Shown here: piece by piece, positions 1-64,000 of the stretch
How positions within the stretch are numbered: the first letter of the stretch is position 1
How the letters are laid out: each line of letters begins with the position of its first letter
Assembly (NCBI GenBank): GCA_030142905.1
Contig: JASJOG010000639.1
Span: forward strand, 1-64,000
Length of the DNA stretch: 64,000 bases
Direction of reading: 5' to 3'
From: Heliopora coerulea
Taxonomy: Eukaryota > Cnidaria > Anthozoa > Scleralcyonacea > Helioporidae
Translations under genes and position numbers: made by a program
Notes under the pieces: model-generated
Seen by the model: the letters and a program-made list of their open reading frames with translations, nothing else
Databases searched by the model: none
What the model was told of the DNA's origin: nothing

Positions 1-3000
1 AGTAAAAATGATCTAGTAAACACTTTCAAGTTAATGTAGCCGAGTAATACCAAAATCGATTCATGCTGTGCTCATTTTTGAACTTTTCAAATACACTTAA
101 GCTCAACGTTTATATTAATGGTAATATGAACTGCTGAAAATATCAATTTTATCATCATTGACGTAATTCATTGGACAAAACATACATTTAATATTTGAAT
201 ATTTTTATAACTTTCATCTGTAAATTCTAATGGCTTTATGTCAAACCTTATAATGGTATTTTGTTAAATGAGTATTTCATAGCACCAAAAACCCTGTTCA
301 AACAACTGAGGATATTAAAGATACGTCTTTGTAAAGGAACACATCTTTCTTTAAAACCTTAAGCAGACAATGATAGCTGGAGGGTTAAGCATCCCTAATA
401 TACAAATTAAATGTCAGGCGTTTTTCCATGTCCAAAACCAGCTAAATAACTACCATAGCCCCCTCTCCCAGCTATAAAGGTATCGCTACGTCACTGCATG
501 TAACACGTACTATCTTTTAGATAGAGAGAAAGTAGTTTAAAAGTTTTATCAAACAATGTTCCTTTGCTTGATTAGTGCCAGGAGAACAAGACAAGATTAA
601 AGTCTAAACAAAAAAAAATGGACATGGGCCATTAACTCTACACTAAGTTCCATTTACAAGAGGGATTTTGCTTATGATTCGCTGTAGTTTGTCCTCGACG
701 TTCTTCTCAGTTCAACACATACTCCAACATGTCAATCGCAAAGTGCAGAGTCGCAATTGTCAACAACCTTTAAGAAGAACAACAAATACACTATTATCTA
801 AGACTGCATGGAGGTTCTATCGCGAAAGCATTTCCCGGAGGTTTGCCAAAAGTGTAAACGAAAAAAAGACGAAGTTAATACAGTTCCGTGCGTACTACGC
901 AAATTCGAAAATTCGTATTTTTCTCAAAATACATACACCTTTTTCTTCTTAATTTCCACCGAAATTTAACCCGAAAAATTTCTCGCCAGAACTTATAAGT
1001 CGGGAATAAAAATTGCATTTCCTATAGCATCCTGACAGCCCACCAACCAATAGCCGTGTCTCACCGCAAAGCTTAGCGGTGTAACTCGTACTTTACTTAC
1101 AATATCAGTGGCGGTGTTGTATCAGGTATATAATCTTCATGCTACAGGGGAGTGATTGTATGTCCTATACAATACAATGCGAATATTGCTCAGTACTTAT
1201 GACTCGAATAAATCTAAGCAACAATGTTCCTCAAAGAAGTCCAAGATTCGAAAGATTTTAGCAGAGAAAGTAACACGAAAACACTACGTAAATAAGGACA
1301 TGTACAGAGTTGATAGTGTTGCTAAGCCGGCGATGAGCTACAGCCGGTTAACGATGTTGTGTTGCAGCTAGTGAACGACGTCGTGCTCAACTTGTTCTTC
1401 AAAATGATAAACATTTCAACGATTTTCAGCGACAAAATAGCACAAAAAAGTCAGGTAAACCAGGAAATGTACAGCCTTGATAGTGTTATGCAGCTAATCA
1501 TGAGCTACCTCCGAGTTGAACTTCACGAGCAAGGTTGTGTTGCGATTCCAGCTCCATGCAGTTAACTGTTTAATGTCACCTTGGTCATGTGTAGGAAGAG
1601 TGTTATCCTGTTTGAGTTTACAAAGCACAGCTGTTTTTCTTCCAGTACTAGCTCCGGTTTCCTCCGAGGACCCATGAGAGGTGCTCTTAACTGGAAAAAA
1701 GCAACAGCTAACGTAGCTGATAAGGGTTATCTGGTATAAATTAAAACACTTTACTTTGTTTTACTTACTTTTTTATGGACTCTTTATCAAATGGATTCCA
1801 AAGAATAAAATAAGCTGATTGTTGTTACTCAGAATGGGGTCTAGCGTACTATATGGTAATGCGTTACGTCTTTGATGAATGGTTATTACGATAAATGATT
1901 TGGTTATTAACAATACCACCTTATGCAAGTTTGTAGCTGATTTTACAGCTTCCAAAATAAATCGAATGCAACGTAACCCTAATAAATGTAAATAGCTACG
2001 TATTTCGTAAATTGTGAGAAGTTACCTGGTTTAACAACTAACAGAAGCCTGACTTGGTACGCAGATGTCTGTGAATTAGTGGAGATAACATCTGAAAGAG
2101 ACTACTTCCTCGTCCAGCTTAAAGGGGCTAAAGTAGAATTACAACACTTAGTGTTAACCAAATAATAAATAAGAGCTCAATATAAGGCCGGAGTTCTTAT
2201 ATTCATTATTTCATTAAAATTTCCGCCCGCTAAAACATTGGCAAACGTGAAGATTTAGTGTTATTCAATGTAATATGTGTTAGATATGTTTTGGATTATG
2301 CGGTCCAATACTGCCTGTAAGCAACCCTATTTTGCTCGTCTAATAAAGTCTTCTATAAGACCACCAGTTCTCTATTATTCTATCCTCCATCCACTATCAT
2401 TGTTTGACCCAGTCATATGAAATGTCAAAGAGGGATGATAACGTATCTTCAAAGGTTTGGCCATCTCGATGAATCGCAACGATTAATTCTTTCCCAACGG
2501 GATAAGGCTTGTATCATGCTATGGTTGGCTGCCGTGACTGATCTCAAAGACGTCCAACGTTTTGATCAAAGGCCCTTCGTCAGAGAAAGAACACGGTTCT
2601 TTCTCTGACGAAGAGCCTTTGCTCGAAACGTTGGAATTCTTTGAGATTTAGTCGCGGCAGTTATTAACTCTTGAACGTTCAACCTCATTTAAGACCGTCT
2701 ATGCAATATCCTATTTTTATATCGTTGTGTAATTTTACCCTTGGTAAAGCCAGACGATTTTACTCGTCAAGGACAAAGCTCCCGCAGACAAAGTGTCAAG
2801 CAATGTATCAATTGTTGCAGATATGACTATGTTGTGACAAAACGTTCCCATGCATGTTTAGGGAGGTTCGCAGTTCTTTTCAAGTATCTTTTGCTCTTTA
2901 TAACCTTGTTTTCAGTGATCCCCAACTTCCCTGGAGTAGTCCACATGCGATAAACTTGCCTAATTATCGAGAATCTCAAAAAAAAGCAAAGCTATAAGAG

Positions 3001-3240
3001 TAAGGTATATGCATAAGAATTTTGCCTAAATGGGAGATCGCTTTAGCCGGTAATGCAAAGAATCGGCAGAGAAAACCTTATCTGCTTGATAATCTGGCGA
3101 AATATATTCTTTTGCTCGGTAAAGCATATTAAATAGGTCGTGATGTAATGTACTTGACCGCTTATGCAACAGGGGGAAGCTATCTGATGTTAAGTTCTTT
3201 ATTAAGTATCGATACAGCTATTTTCTGGCGCAGCCATCAC
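1..3240. repeat. Module A, copy 1 (no intact gene)
   Basis: This stretch recurs at 30724-33910 and, more diverged, at 52490-55740; its first part also recurs at 23220-23890. It contains only short open stretches without recognisable domains. The shared blocks include a sentence-like series of landmarks: the block near 480 (cgctacgtc), the block near 2400 (tatgaaatgtcaaag) and an AT-rich block near 3040-3150 that is also found near other unit starts. I interpret it as the decayed 5' and intron body of an ancient gene unit whose coding exons are lost. Confidence 0.7.
2555..2650. mobile_element. Inverted pair of PLE 3' tails with hammerhead-like core
   Basis: The two halves are reverse complements meeting near 2595. 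The right half holds CTGACGA (2605-2611), a four-base-pair hairpin (GAGC 2613-2616 with GCTC 2621-2624), then GAAAC (2625-2629). That order matches the core of the hammerhead ribozymes known from Penelope-like elements. The same palindrome recurs at 33215-33320 and 55105-55205, so it predates the duplication. Helix III and the cleavage site could not be assigned with confidence. Confidence 0.55.
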
Positions 3241-3454
3241 TAGTTTATATCGTAACGCTCAACCCTTTCCTGGTGGGATAAGACTAGTCTCCATTTACTC
3301 TGACTAAAGACGATTTAGTCGCAAGACGATTCTAGTCGTCAAGGAGAGAGCTCCCACAGTCAAAATGCTCTTAAGCAATGCAACAATTGTTAAAGATATG
3401 ACTATGTTATGAGAGAGATGAACGATGGACAAGCCCCATACTCAGAAAAACGAT

Positions 3455-3620
3455 TTCTAAGCCCCAGACGGGGATCGAACCAGCAACCTTCTGATGACCG
3501 GTAAGACGCTCTAACAGCTACTATGGAGGCTCGATGGTTAGAGACTCTCACCGGTCATGAGAAGGTTGTGGGTTCGATCTCCGTCTGGGGCTCAGAAATC
3601 GTTTTCTGAGGATAGAGCTT
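3455..3620. repeat. Inverted pair of tRNA-like (SINE-like) sequences
   Basis: Two arms of about 80 bp are reverse complements around 3525. On the plus strand the right arm reads like a tRNA gene, with an A-box-like stretch (ctcgatggttagag) followed by a B-box-like stretch (gggttcgatctcc). The left arm holds the same boxes on the minus strand. Arms differ at several places, so the palindrome is not recent. It recurs at 34105-34290. It may be a tRNA-derived SINE pair or a foldback element. It sits roughly where a cysteine-rich exon would be expected from the distance to the GATT tract downstream. Confidence 0.6.
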
Positions 3621-4049
3621 GACAAACGTTCATCTCTCATTCAAGATGGTTAATTAGTCATTTAGCGGAAGTAACACTGGGCCGGCTAAACATAAGTAAA
3701 TATCATTGAATCTGTGATCTACTCTGCAATCAGTTTTAATTCACATTTCTTGAAGCTTTATTGCATCCTGTGTAGTTTTCTTTCAATTAAATCTTCAATG
3801 ATATTTGAAGTAATGTTACAAACGCGAGTTGCTGTTCCTCCTCTGATTTCTAGATACCGAGAAACGAGTTGAAAAAAGAGGCGAAGCCGAGATTTTTAAA
3901 CGAGTTTCGAGGTATTTAGAAATCAGAGGAAGAACACTAAACGAGTGTTCGAAATTGTTTCTCAAACGAATTGGTATTTTAGGCAAAAGTCCAGCCGCAA
4001 GTTGGAAAAATGCAGCTGTAATCTTCTTCCGATTTCTAAATACTGATTA

Positions 4050-5480
4050 AAAATTCTTGAATCAATCAATAAAAATTGAAGAATTTTTAGTTTCGCTGTT
4101 CATTTGAATTCAAATACTGATTAATTATGTATTCTTTTTTGTTTTTGCTTTATGAAAAATTACTGAGTTTGAGAAAACCATTTCACCAACATTATTACGT
4201 TCGCTCGCCTTTAAACTATTTGTCAAAAGTTTCAGAAAGATTTTTTGAGTAATTAGCAAAACGTACTAACCTTTCTAGCAATACGGCGACAGAGACGTAA
4301 TATATTCGCACAATAATTGGCCATAATTACATATCGCTAAGCAATAGGATCTTTATTTTATTACATTTGTTCAATCTATCGACTTATTGATTATTGCTAA
4401 TTGAATAGCTGATCGAATGATTGATTGATCTATTGATTGATTGATTCACTGACAGTTTGATTTGTGTGATTGTTTAATATATTGTGTGATTGATTGACTT
4501 ATTGATTGATTAATTTATCCATTGATGGGTGGACGGATTGATGGATGGAAACATTGGTTAATTGTTGGTGATTTTCGACCTAACCACCTCCAGTCAAGTC
4601 AAATGCAATCAAAACAAGTCAAATCGCCTTAAATCATCTGAAATCTAGTTAATCCCTATCAATCTGACTTTCATTTAACAATTAAAGAGTGACTTTTCAG
4701 TTCACGTTGAAAATGGCTACCAGTCGAGATGTCAAAACAACATTTGTTTACCAAAACACTTGTTTTTCACAACAACTCAGACCGGAACAATCACTCTCAA
4801 CTAACCTTGGCTATTGATTTTCCGGGCGGAAAGCGCAATCGCAATATAAAGATCAGAGCCCAGCTCAGAATTCTTAAATGTATCGCCATAGTAAAAGAGG
4901 CAACTCGAAAAGTTTCAAAACATGTTCACTGAACATGTTTTCTTTAAAACATGCTTACCATGGCCATAAATTTAAGAATTCTGAGCCGAGCTCTGATCTT
5001 TTTACTGCAAACTCAACTAAGTATTCACCCATCCCTAGTTCAATTAAAACACCAGGATAAGTTCAAAAACTGTCTGAAAAAACGTCTTACCCAATATTAA
5101 TTCATCAGTCGCTGCGCAGCAACTAAACTAGCACTTCTTCCACCCAAATTTCCATACACGTTTCAAACGTCCTCCACTAGTAAGCCTGTCTCTTTGAGAA
5201 CGTTGAATATTGAAAACTTGTTCGAGAGTCAGATGTTAATAGGGCTAAAGAGTCAACAAAAAACTTATTCAATACATTGCATTTTTCAGTGCAAAAACGC
5301 AGTGGATAAACACACATACACTGATGTGCAGCAAAGAATACCAACGTCATTTAGACCGACGTCTTCGGTTGCAGTAGCAAGAGCAGTTTAATTTCATTTC
5401 GTTTAGAAATGTCATGAAACACATGTAATCCTTTAAATTAAATTAAAAAAAGAAAAAAAAGTCTAGCAAACGATGTTTTT
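4050..5480. repeat. Unit tail present in copy 1, absent from copy 2
   Basis: Copy 2 jumps directly from the equivalent of about 4050 (near 34795) to the equivalent of 5481 (near 34808). Because this stretch resembles tails of other units (compare 16600-17200, 20050-22150, 50350-51350), deletion from copy 2 is likelier than insertion into copy 1. No coding capacity is visible. Confidence 0.75.
4375..4560. repeat. GATT/GATTGATG-type simple repeat in a unit tail
   Basis: Runs of gattgattgatt with variants such as gatggatgg. Similar tracts follow the cysteine-rich exons of other units by about 780-850 bp (16795, 20095, 27940, 46985, 50400). This one marks a unit whose exon is missing. Confidence 0.7.
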
Positions 5481-6014
5481 CTAGATTAGTACCAGGAGAA
5501 CAGGATAAGGCTGAAATTTAGCAGGTTTAAAACTGAAATTCGACAATAAAACTCGACTGTAGAAAACTGGGATTAAGGACTTATTAACTGACAGCGACAA
5601 CGGTACGGGGAAGTTTTGATGGTATCCAGAAATGCTGAAGAAACCTGCTCGAGGTTTTTGAACGGACCAAGCGCTGAAGGGGCGAAATCTGTGCGAAACA
5701 AAAGCCAAGGACGAATGCTTTCCCGTTAGGATCCAGTAAATTTGGTTAACAAATCTATATACGGCTTTTCGTTCATATTAATGTTATATTAATATCATTC
5801 TTAAGAGATATTTCCATTTTGGCATAGTTGATTCAGACTTAAATTCACAGAATATTGCTCTCATGAGCTTCGAATTTTCCCACTATTTTCAAAGGTACGT
5901 TTGCAGGAATTAACTCTTCCGTCTTCGACATGTTTCACCGTGACGAGTAAAATGGTCTGATGTTGGCCAGAGTAAAATTGTCTAACGTTTAGCTCCGGTC
6001 GACACAAAAACGTC

Positions 6015-6345
6015 ACCACTGAGACTAGGTAACCGTGTGGAGACTGAAACTCGAAAATTAAGCATTTTATTTTCCTGATAGCTGTTTGGGAAATAAACCT
6101 TTGGGGGTGAAGTTAAAATGTCGCCAGGTCTAATATGTCAACGGTTAGGATTAGGGTTAGTAATAGGACCATAGCCCAAATCTTAACCCTAATCTTTATC
6201 CTAACCATAACAATCAGGATAATTCCGAATTTTAGGACCATTAATATTTCAGGATCATCCTGAATTTTAGGTAAGAGGATATCAGATAAGTAAAATACTT
6301 AATTTTCCGCTCCCTTTCTCCACACGGTTACCTGCTCTCAGTGGT
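6015..6345. mobile_element. Foldback element with internal telomere-like repeats, copy 1
   Basis: The ends are inverted repeats: aggtaaccgtgtggagac (from 6027) at the left is matched by its reverse complement ending at 6333, and the match extends outward through an accactgagag-like sequence and inward for about 60 bp in total. The centre (6141-6215) carries gttaggattagggttag followed by its inverted counterpart taaccctaatc. No transposase is present, so it is a non-autonomous MITE-like element. The copy at 35331-35683 has more intact TTAGGG units. Confidence 0.75.
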
Positions 6346-6379
6346 TAACAATGGAAAAAAGACAGAACCCATCTTTGAT

Positions 6380-6960
6380 AAATGTCTTCAATTTACATAG
6401 CTCCTCTCCTCCTGCAACACATAAAAATTATATCCCTTAAAACCTTAAACTGCACTCGACTCTACGCCGTATTCTTTGGTCGGGGAAGAGACGCAAAAAA
6501 AGGAATAAACGGAACGAAAGAATTCGAAATTATGGAAAATGGAAAAATGTTGTGTCAACTGTTAACGATTGCTTGCGATACACAAGAAACTATAAAGTAC
6601 TCTGTTGATGTTTAACATCAAAAACTTGCTGTAAGTCAATTTAAGATAACGCGTAAGTTCCACAATTGTTGCTAGGGTTTGGATTAGGATTAGTATCAAA
6701 ATATCGGCAAATTGCTTCAATATTAATTGCCCTGTCCCTTGAGATAAAATTCACAAACTTTCTGTTTACCCAAAAACGCCAAGTAGCAAACAAAAGAGTC
6801 ATGCATGAAAATATTGTACAAGCAGATTGCTTCCGTCACCAAAGCGTCGAGTCGCGAGAGGAAGCCTTCACTTGCCAGTAAATGAGGGGCAATATTCTTT
6901 TGCTCTGTAATGCATGCCAGATAGGTCGCCAAAAGAGGCTTGAATTCTTTCAGAATAATT
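6380..6960. repeat. Recurrent unit block without recognised coding
   Basis: This block recurs at 17940-18540, 35800-36370 and 48120-48730. Short open frames occur but shift between copies and have no domain. Its last 90 bp or so (near 6850-6950, cttcacttgcc ... ggtcgc) also recurs near 3041-3150, 33720-33820 and 55590-55700, which marks it as part of the ancestral unit. A conserved non-coding role is possible but not shown. Confidence 0.6.
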
Positions 6961-7499
6961 TTAGCTTAGTGGCGGTCAGCGCCCTACCGGGATGGCCTAA
7001 AAGGCGACCATAAAGTGCTGAAAGGCCAATTGATTGGCCCAAACATGATGGAGGTTAATTTGTGCGACTAATTCAAAAGGAAACACCCATTCTAGTAAGT
7101 AATAAGTGCATGAATCTAAAATATCAGTAAGTTTATAATTCAATTCAACACGTTTTGGGGTACATCGCACTAGTTGTTGCGACATCCGCCAAACGCAAAT
7201 TCATTCAAAACACAAAAGTATTCCGTTTAAACAACACTCGATAGCGTTAACCTAAATACATTAACATTTATCGAACACTCGTTTGCATGGGAAGGAACAA
7301 CTTCAATCCAACGCCAAATTTCAAAAGGTGCCATATTACTCCGTCTATAAACCTCACAAATACTTTCCTTTAGGGACCTCGTTCTCGACAAATAAATCGA
7401 AATTCGCGTTATTCTTATGGAAAGCCAAAAAACTCTCCCTTTTTTTCCCCCGTTTAAATTTTAGGGATATCCTGTTCTTAAAAACCTACACCGTTTCAT

Positions 7500-8700
7500 A
7501 AATTAATTGTTTTTATGAATTTGAAAGATAAAGTGTGTCACATCACCTGTGCAGATGAACAGAAATGCACTAAGTTTTACAAATCTAATTTGACTAAGCA
7601 ATTGAAATAAAGGATGCCCTTTGGCCCAAACGAAAATGGATAATCCTTTCGGCCCACTTTATTTATCCACGACGTTTAGAACACTGTAAGAGAAAATCAA
7701 TAAAAAGAATGAGTTTTTTTTCCTAACCATGTAGTTCTTTATATCCGACTCTCGACCATGTTTTCAACGTTAGGCGTTCTCACCGATTTTAGATGACTAA
7801 AGCAACCTTTCTTTTGGAATCTACATGGAATTTCGGATCGGATGAGTGCTTTTTGGGGTACAAATATTGGGCTGAGTTCGATTGACTACGTGAGAGTTGT
7901 ACAAAATGAGTGTTAACCGACAGTCATTTTCAGTGTTAACTGAATAGTAATTTCCCACTTAATTCTACTTAGATTTGCAAGATTATTTGATTTTTTTCAG
8001 TTGAACTTGATTTGAACGTATTGATTTGATGGGGGTTTTGCTATGTCGAAAAGCTCAACCGATCAATCTATTTTACAATCAATTTATCAAACGTGCCTTA
8101 GTAATTATCAATTAAACATTCTGCCTATCAACAGAACTTGGAAAATATTGCTAATCACTAAACAAAACCAATTTTCCGAAAAAAATTGTAATCCTTAAAA
8201 GGATAACGTTGCAAACACAGTTTTGACCGAACGCTTAATTTGCGACATACTTCGGAATAGTTTAATGAAAGCTAGCTGTTGTATGAAAATGTTATCCCAA
8301 TTCCTATTACAAAAATCGTGAAATGGTTTTAAAATACTGCTGAAAATTTAATTGAAACGAAGCTACACAGACTGAAAGAAAAATGAACCTTTAAGAAATA
8401 TGAAGTAGAGTCCATTACTGTGTAGTTTTGGGGACGAGCAGGGTAATTATTTTTGTGTATGTTTATTCGACCCATTGACATCCATAATCCGGCGTTGCCT
8501 CAAATCGTCCTTACTCACGGTTTGGTACGTATATTCTCACTAAGACCCATCCCTATACGTCAGCACAACTTAACATCCAATTCACATGAGCATTATCTCT
8601 GCTTAATATTCGCTAGTTAATGATCTGATTGGTAAAAATCTGTTGTATTGAAAGAACACTTACGAATGTACGCCCATGGCACCTAATTCCACACGTAGGT
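7500..8700 (-). repeat. Inverted unit tail belonging to the minus-strand gene
   Basis: Read on the minus strand this is the same 3' tail that follows the plus-strand gene at 16200-17250, including the GATT-type tract (near 7990-8110) and the block that precedes an aaagtgtgt/acacatgtt sequence near 7530. Together with 12249-17250 it shows that the inverted duplication producing the gene pair is more than 4.5 kb per arm. Confidence 0.65.
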
Positions 8701-8765
8701 TTGCATCCGTATAGTTTTTTACATTTCACTGCACAAGTTCGTATTTTGAAGCAACGTCGTCGGAA

Positions 8766-11700
8766 CTACTTGTATTTACAGATACGTTTTCTGTAACACA
8801 CTCGGCGGCAAAGTCTGTACGATTTTTTGTGGCATACACGAGGTCCCCAAACAAGTCGGCAGCCACATTTGTAGCACCACATATCACGGCGTACACGATA
8901 GGATATGCACTTCCCATGAAAGTATCCTGCAAATATAACGAAAAATTGATACATTTCCGAATTTTCTTGGAGAACGTTGGTCCTGTGATGATATTTCCAA
9001 ACTTAGTGATAATCACGTAATCTCTACAGGGTTCTTCGCGCAAAGTTGCAAAATGAAATAAAGGAGAAATGAAATAGAACAGAGAACGCAGTTACACCAA
9101 TGTACTTGCTCTCAAGTTTCTAAACCCAATGTTAGGTTACAAGAGGCAATTGGAAGTAAGGGGACAAACTTTCAACATTACTTTTGGATACGGGAAGGAC
9201 ACATTTAAGTAAAATATAAACATATCTTAATTATAAGATATTCATTTGCGGAAACAAAAGTATTTTCACCTATAAAAAGGGACACAAGTGGAAACATGTG
9301 CCTTTAATACTTGCCGGTACTTAGACTGTGCATACACCTTCTCAGCCCTTGAAGTCTGTAGAACGCGTGATCGTGCAACGGCTGGTAAAATTCTGTAAGC
9401 ATTAATCTCCATCAATTAACTTACGAGTGGTGAGGTGGTCACGAGGAAAAAACAGAAGTAGTCGGTAATGTTTGCGAGGTATGAACTAGCAATCCGCAAG
9501 TCTCGATAGGCTACTTACAAGATTGTAGAGAGCGTGTTTAGGATGAGAGGAGGGGGAATGGAAGTTCAATACGTTCGAACACTGACACTTCTTGATTCAC
9601 TTCTTGGTGTTTCGATATCTGATGAAACACTCATTGCCGTATACGACACACAACATTCCATGAAATTAAAAGTGTCGCTGGCCCTTTTCTCTTTGTCAAA
9701 AACTGTAAGTAAACTTAAACAGCAAAAAAGGTAACGACTAAATTCTAAAACATACAAAATTAACGTACGCTTCTTTTCGTCATTGTCTGGAACGTCTTTG
9801 CTTCCATCTGTAAATAGCAGGTAAACTTTATTACTTCATTTATCTTTAAACAAAATCCTAATTATTGATTACATCTAAAGCAAAGATTGAATGAAAAATT
9901 AACGTATCAAAATTTTAAAATCAATAACGTTGCAGAAATTAGAGAAAAAAATTCGAACTTGCCGTCATCCTCGGATTCTATTCCATCTCTGGCTTCTTGG
10001 TTATTATTTTCTTCGCTCTTCTCCTCCATATTGTCTATATCGTTCGAAGTTATCTCCTTATAGGATTCTTTGGCTGTTTCTTCGTCAGGATTGATAACTT
10101 CAGGCCGGTTGTCATTTTGATGACCATCAATCTGCTCGTTGTTCTCCTGGAGCACTTCTCTTACACCTAGCGATATTAATATAGGAAGAAAATGCATTAT
10201 AAAATTACTGTTGAGTTTTCGTAATGCAACTTGGTAAATCAGTTTTTTTCACTTCTAGTTAAATTGACGCAAATGTAAAAGAGATTCCATATTTGGATAC
10301 TGGGTTTTTAATTTATAAAGTAGATGAAACAGTAACAGCAATAACCTGAAATACGTGCTGAAGAAGAGAATAAGAAACAAAAGTATTGCTAAAAGTTTTC
10401 CCTCCCGAATCCTGACTTTTCCAACTCGAGTGGTATCCTAATCAATATTTCCACGCGTAAGTAACTTCATGTTTTTCGATAACCTAGAACGCTTTTCTCC
10501 TTAACTGTTGACGGAGATTTTATCATTGAATTTCAAACATGCTTGCAAAAATTTTATAACATTTTCATACCTACAGCTAGTACTACAAAGGCTAAAACCC
10601 GCTTGAATGACCAAGTCAGGGCTATATTCACCGAATATTTGGCATTTACACTCGATCACATGAGATCGAGAACAAGTAGGATGAAAGAAATTTTTCGTGT
10701 ATCAGAATCTTATAATTCTATTTGTTCATGGCTGAGTCAAGGAAAATTACGCAGCTTTCGTTGAATCATTTGATCTTGCTGTGTTTTGGCATCATAACAA
10801 CACGACAGCCAATCTTACCTCTGTCGCTCTCCATCTCTTCATCATCAGTTTCTTCGTCGTTTTCTGCTTCATGGTTATCGTCGACGTTATTCTCTTCTAC
10901 TGAACTGTACTCATCGCTTCCAGCTATCTCTTCATAGTCGCCGGCTTCATTTGGTATGTCTTCGTCAGTCTGTTCTTTCTCATATTGATGTACACGAACA
11001 TCAGCTCGTTTCTTCTCTATCTCTGCTCTCACAGCTAGGAACATTCAAATAGCAAGAAAATTTCATTATTTAATGCTTCATCGGTTTTCATTTTATTATT
11101 TCAATGGACAGCACCTATAAAGATAGTAACTTGTAAAATTAACTCTAATCCTTTGCGCGCAATAAACGTTGTATCTTGCTGAAATACAGCAAGATAGGAG
11201 TTCAGACACTTCCCTTCTTTTCTGAAGAAAGCCCTTTAAAGTTTTAAAATACTGGTGCTCCTATTAAAGCTATGTGAAGTGTTGTCGTTAAACGAACAAC
11301 TGATTACTTGAGCTACGTTTCAGCAATTCTACGGTACCAGGTTAATGGAATAACATGAGTGCAACTAAGCGGGTGGAGAATAAATCTGCAATTCATAACA
11401 AAAGTCGTAAAGTGAATTGGAGCGGAATTTCAAGGCGTAGTTTAACATCGTTATAGTGTTATTTTTATGATTTTCAGCTCGGTCGAAAACCTAAATATTC
11501 AAGCTCAGTTAAGATAAATTTTCAAGGCTCTATTTTTTCTTTCCGCACCACATTCCAGCCTGGTAGTCCACTGGGTTGACGTTTTAACGCTGCTGAAATT
11601 CTCCCTCTAATTTTATCAAGTCGCGAGTTTCTATTCATTATTAAGTTTTTAGACTAAAACATGTTTAGTTCACCCAAGGTTTTGTATGTGGTAGCATATT

Positions 11701-11798
11701 TTTCACGTAAAATATAAATCTACCTTTTATGTTAAAAACTTACCTAAAATGCATGTGGAAGCCAAGAGTAAGGAGCAAATTATTGCAAAGCTTTTCAT
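8766..11798 (-). CDS. Secreted acidic-pro / cationic Cys-rich peptide precursor, gene 1m
   Basis: Five exons on the minus strand, all with consistent phase 1: 11744-11798 (signal peptide, starts MKSFAIICSLLLASTCIL), 10819-11034, 9963-10166 (two Glu/Asp-rich propeptide exons), 9769-9807 (short exon that ends in Lys-Lys and completes an Arg across the splice), and 8766-8926 (cysteine-rich). Lengths sum to 675 nt, 224 residues plus stop. Cleavage after the Lys-Arg pair would free a 52-residue peptide with 8 Cys, about 20 Lys/Arg and one Asp. Compared with its paralogues, the last exon ends early: a Trp codon has become TAG (8766-8768), and the coding-like sequence continues beyond it. It is the only one of the four genes open from ATG to stop. 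The architecture resembles cnidarian antimicrobial precursors such as damicornin or periculin; peptide toxin or signalling roles are not excluded. The family is not assigned. Confidence 0.72.
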
Positions 11799-12248
11799 TG
11801 TCGTCTCAGGTGCTCTTCAATCAGGACTTCCTAGATGACCAAATGATAGCCAAGTGAAGAATTTCGAGCTTATTTATATTATTTTTTTGGACTCTAATTT
11901 AAATGTAAATTACCCTGAACGCATGTCAGTCATTGAGACTTGGCTTTCATTAGCGACGTAAGCCTATGCATAATGACTTACGCAAGCACAGAAAGTACTT
12001 CATGGTCAGCTGAACTCTTTCTACATCCCTACTACCAAGGGATTAACCGACCACGAAGTGGATACTGCGCTTGCGTATGTCACAAAGCATAATGCTACTT
12101 AAAACCAGGCATTAATGACTAACATCCCTTCAGGGTAATTTACATTTAAATTAGAGTCCAGAAAATTCTATATAACAACCCGAATTTCTTCATTTGGCGA
12201 TCATTTGGTTATCGAGCAAGTCCTCACTGAAAACAAGCAGAGAAGACG
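11799..12248. promoter_or_regulatory. Shared bidirectional promoter of gene pair 1
   Basis: The 450 bp between the two start codons is palindromic. A stretch of about 30 bp including tttacatttaaattagagtc occurs near 12130-12158 and inverted near 11890-11920. TATATAA at 12169-12175 lies 74 bp before the plus ATG; TATAAATA on the minus strand at 11871-11878 lies 73 bp before the minus ATG. The centre holds ttgcgtaa-like sequences on opposite strands, which could be bZIP-type sites; that is a guess from the sequence. Symmetry suggests co-regulation of the pair. Confidence 0.7.
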
Positions 12249-15200
12249 ATGAACATCTTTGCAATACTTTGCTCCTTATTCTTGGTTTCAACATGCATTT
12301 TAGGTGAGTTCTTTTCATAAAAGGCTGATCTCCGGTTTACATTTAAAATACTGCGTGCAATGGACTTTAGTTGATTTTAAATATAGAAGAATTTTTTTGC
12401 TCTTTATATGTCACTAGCTGTGAGAGAGAACGAACAGGTTAATGTTCTTGACCATCAGTCTGAGGAGAAGGAACGGATTTTCAACAAACCAGAGGCTGAT
12501 GTCTACTCCGACAAAGACATAACAAATGAAGCCGGTGACAATGAGAAGATAAATGCAAGCGATAACGACAGTACAGTGAAAGAGACTAACGTCGAAGATA
12601 ACAAGGAAGCAGAAAACGACGAAGAAACCAATGATGAAGAAGAGATGGAGAACGAAGGTAAGATTGGTAGTCTTATTATATCTCCCAACATGTCCTCGTA
12701 TCGAAAGGTGATCATACTTGGTTGTCTTATTTAAAGGTAAAGTGCAACCATTTTTCAACAACTTCGATTTGAGGCTTAAGTTGCAGAAGATACCGTAAAG
12801 TTCCTGCAATAAGCTCGGTACTTATCGGCTCAAAAGACATTTTTTTCCCTACATTATTTTCGAGCATGGTTATTTTTAAGGAGTATAATTGTTGGAGGGA
12901 ATTTTGCGTTCGAAAAATCAGTTCGACTTATTTCTATAAAGGACTAACAAAGATATAATCGAGTGTAATAAACCGCAAAACTTTGTGAACACTGATCGCC
13001 ACAAGAACAGCATTAGAAACATAGGTTAATCGCCTTAACTCGTGAATATTTATTAGCTAAGTAGATTATTATCTCACTCCCGAAATTCTTAAGTAAATTG
13101 TAAGGTTACGGTAGCAGCGCTGAACTGTTGAGCAGGAAAAACATTTGAAATTTTTAACATTGTTTTATTGACTGGATTCCCAAACACAATAAGAACAAAT
13201 GCTGCACGAAAGTCGACGTACCGACGTAACTTGCCCATGCATGCATGACAATTGTCGAAAAATTTCCCGTCATCGAGTGTAAATGCCAATTATTCCTCGA
13301 ATGTAGCCATGACCCGGCTCAACCACAACGATTATGCAACGTAGCACTACCTATAGATATAACTATGGTACGATAAAATTTTTGCACCTGTGTTTGAAAT
13401 GCAAGGACAATATCCGCGAGCATAGTAGATGAGAAAAATTTACTGGGTTATCTAAAAATATGAAGTTACTTATGCGTGAAAGTGTTGATAACGAGATCAC
13501 ATTATTTGGAAAAGCTGGCAGTCGGCTAGGATGACCTTCAGCAGTACTTTGTTCCTAATTCTTGTCTTTGGCATCTACTTTAGGGTATTTACTACTACTA
13601 CAATGATTTCATCTATTTTGCATATTAAAAAAAAGTATATAAAGTATATAATCTCTTCGCATTTGTGTGAACTTAACGAAAAGTGAAAAAACAAACCGAC
13701 TTACCAAATTGCGTTAGAAAACTGAAAAACAACTTAATGAGCGATTTCTTGCTATTTTAATGTCGCTAGGTATAGGAGGAGTGCTGCAGGAGAATTATGA
13801 GCAGATTGATGCTCATGAAAATCGCAACCGCACTGAAGTCATGAAGGATGACGAAGGAACATCCGAAGAATCCGATCACGAGATAACTACTAACAACATA
13901 GACAATTTAGAAAAGAAGAGCGACGAAGAAAATAACGACAAAGAAACGGAGATGAAATAAAAACTGACGATGACGACGGCAAGTTCCAAGTTGGTTTTTT
14001 TTTTCTTCTTTTACTTCTACAACGTTAATGATGTTGGAAAACTTCAGTACGTTTACGATCTTATTCTATCTTTGCTTCAAATGTGATCAATATTTCGGAT
14101 TTTACTCCAAAAAAATGAAGTAATAATATTTATCTGCAGTTACAGATGAAACCGAAGAGACTCAAGCCGATGACGAAGAGAAGCGTAAGTTGTTTTAGTA
14201 TGCTTTAGAAAGTACTTGTAAACTACGCAGCTTAAGTTCATTTACAAATATTTACAAAAACAGGGCAAGCGATCCTTTCAAATTTAAATTGAATATCATA
14301 TCTATTTATTTGCATGAATAATTTCTATTAGCATATTACAAATATGCTAATAGGAATACCATATTAAAAGTCTCGAAAAAAAAAAAATTAAAAATAATTG
14401 CTTGCTGGTTATTACCAAAGGACGTTTGACCACACTTTCAAAAGTTTGTTGGTAATTCATATTTTATTGGCAAAATTGAGAACGATCTTCAATATTTGGC
14501 ATGTGTTCTGAAATAACACAAAATTGAGTATTTTACAATAGGCATGATGCATTAGTCAATACTACTCTTCAGCTTTGTTTCTTAAATCACGTCCTCGTGA
14601 GCTTAAAAATTGTCTTGATTATTCTATAGACGATAAATACTTATACGTGGCTCTTCGCAGTTTCTTAAAAACTGTTAAAATCCGGGTGATAAAGGTTATT
14701 CGTAAAATTCACCTATTCGGAAATCATGAATCGGATATGTTTCATAACATTTCCTGACAGTTCACGAAAATAACACCCAAATGAAGCATATCTCAATAGA
14801 CGTCTAAAATGTTATAACCTACCTTGCCGTACATAACTTGAATGCACGTTTACTTGTCAGGAAGTATACTTCCTAAGTAGCCAAATGGTTTAAAAGTGTC
14901 GAGAAACGTACAGATAAAACTTTATTCCCAATCAAAGTGAATTTATACTGAGCGTGTGAAAAAGTTTCCACTACATTATGCTTACATTACATTGTCATTA
15001 ATGGAGTTTTGAAATGTTACCCCGAAGATAACTCTGAAATTCAATCGAAACACTACACACCGTAATTCACAAGTGCTAGGTTGTCGCGAGTTTCTCCCGT
15101 GCACGTGCTGCAGTTAAAACGAGAGCACACTGTTCCCAGCTGACACCAGAGCTCCACTGGTTCAATACAAGTCTGCAAACCCGAAGATATGAGTTTGCAC

Positions 15201-16029
15201 CTCGTCCAAGTCAAATAAATTTTTTGAGATGACATCCGCAGTTCAGCATAATCATAACCACCTGCTTTTAGCTTGATGATGATTCCGAAATGGGCCACAT
15301 TTCTTAAAAGAAGTCGATATATCTAATATCTACCACGTAGTCATTGAGAATCATTTCATGAAGTAACATTCCATTCAAATACCTTGACATTAATCTCGAG
15401 ACCCACAGTCAATGAAATGGCCGTTCACAATTTTAAAAATTTACATTTTTCCTGGCAATCGTTCCCCCGTGTGCCGACCAGAATGTTTAATTTATTCCAC
15501 ATATATTCCCCGTCGAGTTAATCCCTCGGGACCGAGTTTATAAGCATAGATAGGAATTTGTGGCCGGCGGTAAGACTTCCGAGAAAGTCTAAGTATTACG
15601 ACGTTTAGGGTTTACAGTCACCCTCCCCTCATTCCAAACATGTTCTCTACGCCTCCGTATGTAACCTATTGAGACTTGCCCACTTGTAGTTAAAGTTTGT
15701 GCCCCTTTAACCTTGTCTTTTGCAACCTTCCTATGACAGTGAATCGAGAAACTTGAAAGCATCGAACATCCATATAAATAAGTTCTCTGTTCTGTTTTAT
15801 TCTTCTCTCGTTTCATTTTGCAACTTGACGTAAAGAACCCTGTTGACGTAATGTAATTGTGCCTAAATTGGGAAATATTCTTACAGGACTAACGGTTTCC
15901 ATCCTTAAAAAAAATTCAATAATCTACTAAATTTTCGTTATATCTACAGGACACTTTCATGGAAGGTGTATATCCTATCGTGTACGACGTGGTATGTGGT
16001 GCTATAAATGTGGCTGCCGACTTGTTTGA
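12249..16029 (+). pseudogene. Cationic Cys-rich peptide precursor, gene 1p, disabled
   Basis: Exons 12249-12303 (signal peptide, MNIFAILCSLFLVSTCIL), 12418-12657 and 13770-13978 (acidic propeptide), 14146-14184 (ends in Lys, completing Lys-Arg) and from 15950 (cysteine-rich). Compared with gene 2p, exon 3 has lost one base near 13945, so the frame closes at TAA 13958-13960 and the exon is 209 nt rather than a multiple of three. The mature exon has three in-frame stops: TGA 16027, TAG 16057 and TGA 16123, at codons that are Trp, Tyr and Cys in gene 2p. Exons 1, 2 and 4 are intact. A transcript could still give a secreted acidic peptide, but not the full cysteine-rich product. Confidence 0.8.
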
Positions 16030-16260
16030 GGACCTCGTGTATGCCGCAAGAAATCCTAGAGAATTTGCCGCCGAGTGTGTTACAGAAAACGTATCTGTAA
16101 ATACAAGTGGTTCCGACGACGTTGATTCAAAATACGAACCTGTCCCGTGAAATGTAAAAAACTATATGGATGCAAACCAACATGTGGAATTAGGTGCTAT
16201 GGGCGTACATTCGTAAGTTTTCTTTAAACACTACGGATTTTACCAGTCAGATAATTAGTA
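15950..16260 (+). pseudogene. Degraded mature exon of gene 1p
   Basis: The acceptor tatctacag ends at 15949. Homology to the intact exon at 46170-46447 is near complete to about 16220, including a good donor-like gtaagt at 16213 after the last Tyr-Gly-Arg block. The cysteine-rich frame has three stops, while the frame one base later stays open from 15959 to 16150. See the finding on the overlapping frame. Confidence 0.75.
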
Positions 16261-16599
16261 ATTTAGCAGATGTAAAAACTTGTGAGTTATATCTTCATTT
16301 CTGGTGAAGATGTGGGCGAGAGGTCTTACCGGTAATACACGCATGTCAAAACCTTTCGTAAGGACGCTTTGACTCCTGAATCCATCCCCGACTTTTTACT
16401 CGACAAGGGAAGAACTCTTGGACAGGAAAGGTTTGATCAAATAATGGCGTTTGGATAACATAGGGTGGGTCAACATATCTGACTTATCTAACTTAATAGT
16501 ATCCCAAAACTGCAAACCAATTATTTCTAGTTCATATTGAAGTTTTGTTTTTCCTATCTGTTTAGCTCTGTTCCAATTTTTTTTAACAGTGTTGAATTC

Positions 16600-17250
16600 C
16601 AATTGCTTACGTTCGCTTCAAGTATTCGTCAAAACTCCAGAAATATTGCTTTTCATGTTTTGTAACATGCAATATTTACCAGCTTTCGTAACACGGATTA
16701 TATTTGTACAACTATCGAATAATACCGCATCTCTTATGTGAAATTTCTATTTGATTAGATTTGTTCGATAGATTCACCGGTTGATTAATTCGACTGATTC
16801 ATTGATTGATGCATTAACCCAGTGAAGGCTTGATTGTGAGAGAATGATTGAATAATTAAAAGCTTGACTCACTAATCCCTGATAGGTTTAGTTCACAGTA
16901 GGATTGCTTGATTGGTAGTGCTTTTCGATATAACAAACCCATTTCAAGTCAAATGCATTCAAATCGAGAGTCGGGTATAAAGGACTGAAAAATACAAGGT
17001 TTACAAAACAGCCCATTCATTATATTTTCTCTTACAGTGCCATAGACGTCATGGATAAAATAGACTGACACTTATGAGCAGAAAGGATTATCTACCATTT
17101 GGACCTGCGACTTGTTTTCATTGCAGTATCTTAGTAAAGCTAGATTACTAGAACTTGGTTTGTTTTCATTGAGAGATGTGCTGCAACACGTGTTAGCTTT
17201 AAAACTTTACAAAAACAATTAAACAATTTATCTAACGGTGTTGGTTGTCC
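16600..17250 (+). repeat. Unit tail after gene 1p with GATT-type tract
   Basis: The tail holds gattgattgatg-like repeats (about 16795-16920) and the block beginning cagtgccatagacgtc near 17036. It corresponds to 46800-47440 and, inverted, to 7500-8700. A similar block is at 28540-28740. No gene is seen. Confidence 0.65.
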
Positions 17251-19320
17251 TTTATGAGAACAACAAGAAAAGGATACCGTTAAAATTTAAGGGGAAAAGA
17301 TTGGAGATGGGCGACTAGATCTACATAAGAAACTACGATTAAGACTTCTTAACGAGCGAACTCCATAATGAAAAAGTATTTCCCGGAGGTTTTCGTATAG
17401 GCCACGTGAAACTGTACGTTTTTCTTTCCAATTAGGTTCTGGGTTAATAACGTTCCCACCCAAGCTAATAAACGTCAGATAAATATTTCTATTCCGTGAT
17501 GCTATCCAGTTTTGCTTGAACGGAATAATTTTCTTGCAGTGAATTTGTTTGCCGTTCATTAAATTCGATAACCCTTACTGAATGTTGTACAATCATTTTG
17601 AATTAAATTACTCTAATGTTTGGGGATGTCCGTTTTACTATTACCGTAACTAAAGGCTTGACAAACTTCTTTTTTTTTCTTTTTTTTTTTTTTTTTGGGT
17701 GGCAGTGGGGTATGAGAAGAACCTGTGTTTGGATATTAAATGGCAAAGTGGCAAAAAGCTCATCCATGACAATATTAATATTATATACGAGATCACTTCA
17801 GTCGGTATTGTAAACATTTGGCAGAGAAAACTATGACATGTTGACCGGGATGGTAGTATAAAAGTATTACTTGGGTTTGTTGAGCATCCTAAATTGGTTA
17901 CGAAAAGAGGCTACCTTCCATAGTTGTCTTTGATTTACAGAGCTCCTTTTCCTCGTTATGCAGCGCAAGGAAATTAGATCTAAAAGTTCAACCTCCACGA
18001 TTCTACGCAGCATTTTTTAGTCAGGCAAAAAATGCGAAAAAGGAGAAACGGAGTGACAGGATTTCAAATGATGGGAAATAGAAAAGAGTTCCAACCACTG
18101 TTAACAATTGCCTACTATGTAGAAAATCCTACATTGAACTCAGTTAATGCTGAAAAATCAAGAACGCACTCTCATTCAATTTAAAATATATTTAGTGCCA
18201 AAGTAGTGCGTAGGTTTCAGATTTACTTTTAGGGTAACGATTTGTGTTAAACTATGAAAATATCGTCGAGTTATTTCGGTATTTTTGCCCTACGAGATCC
18301 AAATTCAATCACAAACGTCCCAGCGGCAGTCAATATGAGATGAGATTGCTCGTTTATCCAAAAAAATAAACGTAAACGATACTGTCGTGCATTCAATTAT
18401 TGAAAAGGAAATCGCTTCACTCGATAAGCTCCAAAGTCGGCAGTGAAAGCCTTCCTTTGTCGGTACTTGAGAGAGAGAGGGAAGTATTTTTTCGGTCCGT
18501 AATGCATGCTTAGTTGGTCGCGCAAAGCAGCTTAACGTATAAGTTACAGCGGTCAAAGCAATGGAAGTGGAATTGTTTGAGTTTCGTGGGAGCGAGGTCC
18601 AAATGCTCAAGAACTGATAGAGCACTCTGATATCATAACAGCAGGAAATTCTAAACGCATGCTGTTGCTTCAACGCTTATTGAATTTTCAATTTTGCTTC
18701 CTGCAAACACAACGTTATCTTTTTTGTTTTTTACGCGCGCGAAACAGCGACAAAAAGTTACGGCACTTCATTTTCGTTTAAAAGTTGAATATATTTCAGG
18801 CTTACACTGGCGCTGCCGCTGGTCAAAATCGCTCAATTCGTAATGGAATACTTTAAAAGGCTTACGGTGAGAACAATAGAGGCCTTGTTTTCTGCTGCTG
18901 CGGACAGTGACATTCTTACCATTCCTGAGAGATGTGCCCCAAATGTATAGGTTTTGAGGGGGCAAATGCCCCCGTTCCCGCGAAACTTAGGCCAAAGGCT
19001 GCGCTATTCGCCCTCTTAGGTCTTGGAATGCCATTATACGTGATAGCTTCTGTAACTGGCGGAAGTATTATTTACACGGATTTCTTTGATACATTTTGAT
19101 ACAATCATGCAATTATTTAAACGAACTGCAATATAGCAATCTGTTTTAAAAAAAAATATCCAAGTACTGTAGAAAGACATGTGGCTTAAAAGCTGATACT
19201 TCCTTTAATTTCATCAACATCAAGTTCACTAAAATATTACGTGCTCTTACATAAGTTTTATAACTTTTATACTCCAGTAAAAAATCAAGAAATCTGCTAA
19301 ATATTTTCATTATATTTACA
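17250..19320. other. Unit body without intact gene
   Basis: This stretch matches 47450-49610. It holds a long T tract (near 17670-17697), the recurrent block 17940-18540 and short open frames that are not conserved in frame. It lies upstream of the relic cysteine-rich exon at 19322 and probably represents lost upstream exons and introns of that unit. I see no signal-peptide exon here. Confidence 0.5.
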
Positions 19321-19321
19321 G

Positions 19322-19570
19322 GATCCCAGTACAACAGGTTCTTATCCTATCATTCACGACTTAGCTTGTTCTGTCGTACGTGCGACTGCCACCCTGTTTC
19401 GGGAACCCGTAAATGCTCAACCCACAATGTCTGCCGTTGTAAAACGTCGCTGTCGTAAGGGGATGCTCATGAGACGTTGCCACCTTGTACCAATCTGTCA
19501 CAATAAATGTTATACAAAATTTGGGTGCAAGACCAACCCAATGGAATAAAGTGCTTTGGGCGTCCAATTG
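19322..19570 (+). pseudogene. Relic cysteine-rich exon (unit 3, copy 1)
   Basis: The acceptor tatatttacag ends at 19321, as in the mature exons. The following bases align with the family exon: the first part gives Phe-Cys-Arg-Thr-Cys-Asp-Cys, matching Trp-Cys-Tyr-Lys-Cys-Gly-Cys of gene 2p. A frame shift follows near 19440, and in the shifted frame a KRRCRKGMLMRRC stretch and further Cys residues align with the C-terminal half. A second shift precedes the final tgctttgggcg block. No upstream exons were found. It is a decayed, isolated exon. Confidence 0.7.
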
Positions 19571-19639
19571 TAAAGGTCATGATTATACCATTCAGATCGT
19601 TTATTAGTCATTATTTAGTCAACCTAACACTTATAAATT
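19565..19639 (+). repeat. 75-bp source copy of a local duplication
   Basis: This 75-bp sequence just 3' of the relic exon is repeated without a mismatch at 20288-20362, at the 5' end of the PLE insertion. Confidence 0.93.
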
Positions 19640-20094
19640 GCCTCTTCAGTTTCGATGAAATTTCGTAGAGATTTCGAAGTCTACACATTCCTTCGCGCCA
19701 AATCCTTCGCAAAGACGCTTTTAGCAAAATGTCGATTATGAGTAACACAGACCCGTCTAAACATATGTAAATATGATTCACTCAAACCACATTGCAATCC
19801 ATTTTAATTCATGCTTCTTGAATCTTTATTGTATCCAATTTACTTTCGTTTCAAATAAGTTCTCAACAGATTTTTTAAAGCATTTCACCAAGACCATGAC
19901 GTTTGATCGCCATTCAAGTATTCGTCACAATTTTCAGAAAGACTTTTTTTATTCAGTAATGAGCACTATCTAACAACCTCCATAGTAATGCAGCGAAAGA
20001 GACGTAATATATTAGTATAGTAATAGGCTGTAATCACATATCGTTTAATTTACAGGATGTTTATTTGATTATATTTGTTCAATCTATTGACATA

Positions 20095-20290
20095 TAGATT
20101 GATTATTGCTGATTCAATAACTGATCAACTGATAAATTGATTGGTTGTTTGGTTGATTGTTTGATTGATTAATTGATTGATCGATCGATGGTGAAATGGA
20201 TTGATGAATGGAAAGTTTGGCTGCTTTGTTGTGCCTTTCGACCTAATCAAATCACATGAAATCAAAACAAATCACATGAAATCAAAACAA
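20095..20290. repeat. GATT-type tract and short tandem duplication at PLE target
   Basis: gattgattgatt-like repeats are followed by two tandem copies of a 20-bp sequence (atcacatgaaatcaaaacaa, ending at 20270 and 20290). Copy 2 (near 50545-50565) has one copy. The last 12 bases are the target-site duplication of the PLE. Confidence 0.75.
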
Positions 20291-20362
20291 TTGTAAAGGT
20301 CATGATTATACCATTCAGATCGTTTATTAGTCATTATTTAGTCAACCTAACACTTATAAATT

Positions 20363-21246
20363 TTTTTCTCAGCTATTTGAATAGTCAACATCCTAACATC
20401 AATTTCACGCATGAAACTGAAGTCAACAACTGTTTACCCTTCCTTGACGTTCTTATAACACGATCCAATGGCTCTTTCTCTACTTCAGTTTTTCATAAAC
20501 CCACTTTCACTGGCTTATACACCAACTACAATAGTTTTATTCCGTCTGTTTACAAAACAGGATTAATATCTTCCCTTCTTAATCGCTATTTTAGTATTTG
20601 CTCCTCCTATTTTATTTTTGACTCGCATCTTCAAAATCTTAAGAAAACTCTTTCACTCAATGGTTATCCCATTTCATTCATAGACACATGCATTCGCCGG
20701 TTTCTTGATAAGATTTTCTCACCCTCCCTCAAAGTTTCCCTCGCCCCCAAGAAAATCGTTTACTTTTGCCTTCCCTACACTGGTCAACATAGCCTCCAAA
20801 TTCGCACTCAGATTCGGAAGTTATGCTCCAGTGCTTTCCCTCACATTAACCTTCGCTTTGTTTTCCGCCCCTCCCTCCGATTGTCTCACTTTTTTGTCTT
20901 TAAAGACAGGATTCCCAAGACTTTGAGATCTCGTGTCGTTTACCGCTTTAAGTGTCAACGTTGTAGTTCGTTGTATGTCGGCCAGACGAGTCGGCTTCTC
21001 CACACACGAATCTCAGAGCACTTGGGTATTTCTGCCTTTACTGGCAAAAAACGAGTCAATCCTCCTCCGACTAGCATCCTGTCACATCATTGTGACACTG
21101 GACATCCTGTCTCGCCTAATGACTTTACTATCTTGTCCTCTTCTTCTTTCAACTCTGAACTTCTCGTCAGAGAAAGTCTGCTTATCCGCAAACTCAATCC
21201 ATCACTTAATGCCAACATGGGCTCTTCTCCACTCTTTTTATTTTAA
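20363..21246 (+). pseudogene. PLE reverse transcriptase C-terminus plus GIY-YIG endonuclease, truncated
   Basis: The open frame extends from 20302, but its first 20 residues come from the duplicated local DNA. The recognisable part starts with a Leu-Asn-Ser-Gln-His-Pro block and LPFLDVLI, typical of the segment after the PLE polymerase active site. It continues through a basic linker to a C-terminal domain with VYRFKCQRCSSLYVGQTSR, then Arg and Glu-His positions, and a GHP motif: a GIY-YIG nuclease of the PLE type in which the Ile-Tyr half reads Leu-Tyr-Val-Gly. The frame is uninterrupted to TAA at 21244, which suggests a young insertion. The polymerase fingers and palm, with the YxDD box, are absent. 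Confidence 0.87.
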
Positions 21247-21385
21247 GACCTTTCGTTTCTCGACCTTTCCATTACATCTCAGTCTGCTGTTTCCTTGTGC
21301 CCTCCCCACTTCCGCTCCTACGCAAATATCTCGTTTACTTATCATGTAATATATCATCACCTTGTAATATAGTTTTTCATTCATT

Positions 21386-21420
21386 CTCTGAGGATGTTGC
21401 GTGTAGCAACGAAACGTTAG
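21386..21420 (+). ncRNA. Hammerhead-ribozyme-like core in PLE 3' region
   Basis: CTGAGGA (21388-21394) is followed by a five-base-pair hairpin (gttgc 21396-21400 with gcaac 21406-21410) and GAAAC (21411-21415). This is the conserved core order of hammerhead ribozymes found in PLEs. I could not identify a convincing helix III and cleavage triplet, so self-cleavage is uncertain. Confidence 0.5.
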
Positions 21421-22299
21421 AAATACATTTTAAACCTTTAATATGCCTATTTTGCGTGTTTTTTGCTGGGCTTTATTATTTCTTCTCCGTCTGCAAATCA
21501 AAACAAGTTGAATTGCATTAAATCATATCAAATCTACTTAATCACAACCAAATCGGACCTTCATTTAACAATTCATTTCAGTTGAGGCTAAGAATGACCA
21601 CCAGTCGACATTTCAAAACATCGTTCTTTGAATAGAACAGTTGTTTTTTACAGCAACTCTTACCTGAACAATCAAAATCAACTAAGTATTCACACGCTCT
21701 AGTTCAATTAAAACGCAACGATTCATTCGAAAAACGTCTAAAACATCTTACCGTATAAGAACTCTTTGTTTATTACACAACAACTAAACAAGCACTTCTC
21801 CGATCCAAAATTCCAAACATATCCCAAATAATCTGGTTCAATTTTTTAGTCTCGGTGAAAACGCCGAACGTTGAAAACTTTGTCGAGAGCCAGATGTTAA
21901 TGGGACTGAAATATCAACAAGAAGCTAATTCAGTACATCGTATTTTACAGTGCATAATACGTCGTCGATAAACAAACTTAGGGAGAATTTCCACTTGGTT
22001 CAAAATGTCACGCACGCTCTTAGAAGCTTTCGAATGGAACCAAGCAGAAATCTATTCAATTTTAACAAGTAGAAACCAAGTAGAAATTCACCTTTACACC
22101 GATGAACATACAGGAATACCAAAGACATTTAGACCGACGACATCTTTTCTTGCAGCAGCAAAATAAATTTAGATTACCAAAACTTGTTAAATTTCACTTT
22201 ATTTAGAAATGTAAGGTAACACCTGTAATCTTTTAGATTAAAAAAATAATTCAAAAAGTTTATCAAACGCTGTTGGTTTTCTTCATTAGTATAAGAAGA

Positions 22300-23220
22300 C
22301 CAGGATATTAAGCCTAAAATTCAACTTAAAAACTTCAACATGATCCATTACCTTGATATAAGCGGAACTAAAATTCCAGATTCTGTAACCAAGATGGAGA
22401 ACCTCACAGGGAAATATTTGACTGAGATCTTCGTACACTGCGAAACACATTCTCGTATACATATCGCAAATTTTCGACAATCAAACTCAACTAAATATTC
22501 GTACACACTAGTTCAATTAAAACGCCCAAGATACATTCGAAAAACGTGTGAAACATCTTATCCAATAATAAGTCTTCCGTTATTGCTCACCAAGTGAACT
22601 AGCACTTCTCGCATTCAAAATTCCACACACATCCCAAATTGTCCAGTCTTCCTGTCGCGGTTAAAGCGCTCAACGTTCAAAACTTGTTCAACACTCAGAT
22701 GTTAATGAGATTAAAAGTTAACAGAAAACTTAGTGAGTACGTTGTTTCTTAGAGTGTGATGGAAACGAAATCGATCAACAATTTTAAATTGATGAGCAGA
22801 AAAAAATCCCAACGGTATTTGGGCAGACGGCATCTTTTGTTGCGGAGTAAATACCGTTAGATTGCAAAAGATGATTAATTTCTCTGCATGTATATTAGAA
22901 ATGTGAGGCAGTCAGAGACGTAGATAGTGGGGTTGAGGGAGATGGTGTCGCACACCTTCGATCGATAGAAAACACAAAAACAAGTGAAGTAAAAACCATG
23001 ACAATCAGGTAAAATGAAAAATACGTGAAGCTGCTAATACCGAAGAGTTCTGCGGTCCGGATATCAAAAAAAACCCCATACCATTGTACAAATTCTCGTT
23101 AAACACCATCAAAATCTATAAGAAGTGGGACTTTTAATAGCTGCTGTAACAAGGTGATAGAATTTTACCTAAGCCAAGTGCGATTTTTGACACGTGCCTC
23201 GTTAGTACCTGATTTAGGAA
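22300..23220. repeat. Module B (unit junction block)
   Basis: It matches 51400-52490 closely and 29600-30720 more loosely. It contains a block with cagtgtgatgg near 22750 and the gacgtagatagtgggg block near 22917. In all three places module A or its start follows directly. No coding region is supported. Confidence 0.65.
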
Positions 23221-23349
23221 AACCAAGCACTAAAGTAACTTTAGTGAAAATGATTTAGTAAAGCATTTTTAAGTTCACATAGGCTTGTAATACCCAGATG
23301 CATTCATACCGTGGTTATTTTCGGACTTTTCAAATACACTGAAGCTAAA

Positions 23350-23580
23350 CTTTTATTAAAGTAAATGGTTTGAACCTGGGAGAATCGCGACATGTTTGAG
23401 GAAGTTGATCGTCCAGGTTAGTGTAGTCTTGAGAAAGACTGTTGGATGAAGTGACTGACGTTTTGACAGCCTTAGCGGTGGTCATCTTCAGAGTCAAAAG
23501 GAGAGTAAATGTCAGGTTCGCCTGTATTTGTATCTGGCTCGTGCGTGATAAGTGGGCGGTCGTATTAGTCATGGAGGTGT
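23350..23580 (-). mobile_element. PLE 3' tail, minus strand
   Basis: On the minus strand it reads actctgaagatgaccaccgc ... ctgtcaaaacgtcagtcac, the 3' tail of a PLE with a hammerhead-like CTGAAGA core (the GAAAC box is mutated to AAAAC). It interrupts module A sequence that is continuous at 52600-52640 and 30830. The same PLE family forms the inverted insertion at 37762-38009. Confidence 0.7.
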
Positions 23581-24530
23581 GAAATTGGAATTGCTGAAAA
23601 TATCAATTATATAATCATTGACGTAATTTATTGGACAAAACGTGAATTAAATGTTTCAATATTTTTATGACTTGGATTTCTAAATTCTGATCGGTTTATT
23701 TCAAACATCAAAATGTTATTTTCTTAAAAGAGTCTTACATAGCGCCAAAAACCCTGTTCAAACGACTGGGGATATTAAAGATATGTCTTTGTAAAGAAAA
23801 ACAACTTTTTTTAAAACCTTATACAGACAATGATTTGTGGGGGATTAAGCCTCCATAACATAACAATCAAATTTCACACATTTTTCCATTTCCTAAATCA
23901 GACTAGAAGTACGTGCACCCAACAACCCCTCGCCCACCCTTCCAATAAATCTCTTGAGAATCCAAGTAACAATGATAATTTTTCAAAATTCCCAAAAGGA
24001 TAAATCGTCCTGACTATAACTGGAAGAGGACATGGAATAAAAAAAAACTCCGCACAGAATTTGGCCGCAAATAAACAACAATATAAACTGAAAATTATTT
24101 TATATTTAGACTGCTTATAGTCGTATTTCCTTTTAAAATTTCAATTCTCCTTTATTAAAACAAAAAGTTCGGTGAGAATAACGTTCAACGGATTAACAAC
24201 TGGTAAGATGTCAATCCTTACAATTAAATTATTAATTAACGAATGATAAGCTCAATACCCTGAATTATTTGTGGGTTTATGGTAATTGGTGTAGTTTTCC
24301 AATTAGACTTGTCACTCATTTTCCCTTAAAGAAAGACTGTTTTATTAGATGACCAGACTTTCCGTCTTAAAAGTGGAGCATTCTCATAGGTTATCAAACG
24401 GATACCAGCATTACGGACAGCTCATGATTGAATATTTTTCTGATATTTTTTTGACTTAAAAAATTGGTAAATTATACGTTACCTCAAAATTGGTTACAAA
24501 TGTCTTTAAGATCTGTTATGATAAGGGTTT

Positions 24531-25690
24531 ATGCTAAGTATTCATCTGGAAGTACAAGACTTTGGTGACGAAGATGAAACGATTTACGAAACCGACGAAG
24601 TAAACAAAGAAAACATGAACGAATTCTGCAGTTTTATTGCTGACCAAAAGTCGAAAAATACAATATATAAAACAAAACACGACAAGCAAACCTTGTGCAA
24701 GTTTTGCCAAAAGAAGAACGAGAAGAGGGAAGTAAAAGACGTACTTTTTCCAAGGCAAAACATCAATAAAAAAGAAAAATGGCGTATAAACCTGCAACTC
24801 TTTCGTATTTTCAACTAAGCATTCAGTGGCACCTCAACACGAAGTGTTCAAAGGTAAATTTACATATAGACGACTTTAAACTTTCCTGAGAGGTTTTAAA
24901 ATCCTGATGAAAGCATTACTGGTAGAATATGGTAAACGTCATCCTGCTCAAATCACTCTTGAAGTGAGAAAGACTGAAGCGGACAACTGTTTTGCCGAAG
25001 GATAATTTGGTAACCAAAAACAAGTAGCTCTGCAGCGAGTTACCTGGTGGCTGTTTACCTTGCATTTTTGTTTCGATCCAAAAATACATCCTAACGTCTT
25101 CAATGGGGTGACATTTCATAGCGAAAAAAATCCTGATTGAGGCTATGAAATTTTTGTGTGGAAAGCAGAGAAAGCATCCAAAGACTGCCATGGCCTCGAC
25201 AACTCTTCTAAATGACGAGTGTTCTATCCCACTTCCCAAACAGTTGACCATGAATGCTTTCAGCTTAAATACTGCAAAATGTTCAAAAATAATCGTCGTA
25301 CAGAGATGAATGAACCACAATCTTCATTCTACTTTACCAATAAACACGGGCAAAATCAAGGCGGTAATATTTCGTACAAGAAGCCTCCCTTAGGGAGGAA
25401 TGAATTCGGGAAGCTACTTTTGAAAGCTGCTCAAAACAATTCCGTTTTCAGAACTTGTACTTCAAAGCTACTCGATTCAGACGTACCTGTGATTGTGCAG
25501 CTCAGGTAAGTGGTTACCAGAACGTGAAAAGTATTAAGATTTATACTAATCGACATCCATTCAACTTCAGCGAAGAATGTAGTTTTAATACACTTCTTCG
25601 CTTAGTAAATATCCTGACAGCAAGCGAGTTCCCTTACGTTTTTTGTTCATATAAATCAGAAAGAACCAAGACAAAGCGTAGCTGCAAAAA
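24531..25690 (+). pseudogene. Decayed Crypton-type tyrosine recombinase (KIAA1958/QRICH1-like family)
   Basis: Fragments align in order with the core-binding and catalytic domains of this family. 24600-24760 gives KSKNTIYKTKHDKQTLCKF, the N-terminal SAM-like part. From about 24960 to 25290 come broken pieces resembling the family's LQRxxWWLFxLHF and VWKAE blocks, with stops between. 25219-25509 gives TEMNEPQSSFYFTNKHGQ and PLGRNEFGKLLLKAA. 25490-25560 gives SGYQNVKSIKIYTN, in which the usual Gly-His is Gly-Tyr and the Tyr of IKIY matches the nucleophile position. The His-x-x-Arg segment is damaged. The stretch is absent from copy 2, which has module A sequence instead. The family match is from memory of conserved blocks. 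Confidence 0.65.
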
Positions 25691-25739
25691 GTGAACAGTT
25701 GCCAAATACATATTCCAAGGAGCTAACTTTGAGAACTGC

Positions 25740-26390
25740 TCTGTCAAGTCATAAATTGTCCAGTTACTGAGGTGGCGAAACCCAGCCGCAGACACCAAGA
25801 AAGCCATTTCCTTTGCCGGTTTTTCGGTAACGTATCGACTCTACTATGTAGTAATACGAAGTGCCGCACTCTACACAGCACTCTAAGAAAATGGCAAAAC
25901 AATGCATGAAAACATGTGACTTGAAAACTCCTGCTTCTGACTTCTCCAAGATTTAACTAGCACTTAAACATTGAGTACTCTAACCCTAACTTTACCACGA
26001 TAGAACTAAATCAATTTTAATTGAAAAGCTTCTTTTAAAGTTACGTTGAAAAGTTAACGCGCGTATATAAATTTATAAGATGAGAGTAACTATACATCTT
26101 TAATCTTTAAAATTATCATCTTAAAACAACTGATTTACATAGAATAAGTGCGTAACTACAGACAAAAAACAAACGAGCAACTAAATTCAAAAGAAGAGTC
26201 AGCAACATTTCTTTTCTATTCCAACAAAGACGTTTCTTAATATAGTTCTAGAGACTTTAGCTTCCTGAAGTCTCAAGTGATAAGTCTGCCAAAGTATCTC
26301 GTTTTATCGCTCTGCTGAAGCTCTTCAGGTAAATATAGTTTTCTCTTCCAAGTTCTTTAATTAATATCATTGAAGGATGTCGTGTCATTC
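25740..26390. repeat. Block shared with 55750-56330; contains a TATA-like site
   Basis: The two blocks match almost base for base, ending near 26390 and 56330. Both contain gcgcgtatataaattta (TATATAA at 26064-26070; 55985-55991), which could be a promoter of the unit whose cysteine-rich exon lies at 27164. No signal-peptide exon follows: the next ATG (26079) opens only seven codons. Confidence 0.5.
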
Positions 26391-27163
26391 ACCAAATTGC
26401 TCGGAACTGAGGCTATATACATGGGTGTGAGCTTTCTAATCAACAGTAATACCTACAAGTAATTAAGACATACCAGACAGCGTGGGAGTTAAGAAATTTC
26501 CACTTACACTTCTCCTCCACCTCATTCGAGAAATCCTCTCTACCGTCGTGCTGTGTTCGCAATTCATAGCGACTTGCCGGTTGATTGCCAGTACATATCT
26601 CAACAACATTACCAACTCTTAAGCCTGGTAACCATCGCTCCGCTATTTGACTCCATCAACCTCTCTGCTTTAAACATTTCACTCACCATCACACGGTTAC
26701 GAGTTCGATAGCTTTCAACAATTCAGAAAATTCTTACGCGTGGTGTCACAACCTGAATATATTAGGAATACTACTCTCCTGATGTTTTCAAGTGTCCCCT
26801 TTTTAGTGGAATTTACTCTTTTCTTCTAACAAACACATAATTTACAGCGAAGATGTACCAAAAAATCGACTATTTGAGAGTACTGTTAACGTATGATAAA
26901 GTGCCCCTCAAAGCTTATACCCCATGATTAATCTTGTTGTCACAATATTCCTATGAGTTTGTAAGCTTGAGATCAGATACATTCCTATATGTAAGATTTG
27001 TATTCTATTTCAGTTCTCCTTCACTTAATTTTGGTAAATTTACTCGAAAAACCCTGTTAACTTCGCATCAAAACTAATTGGCTGTGGTAGATCGTTACAG
27101 AACTAACGGTTTACGCGTTCTAGAGAATTTAGAAAATTACTACATATTTCGTTACGTTTACAG

Positions 27164-27393
27164 GATTCATCAGGAGGTGCTGTCGATTTGTTACTACTCG
27201 TAAATGCCGCTACTACAAACTTTGCCGACGAGTGTGTCATAGAAAACATCGCTGTTATCGTCACTTGGTCGGGCTACGATGCAGATATTACACAGTCTGC
27301 CCCACGAAATGTTATAGACGATACCACAGCAGGCCATTCCGTTCACTTAAGTGCTATCGACATCGATTTGTTTTTTTTCTCTCAATATCATAG
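27164..27393 (+). CDS. Diverged cysteine-rich exon, open frame, upstream exons not found
   Basis: The acceptor gttacgtttacag ends at 27163. In the same phase as the other mature exons the frame is open for 75 codons to TAG at 27391. It contains 10 Cys, many Arg and Lys, and no Asp or Glu. YKLCRRVCHRKHRCYRH aligns with YRICRRVCYRKRICKYK of gene 2p and a VCPTKC motif aligns with TCPVKC. Divergence from gene 2p is large, yet the frame and Cys pattern are kept, which argues that this frame is the coding one. I could not find a signal exon or acidic exons between 25.7 and 27.1 kb, so it may be an orphan exon or a pseudogene. Confidence 0.6.
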
Positions 27394-27939
27394 ATTACAC
27401 CAACCACATTATTTATTAGTCTGATGTAGACATAGTACTTATAAGTAGCGTATTCAACTGCGCTGGAATTGTGTGCGAGCTCTTACCGACACAACACGTT
27501 TGTACCTGCGCCAAAACCTTTAGCAAGGACACGTTTAGGGAAAGATGCATCTTAAATAATCCACGGACTTGTAAACTTACACGAACTTGATTAACTTGCC
27601 TGTCTCGCAACACTACACTGCAATCAATTCTACTTCATATTTATTAAAGCTTTGTTTACTTCTATTTGTTTAGTTTCGTTTCAATTAAGCTTTCAACAGT
27701 TTTTTAAAACAATTTTATCATCAGCATTATGAACATTCCCCTTTCAAATTTCGTTAAAATTTTAATGAACACAGGATTTTTGTTTAGTAAAATGCAATGT
27801 ATACCAAGTTCAATAACAATATGGCGACACATATGCAATATTTTGGAGTAGTCTTAATGAATTAAAAGATGGGTACATCTTTTTAATTCAGAGGATCTGT
27901 ATTTGATAATATTTATTTGATCGATCGGTCGAGTGATCG

Positions 27940-28085
27940 ATTGATGGACTCACTGACTGATTGATTGAATGATTGATTGACTGATTGACTGATTGATTGA
28001 CTGATTGACTGATTGATTGACTGATTGACTGATTGATTGACTGATTGACTGATTGATTGACTGATTGACTGATGAATTGACTGAT
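27940..28085. repeat. GATT/GACT satellite with a 20-bp higher-order unit
   Basis: From about 27955 the unit gattgattgactgattgact repeats about five times with almost no variation, inside a four-base GATT background. It is the most regular of the GATT tracts in unit tails. Confidence 0.9.
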
Positions 28086-28099
28086 CAGCGGTGTTTTCG

Positions 28100-30720
28100 A
28101 CTTAACAAACTGTTAAATCAAATCAACGCGAATCCAAATAGTCGACATATCAGATCAAGTCGCGTGAGCCCAAATCAAAACTCACTTTTACCCAACAACT
28201 CAACAGTGACTTGTCAGTGGACACTGAATGTGACAACAACTTAAGGCGTATCAACATTATTTTCCTACCACAACAGTACAAGAACTCCTACTTGGACAGT
28301 CAAACTCAGTACAATATTGGCAGGTACTGGGTCAAACCATTTACCCATTTTTATCTCTACATACGTTGAAAACAATGTCTAAAACATCTCATTGAATATC
28401 AAGTAATGACTTGTTGCGCATCATCTGCAAAAGTATTTTTCAGATCCAAATTTGAAAACTTGGTCGGCAGTCCGATATTAAAAGAACTTAAGGCTGACAA
28501 AAACTAACTCAAAATACCAAGGGGGGGGTTTTCAGTGCTAGAGACGTCATGGATAAATAGATATACACTTGCGACCAAAAAGGCATAACAACGTTATTTG
28601 GACCGACCACATCTTTTGTAGCAGTAGCTTAATGAAGTTAGACTGCCAAAACTCGGTTACTTTCTCTTCACTAAGACATGTTATGTAACACATGTTATCT
28701 TTGAAGATTAAAACAATTAAAAACAAGTTATGAAACACCGTTGCTGTTCTTTATGACTACGAGGAGACCCATGGCCACAAATTGTTGACCATATAGCTGA
28801 CAATTACGCTCATTCGTGCCTTAACAAACAATTTTAAGATGGCGCCTTGACATAAATATGATAAGGTGAAATTCGCAAGACATATTTATTATTATATAGT
28901 ATCATTCAAAATTTCCATAGATGCAAGTCTACAGAATTAGAAAATAACACAACCATTCACTATTCATCACTGTAAATTCTGTCACATTTCCTCAAGGCTA
29001 AATAGGTTACCAACACCCTCATAATCATACTTCTTCCCCTAGGGATGCAAATTAGCTAAATGCCCAACATTTAGCGAGGTATGCTTCTCTGAATCACGAA
29101 TTTGGCTAAGTCTGGTTGCTATGTTGAGCCGGTGCACGTTTGAATGAAGTTGGAACGGTCCATAGTTTGTTTTGTATTTGTTTTGACTGCATTTCCAAAT
29201 CTTCAAATAGGTTCCTTCACTTCTTCAAATGTGTGCTTTTCCTACATCGGAATACATGTAAAGTAATCCATCAAGCCACATAACGACTACCGAATTTGGC
29301 GTAAACAAGCAAAACATCCACAATAATAATTGCTGTTTTGTGTTAAGATTTACCAAGAAAAAGGCTTTTGATAAGAAATTTCTTTAATTTGGCTTCTTTT
29401 TAACATCGCCTTGTAATATCAAGATGTCTGATGTTTTATCAACTGGGCCACTAAATTTTGATTTCAACTTGAATTTTTCCACCCAAAGCCTATCCTTCGC
29501 ATGCTCCTCATGGTCAATAAAGCGTTCAAAAATCGGCCCAGCACGTCAAACCCCTAACTGACCTCAATTTCTGACCACGACGACAAGACTACAATTTAAC
29601 TGAAAATTTTCAACATGGTCCATCACCTCTTCATAAGAGGAACTAAAATTACAGGTTTTATAACCGAGATGGAGGTCCTCACAGGAAAGTATTTCCTAGA
29701 CATCTTCGTATACTGTGAAATGTATTCTTCTACACATCCTGGAAATTCGCAAATTCGAATTTTTTCAATGTACGGATACTTATGATTTCTTCTTAAATAC
29801 CACCAAAAATTAACCACGAAAATTTCTTCCCAAAACCGACTTGAAAATAGCTACCAGTCAACATCTACAAAACATTCGCTTACCACACCACTCAATTTAC
29901 GCTTCCACAAAAACTCTTATCACGACAATCAAACTCGACTAAATATTCCTACATACTAGTTCAATTAAAACGCCCGGAAACATCTGAAAAACATCCAAAA
30001 CATTTTACCATATAATAAGTCTTCGGTTATTGTTCACCAAGTAAACTAGCACTATTCTCATCAAAAACTCCATACGCATTTCAAATAGCCTCATTCCGTC
30101 TTCCTGTCCTGGTTAAAACGCCGAACGTTCAAAACTTGTTCGACAGTCAGATATTAATAGAGCTAAAAGGTAAACCGAAAACTTAGTCAATATGTTTTTT
30201 ACAGTGTGATGAAAACGTTGTGGATTAACAATTTTAAACTGATGAGCAGAAAGGAATCCCAACGTCATTTCGACAGACGGTATCTTTAGTGGGGGTAGCA
30301 TAATAGTGTTAGACAACCAAAACATGATTCATTTCTCTTGATTTATATTGGTAATCTGATACAATCCGGGACGTAGATAGTGGGGTTGAGGTGGTGGTGT
30401 CGTACACCCTCAAAAGATGGATAACAAGATAAAAAGTGATGTGAAAATTATAACAGTCGGAAAAAATAAAAAATTGTTAAAGAAGCTAAAACCAAAGAAG
30501 CTAAAACCAAAGAAGCTAAAACCAAAGAACGCTGCAGCCGGATGTAAAAGAAAACCCGACACCATTGTACTAATTCTTGTTAAAAATCGTCGAAATCTGT
30601 AAGAAGTGGGATTTTTTCCTGGCTGCTGTAACAAGGTGTCAAAATTTTATCGAAGGCAAGGAAGATTTTCGAGTCGCGCCTCTTTAGGACTCCATTTAGC
30701 AAAATCAAGCACTTAAGTAA
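28100..30720. other. Unit tail and body without recognised gene
   Basis: 28540-28740 matches 17040-17250. 29600-30720 resembles modules at 22300 and 51400. The stretch 28760-29590 has no match I noticed in the window. No gene, RNA or element is recognised here apart from the short repeat at 30479-30528. Confidence 0.5.
30479..30528 (+). repeat. 15-bp tandem repeat, three copies
   Basis: The unit aaagaagctaaaacc is repeated three times and would read Lys-Leu-Lys-Pro-Lys in a 61-codon frame (30417-30602). Module B copies at about 23020 and 52290 have a single unit, so the repeat is a local expansion. Coding is not supported by the other copies. Confidence 0.8.
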
Positions 30721-32000
30721 CTATAGTAAAAATGATCTAGTAAACACTTTCAAGTTAATGTAGCCCAGTAATACCAAAATCGATTCATGATGTGCTCATT
30801 TTTGAACTTTTCAAATACACTGAAGCTCAACGTTTATTTTAATGCTAATATGAACTGCTGAAAATATCAATTATATAATCCTTGACGTAATTTGTTGGAC
30901 AAAACATACCTTTAATATTTGAATATTTTTATAACTTTGATTTGTAAATTCTAATGGCTTTATTTCAAACCTTATAATGGTATTTTGTTAAATGAGTATT
31001 TCATAGCACCAAAAACCCTGTTCAAACAACTGACGATATTAAGGATACGTCTTTGTAAAGGAACACATCATTCTTTAAAACCTTAAGCAGACAATGATAC
31101 CTGGAGGATTAAGCATCCATAATATACAAATTAAATGTCAGGCGATTTTCCATGTCCAAAACCAGCTAAATAACTACCATAGCCCCCTCTCCCAGCTATA
31201 AAGGTATCGCTACGTCACTACATGTAACACGTACTATCTTTTAGATAGAGAGAAAGTAGTCTAAAAGTTTTATCAAACAATGTTCCTTTGCTTGATTAGT
31301 GCCAGGAGAACAAGATAAGATTAAAGTCTAAACAAAAAAATACTGGACATGGGCCGTTAACTCTACACTAAGTTCCATTTATAAGAGGGATTTTGCTTAT
31401 GATTCGCTGTAGTTTGTCCTCGACGTTCTTCTCAGTTCAACACATACTCCAACATGTCAATCGCAAAGTGCAAAGTCGCAATTGTCAACAACCTTTAAGA
31501 AGAACCACAAATAGACTTATTATCCAAGACTGCATGGAGGTTCTATCGAGAAAGCATTTCCCGGAGGTTTGAGAGAAAATAGTTTAAAAGTTTTATCAAA
31601 CAATGTTGCTTTTCTTGATTAGTGCCAGGAGAACAAGATAAGGTTAAAGCCTGAACAAAAAAGAAACTACAGATGGGCCGGTGATGAGCTACAGCCGGTC
31701 AACGATCTTGTGTTGCACCTAGCAAACGACGTCGTGCTAAACTTGTTCTTCAAAATGATAAACATTAACGATTTTAAATGACAAAAAAGTACGAAAAAGT
31801 CAAGTAAACCAGGAGATGTACAGCCTTGACAGTGTTATGCAGCTAATGATGAGCTACCTCCGAGATGAACTTCACGAGCAAGGTTGTGTTGCGATTACAG
31901 CTCCGTGTAGTTAACTGATTAAAGTTACCTTGGTCATATGTGGGAAGAGTGTTATCCTGTTCGAGTTTACCAAGCACCGCAGCTTTTCTTCCAGTACCAG

Positions 32001-32286
32001 CCAGAGGCGTAGGAAGTTCTTCAGAAGTGGGGGGGGGGAGCAAAAACTGGACAACTGGTAGCCGAGCAATCGGCGACATTTTTCCAGTCCAAATACAGAG
32101 CCAAATATAGAATGACATGCACGTGTTTTAAGTTTTAGAAGTACTATATAGCTCATAAAATTTGTGCAGAATGTTTTAAACGTTCACTGTGCCAAAACGT
32201 AAGGGGGCAAATACATATGTTTACCCCCCACTTTGAATAGTGGGAGGTCAATCGGCCCCCTTGACCCCCACTTCCTACGCCTCTGC
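32001..32286. mobile_element. Non-autonomous terminal-inverted-repeat element, copy 2 only
   Basis: The left end ccagaggcgtaggaagt (32001-32017) is matched by the inverted end acttcctacgcctctg (32271-32286). Copy 1 at about 1650 is uninterrupted (tactagctccgg). The flanks read cag and ctag, so a short four-base target duplication (CYAG) is possible. The interior has a run of ten G (near 32029-32038) and a C-rich counterpart near the right end. No transposase is encoded. Confidence 0.8.
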
Positions 32287-33214
32287 TAGCTCCGGTTTCC
32301 TCCGAGGACCCATGAGAGGTGCTCTTAACTGGAAAAAGCAGCAGCTAAGGTAGTTGATAGGGTTATCCGGTATAAATTAAGACACTTTACTTTGTTTTAC
32401 CTTTTTATGGACTCTTTATCAAATAGGTTCCAGAGGGTAAAATTAGCTGATGGTTGTTACTCAGAATGGGTCTAGTGTACCATATGGTAATAAGTTATAT
32501 CTTTAATGAATGGTTATTACGATAAATGATTTGGTTATTAACAATGCCAGCTTATACAAGTTTGTAGCCGATTTTACGGCTTCAGAAGTTGTTTACAAAC
32601 AATAACCAGAGGAATAACCGAAGGAATTTCTCGAGGTAAAAGTAGACGATATAAGCCTCCAAGTAGTTGTTTTTGTGGAAATTGTGTGAAGTTACTGGGT
32701 TTAACAATTAGCAGAAGTCTAACTTGGTACGCAGATGTCTGTGAATTAGTGGAGATAACGTCTGAAAGAGAATGCTTCCTCGTCCAGCTTAAAATGGCTA
32801 AAGTAGAATTACAAGGCTTAGTGTTAACCAAATAATAAATAAGAGCTCAATATACGGTCGCAGCTCTTAGATTTATTATTTCATTAAAATTTCCACCAGC
32901 TAAAAAATTGGCAAACGTGAAGATTTAGTGTTATTCAATGTAATACATATTAGATCTGTTTTGGATTATGCGGTCCAATACTGCCTGTAAGCAACCCTAT
33001 TTTGCTCGTCTAATAAGGTCTTCTATAAGACCACCAGTTCCCTATTATTCCATCCTCCATCCACTATCATTGTTTGACCCAGTCGTGTGAAATGTCAAAG
33101 AGGGATGATAACATATCTTCAAAGCCTTGACCATCTCTATGAATCGGAAGGATTAACTCTTTCCCGACGGGATAAGGCTTCTATCATGTTATGGTTGGCT
33201 GCCGTGACTTATCT

Positions 33215-33320
33215 GAAAGACGTCTAACATTTTGGGCAAAGGCCCTTAGCCAGAGAAAGAACACGTTTCTTTCTCTGACGAAGAGCCTTTGCTCGAAACG
33301 TTGGAATTCCTTGAGATTAG
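33215..33320. mobile_element. Inverted pair of PLE 3' tails, copy 2
   Basis: Counterpart of 2555-2650, with the same palindrome and the core ctgacga, GAGC/GCTC hairpin and GAAAC in the right half. Confidence 0.55.
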
Positions 33321-34104
33321 TCACGGCAGTTATTAACTCTTGAACGTTCTACCTTATTTAACACCGTCTGCGCAATACCCTATTTTTATATCGTTGTGTC
33401 ATTTTACCCGGGTTAAAGGCGGACGATTTTACTCGTCAAGGACACAGCTCCCGCAGTCTAAGTGTCAAGCAATGTATCAATTGTTGAAGATATCACTATG
33501 TTGTAACAAAACGTTCCCATGCATGTTTAAGGATGTCCGCTGTTCTTTTCAAGTATCTATTGCTTTTAATGACCTTGTTTTCAGTGATCTCAGACTTCCC
33601 TGGAGTAGTCCATATGCGATGAACTTGTCTAATCATCGAGAATCTCAAAAAAAGCAAAGCTATAAGAGTTAGGTATATGCATAGGAATTTTGCCTAAATG
33701 GGAGATCGCTTTAGCCGGTAATGCAAAGATTCGGCAAAGAAAAAATTATTTGGTTGGTAATCTGGCGAAATATATTCTTTTGCTCGGTAAAGCATACTAT
33801 ATAGGTCGTGATGTAATGTACATGACCGCTTATGCAACAGGGGGAAGCTATCTGATGCTAAGTTCTTTATTAAGTATCGATACAACTATTTTCTGGCATG
33901 GCCATCACTAGTTTATATCGTAACGCTCAACCTTTTCCTGGCGGGATAAGACTAGTCTCCATTTACTCTGACTAAAGACGATTTAGTCGCAAGACGATTC
34001 TAGTCGTCAAGGAGAGAAATCCCGCCGTCAAAATGCTCTTAAACAATGCAACAATTGTTAAAGATATGACTATGTTATGAGAGACATGAACGATGGTCAA
34101 GCCC

Positions 34105-34290
34105 CATACTCAGAAAAACGATTTCTAAGCCCCAGACGGGGATCGAACAAGCAACCTTCTGATGACCGGTAAGACGCTCTACTAGCTACTATGGGAGCTC
34201 AATGGTTAGAGCGTTTCACCGGTCATCAGAAGGTTGTGGGTTCGATCTCCGTCTGGGGCTCAGAAATCGTTTTCTGAGGATAGAGCTTGA
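34105..34290. repeat. Inverted tRNA-like pair, copy 2
   Basis: Counterpart of 3455-3620. The right arm here is the better tRNA-like copy: agctcaatggttagagcg serves as the A box and gggttcgatctcc as the B box, with caccggtcatcagaaggt between them. Confidence 0.6.
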
Positions 34291-35330
34291 CAAACGTTCA
34301 TCTCTCATTCAAGATGGTTAATTATTCATTTAGCAGACGTAATACTTAAAAATTGCCTCGACAGTTTTAACGAATTTGTGCAGTGGTATCTTATCAAGGA
34401 CACTTTTAGCAAAATATGGATTGTGGATAACACTGGCAGGCTAAACATAAGTAAATATCATTGAATCTGTGATCTACTCTGCAATCAATTTTAATTCATA
34501 TTTCTTGAAGCTTTATTGTATCCTGTGTAGTTCTGTTTCAATTAAGTCTTCAATAATATTTGAAGTAATGTTTCAAACACGAGTTGGTGTTTTTCCTCCG
34601 ATTTCTAGATACCGAGAAACAAGTTGAGGCTAACCCAAGACTCTTAAACGAGTTTCGAGGTATCTAGAAATCAGAGGAAGAATACTAAACGACTGTTTGA
34701 AATTGCTTCTCAAACAAACCAGTACTTTAGGCGAAAGTCCAGCCGAAAGTTGGAAAAATGCAGCTGTAATCTTCCTCCATATTCTAAATACTGATTATTT
34801 GGTTTTCTAGATTAGTACCAGGAGAACAGGATAAGGCTGAAATTTAGCAAGTTTAAAACTGAAATTCGATCATAAAACTTGACTGTAGAAAACTACGATT
34901 AAGGACTTAATAACGGAGAGCGAAAACGGTACGGGAAGTTTTAATGGTATCCAGAAGTGCTGAAGAAACGTGCTTGATGTTTTTGAACGGACCAAGCGGT
35001 GAAGGGGCAAGATCTGTGCGAAACAAAAGCCAAGGACGAATGCTTTCCCGTTAGGACCCAGCAAATTTGGTTAACAAATCTATATACGGCTTTTCGTTCA
35101 TATTAATGTTACATTAATATCATTCTTAAAAGAGATATTTCCATTTTGACATAGTTGATTCAGACTTAAATTCACAGAATATTGCTCTCATGAGCTTCCC
35201 TCTATTTTCAAAGGTACGTTTACAGGAATTAAATCTTTCCTCTTCGACATGTTTCACCGTGACGAGTAAAATGGTCTGATATTGGCCAGAGTAAAATTGT
35301 CTACCGTTTAGCTCCGGTCGACACAGAAAC

Positions 35331-35683
35331 GTCACCACTGAGGATAGGTAACCGTGTGGAGACTGGAACTCGAAAATTAAGTATTTTATTCTCCTGATAT
35401 CTGTTTGGAAAATAAACCTTTGAAGGTAAGGTTATAATGTCGCCAGGGCTAATATGTCAACCGTTAGGATTAGGGTTAGGGTTAGGGTTAGTAATAAGAC
35501 CCTAGCCCAAATGTTAACCCTAATCCTAATCCTAACCCTAACCAAAACAATCAGGATAATTCCGAATTTTAGGACCATTAATATTTCAGGATAATCCTAA
35601 ATTTTAGGTAAGAGGATATCAGATAAGTAAAATACTTAATTTCTGGTTCCTGTCTCCACACGGTTACCTCCTTTCAGAGGTTA
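35331..35683. mobile_element. Foldback element with TTAGGG repeats, copy 2
   Basis: The terminal inverted repeats start at aggtaaccgtgtggagac (near 35347) and end with the reverse complement near 35668. The centre (35463-35545) has four successive ttagg(g/a)-type units, then taaccctaatcctaatcctaac-type units in the opposite direction. Telomere repeats carried inside a mobile foldback element explain them better than a chromosome-end fusion. Confidence 0.78.
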
Positions 35684-37748
35684 CGTTCTTGCGCCGTCCG
35701 TTAGCCACAGTAAAATTAAAAAGTTGGGTACGGGCCGGAAGGGGTTAGGGGGAGTTTTCAATGGAAAGAAGACAGAACCATCTTTCATAACTATCTTCCA
35801 TTTAAATAGTTCCTCTCCTCCTTGTGCAACAAATGAAAATTATATCCCCTAAAACCTTAACCTCCACTCGACTCTAAGCCGTATTCTTTGGTCGGCGAAA
35901 AGATGCAAAAAAGGAAGAAACGGAACGAAAGAATTCGAAATTATGGAGAACTGAAAAGTGTTGCATCAACTGTTAACGATTGCTTGCGATGCACAAGAAA
36001 CTATAGCGTACTCTGTTGATGTTTAGCATCAAAAACTTCCTGTTACTCAATTTAAGATAAGTTTAGCGTCATGGTAACGCGTAGGTTCCAGATCTGCAGT
36101 TGGGTTTGGATTAGGATTAGTATCAAAATATTGTCAAATTGCTTCAATATTAATTGCCCTGTCCCGTGAGAGAAATTCACAAACTTTCTCTGTTTATTCA
36201 AAATCGCAAAGTAGCAAACAAAAAAGTCATGCATGAAAATACTATAAAAGAAGATCGCTTCCGTCAGCAAAGCGTCGAGTCTTGAGAGGAAGCCTTCACT
36301 TGCCGATAAATAAGGGACAATATTCTTTTGGTCGGTAATACATGCTAGAGAGGTCGCCAAAAGAGGCTTGAATACTTTTAGAATACTTAGGGCTTAGTGG
36401 CGGCCAGCGCCCTACCACGTTGGACCAAAAGGCGACCATAAAGTACTGAAAGGCCTGTTGATTGGCACCAACCTGGTCTGGGTTAATTTATGTGACTAAT
36501 TCAAAAGGAAATACCCATTCTAATAAGTAATAATAAGTCCATGAATCCAAAATATGAGTAAATTTCTTATTCAATTCAACACGTGTAGGGGTCCATCGCA
36601 CCAGGGACACTCTAAATACGCTAGTTGTTGCAACATCCGCCAAACGCAAATTCATTCAAAACATAAAAGTATTCCGTTTAAGGAACATTCGATAGCGTTA
36701 ACCTAAATACATTAACATTTATCGAACACTCGTTTGCATGGGAGGGAACAACTTTAATCGCATGTTGAATTTCAAAATGTGCCATATCACTCCGTCTATA
36801 ATAAACCTCACACAAATACTCTTCCTTGGGGACCTCGTTCTCGATGAATAAATCGAAATCCACGTTATTGTTATGGAAAGCCAAAAAAAATCTTCCTTTT
36901 TTTTCCCCGCTTAAATTTTAGGGTTATCCTGTTCTTAAAAACCAACATCGTTTCATAAATTGTTTAATTGATTTCGTAATTTTGAAAGATAAAGTGTGTT
37001 ACATCACCTGTGCAAATGAACAGAAATGCACTAAGTTTTACAAATCTGATTTGACTGCAATAAAGGATACCCTTTGGTCCAAACGAAGATGGATAATCTT
37101 TTCGACCCAGTTTATTTATCCACGACGTTTAGAGCACTGTAAGAGAAAATCAATAAAAAGAATGAGTTTTTTGCTAACCATTTAGTTCTTTATATCCGAC
37201 TCACGACCAAGTTTTCAAACGTTAAGCATTCTCACTGAAGTTAAAAGACTAAAGCAACCTTTTTTGGAATGTACAAGGAATTCTGGATTTGATGAGTGCT
37301 TTTTGAGTGCAAACATTGGGCTGAGTTTGATTGACTATGTGAGAGTTGTATAAAATGAATGTTAACCGACAGTCATTTTCAGTGTTAACTGAATAGTAAT
37401 TTCCCACTTAATTCTACTTGGATTTACAAGATTTCATTTGATTTTTTTCAATTGAACTTGATTTGAACGTATTGATTTGCTAGGGGTTTTGCTGCGTCGA
37501 AAAGCTCAACCGATCAATCTATTTTACAATCAATTCGTCCGCCAGTCAACTTATCAAACAAATGTAATCAAACGTGCCTTAGTAATTATCTGTCAAATAT
37601 TCTCTCTCTCACCAGAAGCTAGTAAATATTGCTAATTACTAAACAAAACCCATTTTTCGTAAAAAAATTGTAATGTTAAAAAGGAGAACGCTGCAAACAC
37701 TGTTTTGATGGAACGCTTTATTTGCGACATACTTCGGGATAGTTTTCA

Positions 37749-37761
37749 ATGAAAGCTAGCT
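37749..37761 (+). repeat. Left target-site duplication (13 bp)
   Basis: atgaaagctagct here and at 38010-38022 flanks the inverted PLE insertion. Copy 1 has one copy near 8263-8275. Confidence 0.92.
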
Positions 37762-38009
37762 AAAATAAATGGTTTGAACCTGGGAGAATCTTGACATGTT
37801 TGAGAAAGTTGATCGTCCAGGTTAGTGTAGTCTTGAGAAAGACTGTTGGTTGAAGTGGCTGACGTTTCGACAGCTTTAGCGACTGTCATCTTCAGAGTCA
37901 AAAAAAGGACTCTGAAGATGACCGCCACTAAGGCTGTCGAAACGTCAGTCACTTCAACCAACAGTCTTTCTCAAGACTACACTAACCTGGACGATCAACT
38001 TCCTCAAAC
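37762..38009. mobile_element. Inverted PLE 3'-tail insertion, copy 2 only
   Basis: A minus-oriented tail (37762 to about 37898) and a plus-oriented tail (from about 37908) meet head to head around an A-rich spacer. The plus half holds CTGAAGA (37912-37918), a hairpin with gac.gcc and ggc.gtc arms, and GAAAC (37940-37944). The insertion interrupts the 3' flank of gene 2m and has a clean 13-bp target duplication, so it arose after the large duplication. Confidence 0.85.
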
Positions 38010-38356
38010 ATGAAAGCTAGCTGTTGTATTAAAATGTTATGCCGATTCCTATTACAAAAATCGTGAATTGGTTTCAAAAAACTCCTGAAAAATGTAATTG
38101 AAACGAAGCTAGACAGACTTAAAAAACGAACCTTTAAGAAATATGAAGTAGGGTCCATTACTGTGTAGTTTTGGGGACGAACAGGTAATTATTTTTGTTT
38201 ATGTTTAATCGACCCTGTGACATCCATAATCCAGCATTGGCTCAAATCGTCCTTACTCACGGTTTGGTACGTATATTCTCGCTAAGACCCCCATCCCTAT
38301 ACGTCAGCACAACTGAACATCCAATTCACATGAGCATTATCTCTGCTTAATAATCG

Positions 38357-38670
38357 CTAGTTAATGATCTGATTGGTAAAGATCTGTCGTATTGAAAGAA
38401 CACTTCCGAATGTACGCCCATAGCACCTAATTACACAGGTTGGTTTGCATCCGTATAGTTTTTTACGTTTCACTGCACAGGTTCGTATTTTGAAGCAACG
38501 TCGTCGGAACCACTTGTATTTACAGATACGTTTTCTGTAACACACTCGGCGGCAAAGTCTGTACGATTTTTTGTGGCATACACGAGGTCCCCAAACAAGT
38601 CGGCAGCCACATTTGTAGCACCACATATCACGGCGTACACGATAGGATATGCACTTTCCATGAAAGTATC
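38357..38670 (-). CDS. Open mature cysteine-rich exon of gene 2m
   Basis: The acceptor atatttacag is followed by the cysteine-rich frame: 13 Cys, about 30 Lys/Arg and one Asp before a divergent C-terminal tail (SVLSIRQIFTNQIIN). In gene 1m the same exon stops at Trp to TAG. The Cys to Arg change (TCAVKRKK compared with TCPVKCKK) leaves an odd number of Cys. Confidence 0.75.
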
Positions 38671-41583
38671 CTGTAAATATAACGAAAAATTGATACATTT
38701 CCGAATTTTCTTGGAGAACGTTGGTCCTCTGATGATATTTCCAAACTTAGTGATAATCACGTAATCTCTACAGGGTTCTTCGTGCAAAGTTGCAAAATGA
38801 AATAAAGGAGAAATGAAATAGAACAGAGAACGCAGTTACACCAATATACTTGCTCTCAAGTTTCTAAACCCAATGTTAGGTTACAAGAGGCAATTGGAAG
38901 TAAGGGGACAAACTTTCAACATTACTTTTGGATACGGGAACGGCAAATTTAAGCAAGTAAAATTTAGACATATCTTTATTGTAAGATATCCATTTGCCGA
39001 AACAAAAGGATTTTCACCTATAAAAAGGGACACAAGTACAAACATCAGCCTTTAATACCTGCCGGTACTTATACTGTGCTCACACTTTCTCAGCCTTTGA
39101 AGTCTGTGGAACTCGTGATCGTACAACGGCTGATAAAATTCTGTAAGCATTAATCTCCATCAATTAACTTACGAGTGGTGAGGTGGTCACGAGAAAAACA
39201 GAAGTAGTCGGTAATGCGTGCGAGGTATGAACTAGCAGTCGGCAAGTCTCGATAGGCTTCTAAAAAGATTGTAGACAGCGTGTTTAGGATGACAGGAGGG
39301 GGAATGGAAGTTCAATACGTTCGAACACTTACACTTCGCAACTCACTTCTTGGTGTTTCAATATCTGATGAAATACCCCTTGTCGTATACGATACAAGAC
39401 ATTCAATGAATTTAAGAGTCGCTGGCCCTTTTCTTTTTGTCAAAAATTGTAAGTAAACTTAAACGGCAGAAAGCTAACGACTAAATTCTAAGACATTAGA
39501 AATTAACTTACGCTTGTTTTTGTCATTGTCTTGAACGTCTTTGCTTCCATCTGCAAATAGCAGGTAAACTTTATTACTTCATTTATCTTTAAACAAAATC
39601 CTAATTATTGATTACATCCAAAGTAAAGATTGAATGAGAAATAAACGTATCAAAATTTTAAAATCAATAACGTTGCAGAAATTAGAGAAAAAAACTCAAA
39701 CTTGCCGTCATCCTCGGATTCTATTCCATCTCTGGCTTCTTGGTCGTTATTTTCTTCGCTCTTCTCTTCCATATTGTCTATATCGTTCGAAGTCATCTCC
39801 TTATAGGATTCTTTGGCTGTTTCTTCGTCAGGATTGATAACTTCAGGCCGGTTGTCATTTTGATGACCATCAATCTGCTCGTTATCCTCCTGGGGCACTT
39901 CTCTTACACCTAGCGCTATTAATATAGGAAGAAAATGCATTATAAAATTACTGTTGAGTTTTTGCAATGGAACTTGGTAAGTCTGTTTTTTTTTCACTTC
40001 TCGTTAAATTGACGCAAATGTAAAAGAGATTCCATGTTTGGATGCTGGGTTTTTAATTTATAAAGTAGATGAAGCAGTAACAGCAATAACCTGAAATACG
40101 TGCTGAAGACGAGAATAAAGAACAAAAGTATTGCTAAAAGTTTTCCCTCCCGAATCCTGACTTTTCAACCCAAGTGGTATCCTAATCAATATTTCCACGC
40201 GTAAGTAAATTAATGTTTCTGGATAACCTAGAACGCGTTTCTCCTTAACTGTTGCCGGAGATTTTATCATTGAATTTCAAACATACGTGCAAAAATTTTA
40301 TAACATTTTCATAACCTACAGCTAGTACTACAAAGGGTAAAACACGCTTGAATAACCAAGTCACAGCTATATTCACCGAATATTTGGCATTTACACTCGA
40401 TCAGATCAGATGGAGAACAAGTAGGATGAAAGAAATTTTTCGTGTGTCAGAAACTTACAATTCAATCTGATCATGGCGGAGTCAAGGAAAATTACGCAGC
40501 TTTCGTGCACAATCTGATCTTGCTGTGTTTTGGCATCATAATAATACGACAGCCAATCTTACCTTTGTTGCTCTCCATCTCTTCTTCATCATCCATTACT
40601 TCGTCGTTTTATGATTCATTTTTATCGTGGACGTTATTCTCTTCTACTGAACTGTCCTCATCGCTTCCAGCTATCTCTTCATAGTCGCCGGCTTCATTTG
40701 GTATGTCTTCGTCAGCCTGTTCCTTCTTATATTGATGTTCACGAACATCAGCTCGTTTCCTCTCTATCTCTGCTCTCACAGCTAGGAACATTCAAATAGC
40801 AAGAAAATTTCATTATTTAATGGTTCATCTGTTTTCATTTTATTATTTCAATGGACAGCGCCTATAAAGATAGCAACTTGTAAAATTAACTCTAATCCTT
40901 TGCGCGCAGTAAACGTTGTATCTTGCTGAAATACAGTAAGATAGGACTTCAAACACTTCCCTTCTTGTCTGAAGAAAGCTCTTACTTGATCTACATATAA
41001 GTTTTAAAATACTGCAACTCCTATTAAAGCTATGTGAAGTGTAGAAAATGTTGTCGTCAAATGAACAACTGATTACTTGAGTTACGTTTCAGCAATTCTA
41101 CGGTACCAGGTTAATGGAATAACATGAGTGCAACTAAGCGTGTGGAAAATAAATCTGCAATTCATAACAAAAGTCGTAAAGTGAACTGGAGAGGAATTTC
41201 CGTGCCTACTTTGACATGGTTATTGTGATATTTTTTGGATTTTCAGCTCCATCAAAAAACTTAAATATTTCAGCCCGGTTAGGTCAGACCGGGTTGATAA
41301 ATTTTCAAAGCTCTATTTTTTTGTTTCCGCGCCACATTCCAGCCAGGTGGTCAACCGGGTTAACGTTTTAACGCTCCTGAAATTGTTCATGTAATTTTAT
41401 CGTGTCCCGAGGTTCTATTCATTACTTAGTTTTTAGGCTAAAACATACTTAGTTTATCCAAGGTTTTCTGCGTGGTAGCATATTTTTAACGTAAAACATA
41501 AAATCAAGCTTTTATCATAACAACTCACCTAAAATTCATGTGGAAGCCAAGAGTAAGGAGCAAATTATTCAAAAGCTTTTCAT
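38357..41583 (-). pseudogene. Cationic Cys-rich peptide precursor, gene 2m, disabled upstream
   Basis: Exons on the minus strand: 41529-41583 (signal), 40563-40781 and 39706-39909 (acidic), 39512-39550 (ends Asn-Lys, completing Lys-Arg) and 38357-38670 (cysteine-rich). The signal exon has TGA at codon 5 (41569-41571), where gene 1m has Ala. Exon 2 has TAA at 40609-40611. The mature exon is fully open for about 103 residues with 13 Cys: the eleventh Cys of gene 2p is Arg here, and the frame runs past the usual end because the donor-like gtaagt became ggaagt. The intact mature exon behind two upstream stops suggests either recent loss or use of another start; loss is likelier. Confidence 0.78.
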
Positions 41584-41927
41584 TGTCTTCTCTTGTGCTC
41601 TTCTAGCAGGACTTGCTAGATCGCTTAGTCAACAAATTCGATCTATTTTATACATTATTTATTTGACTTTAATTTAAATGCAAATTACCATGAAGGCATG
41701 TCAGTCATTGAGACTTGGTTTTAATTAGCGACGTAAGTGCCTACTGCGCTTGCGTATGTCACGAATCATAATGCTAGTTATAAACAGGAATTAATGACTA
41801 AAATCCCTTCAGGGTAATTTACATTTAAATTAGAGTCAACAAAATTCTATATAACAACCCGAATTTCCTCATTTGGCGATCATCTGGTTATCGAGCAAGT
41901 CCGCACTGAAAACAAGCAGAGAAGACG
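41584..41927. promoter_or_regulatory. Shared bidirectional promoter of gene pair 2
   Basis: This is a shorter version of 11799-12248. The inverted arms containing aatttaaatg(c/t)aaattacc are kept, TATATAA (41848-41854) lies 74 bp before the plus ATG, and a TATAAAATA-like sequence on the minus strand near 41644-41652 faces gene 2m. About 90 bp present in the centre of pair 1 are missing, including one of the two ttgcgta-type sites. Confidence 0.65.
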
Positions 41928-44900
41928 ATGAACATCTTTGCAATACTTTGCTCCTTATTCTTGGTATCGACATGCATTTTAGGTGAGTTCTTACCATAAA
42001 AGGCTGATCTACGGTTTACATTTAAAATACTGCGTGCAATGGACTGTAGTTGATTTTAAATATAGAAGAATTTTCTTGCCCTTTATGTCACTAGCTGTGA
42101 GAGAGAACGAACAGGTTAATATTCTTGACCATCAGTCTGAGGAGAAGGAACAGATTTTCAACAAACCAGAGGGTGTTGTCTACTCCGACGAAGGCATACC
42201 AAATGAAGCCGGTGACTATGAGAAGATAGCTGCAAGCGATGACGATAGTACAATGAATAAGAGTAACGCCGAAGGTAACAAGGAAGCAGAAAACGACGAA
42301 GAAACCAATGATGAAGAAGAGATGGAGAACGAAGGTAAGATTTACTGTTTTATTATATCCCCCAAGCGTGTACTCTTATCGAAAGGTGTTCATACATGGT
42401 CGTCTTATTTAAAGGTAAAATGCAACCATTTTTCAACAACTTCGATTTGAGGCTTACGTTGCAGAAGATACTGTCAAGTTCCTGCAATAAGCTCGTAACT
42501 TATCAGCTCAAAAGACATTTTTCCTAACATTTTTTCGAGCATGGTTGTTTTTAAGGAGTATAATTGTTGGAGAGAATTTAGCGTTCGAAAAATCTGTTCG
42601 ACTTATATTTTTAAAGGACCAACAAAGATATAATCGAATGTAATAAACCGCCAAACTTTACGAACACTGATCGCCACTAGAACAGCATTAGAAACATAAG
42701 TCCATCCCCTTAACTCGGGGGTTATTTTCAGCTCGGTGATTATCTCACACCTGAAATTCTCAAGTAAATTGTAAGGATACGGTAGCAGCGCTGAACTATT
42801 GAGTAGGATAAACATTTCAAATTTCCTACATTGTTTTACTGACTGGATGCCCAAACACAATAAGAACAAACTGCTGCACGAAAGTCGACGTACCTTTAAC
42901 TCGGCCATGCTTGCATGCGAAGGTTGCATTGTAAGATTCAAAATACTCGAAAAATTTCCCGTCATCGAGTGTAAATGCCAAACATTCCTTGAATGTAGGC
43001 ATGACTCGGCTCAACCGCAACGATTATGCAACGTAGTATTACCTGTAGATATAACTATGTTACGATAAAATCCGTGGGTATAGTTGATGAGAGAAACTTA
43101 CTGGGTTATCTAAAAATATGAAGTTACTTATGCGTGAAAGTGTTGATAAGGAGATCACATTATTTGGAAAAGCTGGCAGTCGGCTAGGATGACCTTCAGC
43201 AATACTTTGTTCCTAATTCTTGTCTTCGGCATGTACTTTAGGGTATTTACTGCTGTAATGATTTCATCTATTTTGTAAATTAAAAACTCAACGGCTAAGT
43301 ATAGAATCTCTTCACATTTGTGTTAAGTTAACGAAAAGTGAAAAAACAAACTGACTTACCAAATTGCGTTACGAAAACTGAAAAACAAGTTAATGAGTGA
43401 TTTCTTGCTATTTTAATGTCGCTAGGTATAAGAGGAATGCTGCAGGAGAATTATGAGCAGATTGATGCTCATGAAAATCACAACCGCCCTGAAGTCATGA
43501 AGGATGACCAATAAACATCCAAAGAATCCGATCAGGAGATAACTACGAACAACATAGACAATTTAGAAGAAAAGAACGACCAAGAAACCGGAGATGAAAT
43601 AAAAACCGACGATGACAACGGCAAGTTCAAATTTTTTTTTTCTTCTTTTACTTCTACAACGTTATTGATGTTGAAAAATTTCAATACGTTTACGTCTTAT
43701 TCTATCTCTGCTTCAAATGTGATCAATATTTCGGATTTTACTCCAAGAAAAATTAAGTAATAATATTTAACTGCTGTTACAGATGAAACCGAAGAGGTTC
43801 AAGCCGATGACGAAGAGAAGCGTAAGTTGAGTTAGTATGCTTTAGAAAGTACTTGCAAGCTACGCAGCTTAAGTTCATTGACAAATTCTTACAAAAAAAA
43901 AAAAGACGAGCGATCCTTTCAAATTTAATTTGAATATCATATCTATGTATTTGCATGAATAATTTCTATTAATATATTACAAATATGTTAATAGGAATAC
44001 CATATTCAAGGTCTCAAAAAAAGAAATTTAAAAAGTTGCTTGCTGGTTATTACCAAAGTACGTTTGACAATACTTTCTTCCACAAGTTTGTTGGTAATAC
44101 ATATTTTATTAGCAAAATTGAGAACGATCTTCAATATTTGGCATGTGTTCTGAAATAACACAAAATTGAGTATTTTATTTTAGTAGAAACTTAGTCGAGT
44201 ACTATTCCAAATGTTGCATTCTGATTGGCTACGCTACTCGCTATCTATTCGTCGGTAGATAGCGAGTAGCGAAAATGGCTTCCTTCTCTCGTTTTTGTGA
44301 AATTTCTGAAGACGAAATAGAATGCTTACTTGAAAGTGCAATCCTAGAAAAATGTTCTTTACAAAGTGCTCTCAATTTCTATCAGGTGATAGTTGACTCG
44401 GGCTTCACCCTCGTCAACTATCACCTCATAGAAATCTCCACCTCATAATCTAATTATTGAATAGGCATGATGCATTAGTCAATAGTACTCTTCAGTTTTG
44501 ATCCTTAAACCACGTCCTCATGAGCTTAAGAATTGTCTTGATTATTCTATAGACGATAAATATTTATACGTGGCTCCACGCAGTTCATTCAAAACTGTTA
44601 AAATCTGGGTGATAAAGGTTATTCGTAAAATTCACCTATTTGAAAATCATGAATCGGATATGTTTCATAACATTCCCTGACAGTTCACGAAAATAACACC
44701 CTAGTGAAGCATATCTCCTTAATAGACGTCTAAATTGTCATAACCTACCTTGCCGTACATAACTTAAATGCATGTTTACTTGTCAAGAAGTATACTTCCT
44801 AAGTAGCCAAATGGTTTAAAAGTGTCGAGAAACGTACCGATAAAACTTTATTCCCAATCAAAGTGAATTTATACTGAGTGTGTGAAAAATAGTTTCCACT

Positions 44901-46447
44901 GCATTATGCTTACATTACATTGTGATTAATGGTGTTCGGGCATGTTATCCTGAAGATGACTCTGAAATTGAATCCAAACAATGCACACCGTAATTCACAA
45001 GTGCTAGGTTGTCGCGAGAATCTCCCGTGCACGTGCTGCAGTTGAAACGAGGGTACACTGTTCCCAGCTGAAACCAAAGCTCCACTGGTTGAATACCAGT
45101 CTGTAAACACGAAGATATTAGTTCCCACCTCGTCCAAGTCAAATAACTTTTTCGAGATAACATCCGCAGTTCAGCATAATCATAACCACCTGATGTTAGC
45201 TTGATGATTCCGAAATGGGCCACATATCTGCGAAGAAGTCGATATATTTAACATCTATCACGTAGTCATTGAGAATCATTTCATGAAGTAATATTCAATT
45301 CAAATACCTTGACATTAATCTCGAGACTCACAGTCAATGAAATGGCCGTTCACAATTTTAAAAATTTACATTTTTCCTGGCAATCGTTCCCCCTTGTGCC
45401 GACCAGAGTGCTTAATTTGTTCCACAATTATTCACAGTCGAGTTAATCCCTCGGGACCGAGTTTATAAGCGTAGATGGAAATTTGTGGCCGGCGGTAATA
45501 CTTCCGGGAAAGTATAAGTATTACGACGTTTAGGGTTTACACTTCCCCTCTTCTCATTCGAAACATTTTCTCCAAGGACCCATACGTAACCTATTGAGAC
45601 TTGCCGACTTCTAGTTCATACCTCACACGAATTGCCTACTACGCCTTCTACCCTCTCCATTACTGAGTTCATGGAGATTAATGGTTAGAGTGTTTCACCA
45701 GCCGTCGAACGATCACTACTTCTACTGACTTCAAGGGCTGAGAAAATCTGAGCACAGTTTCAAGTGCTGGCACACATTAGAAGCATGTGTTTGCACTTTT
45801 CAAGTGTCCTTATTATGGCGGAAAATCCACGTTTATTACCGAAAACACGTATCTCGAGCAAAAATTTAAATTTTTGCCATTCGAGAGTGCCTTTCCGTTA
45901 TCGAAAAGAATTCATGAAAGTTTGTGCCCCTTTAACCTTGTCTTTTGCAACCTTCCTATGACAGTGAGTCGAGAAACTTGAAAGCATCGAACATCCATAT
46001 AACTAAGTTCTCTGTTCTGTTTCATTCTTCTTTCGTTCCGTTTTGCAACTTGACGTAAAGAACCCTGTTGGCGTAATGTAATTGTGCCTAAATTGGGAAA
46101 TATTCTTACGGAACTAACGGTTTCTATCCTAAAATTAAGTAATCTACTAAATTTTCGTTATATCTACAGGACACTTTCATGGAAGGTGCATATCCTATCG
46201 TGTACGACGTGGTATGTGGTGCTATAAATGTGGCTGCCGACTTGTTTGGAGACCTCGTGTATGCCGCAAGAAATCCTACAGAATTTGCCGCCGAGTGTGT
46301 TACAGAAAACGTATCTGTAAATACAAGTGGTTCCGACGACGTTGCTTCAAAATACGAACCTGTCCCGTGAAATGTAAAAAACTATATGGATGCAAACCAA
46401 CCTGTGGAATAAGGTGCTATGGGCGTACATTCGTAAGTTTTCTTTAA
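41928..46447 (+). CDS. Secreted acidic-pro / cationic Cys-rich peptide precursor, gene 2p
   Basis: Exons 41928-41982 (signal, MNIFAILCSLFLVSTCIL), 42095-42334 (80 codons, about one third Asp/Glu), 43426-43620 (acidic), 43783-43821 (ends Glu-Glu-Lys and completes Lys-Arg) and 46170-46447 (cysteine-rich, stop TAA). The mature part would be 91 residues with 14 Cys, about 30 Arg/Lys and no Asp or Glu. Exon 3 has one in-frame stop, TAA 43512-43514, at a Gly codon of gene 1p. All internal exons are phase 1 on both sides, so skipping exon 3 would restore an open 203-residue precursor. Without skipping it is a pseudogene. The acidic propeptide probably neutralises the basic peptide until cleavage, as in other antimicrobial precursors; function is inferred from architecture only. 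Confidence 0.65.
44178..44461 (+). mobile_element. MITE-like insertion with Crypton-like start codon region, copy 2 only
   Basis: This stretch lies in intron 4 of gene 2p and is absent from copy 1 (near 14535). It holds two strong hairpins: gctactcgctatcta (44233-44247) with its inverse at 44256-44270, and aggtgatagttgac (44384-44397) with its inverse at 44413-44426. An ATG at 44275 opens 57 codons starting MASFSRFCEISEDEIECLLE, which resembles the N-terminus of Crypton-type recombinase genes. No clear terminal repeats were found. Confidence 0.65.
45617..45917. repeat. Segment kept in gene 2p, deleted from gene 1p
   Basis: Copy 1 jumps from about 15690 straight to the sequence that follows 45917. 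The segment matches the inverted sequence at about 9320-9490 in gene 1m, so it is ancestral intron 4 sequence and the loss is in gene 1p. Confidence 0.7.
46170..46447 (+). CDS. Intact 14-Cys mature exon of gene 2p
   Basis: This is the best-preserved mature exon. It begins after tatctacag, starts with the second and third bases of the Arg codon of the Lys-Arg site, and includes blocks such as MWCYKCGCRLVW, YRICRRVCYRKRICKYKW and GCKPTCGIRCYGRTF. A GTAAGT at 46433-46438, in the last codons, looks like a splice donor, so a further exon is possible; if unspliced the protein ends four residues later. Confidence 0.8.
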
Positions 46448-46984
46448 ACACAACGGATTTTATCAGTCAGACAATTAGTAATTTAGCAGATAAAAAAACT
46501 TGTGAGTTAAATCTTCATTTCTGGTGAAGATGTGGGCGAGAGGTCTTACCGGTAATACACCCATGTCAAAATCTTTCGTAAGGACGCTTTGACTCCTGAA
46601 TCCATCCCCGACTTTTTACTCGAAAAGGGAAGAACTCTTGGACAGGAAAGGTTTGATCAATAAATAGCGTATGGATAATACAGGGTAGGTCAACATATCC
46701 GACTTATCTAACTTAATAGTATCCCAAAACTGCAGACCAATTATTTCTAGTTCATATTAAAGTTTTGTTTTTCCTATCTGTTCAGTTTGTTCCAATTTTT
46801 TTCAACAGTGTTGGACTCGAAATACTTGAGTTCGCTTCAAGTATTCTTCAAAGTTCCAGAAAGATTGCTTTTTATGTTTTGTAACATGCAATATTTACCA
46901 ACTTTCGTAACACGGATTATATTTGTACAACTATCGAATAATACCGCATTTCTTATGTGAAATTTGTTTTGATTAGATTTGTTC

Positions 46985-47440
46985 AATAGATTCACCGGTT
47001 GATTGATTGGACTGATTCATTGATTGATGCATTTATCCAGTGAAGGATTGATTGTGAGAGGATGATTGACTGATTAAAAGCTTGATTCACTTATCCCTCA
47101 TAGGTTTAATTGACTGTAGGATTGCTTCATTGGTAGTGCTTTTCGATATAACAAATCCCTTTCAAGTCAAATGCATTCAAATCGAGAGTCGGGTATAAAC
47201 GACTGAAAAAAAAAACAAGGTTTACAAAAAAGCCCATTCATTATATTTTCTCTTACGGTGCCATAGACGTCATGGATAAAATAGACTGACACTTGTGAGC
47301 AGAAAGGATTATCTACCATTTGGACCGACGACATGTTTTGATAGCAGTATCTCAGTAAAGTTAGATTACTTAAACTTGGTTTGTTTTCATTTAGACATGT
47401 TCTGTAACACATGTTAGCTTTAAAACTTTACAGAAACAAT
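46985..47440 (+). repeat. Unit tail after gene 2p
   Basis: Counterpart of 16795-17250, with GATT-type repeats and the block holding acgtcatggataaaatagac. No gene is seen. Confidence 0.65.
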
Positions 47441-47449
47441 TAAGCAATT

Positions 47450-49610
47450 TATCTAACGGTTTTAGTGTCCTTCATGAGAACAAGAAAACGATACCGCTAA
47501 AATTTAAGGGGAAAAGACTGAAGATGGGGGACTAGCTCTACACAAGAAACTACGATTAAGACTTGTTACTGAGCGAGCTCCTTATGGGAAAGTGTTTTCC
47601 GGGAACCTTTCGTACAGGCCAAGTGATACTGCAGGTTTTTCCTTCAAATTCGGTTCTGGGTTATAATCGTTCCCTCCCGAGCAAATGAATGTCAGATAAA
47701 TATTTCTTTTGCCTGATGCTATCTAGTTTTGCTTGAACGGAATAATTTTGTGGCAACGAATTTGTTTAGCGTTCATTAAATTCGATAACCCATACTGAAA
47801 CTTGTACAATCATTTTGAATTAAATTGCTCTAATGTTTGGGGATGTCTGTTCTTCTATTAAAGTAGGTGATGGCTTGACAAACCTTTTTTTTTTTTTTTG
47901 GTGGCAGTGGGGTATGAGAAGAGCCTGTGTTTGGATATTAAATGACAAAGTAGCAAAAAGCTCATCCATGACAATATTATATACTAGATCACTTCAGTCG
48001 GTATAGTAAACGTTTGGCAGAGAAAACTATGACTTGTTGACCGGGATGGCAGTACAAAAGTATTACTTGGGTTTGTAGAGTATGCTAAATTGGTTACGAA
48101 AAGAGGCTACCTTTCATACTTGTCTTTGATTTACAGAGCTCCTTGTCCTCCTTATGCAGCACACGGAAATCAGATCATTTAAAAGCTAAACCTCCACGGT
48201 TCTACGCAGTATTCTTTAGTCAGCAAAAAATGCGAAAAAGGAAAAACGGAGTGACAGGATTCGAAATGATGGGAAATAGAAAAGCGTTCCAACCACTGTT
48301 AACAATTGCCTGCTATGTAGAAAATCCTACATTGAACTCAGTTAATGCTGCAAAATCAAGAACGCACTCTCATTCAATTTAAAATATATTTAGTGTCAAC
48401 GTAATGCGTAGGTTTCAGATTTGCTTTTAGGGTAACGATTTGGGTTTAATTATGAAAATATCGTCGAGTTATTTCCGTATTATTGCCCTTCGAGATCCAA
48501 ATTCGACCACAAACGTCCCAGCGGCAGTCAATATGAGATGAGATTGCTCGTTTATCCAAAGAAACAACGTAACAAACGGAACTGTGGTGCATGAAATTGT
48601 TGAAAAGAAAATCGCTTCACTCGACAAATTCCAAAGTCGGCAGAGAAAGCCTTCACTTGTCGGTACATAAGAGAGAGGGATGTATTCTTTCGGTCCGTAA
48701 TGCATGCTTAGTTGGTCGCGCAAAGCAGCTTAACGTATAAGTTACAGCAGTCAAAGCAATGGCAGTGGAATTGTTTGAGTTTCGTGGGAGCGAGGTCCAA
48801 ATACGCAAGAATTGATAGAGTACTCTGATATCATAACAGCAGGAAATTCTAAACGCATGCTGTTGCTTTAATGCTTATTGAATTTTCTTTTTCTCTTCCT
48901 GCAAACACAACGTTATTGTTTTTTTTTTACGCCGCGAAACAGCGATAAAAAGTTACGGCACTTCATTTTCGTGTTATAAGTTGAATATATTTGATGCTTA
49001 CAGCAGTGTTGCCGCTGGTCAAAATAGCTCAAATCGTAATGGAATGCTTTAAACGGCTTACGGTGAGAACAATAAAGGCCTTGTTTTCTGGTGCTGCGGA
49101 TAGGGACATTGTTACCATTCCTGAGAGATGTGCCCCCACTGTGTAGGTTTTGAGGGGGCGAATGCCCCCGTTCCCACCGACCTTAGGCCAAAGGCTGTGG
49201 TATCCGCCCTCTTAGGTCTTGGAGTGCCATTATACGTGATAGCATTTGCAACTGGCGGAATTTTTTTTTCACGGATTTCTTTGATGAATTTCTATACATT
49301 TATTTAAACGAACTACAATATAGCAGTTTGTTTTAAAAAAATCCAAACACTGTAGAAAGACATGTGGCTCAAAAAGCTGATATCTTCTTTAACTTCATCA
49401 ACATCAAGTTCACTAAAACATTATGTGCTCTTATATAAGTTTTATAACTTGTTATTCTATCTTATTTCCCGTTTATTTCCTCGCAAATTAATTCGAAAAC
49501 CGCCGTTCACTTCCCATTGACGCTAATTAACAGTGAAATATCGTCACACAACTAATGGGTTCCACTTCTTCGTAAAAAATTAAGAAATCTGCTAAATTTT
49601 TTCCGTATAT
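47450..49610. other. Unit body without intact gene, copy 2
   Basis: Counterpart of 17250-19320. It includes a T tract near 47886-47899 and the recurrent block 48120-48730. No conserved open frame or signal-peptide exon was found. Confidence 0.5.
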
Positions 49611-49616
49611 TTACAG

Positions 49617-49866
49617 GATCCCAATACAACAGGTTCTTATCCTATCGTTCACGAAATGGCTTGTTGTGTCGTAAGTGAGGTTGCCAGCCTCTTCGGAGAC
49701 CGCGTAAACGCCCAACCCACAATGTCTGCCTTTATATAACATCGTTGTCGTAAGTGGTAGTTCATGAGACGTTGCTACCTTGTGGGCATCTGTCAGAACA
49801 AATGTTATACAAAATTTGGGTGCAAGACCAACCTGTGGAATAAAGTGCTTTGGGCGTCCAATTGTA
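49617..49866 (+). pseudogene. Relic cysteine-rich exon (unit 3, copy 2)
   Basis: Counterpart of 19322-19570. The acceptor atatttacag ends at 49616. In the cysteine-rich phase it meets TGA after Leu-Cys-Arg-Lys, and the later part is frameshifted, though the blocks for MRRCYLVGICQNKCYTKFGC remain readable in another frame. It ends with gtaagt (near 49864), the donor-like sequence seen in the other mature exons. Confidence 0.7.
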
Positions 49867-50399
49867 AGTGTCATGATTATATCATTTATGATCGTTTATT
49901 AGTAATTATTTAGTCAACCTAACACTTATAAGTTACATCTTCAGTTTCGATGAAATTGCGTAGAGATTTCTTACTAAGTCGACATATTTCTTCCCGTCAA
50001 ATCCTTCTGCGAGAACGCTTTTAGCAAAATGTCGATTATGGGTAACACAGGCCCGTCTAAACATATGTAAATATGGTTCACCCAAACCACACTGCAATCC
50101 ATTTTCATGTTTCTTGAAGCTTTATTGTATGCAATTTATTTTCGTTTCAATTAAGTTCTGAACAGGTTTTTGAAAGCATTTCACCAAGACCATGACATTT
50201 CTTCGCCTTTTAGGTATTCGTCACAATTTTCAGAAAGACTTTTTTTTTTTATTCAGTAATGAGCGCTATTTACCAACCTCCATAGTAATACGGCGAAAGA
50301 GACGTAATATACTAATATAGTAATTGGCTGTAATCACATATCGTTGAAGTTACAGGATGTTTATTTGATTATATTTGTTCAATCAATTGACATAAAGAT

Positions 50400-51400
50400 T
50401 GATTATTTCTGATTGAATTGCTGATCAATTGATAAATTGATTGGTTGTTTGGTTGATTGTTTGATTGATTAATTAATTGATCGATCGATGGGGAAATGGG
50501 TTGATGGATGAGAAGTTTGGCTGATTTGTGGTGCCTTTCGACCAAATCAAATCACAAGCAATCAAAACAAGTTGAATTGCACTAAATCATATGAAACCTA
50601 CTTAATCACCACCAAATCTGACCTTCATTTTACAATTCACGATTGACTATTCAGTTGAGGCTAAAAATGACCACCAGTCGACATTCCAAAACATCGTTCG
50701 TTGATTAGAACAGTTGCTTTTCACAACAACTCTTACCTGAACAATCAAACTCAACTAAATATTCACTCACTCTAGTTCAATTAAAACACAACGATTCATT
50801 CGAAAAACGTCTAAAACATCTTACCGTATAAGAACTCCTTGTTTATTGCACAACAACTGAACAAGCACTTCTCCGATCCAAAATCCCAAACACATCCCAA
50901 ATAACCTGCTTCAGTCTTTCAGTGTCGGTGAAAACGCCGAACGTTGAAAACTTTGTCGAGAGCCAGATGTTAATGGGACTGAAATATCAACAAGAAGCTG
51001 ATTCAAAACATTGTCTTTTACAGTGCAAAATACGTCGTGGATAAACAAACTTAGAGTGGATTTCCACTTGGTGCAAAATGTCACGCTCTAAGGAGCATTT
51101 GAATGGAAGCAAGCAGAAATCTATTCAATTTTAACAATACAACTGTCGCACGCGCGACATTTTCTACCAAGTAGAAATTCACCTTTACACCGATGAACAT
51201 AAAGAAATACCAACGTCATCTAGGCCGACGACATCTCTTGTTGAAGCAGCAAAATAAATTTAGATTACCAAAACTTGGTAAATTTCATTTTATTTAGAAA
51301 TGTAAGGTAACACATGTAATCTGTTAGATTAAAAAAATAATTCAAAAAGTTTATCAAATGCTGTTGGTTTTCTTCATTAGTGTAAGACGACCAGGATATT
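50400..51400. repeat. Unit tail after relic exon, copy 2
   Basis: Counterpart of 20095-22280 without the PLE. GATT-type repeats lie at about 50400-50530. The pre-insertion target of the PLE is seen here as a single atcaaaacaagttgaattgc near 50558. Confidence 0.7.
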
Positions 51401-52489
51401 AAGGCTAAAATTCAACTGAAAAATGTCAACATGGTCCATTATCTTGATATAAGCGGAAATAAAATTCCAGACTCGGTAACCAAGATGGAGGTTCTCACAG
51501 GGAAGTATTTGACTTAGATCTTCGTAGACTGCGAAACACATTCTCGTACACATCCCGCAAATTAGAAAATTCCAGAATTTTCAACGTATGGATACCTATG
51601 ATTTCTTCTTAATTGCCACCATAAATTAACCGCGAAAATTTCTTGCCAAAGCTTACTCCAAAATCACTACTACTCAACATCTACAAAACATCCTTCGCTT
51701 ACCACACCACTCACTTTGCGTTTTCCTGAAAATTCTTACCTCGACAATCAAACTCAACTAAATATTCGTACACACTAGTTCAATTAAAACGTCCCAGACA
51801 CATTCGAAAAACCTATGAAACATCTTACCCAATAATAAGTCTTCCGTTATTGCTAACCTGGTGAACTAGCAGTTCTCCCATTCAAAACTCCATACACATC
51901 CCAAATAGTTCAGTCTTCTTGTCGCAGTTAAAACGCACAATGTTCAAAACTTGTTCCATACTCAGATGTTAATTGGACTAAAAGTTAAAAGAAAACTTAG
52001 TGAATACATTGTTTCTTACAGTGTGATGGAAACGTTGTCGATCAACAATTTTAAACTGATGAACAGAAAAAAATCCCAACGTCATTTGGAGAGACGGCAT
52101 CTTTTGTTGCGGGAGCATAATATCGTTAGATTGCAAAACATGATTAATTTCTCCGCATGTATATTAGAAATGTGAAGAAGTCAGAGACGTAGATAGTGGG
52201 GTTCAGGGAGATATTGTCGCACACCTTCGAACGATAGATAACACAAAAACAAGTGGAGTAAAAACCATGACAATCAGGTAAAATAAAAAATACGTGAAGC
52301 TGCTAATACCGAAGAGTGCTGCGGTCCGGATATCAAAGAAAATCCGATACCATTGTACTAATTCTCGTTAAACACCATCGAAATCTATAAGAAGTGGGGC
52401 TTTTTCTAGCTGCTGTAACAAGGTGATAGAATATTATCTAAGGCAAGTACTATATTTGACACGCGCCTCCTTAGTTTCTGATTTAGGAA

Positions 52490-55400
52490 AACCAAGCACT
52501 AAAGTAACTTTAGTGAAAATGATTTAGTAAAGCATTTTTAAGTTTACATAGACGAGTAATACCTTAATGCATTAATACCTTGATGATTTTTGGACTTTTC
52601 AAATACACTGAAGCAATCTAATGCTTTTAGCAATTGCTGAAATATCACTTATATCATCGTTGGCGTAATTTATTGGATAAAACGTGCATTAAATATTTCA
52701 ATATTTTTATGAGTTTGATTTGTAAATTGTGATCGGTTTATTTCAAACATTAAAATGGTATTTATTTAAAAGAGTCTTACATAGAGCCAAAAACTCTGTT
52801 CAAACAACTGAGGATAGTAATGATTTGTCCATGTAAAGAAAAATATCTTTTTGTAAAACCTTATACAGACAATGATAGCTGGGGGATTAAGCCTTCGTAA
52901 CATAAAAATTAAATTTCACACATTTTTCCATTTCCAAAATCAGATGATAACTAGCATGCCTTCCTCTCCCAACTATAAAGGTATCGCTACGTCGCTGAGA
53001 GTAGCACGTGCTATCTTTTAAAGTGAGAAAAATATAGTTAAAAAAGTTTATCAAACTATAGTGGTTTTCTTTATTAGTACCAGGAGGACAAGATAAGGTT
53101 AAAAATTAAATAAAAAAACCGAAACAAAAAAGCCAGAGATGAACCATTAACCTTACACCAATTTCCATTTACAAGCGGGATTTTCTTTACGATTATTATT
53201 CTGGTGTACGCAACAAACTACTAACAGTATACGCAGCAACATATCAGCTGACGATTCACTTTAGTTTGTCCACGACGCTCTTCCCAGTTTAGCACATACT
53301 CCCAAACGTCAATCACAAAGTACTAAATCGCAAGTCCAAATGAGTGAAATAAAAAAAATCCGAAGTTAATGCAGTTCTGCCCATATTGCGCAAAGTCGAA
53401 AATTCGAATTTTTTCAACGTAAATATAGCTATTCTTCTTAATTTCTACCGAAATACAATCCCAAAAAATTCTCACTAAAACTTACAAGGCCGAATAAAAT
53501 GCGTATTGTCTATTAGATCCTGACACCTCAGCAACAAATCACCGTGTCTCACCGCGAAGCTTAGCCATATAACTGGTACTATATTTACAATATCAGTGGC
53601 GGTGTTGTATCGAGTATATAATCTTCATGCTACAGCCGCGTAATATCATGTCCGATGCAATACGACGCGAATATCGTCAAGTACTTATGACTCGAATACA
53701 GCTAAGCGACCATGTTCTTCCAAATTGTCCAACATTCCAACGATTTTAGTCGAGAAGGTAACACGAAAACACTACGTAAATCAGGACATGTACAGCGTTG
53801 ATAGTGTTGCTTAGCTGGTGATGAGCTACAGACGGTCAACGATGTTGTGTTGCACCATGTAAACAATGTCGTGCTCAACTTGTTCTTCAAAATGATAAAG
53901 ATTTCAACGATTTTAAACTAGAAAATAAGACGAAAAGGACATCTACACCAGGAGCCTCCACAGTGTTGTTAAGTTAATGATGAGCTACCTCCGAGTTGAG
54001 CTTCATGAGCAAGGTTGTGTTGTGATTCTAGCTCCGTGCAGTTGACTGATCAAAGTTACCTTGGTCAAATGTGTCAGTAGTGTCATCCAATTTGACTTTA
54101 CCAAGCACAGCACGTCTTCTCCCAGTACTAGTTCCGGTTTCCTCCCCTAATAACTCTGAAGCAAATAGGGCTGCCCCTACCTGGAAAGAAGCAAACCCTT
54201 AACGAGGTGATAGGGTTATCCAGTATAACAATGACACTTTACTTTGTTTTACCTTCACTTTTATCGACCTTTTATCAAATAGGTTTCAAACAGTTAAATT
54301 GAGCTAAAGGTTGTTGCTCAGAATCGGGTTTACTATGCCATATGGTGATAACTTAGGTCTGTGATGAATAGTTATTGCGATAAACGATTTGGTTTTTAAC
54401 AATGCCGGCTTACACAAGTTTGTGGCTAATTTTACGACTTCAGAAGTTGTTTACAAACAAGAACCGAGTGGAATCGAATGCTACGTAACACTACGTATTT
54501 CATTTTTCAAACATCCGAAGGAATTTCTCGAGGTAAAAGTACACAATATAGAAGCCTGGAGGTAGTAAATTGTGGGAAATCAGCTTAGTTACTAAGCTAA
54601 CTTACTAAGCATATATTTGTGAATTAGTGCAGAAAACTTCGAAAGGCAATAGTTCTTCGTACACCTTAAACAGGCTGACGTACCATTACAAGACCTAGTG
54701 TTTACCGAATAATAAATAACAGCTCAATAATCGCCCGGACCCCTTATATTTTTTATTCCATTAAGATTTCCGGCTGCTAATTTTATCGCTAGACGTTAAG
54801 ACTTAGAGTTATTCCGTGTAACATGCATTGTATCTGTTTTGGATTGTGTGGTTTCCGCGTTTAAATACTATCTGGAAGCAACCCCATTTAACTTCCAGCA
54901 ATAAAGTCTCCTATGAGGTCTTGAGTTCTCTATAATCCCATCTTACAACCGCGATCATTGTTTCTCCCACTCATATGAAATATCAAAGGGATTTGATGCC
55001 GTACCTTCTCAGGCTCGGCCGTCTCTATAAATCGTAAGGATTAACTGTTTCCCAACGGGATTACACCTGTCTTTGATAGCTGGTAACGGCCGTCACTAAT
55101 CTCAAAGAATTCAAACATTTTGAATGAAAGCCCTTCGTCAGAGAAAGAACACGTTTCTTTCTCTGACAAAGATCTTTTGCTCGAAACGATGGAATTCTTG
55201 GAGATTAGTCACGGCAGTTAGTAACTTTGAAACTTTTACCTTATTTAACACTGTCTACTATTTTTATATCAGTCTCATTTTACCCTGGCTAAAGCCGGAC
55301 AATTTTATTTGTAATGTGCACAGCTCCCGCAGTCAAAGTGTCAAGCAATATATCAGTTGTTGAAGATATGACTATGTTGTAACAAAACGTTCCCATACAT

Positions 55401-55740
55401 GTTTGAGGATTTCCATTCTTCTTTTCAAGTATCTATCAACTTCAATGAAACCTTGTTTTCAATGATCTCAAACTTCCCTGGAACATTCGATGTGCGACGA
55501 GCTTGCTTAATTATCGCAAAACTTAAAGAAAGCAAACCTCTAAGAGTCGTGCATAAAAATTTTGCAAGTGCAGGTGATTGCGTTAGTTGGTAAAGCAAAG
55601 AGTCGGCAGAGAAAACCTTAACTGCTTCGTACATGAGGCGAAATATCTCCTTCTAGTCGGTAAAGCACGTTAAATTAGTCGTGATGTAATATGCCTGACC
55701 TCTCATATGTATGTGGGAGAAGCTGTCTCATGCTTTGTGC
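52490..55740. repeat. Module A, third long copy
   Basis: A diverged copy of 1-3200, at the position where copy 1 has module A start (23220-23890), then the Crypton relic. Landmarks include the block near 52990 (cgctacgtc), the PLE-tail palindrome at 55105-55205 and the 90-bp block near 55590-55700. No intact gene. Confidence 0.7.
55105..55205. mobile_element. Inverted pair of PLE 3' tails, third copy
   Basis: Counterpart of 2555-2650. The right half reads ctgacaa in place of ctgacga, so the hammerhead-like core is damaged. Confidence 0.5.
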
Positions 55741-56329
55741 TTTATTACGTATCGACACTACTATGTAGGATTACAAAGTGTCGCACTCTATACAGCACTT
55801 AGTTTAAGAAAATGACAAAACAATGCATGAAAACATGTCACTTGAAAACTCCTGCCTCTCACTTCTCCAAGATTCAGCTAACACTTAAACGTTGAATACT
55901 CTAACCCTAACTTTACGACGATAAAACTAAATCAGTTTTAATTGAAAAGTTTGATTCAAAGTTACGTTGAAAAGTTAACGCGCGTATATAAATTTAAAAG
56001 ATGAGAGTAACTATACATCTTTAATCTTTAAAACTGTCAACTTAAACCAGTTGATTTACATAGAATAAGTGCATGACTATTGACAAAAAACAAACGAGCA
56101 ACTAAATTCAAAAGAACACGTATAAGAGATTGTCCGGAGTCGAGAACATTGTTTTTCTATTCCAACAAAGACGTTTCTTAATATAGTTCTAGACACTTTA
56201 GTTTCCTAAAGTATCAAGTGATAAGTCTGCCAAAGTATTTTGTTTTGTCCCACTGCTCAAGCTCTTCAAGCGAATATGGTTTCCTCTCCCAAGTTCTAAA
56301 ATCAATATCATTGAGGGAAGTCGTGTCAC

Positions 56330-59050
56330 CAAGTCACCAGCTTATACTTATAAAAAACCGAAAAATATCTTCCAACATGAACGGAATATTTTCAGACTCC
56401 AATACCATCTACAGAAGTCTATTTAGGGTTAAAGTATGGCTCTAATAACAACTGGTATGAATAAAATTACAAAATTATCTCGAAAATATTACGTCGCATC
56501 AACCGAGTGCCCAATACTTTGGCTCACTAAACCACTTCCTGATGCTTCCGACTTCATTTAAGAAAGACCTCGACAGCTATCTTAACAAGCGTCTATCCTC
56601 GAGTGGAAAAAGCTTCTTGACAACGATAAACGTCGTTGCTGGCATCATTAAATTTCACATAAATCAGAGTAGCTTTGTAATAATAGTACATGAGAATATT
56701 TGACTCCAACATATTAGCCGGAGCCATAGTGACTCATGTCTTTCCAAACTCTTCTAAACAGCGAAAATTTCCATTTTATTTTTGAAAAACGTATTACTGA
56801 TGGCAAGGATGCATATTCATATATAGTGTCCTTGTTGTATGGAAGATTCTCCCTAAAACCTCTTCATCCCCAACTTAAATTTTCCTTCCGCGCCTATGAT
56901 ATTTGGCTTACCATAAGTATTGAAACTGATTCCGTTTTCTGTAAGCTCTCAGCTAAACAAAGAAATATATTTAAAATTATTCCGAGCTAATTTTCACCTA
57001 TTTCATCGTGCGGCTTTAGCTTGCCAAAGATTCTTTTATGTAATTTGCTCCTATATTCTGAATAAAGTTTCATAGCTTTGAATACAGGCATAGATCATTA
57101 AATGAGCGAACACATGTTCTGGTAGCTACGGCCTGCAAGCCCAGGGTTTGCAGCAAATTTCGACAAACATTCTCAGGTCCGCAGCTCAGCGGTAACGCTG
57201 GGGATTTTTGGCATCCGAGTTGTTCCGTGATTTCAAGTGTTAAATTTACCCTCGCGGTCATTCACAGCTTCCTTAAGGTGCTGATGTAAAGTCAGAGTTG
57301 GATAGAAGTGGGTCCCAAGTACAGATAATTTCAACAAAAGTAAACAGCACTACGGCCATAATGAAACTTGGTCTTGCAAACTGTCTCCCTACAAATCAAA
57401 GAAATTCCACACAAGACAATCATGACACCGAAGATGGAATATTAGAGTGCGTCATCGGTCCCATATTTCAACAAAGATACAGGAAATGCCTCATCCATAG
57501 TCAAGTGTTTTCTCCTAAAATTGATTAATAACAACAATTGTTGGCAGTTCTCCATTTATATTACATTATCTAAATATTATGTGGGGAAATCAATTTACTT
57601 AATTCAACATTGTGGAAATCAGCTCGAAAGCTTATGCTCCTCTGCTTTCCGTTCACTAGTTTTTTTTTTCAAAATATGTATGCATATTAATATACATTAT
57701 ACCTTATACTTCTATGGCACCTGTATGTTATTTGCGTAAAACAGTGTAAATAAATAATGTTATCTTATGTTATGTTATGCTAAAGTGTAAAGCAAACTGA
57801 GGAAAGCTCCACAGTTTTGATGAAACATACTGGAGTGCACGAGAGAAAAAGTAACACTGAATTTGATGTATAAGTTAAGCCATCAGATAATATACACATA
57901 CCACAAAATACCTAGACACTCCCAGTGAAATGCGTACTCCAGTCAATAATTCTTTTAAATATCGGAAACCTACGTTTCATAAAGATGTATTCAAATTTTC
58001 ATTTTTGTCACGAACGAATATCGATTGGAATTTTTGCCAGGCCAATCTAGTAAATAGGCATCCGTTTGACCATTTCAGACAAAAACATGATTATCTAAAT
58101 GTTCATTTGCAATGTTGCGATTTTTACGCGTAAACGTATGCGGCATAAATTAGTATCTTTCCTGTTTTTCATTTTTAAATTGAAACTTTAGTGAACAATA
58201 GTCAGGGAAAGATCAAAATCACGTTTCCCACCAAGTAAATGTCGATGTGGAAAACACGAAATACAGGCATAGACGAAAGTTATAGTAATCCGGTTAAAAA
58301 TTACTGCAAAGGAAACCTCTTAATATTTTCGATTGGTAAGTTTGTAATTCCCATTCAGCATCCGTTACAAAAACATAATCCACAACCTATTAAACCATAT
58401 AAGTATATGCAAACATTGTGTATTCTGGATCGAAATGCATGCTCTATATCTGAGCACCTATAAACCAACTGAGCCCTTCTTCACATTTCCGTCGTGTCTC
58501 GCCGACATATCGTCACTCTAATTCTCCAGCCGTGCAACCTAATAGGCAGTTATTCAATTTACTTGCGTGACTTTGGGAAAATACATCAATTAACTACAAG
58601 AACCAACACGAAAGAGTATCACAGACTGTAATCTTGACGAAATAAAAATTATTAAACAAGCCCCAAGTGAGATTGTACACGATACAACAGAGATGTAATA
58701 AAACGATCACCTTTTACGATTCATTAAAAATTATATAAGTACATATGCACAAACATTATCAGGCCATGACCAGGAGTGAATTTAAGGAGGAAAACTTCAA
58801 GTTAATCACCATTATCCTCCATCACAAATAAATATTCGCCACACTTAACTATTGAATAATTTGTTGCAGTGCGGTTTGCACGTGTTTCCTCAACAATGTT
58901 TCCATTCACATTTTCCCCCTGGAGTCGCAAATTATATATCCACTCACTAAAAATGGGTTCGTCACTTTGTTAAATATGAATCAAAGGAACTCAATGCATA
59001 ATATTTACTATAAGGCATACATCGCTTTTAATTATACACGCTAGCCTCTC
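56330..59050. other. Single-copy flank, no recognised gene
   Basis: It lies to the right of the duplication. Open frames of up to 84 codons (for example 56736-56990) have no recognisable domain, signal peptide or splice context. One repeat unit (57085-57320) lies here. A TTATG-type short repeat is present near 57760-57780. Confidence 0.45.
57085..57320 (-). repeat. Dispersed ~200-bp repeat, copy a
   Basis: It shares the order of a gggg(a)tttttggc(a/t)tc block, a short spacer with aagtgttaaat, a ctt(c)ctt.aggtgctg block and agt.agagt.gatagaagtggg with the stretches at 60655-60850 and 60930-61120. The three copies are diverged. Minus-strand frames are open in places but do not stay in one frame across copies, so it is probably a non-coding repeat or a decayed exon. 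Confidence 0.55.
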
Positions 59051-59059
59051 GCAACTTTT

Positions 59060-60230
59060 TTGAACTAAGCTGATTTACAGGAGGGGCGCGATACCTTATA
59101 AATACAAATAAAACTATACTAACTACTACTACTACTACTACATATTTATAAAAGCTAAATTAGATATAAATTAGATTAAAAATAATTACAAACTGTATAT
59201 TCACTATATGCAAGTCAACATGGTTCATGTGAAAGACAGGTAGGCAATGCTACGTTTGAATTGATGAAGCGAAGTCGCTTTCTTAGCCTCTAGTGGAAGA
59301 TTAATCCATAACATTGAGCCACTATATCTAAAGCTTCGCTTAAGAAAATTAGTTTTCGGCTTTGGAAGTGCTAGATCAGTTTCAAGATTACGTAAGTCAT
59401 ACCCTCTATTCAGATCTCTAAGTCTAACAAGGCTTTCTGTTAAGCATCGTGCCGTATTTTGGTTGAGAACCTTATACAGCAGGACGCTCTTCAATTTAGC
59501 ACGCCTTACATGAAGAGAGTCCCACTGTAGACTTTCCAGAAGTTCATTCGATCTAATTTCATATCCTGTTCCTGTAATGACTCTGGCAGCACGATTTTGA
59601 AGTGTTTGCAATTTGTCTTTTAATTTCTTATTACATGTATCCCACAAGGGAGAACAATAATCGAAATATGGCTGAATTAAAGATTTGTACAGTTTGATAA
59701 GAAAGCATGAGGGAACAAATGGTTTAATTCTCCTCAAAGCACCTATGCCAGACCAAATCTTTAAGCATAGTTTTTCAATATAAATATCAAAGGTCAATAT
59801 CTCATCAAGATCGACTCCCAAACATTTGTAGGAGGTAACAGACGATATTGAATTATTATTCATGGTTATTCTGGAATGCAGATCTGCAACTTTGGATGTC
59901 AAATTAGGTTTAGATCCTATAACCATAAACTTGGTTTTTGAGGAATGGGATTGGAGTTTATTTAAGGTTAACCAATCTACTATATTCTCTAAATCTGAGT
60001 TCAAGTTATGGGCTAACTCTACAGGATCACACGAGGAAGCAAATATTTGTGTATCATCAGCATATAAACAGGGTGTTGTTAAATTAAGACAATTGGGTAA
60101 ATCGTTTATATAAATTAAGAACAACAAAGGGCCAAGTATTGACCCTTGCGGAATACCACTTATTATTTTACCTTTTCCAGAAAGAAAGCCATTTATGAGG
60201 CATTGTTGATATCGATTTTGTTGATATTGA
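59060..60230 (-). mobile_element. 5'-truncated LINE (non-LTR retrotransposon)
   Basis: The element runs on the minus strand, with the coding part at 59225-60200 and a 3' UTR extending to about 59060 that includes a TAG trinucleotide run (near 59127-59142). The 5' end is cut within the reverse transcriptase domain, as usual for incomplete reverse transcription. Target-site duplications were not identified. Confidence 0.8.
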
Positions 60231-60274
60231 TTCCATTGTTGATATCGAAACAAAAAATACGGCCTTCGACGCAT
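59225..60274 (-). pseudogene. LINE reverse transcriptase, C-terminal part
   Basis: An open frame of 349 codons. Residues from about 25 onward match a Jockey/CR1/Rex-type reverse transcriptase: SGIPQGSILGPLLFLIYIND (motif around residue 40), LYADDTQIF with the catalytic YADD, a thumb region with YKCLGVDLD, then LYKSLIQPYFDYCSPLWD and LQNRAARVITG. The first 20 or so residues, rich in Tyr-Gln-Gln, come from a local short repeat (near 60205-60245) and are not part of the element. The endonuclease and the first polymerase motifs are missing. The frame is unbroken, so the insertion is fairly young. Confidence 0.87.
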
Positions 60275-60654
60275 TTATGCTTCTGTAAATATTATATTTC
60301 CCTTATATTTGCTAGGTATTTTTACTATTTCGAAATTAGGACAAATCTATCTCGTCACTCAGTTATAAACGTCCGCGGAGTTTAAACCTCTTACTTCAAT
60401 TCCATATCTTAGGTTACACTATTTGTATTCCCCTATACATATTATAAAATCTTCTCTTTTCGGTCTAAAGCACATTTATCCATGAAGTAAGCACTTGAAA
60501 ATCTAACGTGGTAACGCTCCAAAAATTTACAAGTTCTTTCGTTGCTAAACTATATATTTTCTCTAACCTTTGAAAACAAAAAGCGACAATTATATGAAAG
60601 AACGCATCCAGTGGTCGCTACAGTTAGCGAGCCAACAGTTTGAAAGAAATTTCA

Positions 60655-60850
60655 ACCAACACAGTGCAAGTTTGTAGCGGCAACTAAAGCTAGGGGTTTT
60701 TGGCTTCTGAGTTCCTTTGCTACTTCAAGAGTTAGATCCGCACTTTGTTCATTCCTAAATTGTCTCCGGTGCTGGAGTGCAGCCAGAGTAGAACAGAAGT
60801 GGTTTTGGAAGCATCTTAAGCACATTTGAGGAAACATATGTCATATCTTT
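60655..60850 (-). repeat. Dispersed ~200-bp repeat, copy b
   Basis: Second copy of the repeat at 57085. It includes ggggtttttggcttctgag and ggtgctggagtgcagccagag and is followed by a catatcttttcgat sequence shared with copy c. Confidence 0.55.
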
Positions 60851-60929
60851 TCGATTATCAATTTTCTGAACAAAAAACACTTGTTTTTTGGGGTTTTTTT
60901 TTAACAAATTCAAGAGGGTGCAAGCTTCT

Positions 60930-61120
60930 AGTACGGAATAAGGCTGGGGGTCTTTGGCTTCCGTATTACTTTGTGACTTGAGAACTTACATCCGAAATCC
61001 GCTCGTTCATAGCTTGTTTAAGTTCCTGGACGTCAGCCAGATTACAATGGAAGTGGATTTCGAAGCTGCTTAAACTGTTCAGGGGAAAATTATGTCATAT
61101 CTTTTCGATAACCAATCAGA
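60930..61120 (-). repeat. Dispersed ~200-bp repeat, copy c
   Basis: Third copy, with gggggtctttggcttccg and gtcagccagattacaatgg. With copy b it forms a direct tandem about 275 bp apart. Both end in tatgtcatatcttttcgat. Confidence 0.6.
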
Positions 61121-61754
61121 TCAAAACCAACATTTTTTGCCACAAGTTCAATCTCTCAAAGACCACTTTTGGTCAGAATGACAGTATAGCTTGACAACAA
61201 GACATATCTTGTCAAATGGTAAATATCTTACGTGGTATAACCAAGAGTATCTCAACACTTGACTTTTCCCAGCACCAGCTGAAATTCCACCAGTGTTGTG
61301 TTGACATGTACGTAGGTTTAAAAATTCTTACCAATGCAATTAAATGACTGTTATACTGCAGATACAAGATCTATCCAACTTCTACAATCATCCAATTCAC
61401 GCCCGCGTTCGTCATTAACCTCAGCAAAAAATTTAAGCACCACAAAGAACTATCAGCACGACCTGGACTAAATTGCATCATGCACCAGTATGGTGTGCTA
61501 AATTAGATCAACCAAGCCCTTCCATTTTCCATCTTATCCGGACATGTAATGTAATGCAGTTTATGTAGCTGTATAGAGACAATCATGCGATCAAACAATA
61601 ATTCCTTTCCAATCTCACGAGGTAAACCATTTCTAATTATCTTCACTCAAAACCTGTTGACATTATTAGATAAAAATTTCCAAAGATATTTTAATTTCAT
61701 TTCTGAATTCTTATGCAAGTTCCAAAGATGCTCAAGTTAGCATTATTTCTACAA

Positions 61755-61850
61755 GAGAACGATATATCTTTTAAAAGCATACATGTTTCGACAACTTCAA
61801 GATGCCATCTTCAGTGCAGAATGAATGATGTGAGGTAATATGATACAGTA
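61755..61850 (-). mobile_element. PLE 3' tail with hammerhead-like core, minus strand
   Basis: On the minus strand: CTGAAGA (61808-61814), a hairpin-forming stretch, then GAAACATGT (61781-61789). The order is that of the other PLE tails in the window, but the sequence is a different family. Confidence 0.5.
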
Positions 61851-61859
61851 ATATATGAG

Positions 61860-64000
61860 TTAGGATATGAATAAATTATTTACAATTGATGAGGAAGTGA
61901 TCTGCTTACAAATACAGAATTATTTGCATAAAGTGATGATAGGTGTATTTTTAAACTGAAAATAGTATTGAAGTGATGAATTTAGACGTTGAGATCGGGA
62001 TCTGAGAAATTATTTCTGACAAGCTTCAACAATAGCAAGTTCAACACTCGAACGTCATCGACACACTTCAGCAATGCAATTCCTATTTTCCGTACTTCCT
62101 TCCCCGCTACATGACAACAATAATTCGATAATTATAATAATTTACACGTCATTACATATATGGCACATTAAACTTTTGCAACAGCTTACATTGAATTTCA
62201 TTTCCCTCAAAAAGAATTTGACAAAGTGGAAACTGAAAAACCATCAAAGTACCAGCTGTAAGACCTAATCTACATCTTTGTCTTTTCAAGCCTCTTTCAG
62301 ATAATAACACACTAATCCTTTATCAGTAATAGCCTACAAAACGTCGGATCACTGAGTTATAACTCTCGGGACTAGATAACGTGATTACACAGGAGTATTT
62401 GACTTATTTAGCTGCTATTTTATAAGCTTAGTGTCGGCCACTGCTGTGACATAGTAACTCGTCACATCTGTTGAAAGGGAACTTGACCAAAGATCAGTTG
62501 CCCGCTGTCACCCATCACCCGTCGCAAGTAATTACTTCAAGATATGCCCACGATTTCCTAACTCCGATATTTAGCTCGATGGAAGCAAAAAGAACACGAT
62601 ATATCCAATCAGATTGATAAAAAGTCCAAATGGTGCTTCATCAGTTTCCCTACCTTTGGAAGGGACACTTTCGGGTTGGAAAGGGGCGGTTCAGAATGCC
62701 AACGACTCACCTCCAGGTCCGAGTAGTCTACTGCGAAAATTCCCCACTTTAGCCGAAGCAAAAACTTAACTAATACGTTCATTAGTCTCTGTACTAGGTG
62801 GAATTTCTATAATCATAAATGTTTCTTCGTAGAGTACATAGTTCCTGACTTTATAATAACCAGGGTTATGTTTATTGATAACTTGATACTGATGGATATC
62901 TTTAAAGTTGCAGATGTCTGCAGTTGAACAATTTCTAGATCTTTATTGGAAGTGTGTCCTCCTGTTTTTCCACTTGCCCCGGTAAAGCTCTTTGAAAATT
63001 GAATCATAAGAGGCCTTCACAGCTCGATGCTGCAATCTTTCTGGTTCCTTTCTTCTGTAGTTTGTCGTGTTTATTACCGTCTCACACTAAGTTGCAATTA
63101 GGAAAACTAGTTTCAATTAAACTCTTGTGAACCTTTACGATTAATTCTTTAACTTTAAGCCTTTTCATCCGTTTAAGAGTATCAATTAAAGCACATATTT
63201 TTTAAATATCAACAATAATGACAGCTGCCTGATACAGAATCATCGATATTAGCAGCCACTGCGATTTTGTATAATGAGCTTTACTTTGTTTATACAAGAC
63301 TTGGACTCCCAGTTCAACTGAGAAAAACTTCGGATATTCCGTACGACAATTTGCCACATAAAACACCATTATTTTTTCGAAAAACACTTAAGCAAAATTT
63401 CTTCAAACAAACCCCAAAAATATTCCATCGATAACCTGCGGTTGCATGATATTTCACGAAGAAGTTTATTTTATTTTGAATATTATTTGAACCTACAATG
63501 ATCATACTTACTGCTTATAAATTTAAGTAAAAAGCATTAAATTATAGAGACTGCTCAAACCTCTATATTCAGTAAAATCCGACCAGTTGGTTATTAAGAT
63601 AAAGAAAAACGACCAAAAACATGTTAAGAACATTTTGAGCCTTAAATATCAAAAATTGTTACATGTTCACTATCAGAAAAATCTTACAGGTTCTTTTAAC
63701 AAACATACTTGGCGTTGTCTTTCCATTTCTAAGCGATGCCCGGAAAAACATCACTAGACACGAACACTTAGAAAGGCACGCTAAGTGTATATGGAAATAT
63801 AAACCGAATCTAATAAAATATCCATTCAATGGGTGTTTCCACTTTACCTGTTTACTTTCAACACATTTCCGTCTCAATTTTAAAACACCTCTTTGTATGA
63901 AAATAGGGGAAACATTGAAACAATTTCAAAACAAACCACTTAATGTCTAACATCCCTTTAGAGGATCCATACCTACAACCATTCAATTCAAATTTTAATC
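61860..64000. other. Right end, no recognised gene
   Basis: Short open frames up to 95 codons (63663-63950) show no domain, signal or splice context that I can recognise, and no RNA gene or element was found. The last frame, starting MFTIRKILQVLLTNILG, has a hydrophobic start but nothing to support it as a gene. Confidence 0.4.

Follow-up and report, generated by a model that had tools for sequence, protein, structure and literature searches.

Do the short, repeated exons of this locus make up genes and, if so, for what kind of product? An earlier note, made from the letters of the window (the whole 64,000-nucleotide stretch of DNA analysed here), had proposed secreted, very basic, Cys-rich peptides with modular acidic propeptides. 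This precursor anatomy of acidic propeptide modules, a Lys-Arg site and a basic Cys-rich mature exon is supported. The rest of the genome lends it more support than the window does, all four window copies being damaged. Judged from sequence, the reading that we favour, with modest confidence, is that the loci form a gene family, amplified in tandem, that encodes secreted prepropeptides, which would yield new peptides of an antimicrobial type that stay neutral until cleaved by a convertase.

Arrangement of the loci in the window

The window contains four five-exon copies, A to D, arranged as two head-to-head pairs within a tandem duplication of about 30 kb. All four share the exon order signal, acid 1, acid 2, 39-nt and mature; the boundaries are in phase 1, the acceptors are AG and the donors GT, except for a GC donor after acid exon 2. 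The proposal of five phase-1 exons in four copies was therefore right as to exons and boundaries, but every copy has at least one damaged exon.

Copy D (41.93-46.45 kb, plus strand) begins with a signal-peptide exon (MNIFAILCSLFLVSTCIL; 41928..41982) that ends in phase 1 at a GT donor. It is followed by acid exon 1 (42095..42334, open), acid exon 2 (43426..43620, GC donor), the 39-nt exon (43783..43821, ending DDEEK(R)) and the mature exon (46170..46447, stop included), which encodes 91 residues with 14 Cys, 30 Lys/Arg and no Asp/Glu. The lesion of this copy is an in-frame TAA in acid exon 2, and D is open solely when that exon is skipped (203 residues). A decayed second signal exon on the same strand (43189..43244) is homologous to the first (nhmmer E 2.7e-5, match 43184-43249). 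Copy C (38.40-41.58 kb, minus strand) has a signal exon broken by stops (41529..41583), an in-frame stop in acid exon 1 (40563..40781), an open acid exon 2 (39706..39909), a 39-nt exon ending NDKNK(R) (39512..39550) and an open mature exon (38396..38670) with 13 Cys, one Cys having changed to Arg, whose frame continues to about 38360. The signal exons of C and D point away from each other, and the 344 bp that separate them (41584..41927) likely act as a two-way promoter common to both copies.

In copy A (8.65-11.80 kb, minus strand) the signal exon (11744..11798) and both acid exons (10819..11034 and 9963..10166) are open, the 39-nt exon (9769..9807) ends NDEKK(R), and the lesion in the five-exon reading is a single in-frame TAG in the mature exon (8652..8926). 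Copy B (12.25-16.23 kb, plus strand) has an open signal exon (12249..12303) and acid exon 1 (12418..12657), a frameshifted acid exon 2 (13770..13978), a 39-nt exon ending DDEEK(R) (14146..14184) and three in-frame stops in the mature exon (15950..16224). The Lys-Arg ends are as first described: DDEEKR in B and D, NDEKKR in A and NDKNKR in C. Towards its end, the mature exon of A, B and D contains a GTAAGT, a conceivable donor for onward splicing, which C has lost.

A diverged mature exon, F (27164..27390, plus strand), is open with 10 Cys, 24 Lys/Arg and no Asp/Glu, and nhmmer found no signal or acid exon in its neighbourhood. Two further plus-strand mature exons, E (49576..49872) and its tandem copy E0 (19280..19575), are decayed relics. 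On these reading frames, copies A to D are mostly pseudogenes and the intact members lie on other contigs. The mature-exon stretches themselves are not due to chance, given that three basic Cys-rich stretches (60 residues, at least eight Cys, at least 18 Lys/Arg, no Asp/Glu) occur in the window and none in 40 Markov-1 windows.

Intact members elsewhere in the genome

Mature exons were found at 36 places on four contigs, two of them weak matches, and the genome matches free of stops numbered 23 of 27 in one search and 27 of 35 in another. On contig C325 of the same 430-Mb genome, scripted models of 10 out of 12 A/D-type copies are open through all five exons; these combine a propeptide of net charge -34 to -49 and a Lys-Arg end with a mature part of net +28 or +29 and 14 Cys (15 in one). 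E-type exons are decayed. Read by eye, the plan of signal, acid, 39-nt and mature exons in phase 1 also applies to F1, F2, G1 and H1-H3, and the short exon of G2 has 33 nt rather than 39; the signal exon of I1 falls partly outside the stretch examined. The paralogues divide into four-exon members with one acid exon and five-exon members with two, the former probably being the older gene form.

Of the 18 members listed, 17 have the Lys-Arg end. G2 keeps all 14 Cys, lacks Lys-Arg, and has a mature part of only net +6 and a weakly acidic propeptide. The mature exon had been described as having up to 14 Cys and about 30 Lys/Arg in 91 residues with no acidic ones. This holds for D, but the lack of Asp/Glu is not general: one acidic residue occurs in 3 of 14 intact A- and D-type mature copies, and seven occur in G2.

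D, A, G2 and I1 share the framework C10C2C1C8C(5/7)C3C5C8C5C3C5C3C3C. G1 has 14 Cys with one-residue changes in spacing and D113 one Cys beyond the framework; the F types lack at least three of its Cys, their Cys numbers being odd or reduced, and the H types lack two (C49 and C58), a joint loss that predicts a disulfide between Cys49 and Cys58. Open members thus span 10 to 15 Cys (10 in the window F, 11-15 among the 18 compared).

Selection on the Cys framework, the mature exon and the propeptide

The Cys framework is clearly under selection. F retains 9 of 11 aligned Cys of D, a figure matched by none of 5000 neutral simulations, and G2, I1 and G1 retain 14 where neutral drift leaves a mean of 4.6-5.5 (0 of 3000 simulations each). 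Propeptide acidity is also clearly under selection, with an observed net charge of -39 against -19 after 21% neutral drift (0 of 3000 simulations). Propeptide and mature charge are correlated over eight representatives, a sample of few, mutually related paralogues (r = -0.88), and in five-exon members the charge of the acid exons exceeds that of the mature part. The idea of neutralisation thereby passed two tests, the keeping of acidity and the tracking of charge. Between types, the acid exons have a dN/dS of about 0.6-0.8, their sequence being loose and their charge kept.

No part of the gene is better conserved among close copies than the mature exon. In 17 chosen copies, 14 of them intact, dN/dS is 0.34-0.38 in the mature frame; the two other frames have 0.56-0.60 and 1.5-2.1. 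The inverted window copies have diverged by 6.6-8.5% in the mature exon, free of gaps, and by 31-43% in the flanks; for the four window copies alone, the share of synonymous changes among fixed ones (6 of 13) is not significant (p = 0.07). Synonymous divergence between D and A is about four times lower in the mature exon (0.116) than in the acid exons (0.40-0.47), so gene conversion may contribute to this conservation. Between distant paralogues, dN is close to dS in the mature frame (e.g. 0.51 and 0.45 for D56 and G2), third codon positions are not the most variable (39, 44 and 44 of 67 for D and F), and the amino-acid identity of D and F is not significant (p = 0.06). Given these dN and dS values and the unexceptional third positions, purifying selection is not apparent outside Cys at this depth, and either diversifying selection or some nucleotide constraint could govern the non-Cys sites.

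Searches for relatives and comparison with known peptides

Homology to a known, unrelated family was looked for in Pfam, NCBIfam, PDB and 5.8 billion proteins, and no credible relative of the mature peptide was found. Neither the mature exon nor the mature part of the 203-residue predicted precursor gave a candidate in protein searches; there was no match in viral or prokaryote genome contigs or in Rfam at the gathering threshold, and a Pfam scan of the mature forms returned nothing above cut-off (SH3-B_UBE2O, for an A-type mature part, stayed below it at E 0.52). In PDB, the single mature exon had no match; ribosomal L40e (E 0.03) and a rhombotin fusion (E 2.7) appeared with a three-row profile and vanished with a seven-row one. 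AlphaFold on the three-row alignment reached a pLDDT of 54.6 and a pTM of 0.37. No family with the 14-Cys framework was found among the open-access PMC papers listed. The genome contains one GFP-family exon, and the window a reverse transcriptase for which at least 120 relatives were listed, the one protein with a species name among them being from Acropora millepora at 54%; together these suggest an anthozoan source.

As excerpted from PMC4306955, the damicornin precursor comprises a signal peptide, an acidic proregion, a dibasic cut and a C-terminal cationic Cys-rich peptide, which has six Cys in 40 residues and an amidated C terminus. Six Cys are also found in AmAMP1, whose family is termed ShK-related in a cited title. 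The window family follows the same plan of signal, acidic proregion, dibasic site and cationic C terminus, but with about 91 residues and 14 Cys instead of about 40 and six, and without an ShK match in Pfam. Hydra periculins, as excerpted from PMC11767717, pair an anionic N-terminal region with a cationic Cys-rich C-terminal region of eight Cys, and excerpts of PMC10945409 report paralogue clusters and a narrow taxonomic range confined to Hydra. The present family shares both the plan and the clustering; it is set apart by its 10-15 Cys in open members, as far as that description of periculins goes. The SCRiPs of stony corals and anemones are likewise small Cys-rich precursors with convertase sites, but the excerpted text of PMC10892658 gives their mature part 40-48 residues and eight Cys, three of them adjacent near the C terminus, whereas CCC occurs in none of the 18 members compared here. 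The precursor plan is thus known from damicornin and periculin and the Cys framework matches neither, which bears out, for the families compared, the view that the Cys spacing is unlike known ones.

Discussion

By sequence, the five-exon form is explained by duplication of a signal and acid exon pair, the second signal exon having decayed. The 39-nt exon supplies the Lys-Arg and the mature exon the conserved 14-Cys framework. In the antimicrobial reading, the acid pieces could keep the very basic peptide neutral, folded and disulfide-bonded in the secretory pathway until a furin-type convertase cleaves after Lys-Arg, and the released peptide would bind and damage microbial envelopes, possibly serving in epithelium or eggs as an antimicrobial of the damicornin or periculin type. 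Its 91 residues and 14 Cys exceed most known cnidarian antimicrobials in size, which counts against this reading.

We consider it rather unlikely that the product is a venom component, that is, a basic disulfide-rich peptide of stinging cells or mucus directed at prey or predators, with the acid part serving storage. SCRiPs, which were found in an antimicrobial search, are now held to be neurotoxins (excerpted text of PMC10892658). The equality of dN and dS outside Cys between distant paralogues is expected of toxins and equally of antimicrobials; the higher conservation of the mature exon than of other parts among close copies and the lack of a Pfam match above cut-off or a credible PDB match speak against a toxin. 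A net charge of +28 and 14 Cys are, moreover, unusual among channel toxins.

A structural role appears unlikely too. Here a co-secreted polycation and polyanion would make up a mucus, an egg coat, a capsule wall or a mineral matrix, with the acid piece as a product in itself; the abundant Cys could crosslink, and the acid exons have kept their acidity and, in five-exon members, carry more charge than the mature part. Their loose sequence at retained charge suits a counter-ion more than a scaffold, however, and the nearly universal Lys-Arg end also argues against it.

We give very little credence to coding of the conserved exon in the +1 frame, instead of or together with the Lys/Arg frame. In D the +1 frame stays open through the first 65 codons, in G2 and I1 through 77, and it is open in A, B, C and F as well; it has the lower dN/dS in the five pairs of D56 with a distant paralogue, and all three codon positions are highly conserved at the nucleotide level. 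Yet equally long frames arise in about 10% of codon permutations of D, and stops come early in G1, H1 and H2 and at codon 46 in F1, whereas the Lys/Arg frame has none in nine members compared, which were chosen for its being open. Close copies show a higher dN/dS in the +1 than in the Lys/Arg frame, the phase-1 ends of the upstream exons lead into the Lys/Arg frame, and Cys retention has no +1 counterpart, so that +1 or dual coding is unlikely. That the window retains nothing but remnants of an extinct family, as lesions in all four copies and the decayed E-type exons might suggest, is highly improbable given the stop-free majority of genome matches, the 10 intact copies on C325, and disabling lesions that differ from copy to copy, by which the genes look to have been intact before the 30-kb duplication.

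Returning to the antimicrobial-type precursor, a wider proposal may be made, for which the balance falls just short of even. The 14-Cys scaffold may be new, with its charge set member by member and its shield built of duplicable exon modules. The single signal and acid pair would be older, and the most basic members would have gained a second acid exon by duplicating it; the only member that is not strongly basic has neither Lys-Arg nor the greater part of the shield. On this view, propeptide charge would be under selection as a titrant of mature charge, a co-evolution within one precursor, while the non-Cys mature surface diversifies freely.

If our favoured reading is true, the genome carries an armoury of very basic peptides, locked by disulfides, that searches tie to no described family. 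The family has built-in controls, namely basic members with Lys-Arg and one near-neutral member without it, and the old idea that acidic propeptides neutralise antimicrobial peptides would become directly testable.

Results

A tandem duplication with a unit of about 30 kb fills the first ~62 kb of the window (1-30700 and 30725-~62000; roughly 85-96% identity where the units align), and each unit carries an inverted gene pair. A(-) and B(+) lie head to head in unit 1 and C(-) and D(+) in unit 2, with 450 bp and 344 bp between the respective signal exons. The earlier note had described precursors of secreted, basic Cys-rich peptides encoded by a signal exon, two acid exons, a 39-nt exon and a mature exon, and the exons and phases of the four copies agree with that description. 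Acid exon 2 is similar in sequence to acid exon 1 (tblastn E 4.6e-6), as is the decayed signal exon that precedes it to signal exon 1 (nhmmer E 2.7e-5). The signal and acid exons were therefore most likely copied together, as one pair. All window copies bear lesions. A stop interrupts the mature exon of A; B combines a frameshifted acid exon 2 with three stops in the mature exon; in C both the signal exon and acid exon 1 contain stops, and in D acid exon 2 contains one. Since these disabling lesions are not the same across copies, both ancestral genes look to have been intact at the time of the ~30-kb duplication. The splice donor after acid exon 2 (43621-43626 in D) is GC in all four window copies and in all six D-type copies of contig C325, and GT rather than GC in the five intact A-type copies.

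At 20260-21243 (+) the window also holds an open frame of 328 aa in which Pfam detects a GIY-YIG domain (PF01541, E 1.8e-5) and which we take to be Penelope-like; in the second unit the alignments pass over this stretch. A reverse transcriptase open frame at 59228-60274 (-) (PF00078, E 1.9e-13) has 6933 relatives among 7991 candidates, and among the 120 relatives listed one is species-named, from Acropora millepora. An inverted repeat of 105 nt (37795-37899 and 37908-38012; 94% complementary, 8-nt gap) has a further copy at 23391-23495. One GFP-family exon exceeded the cut-off in the genome. Together with the Acropora millepora relative, it makes an anthozoan source likely, perhaps a stony coral.

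In the source genome (769 contigs, 429.8 Mb), of which the window is C600:1-64000, the mature exon of D found at least 27 places, 23 of them stop-free (E up to 0.001), and that of the paralogue G1 at least 35, 27 of them stop-free (E up to 0.01). Pooled, these make at least 36 distinct places, every one on C133, C325, C339 or C600; two of the matches are weak (E 0.007 and 0.009). The four contigs may represent a single locus or may in part be haplotypes. A stop-free match resembling F, a further mature-exon locus of the window, lies just beyond it (C600:66683-66901). We examined C325:1-200000, three stretches of C133 and five more from C133, C325 and C339. A profile search of C325:1-200000 revealed six D-type and six A-type copies, paired head to head. 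Ten of the 12 (D30, D56, D79, D113, D140, A63, A87, A120, A147 and A188) have five open exons and sound splice sites; D179 and the truncated A35 fail this reading. The predicted precursors of the ten have 263-273 aa, counted up to mature residue 91; the mature frame extends further in A-type and some D-type copies, to at most 103 residues in the translations examined. Their propeptides carry a net charge of -34 to -49 and their mature parts +28 or +29, with 14 Cys (15 in D113).

Outside the window, F1 and F2 (C325), G1, G2 and H1-H3 have a single signal and a single acid exon; H3, close to H1, may be a haplotype or a recent copy. In I1 (C339) there are two acid exons, and the edge of the examined stretch cuts the signal exon. 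D, A, I1 and G2 have the framework C10C2C1C8C(5 or 7)C3C5C8C5C3C5C3C3C in common, with one-residue changes in G1. The F type misses at least three of these Cys. H lacks exactly two, along with the intervening loop, a pattern that points to a disulfide between Cys49 and Cys58. G2 has 14 Cys, a mature net charge of +6 with seven acidic residues, a propeptide of -10 and no Lys-Arg, the putative convertase site, which is present in 17 of the 18 members listed.

Within the inverted pairs of the window, 18-23 of the 272 mature-exon sites differ, without gaps, and 31-43% of sites in the flanks. In the Lys/Arg frame these pairs gave dN of 0.04-0.05 and dS of 0.13-0.22 (NG86), and in the other frames about equal rates. 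When events were counted more strictly, using the window's four copies only, six of 13 fixed changes were synonymous (expected 24%, p = 0.07), as were five of 14 terminal changes, four of the latter being stops. Over 17 selected copies (four from the window, 11 from C325, two from C339; 14 stop-free over the first 90 codons) dN/dS was 0.34-0.38 in the Lys/Arg frame and 0.56-0.60 and 1.5-2.1 in the others. Distant paralogues (15 pairs from six members) showed dN of 0.33-0.69 and dS of 0.39-1.13 in the Lys/Arg frame. Most pairs without D56 had dN below dS; for pairs with D56 the two were equal or nearly so (F1 0.50/0.50, G1 0.40/0.39, G2 0.51/0.45, I1 0.47/0.46).

Discussion

Third codon positions of the mature exon are not the most variable in distant paralogues but as conserved as the others, and constraint at the nucleotide level is a possible rival to selection on the peptide. 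Cys retention was compared with neutral simulations. F keeps nine of 11 aligned Cys of D, matched in none of 5000 simulations, in which the frame stayed open in 2.2% of runs; amino-acid identity alone was not significant (p = 0.06). G2, I1 and G1 keep 14 Cys each, matched in none of 3000 neutral runs apiece; drift from D56 to their divergence left a mean of 4.6-5.5 of 14 Cys, and the frame stayed open in 0.5-1.0% of the simulations. By this measure the predicted Cys scaffold is clearly under selection, and the intervening residues would evolve freely or diversify. Between D and A types (L014-L023 on C325) synonymous divergence is 0.116 in the mature exon versus 0.40-0.47 in the acid exons, about four times less, with gene conversion and nucleotide-level constraint as candidate causes. 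The +1 frame of the mature exon (window 46172-46370; L030, L036) has 65-77 open codons with recognisably similar residues in D, G2 and I1 and is broken in G1 and H.

The propeptide sequence is loosely held, since about 21-22% of acid-exon sites differ between A and B and dN/dS between intact D and A types is ~0.6-0.8 in these exons. Under an assumed mutation model, 21% neutral drift from D56 kept the frame open in 2.3% of runs and brought the net charge to -19.2 (s.d. 5.4). In A120 these exons total -39, a value reached in none of 3000 simulations. On these simulations the charge of the propeptide, unlike its sequence, is held. Propeptide and mature charge correlated at r = -0.88 (p = 0.004) in eight representatives, one or two per type out of the 18 members, and at r = -0.79 (p = 0.036) without G2, p values that are optimistic because the genes are related; across a 14-member list r was -0.75. 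Stops or decay removed L034, L031, F-type exons at 7.1 and 44.1 kb of C325, E-type exons and the window copies from these counts, as did the lack of a detected propeptide for window F; on C339, the propeptide was read in I1 alone.

Scans of mature and acid pieces gave no family above the cut-off in Pfam, no match in NCBIfam or in a protein collection and no credible match in the PDB. The precursor plan is that of damicornin, but the framework is unlike its six Cys within 40 residues (PMC4306955). In SCRiPs there are eight Cys, of which three lie side by side (PMC10892658). Periculins are reported from the genus Hydra alone, with 28 paralogues in Hydra vulgaris AEP, 23 of them in two clusters (PMC10945409). 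The peptides described here would share the precursor working of damicornin and periculin and, judged by Cys pattern (by description for periculin), belong to neither.

The exon modules, the selected Cys framework, the acidity above neutral expectation, the Lys-Arg site and the charge tracking can all be read from sequence. We propose, with a moderate confidence slightly lowered by the dN and dS of the distant paralogues, that the precursor would be secreted and cleaved by a convertase, and that the propeptide would neutralise the mature charge within the secretory pathway. The earlier note had suggested an antimicrobial or venom-like role; once freed, the mature peptide would act as an antimicrobial.
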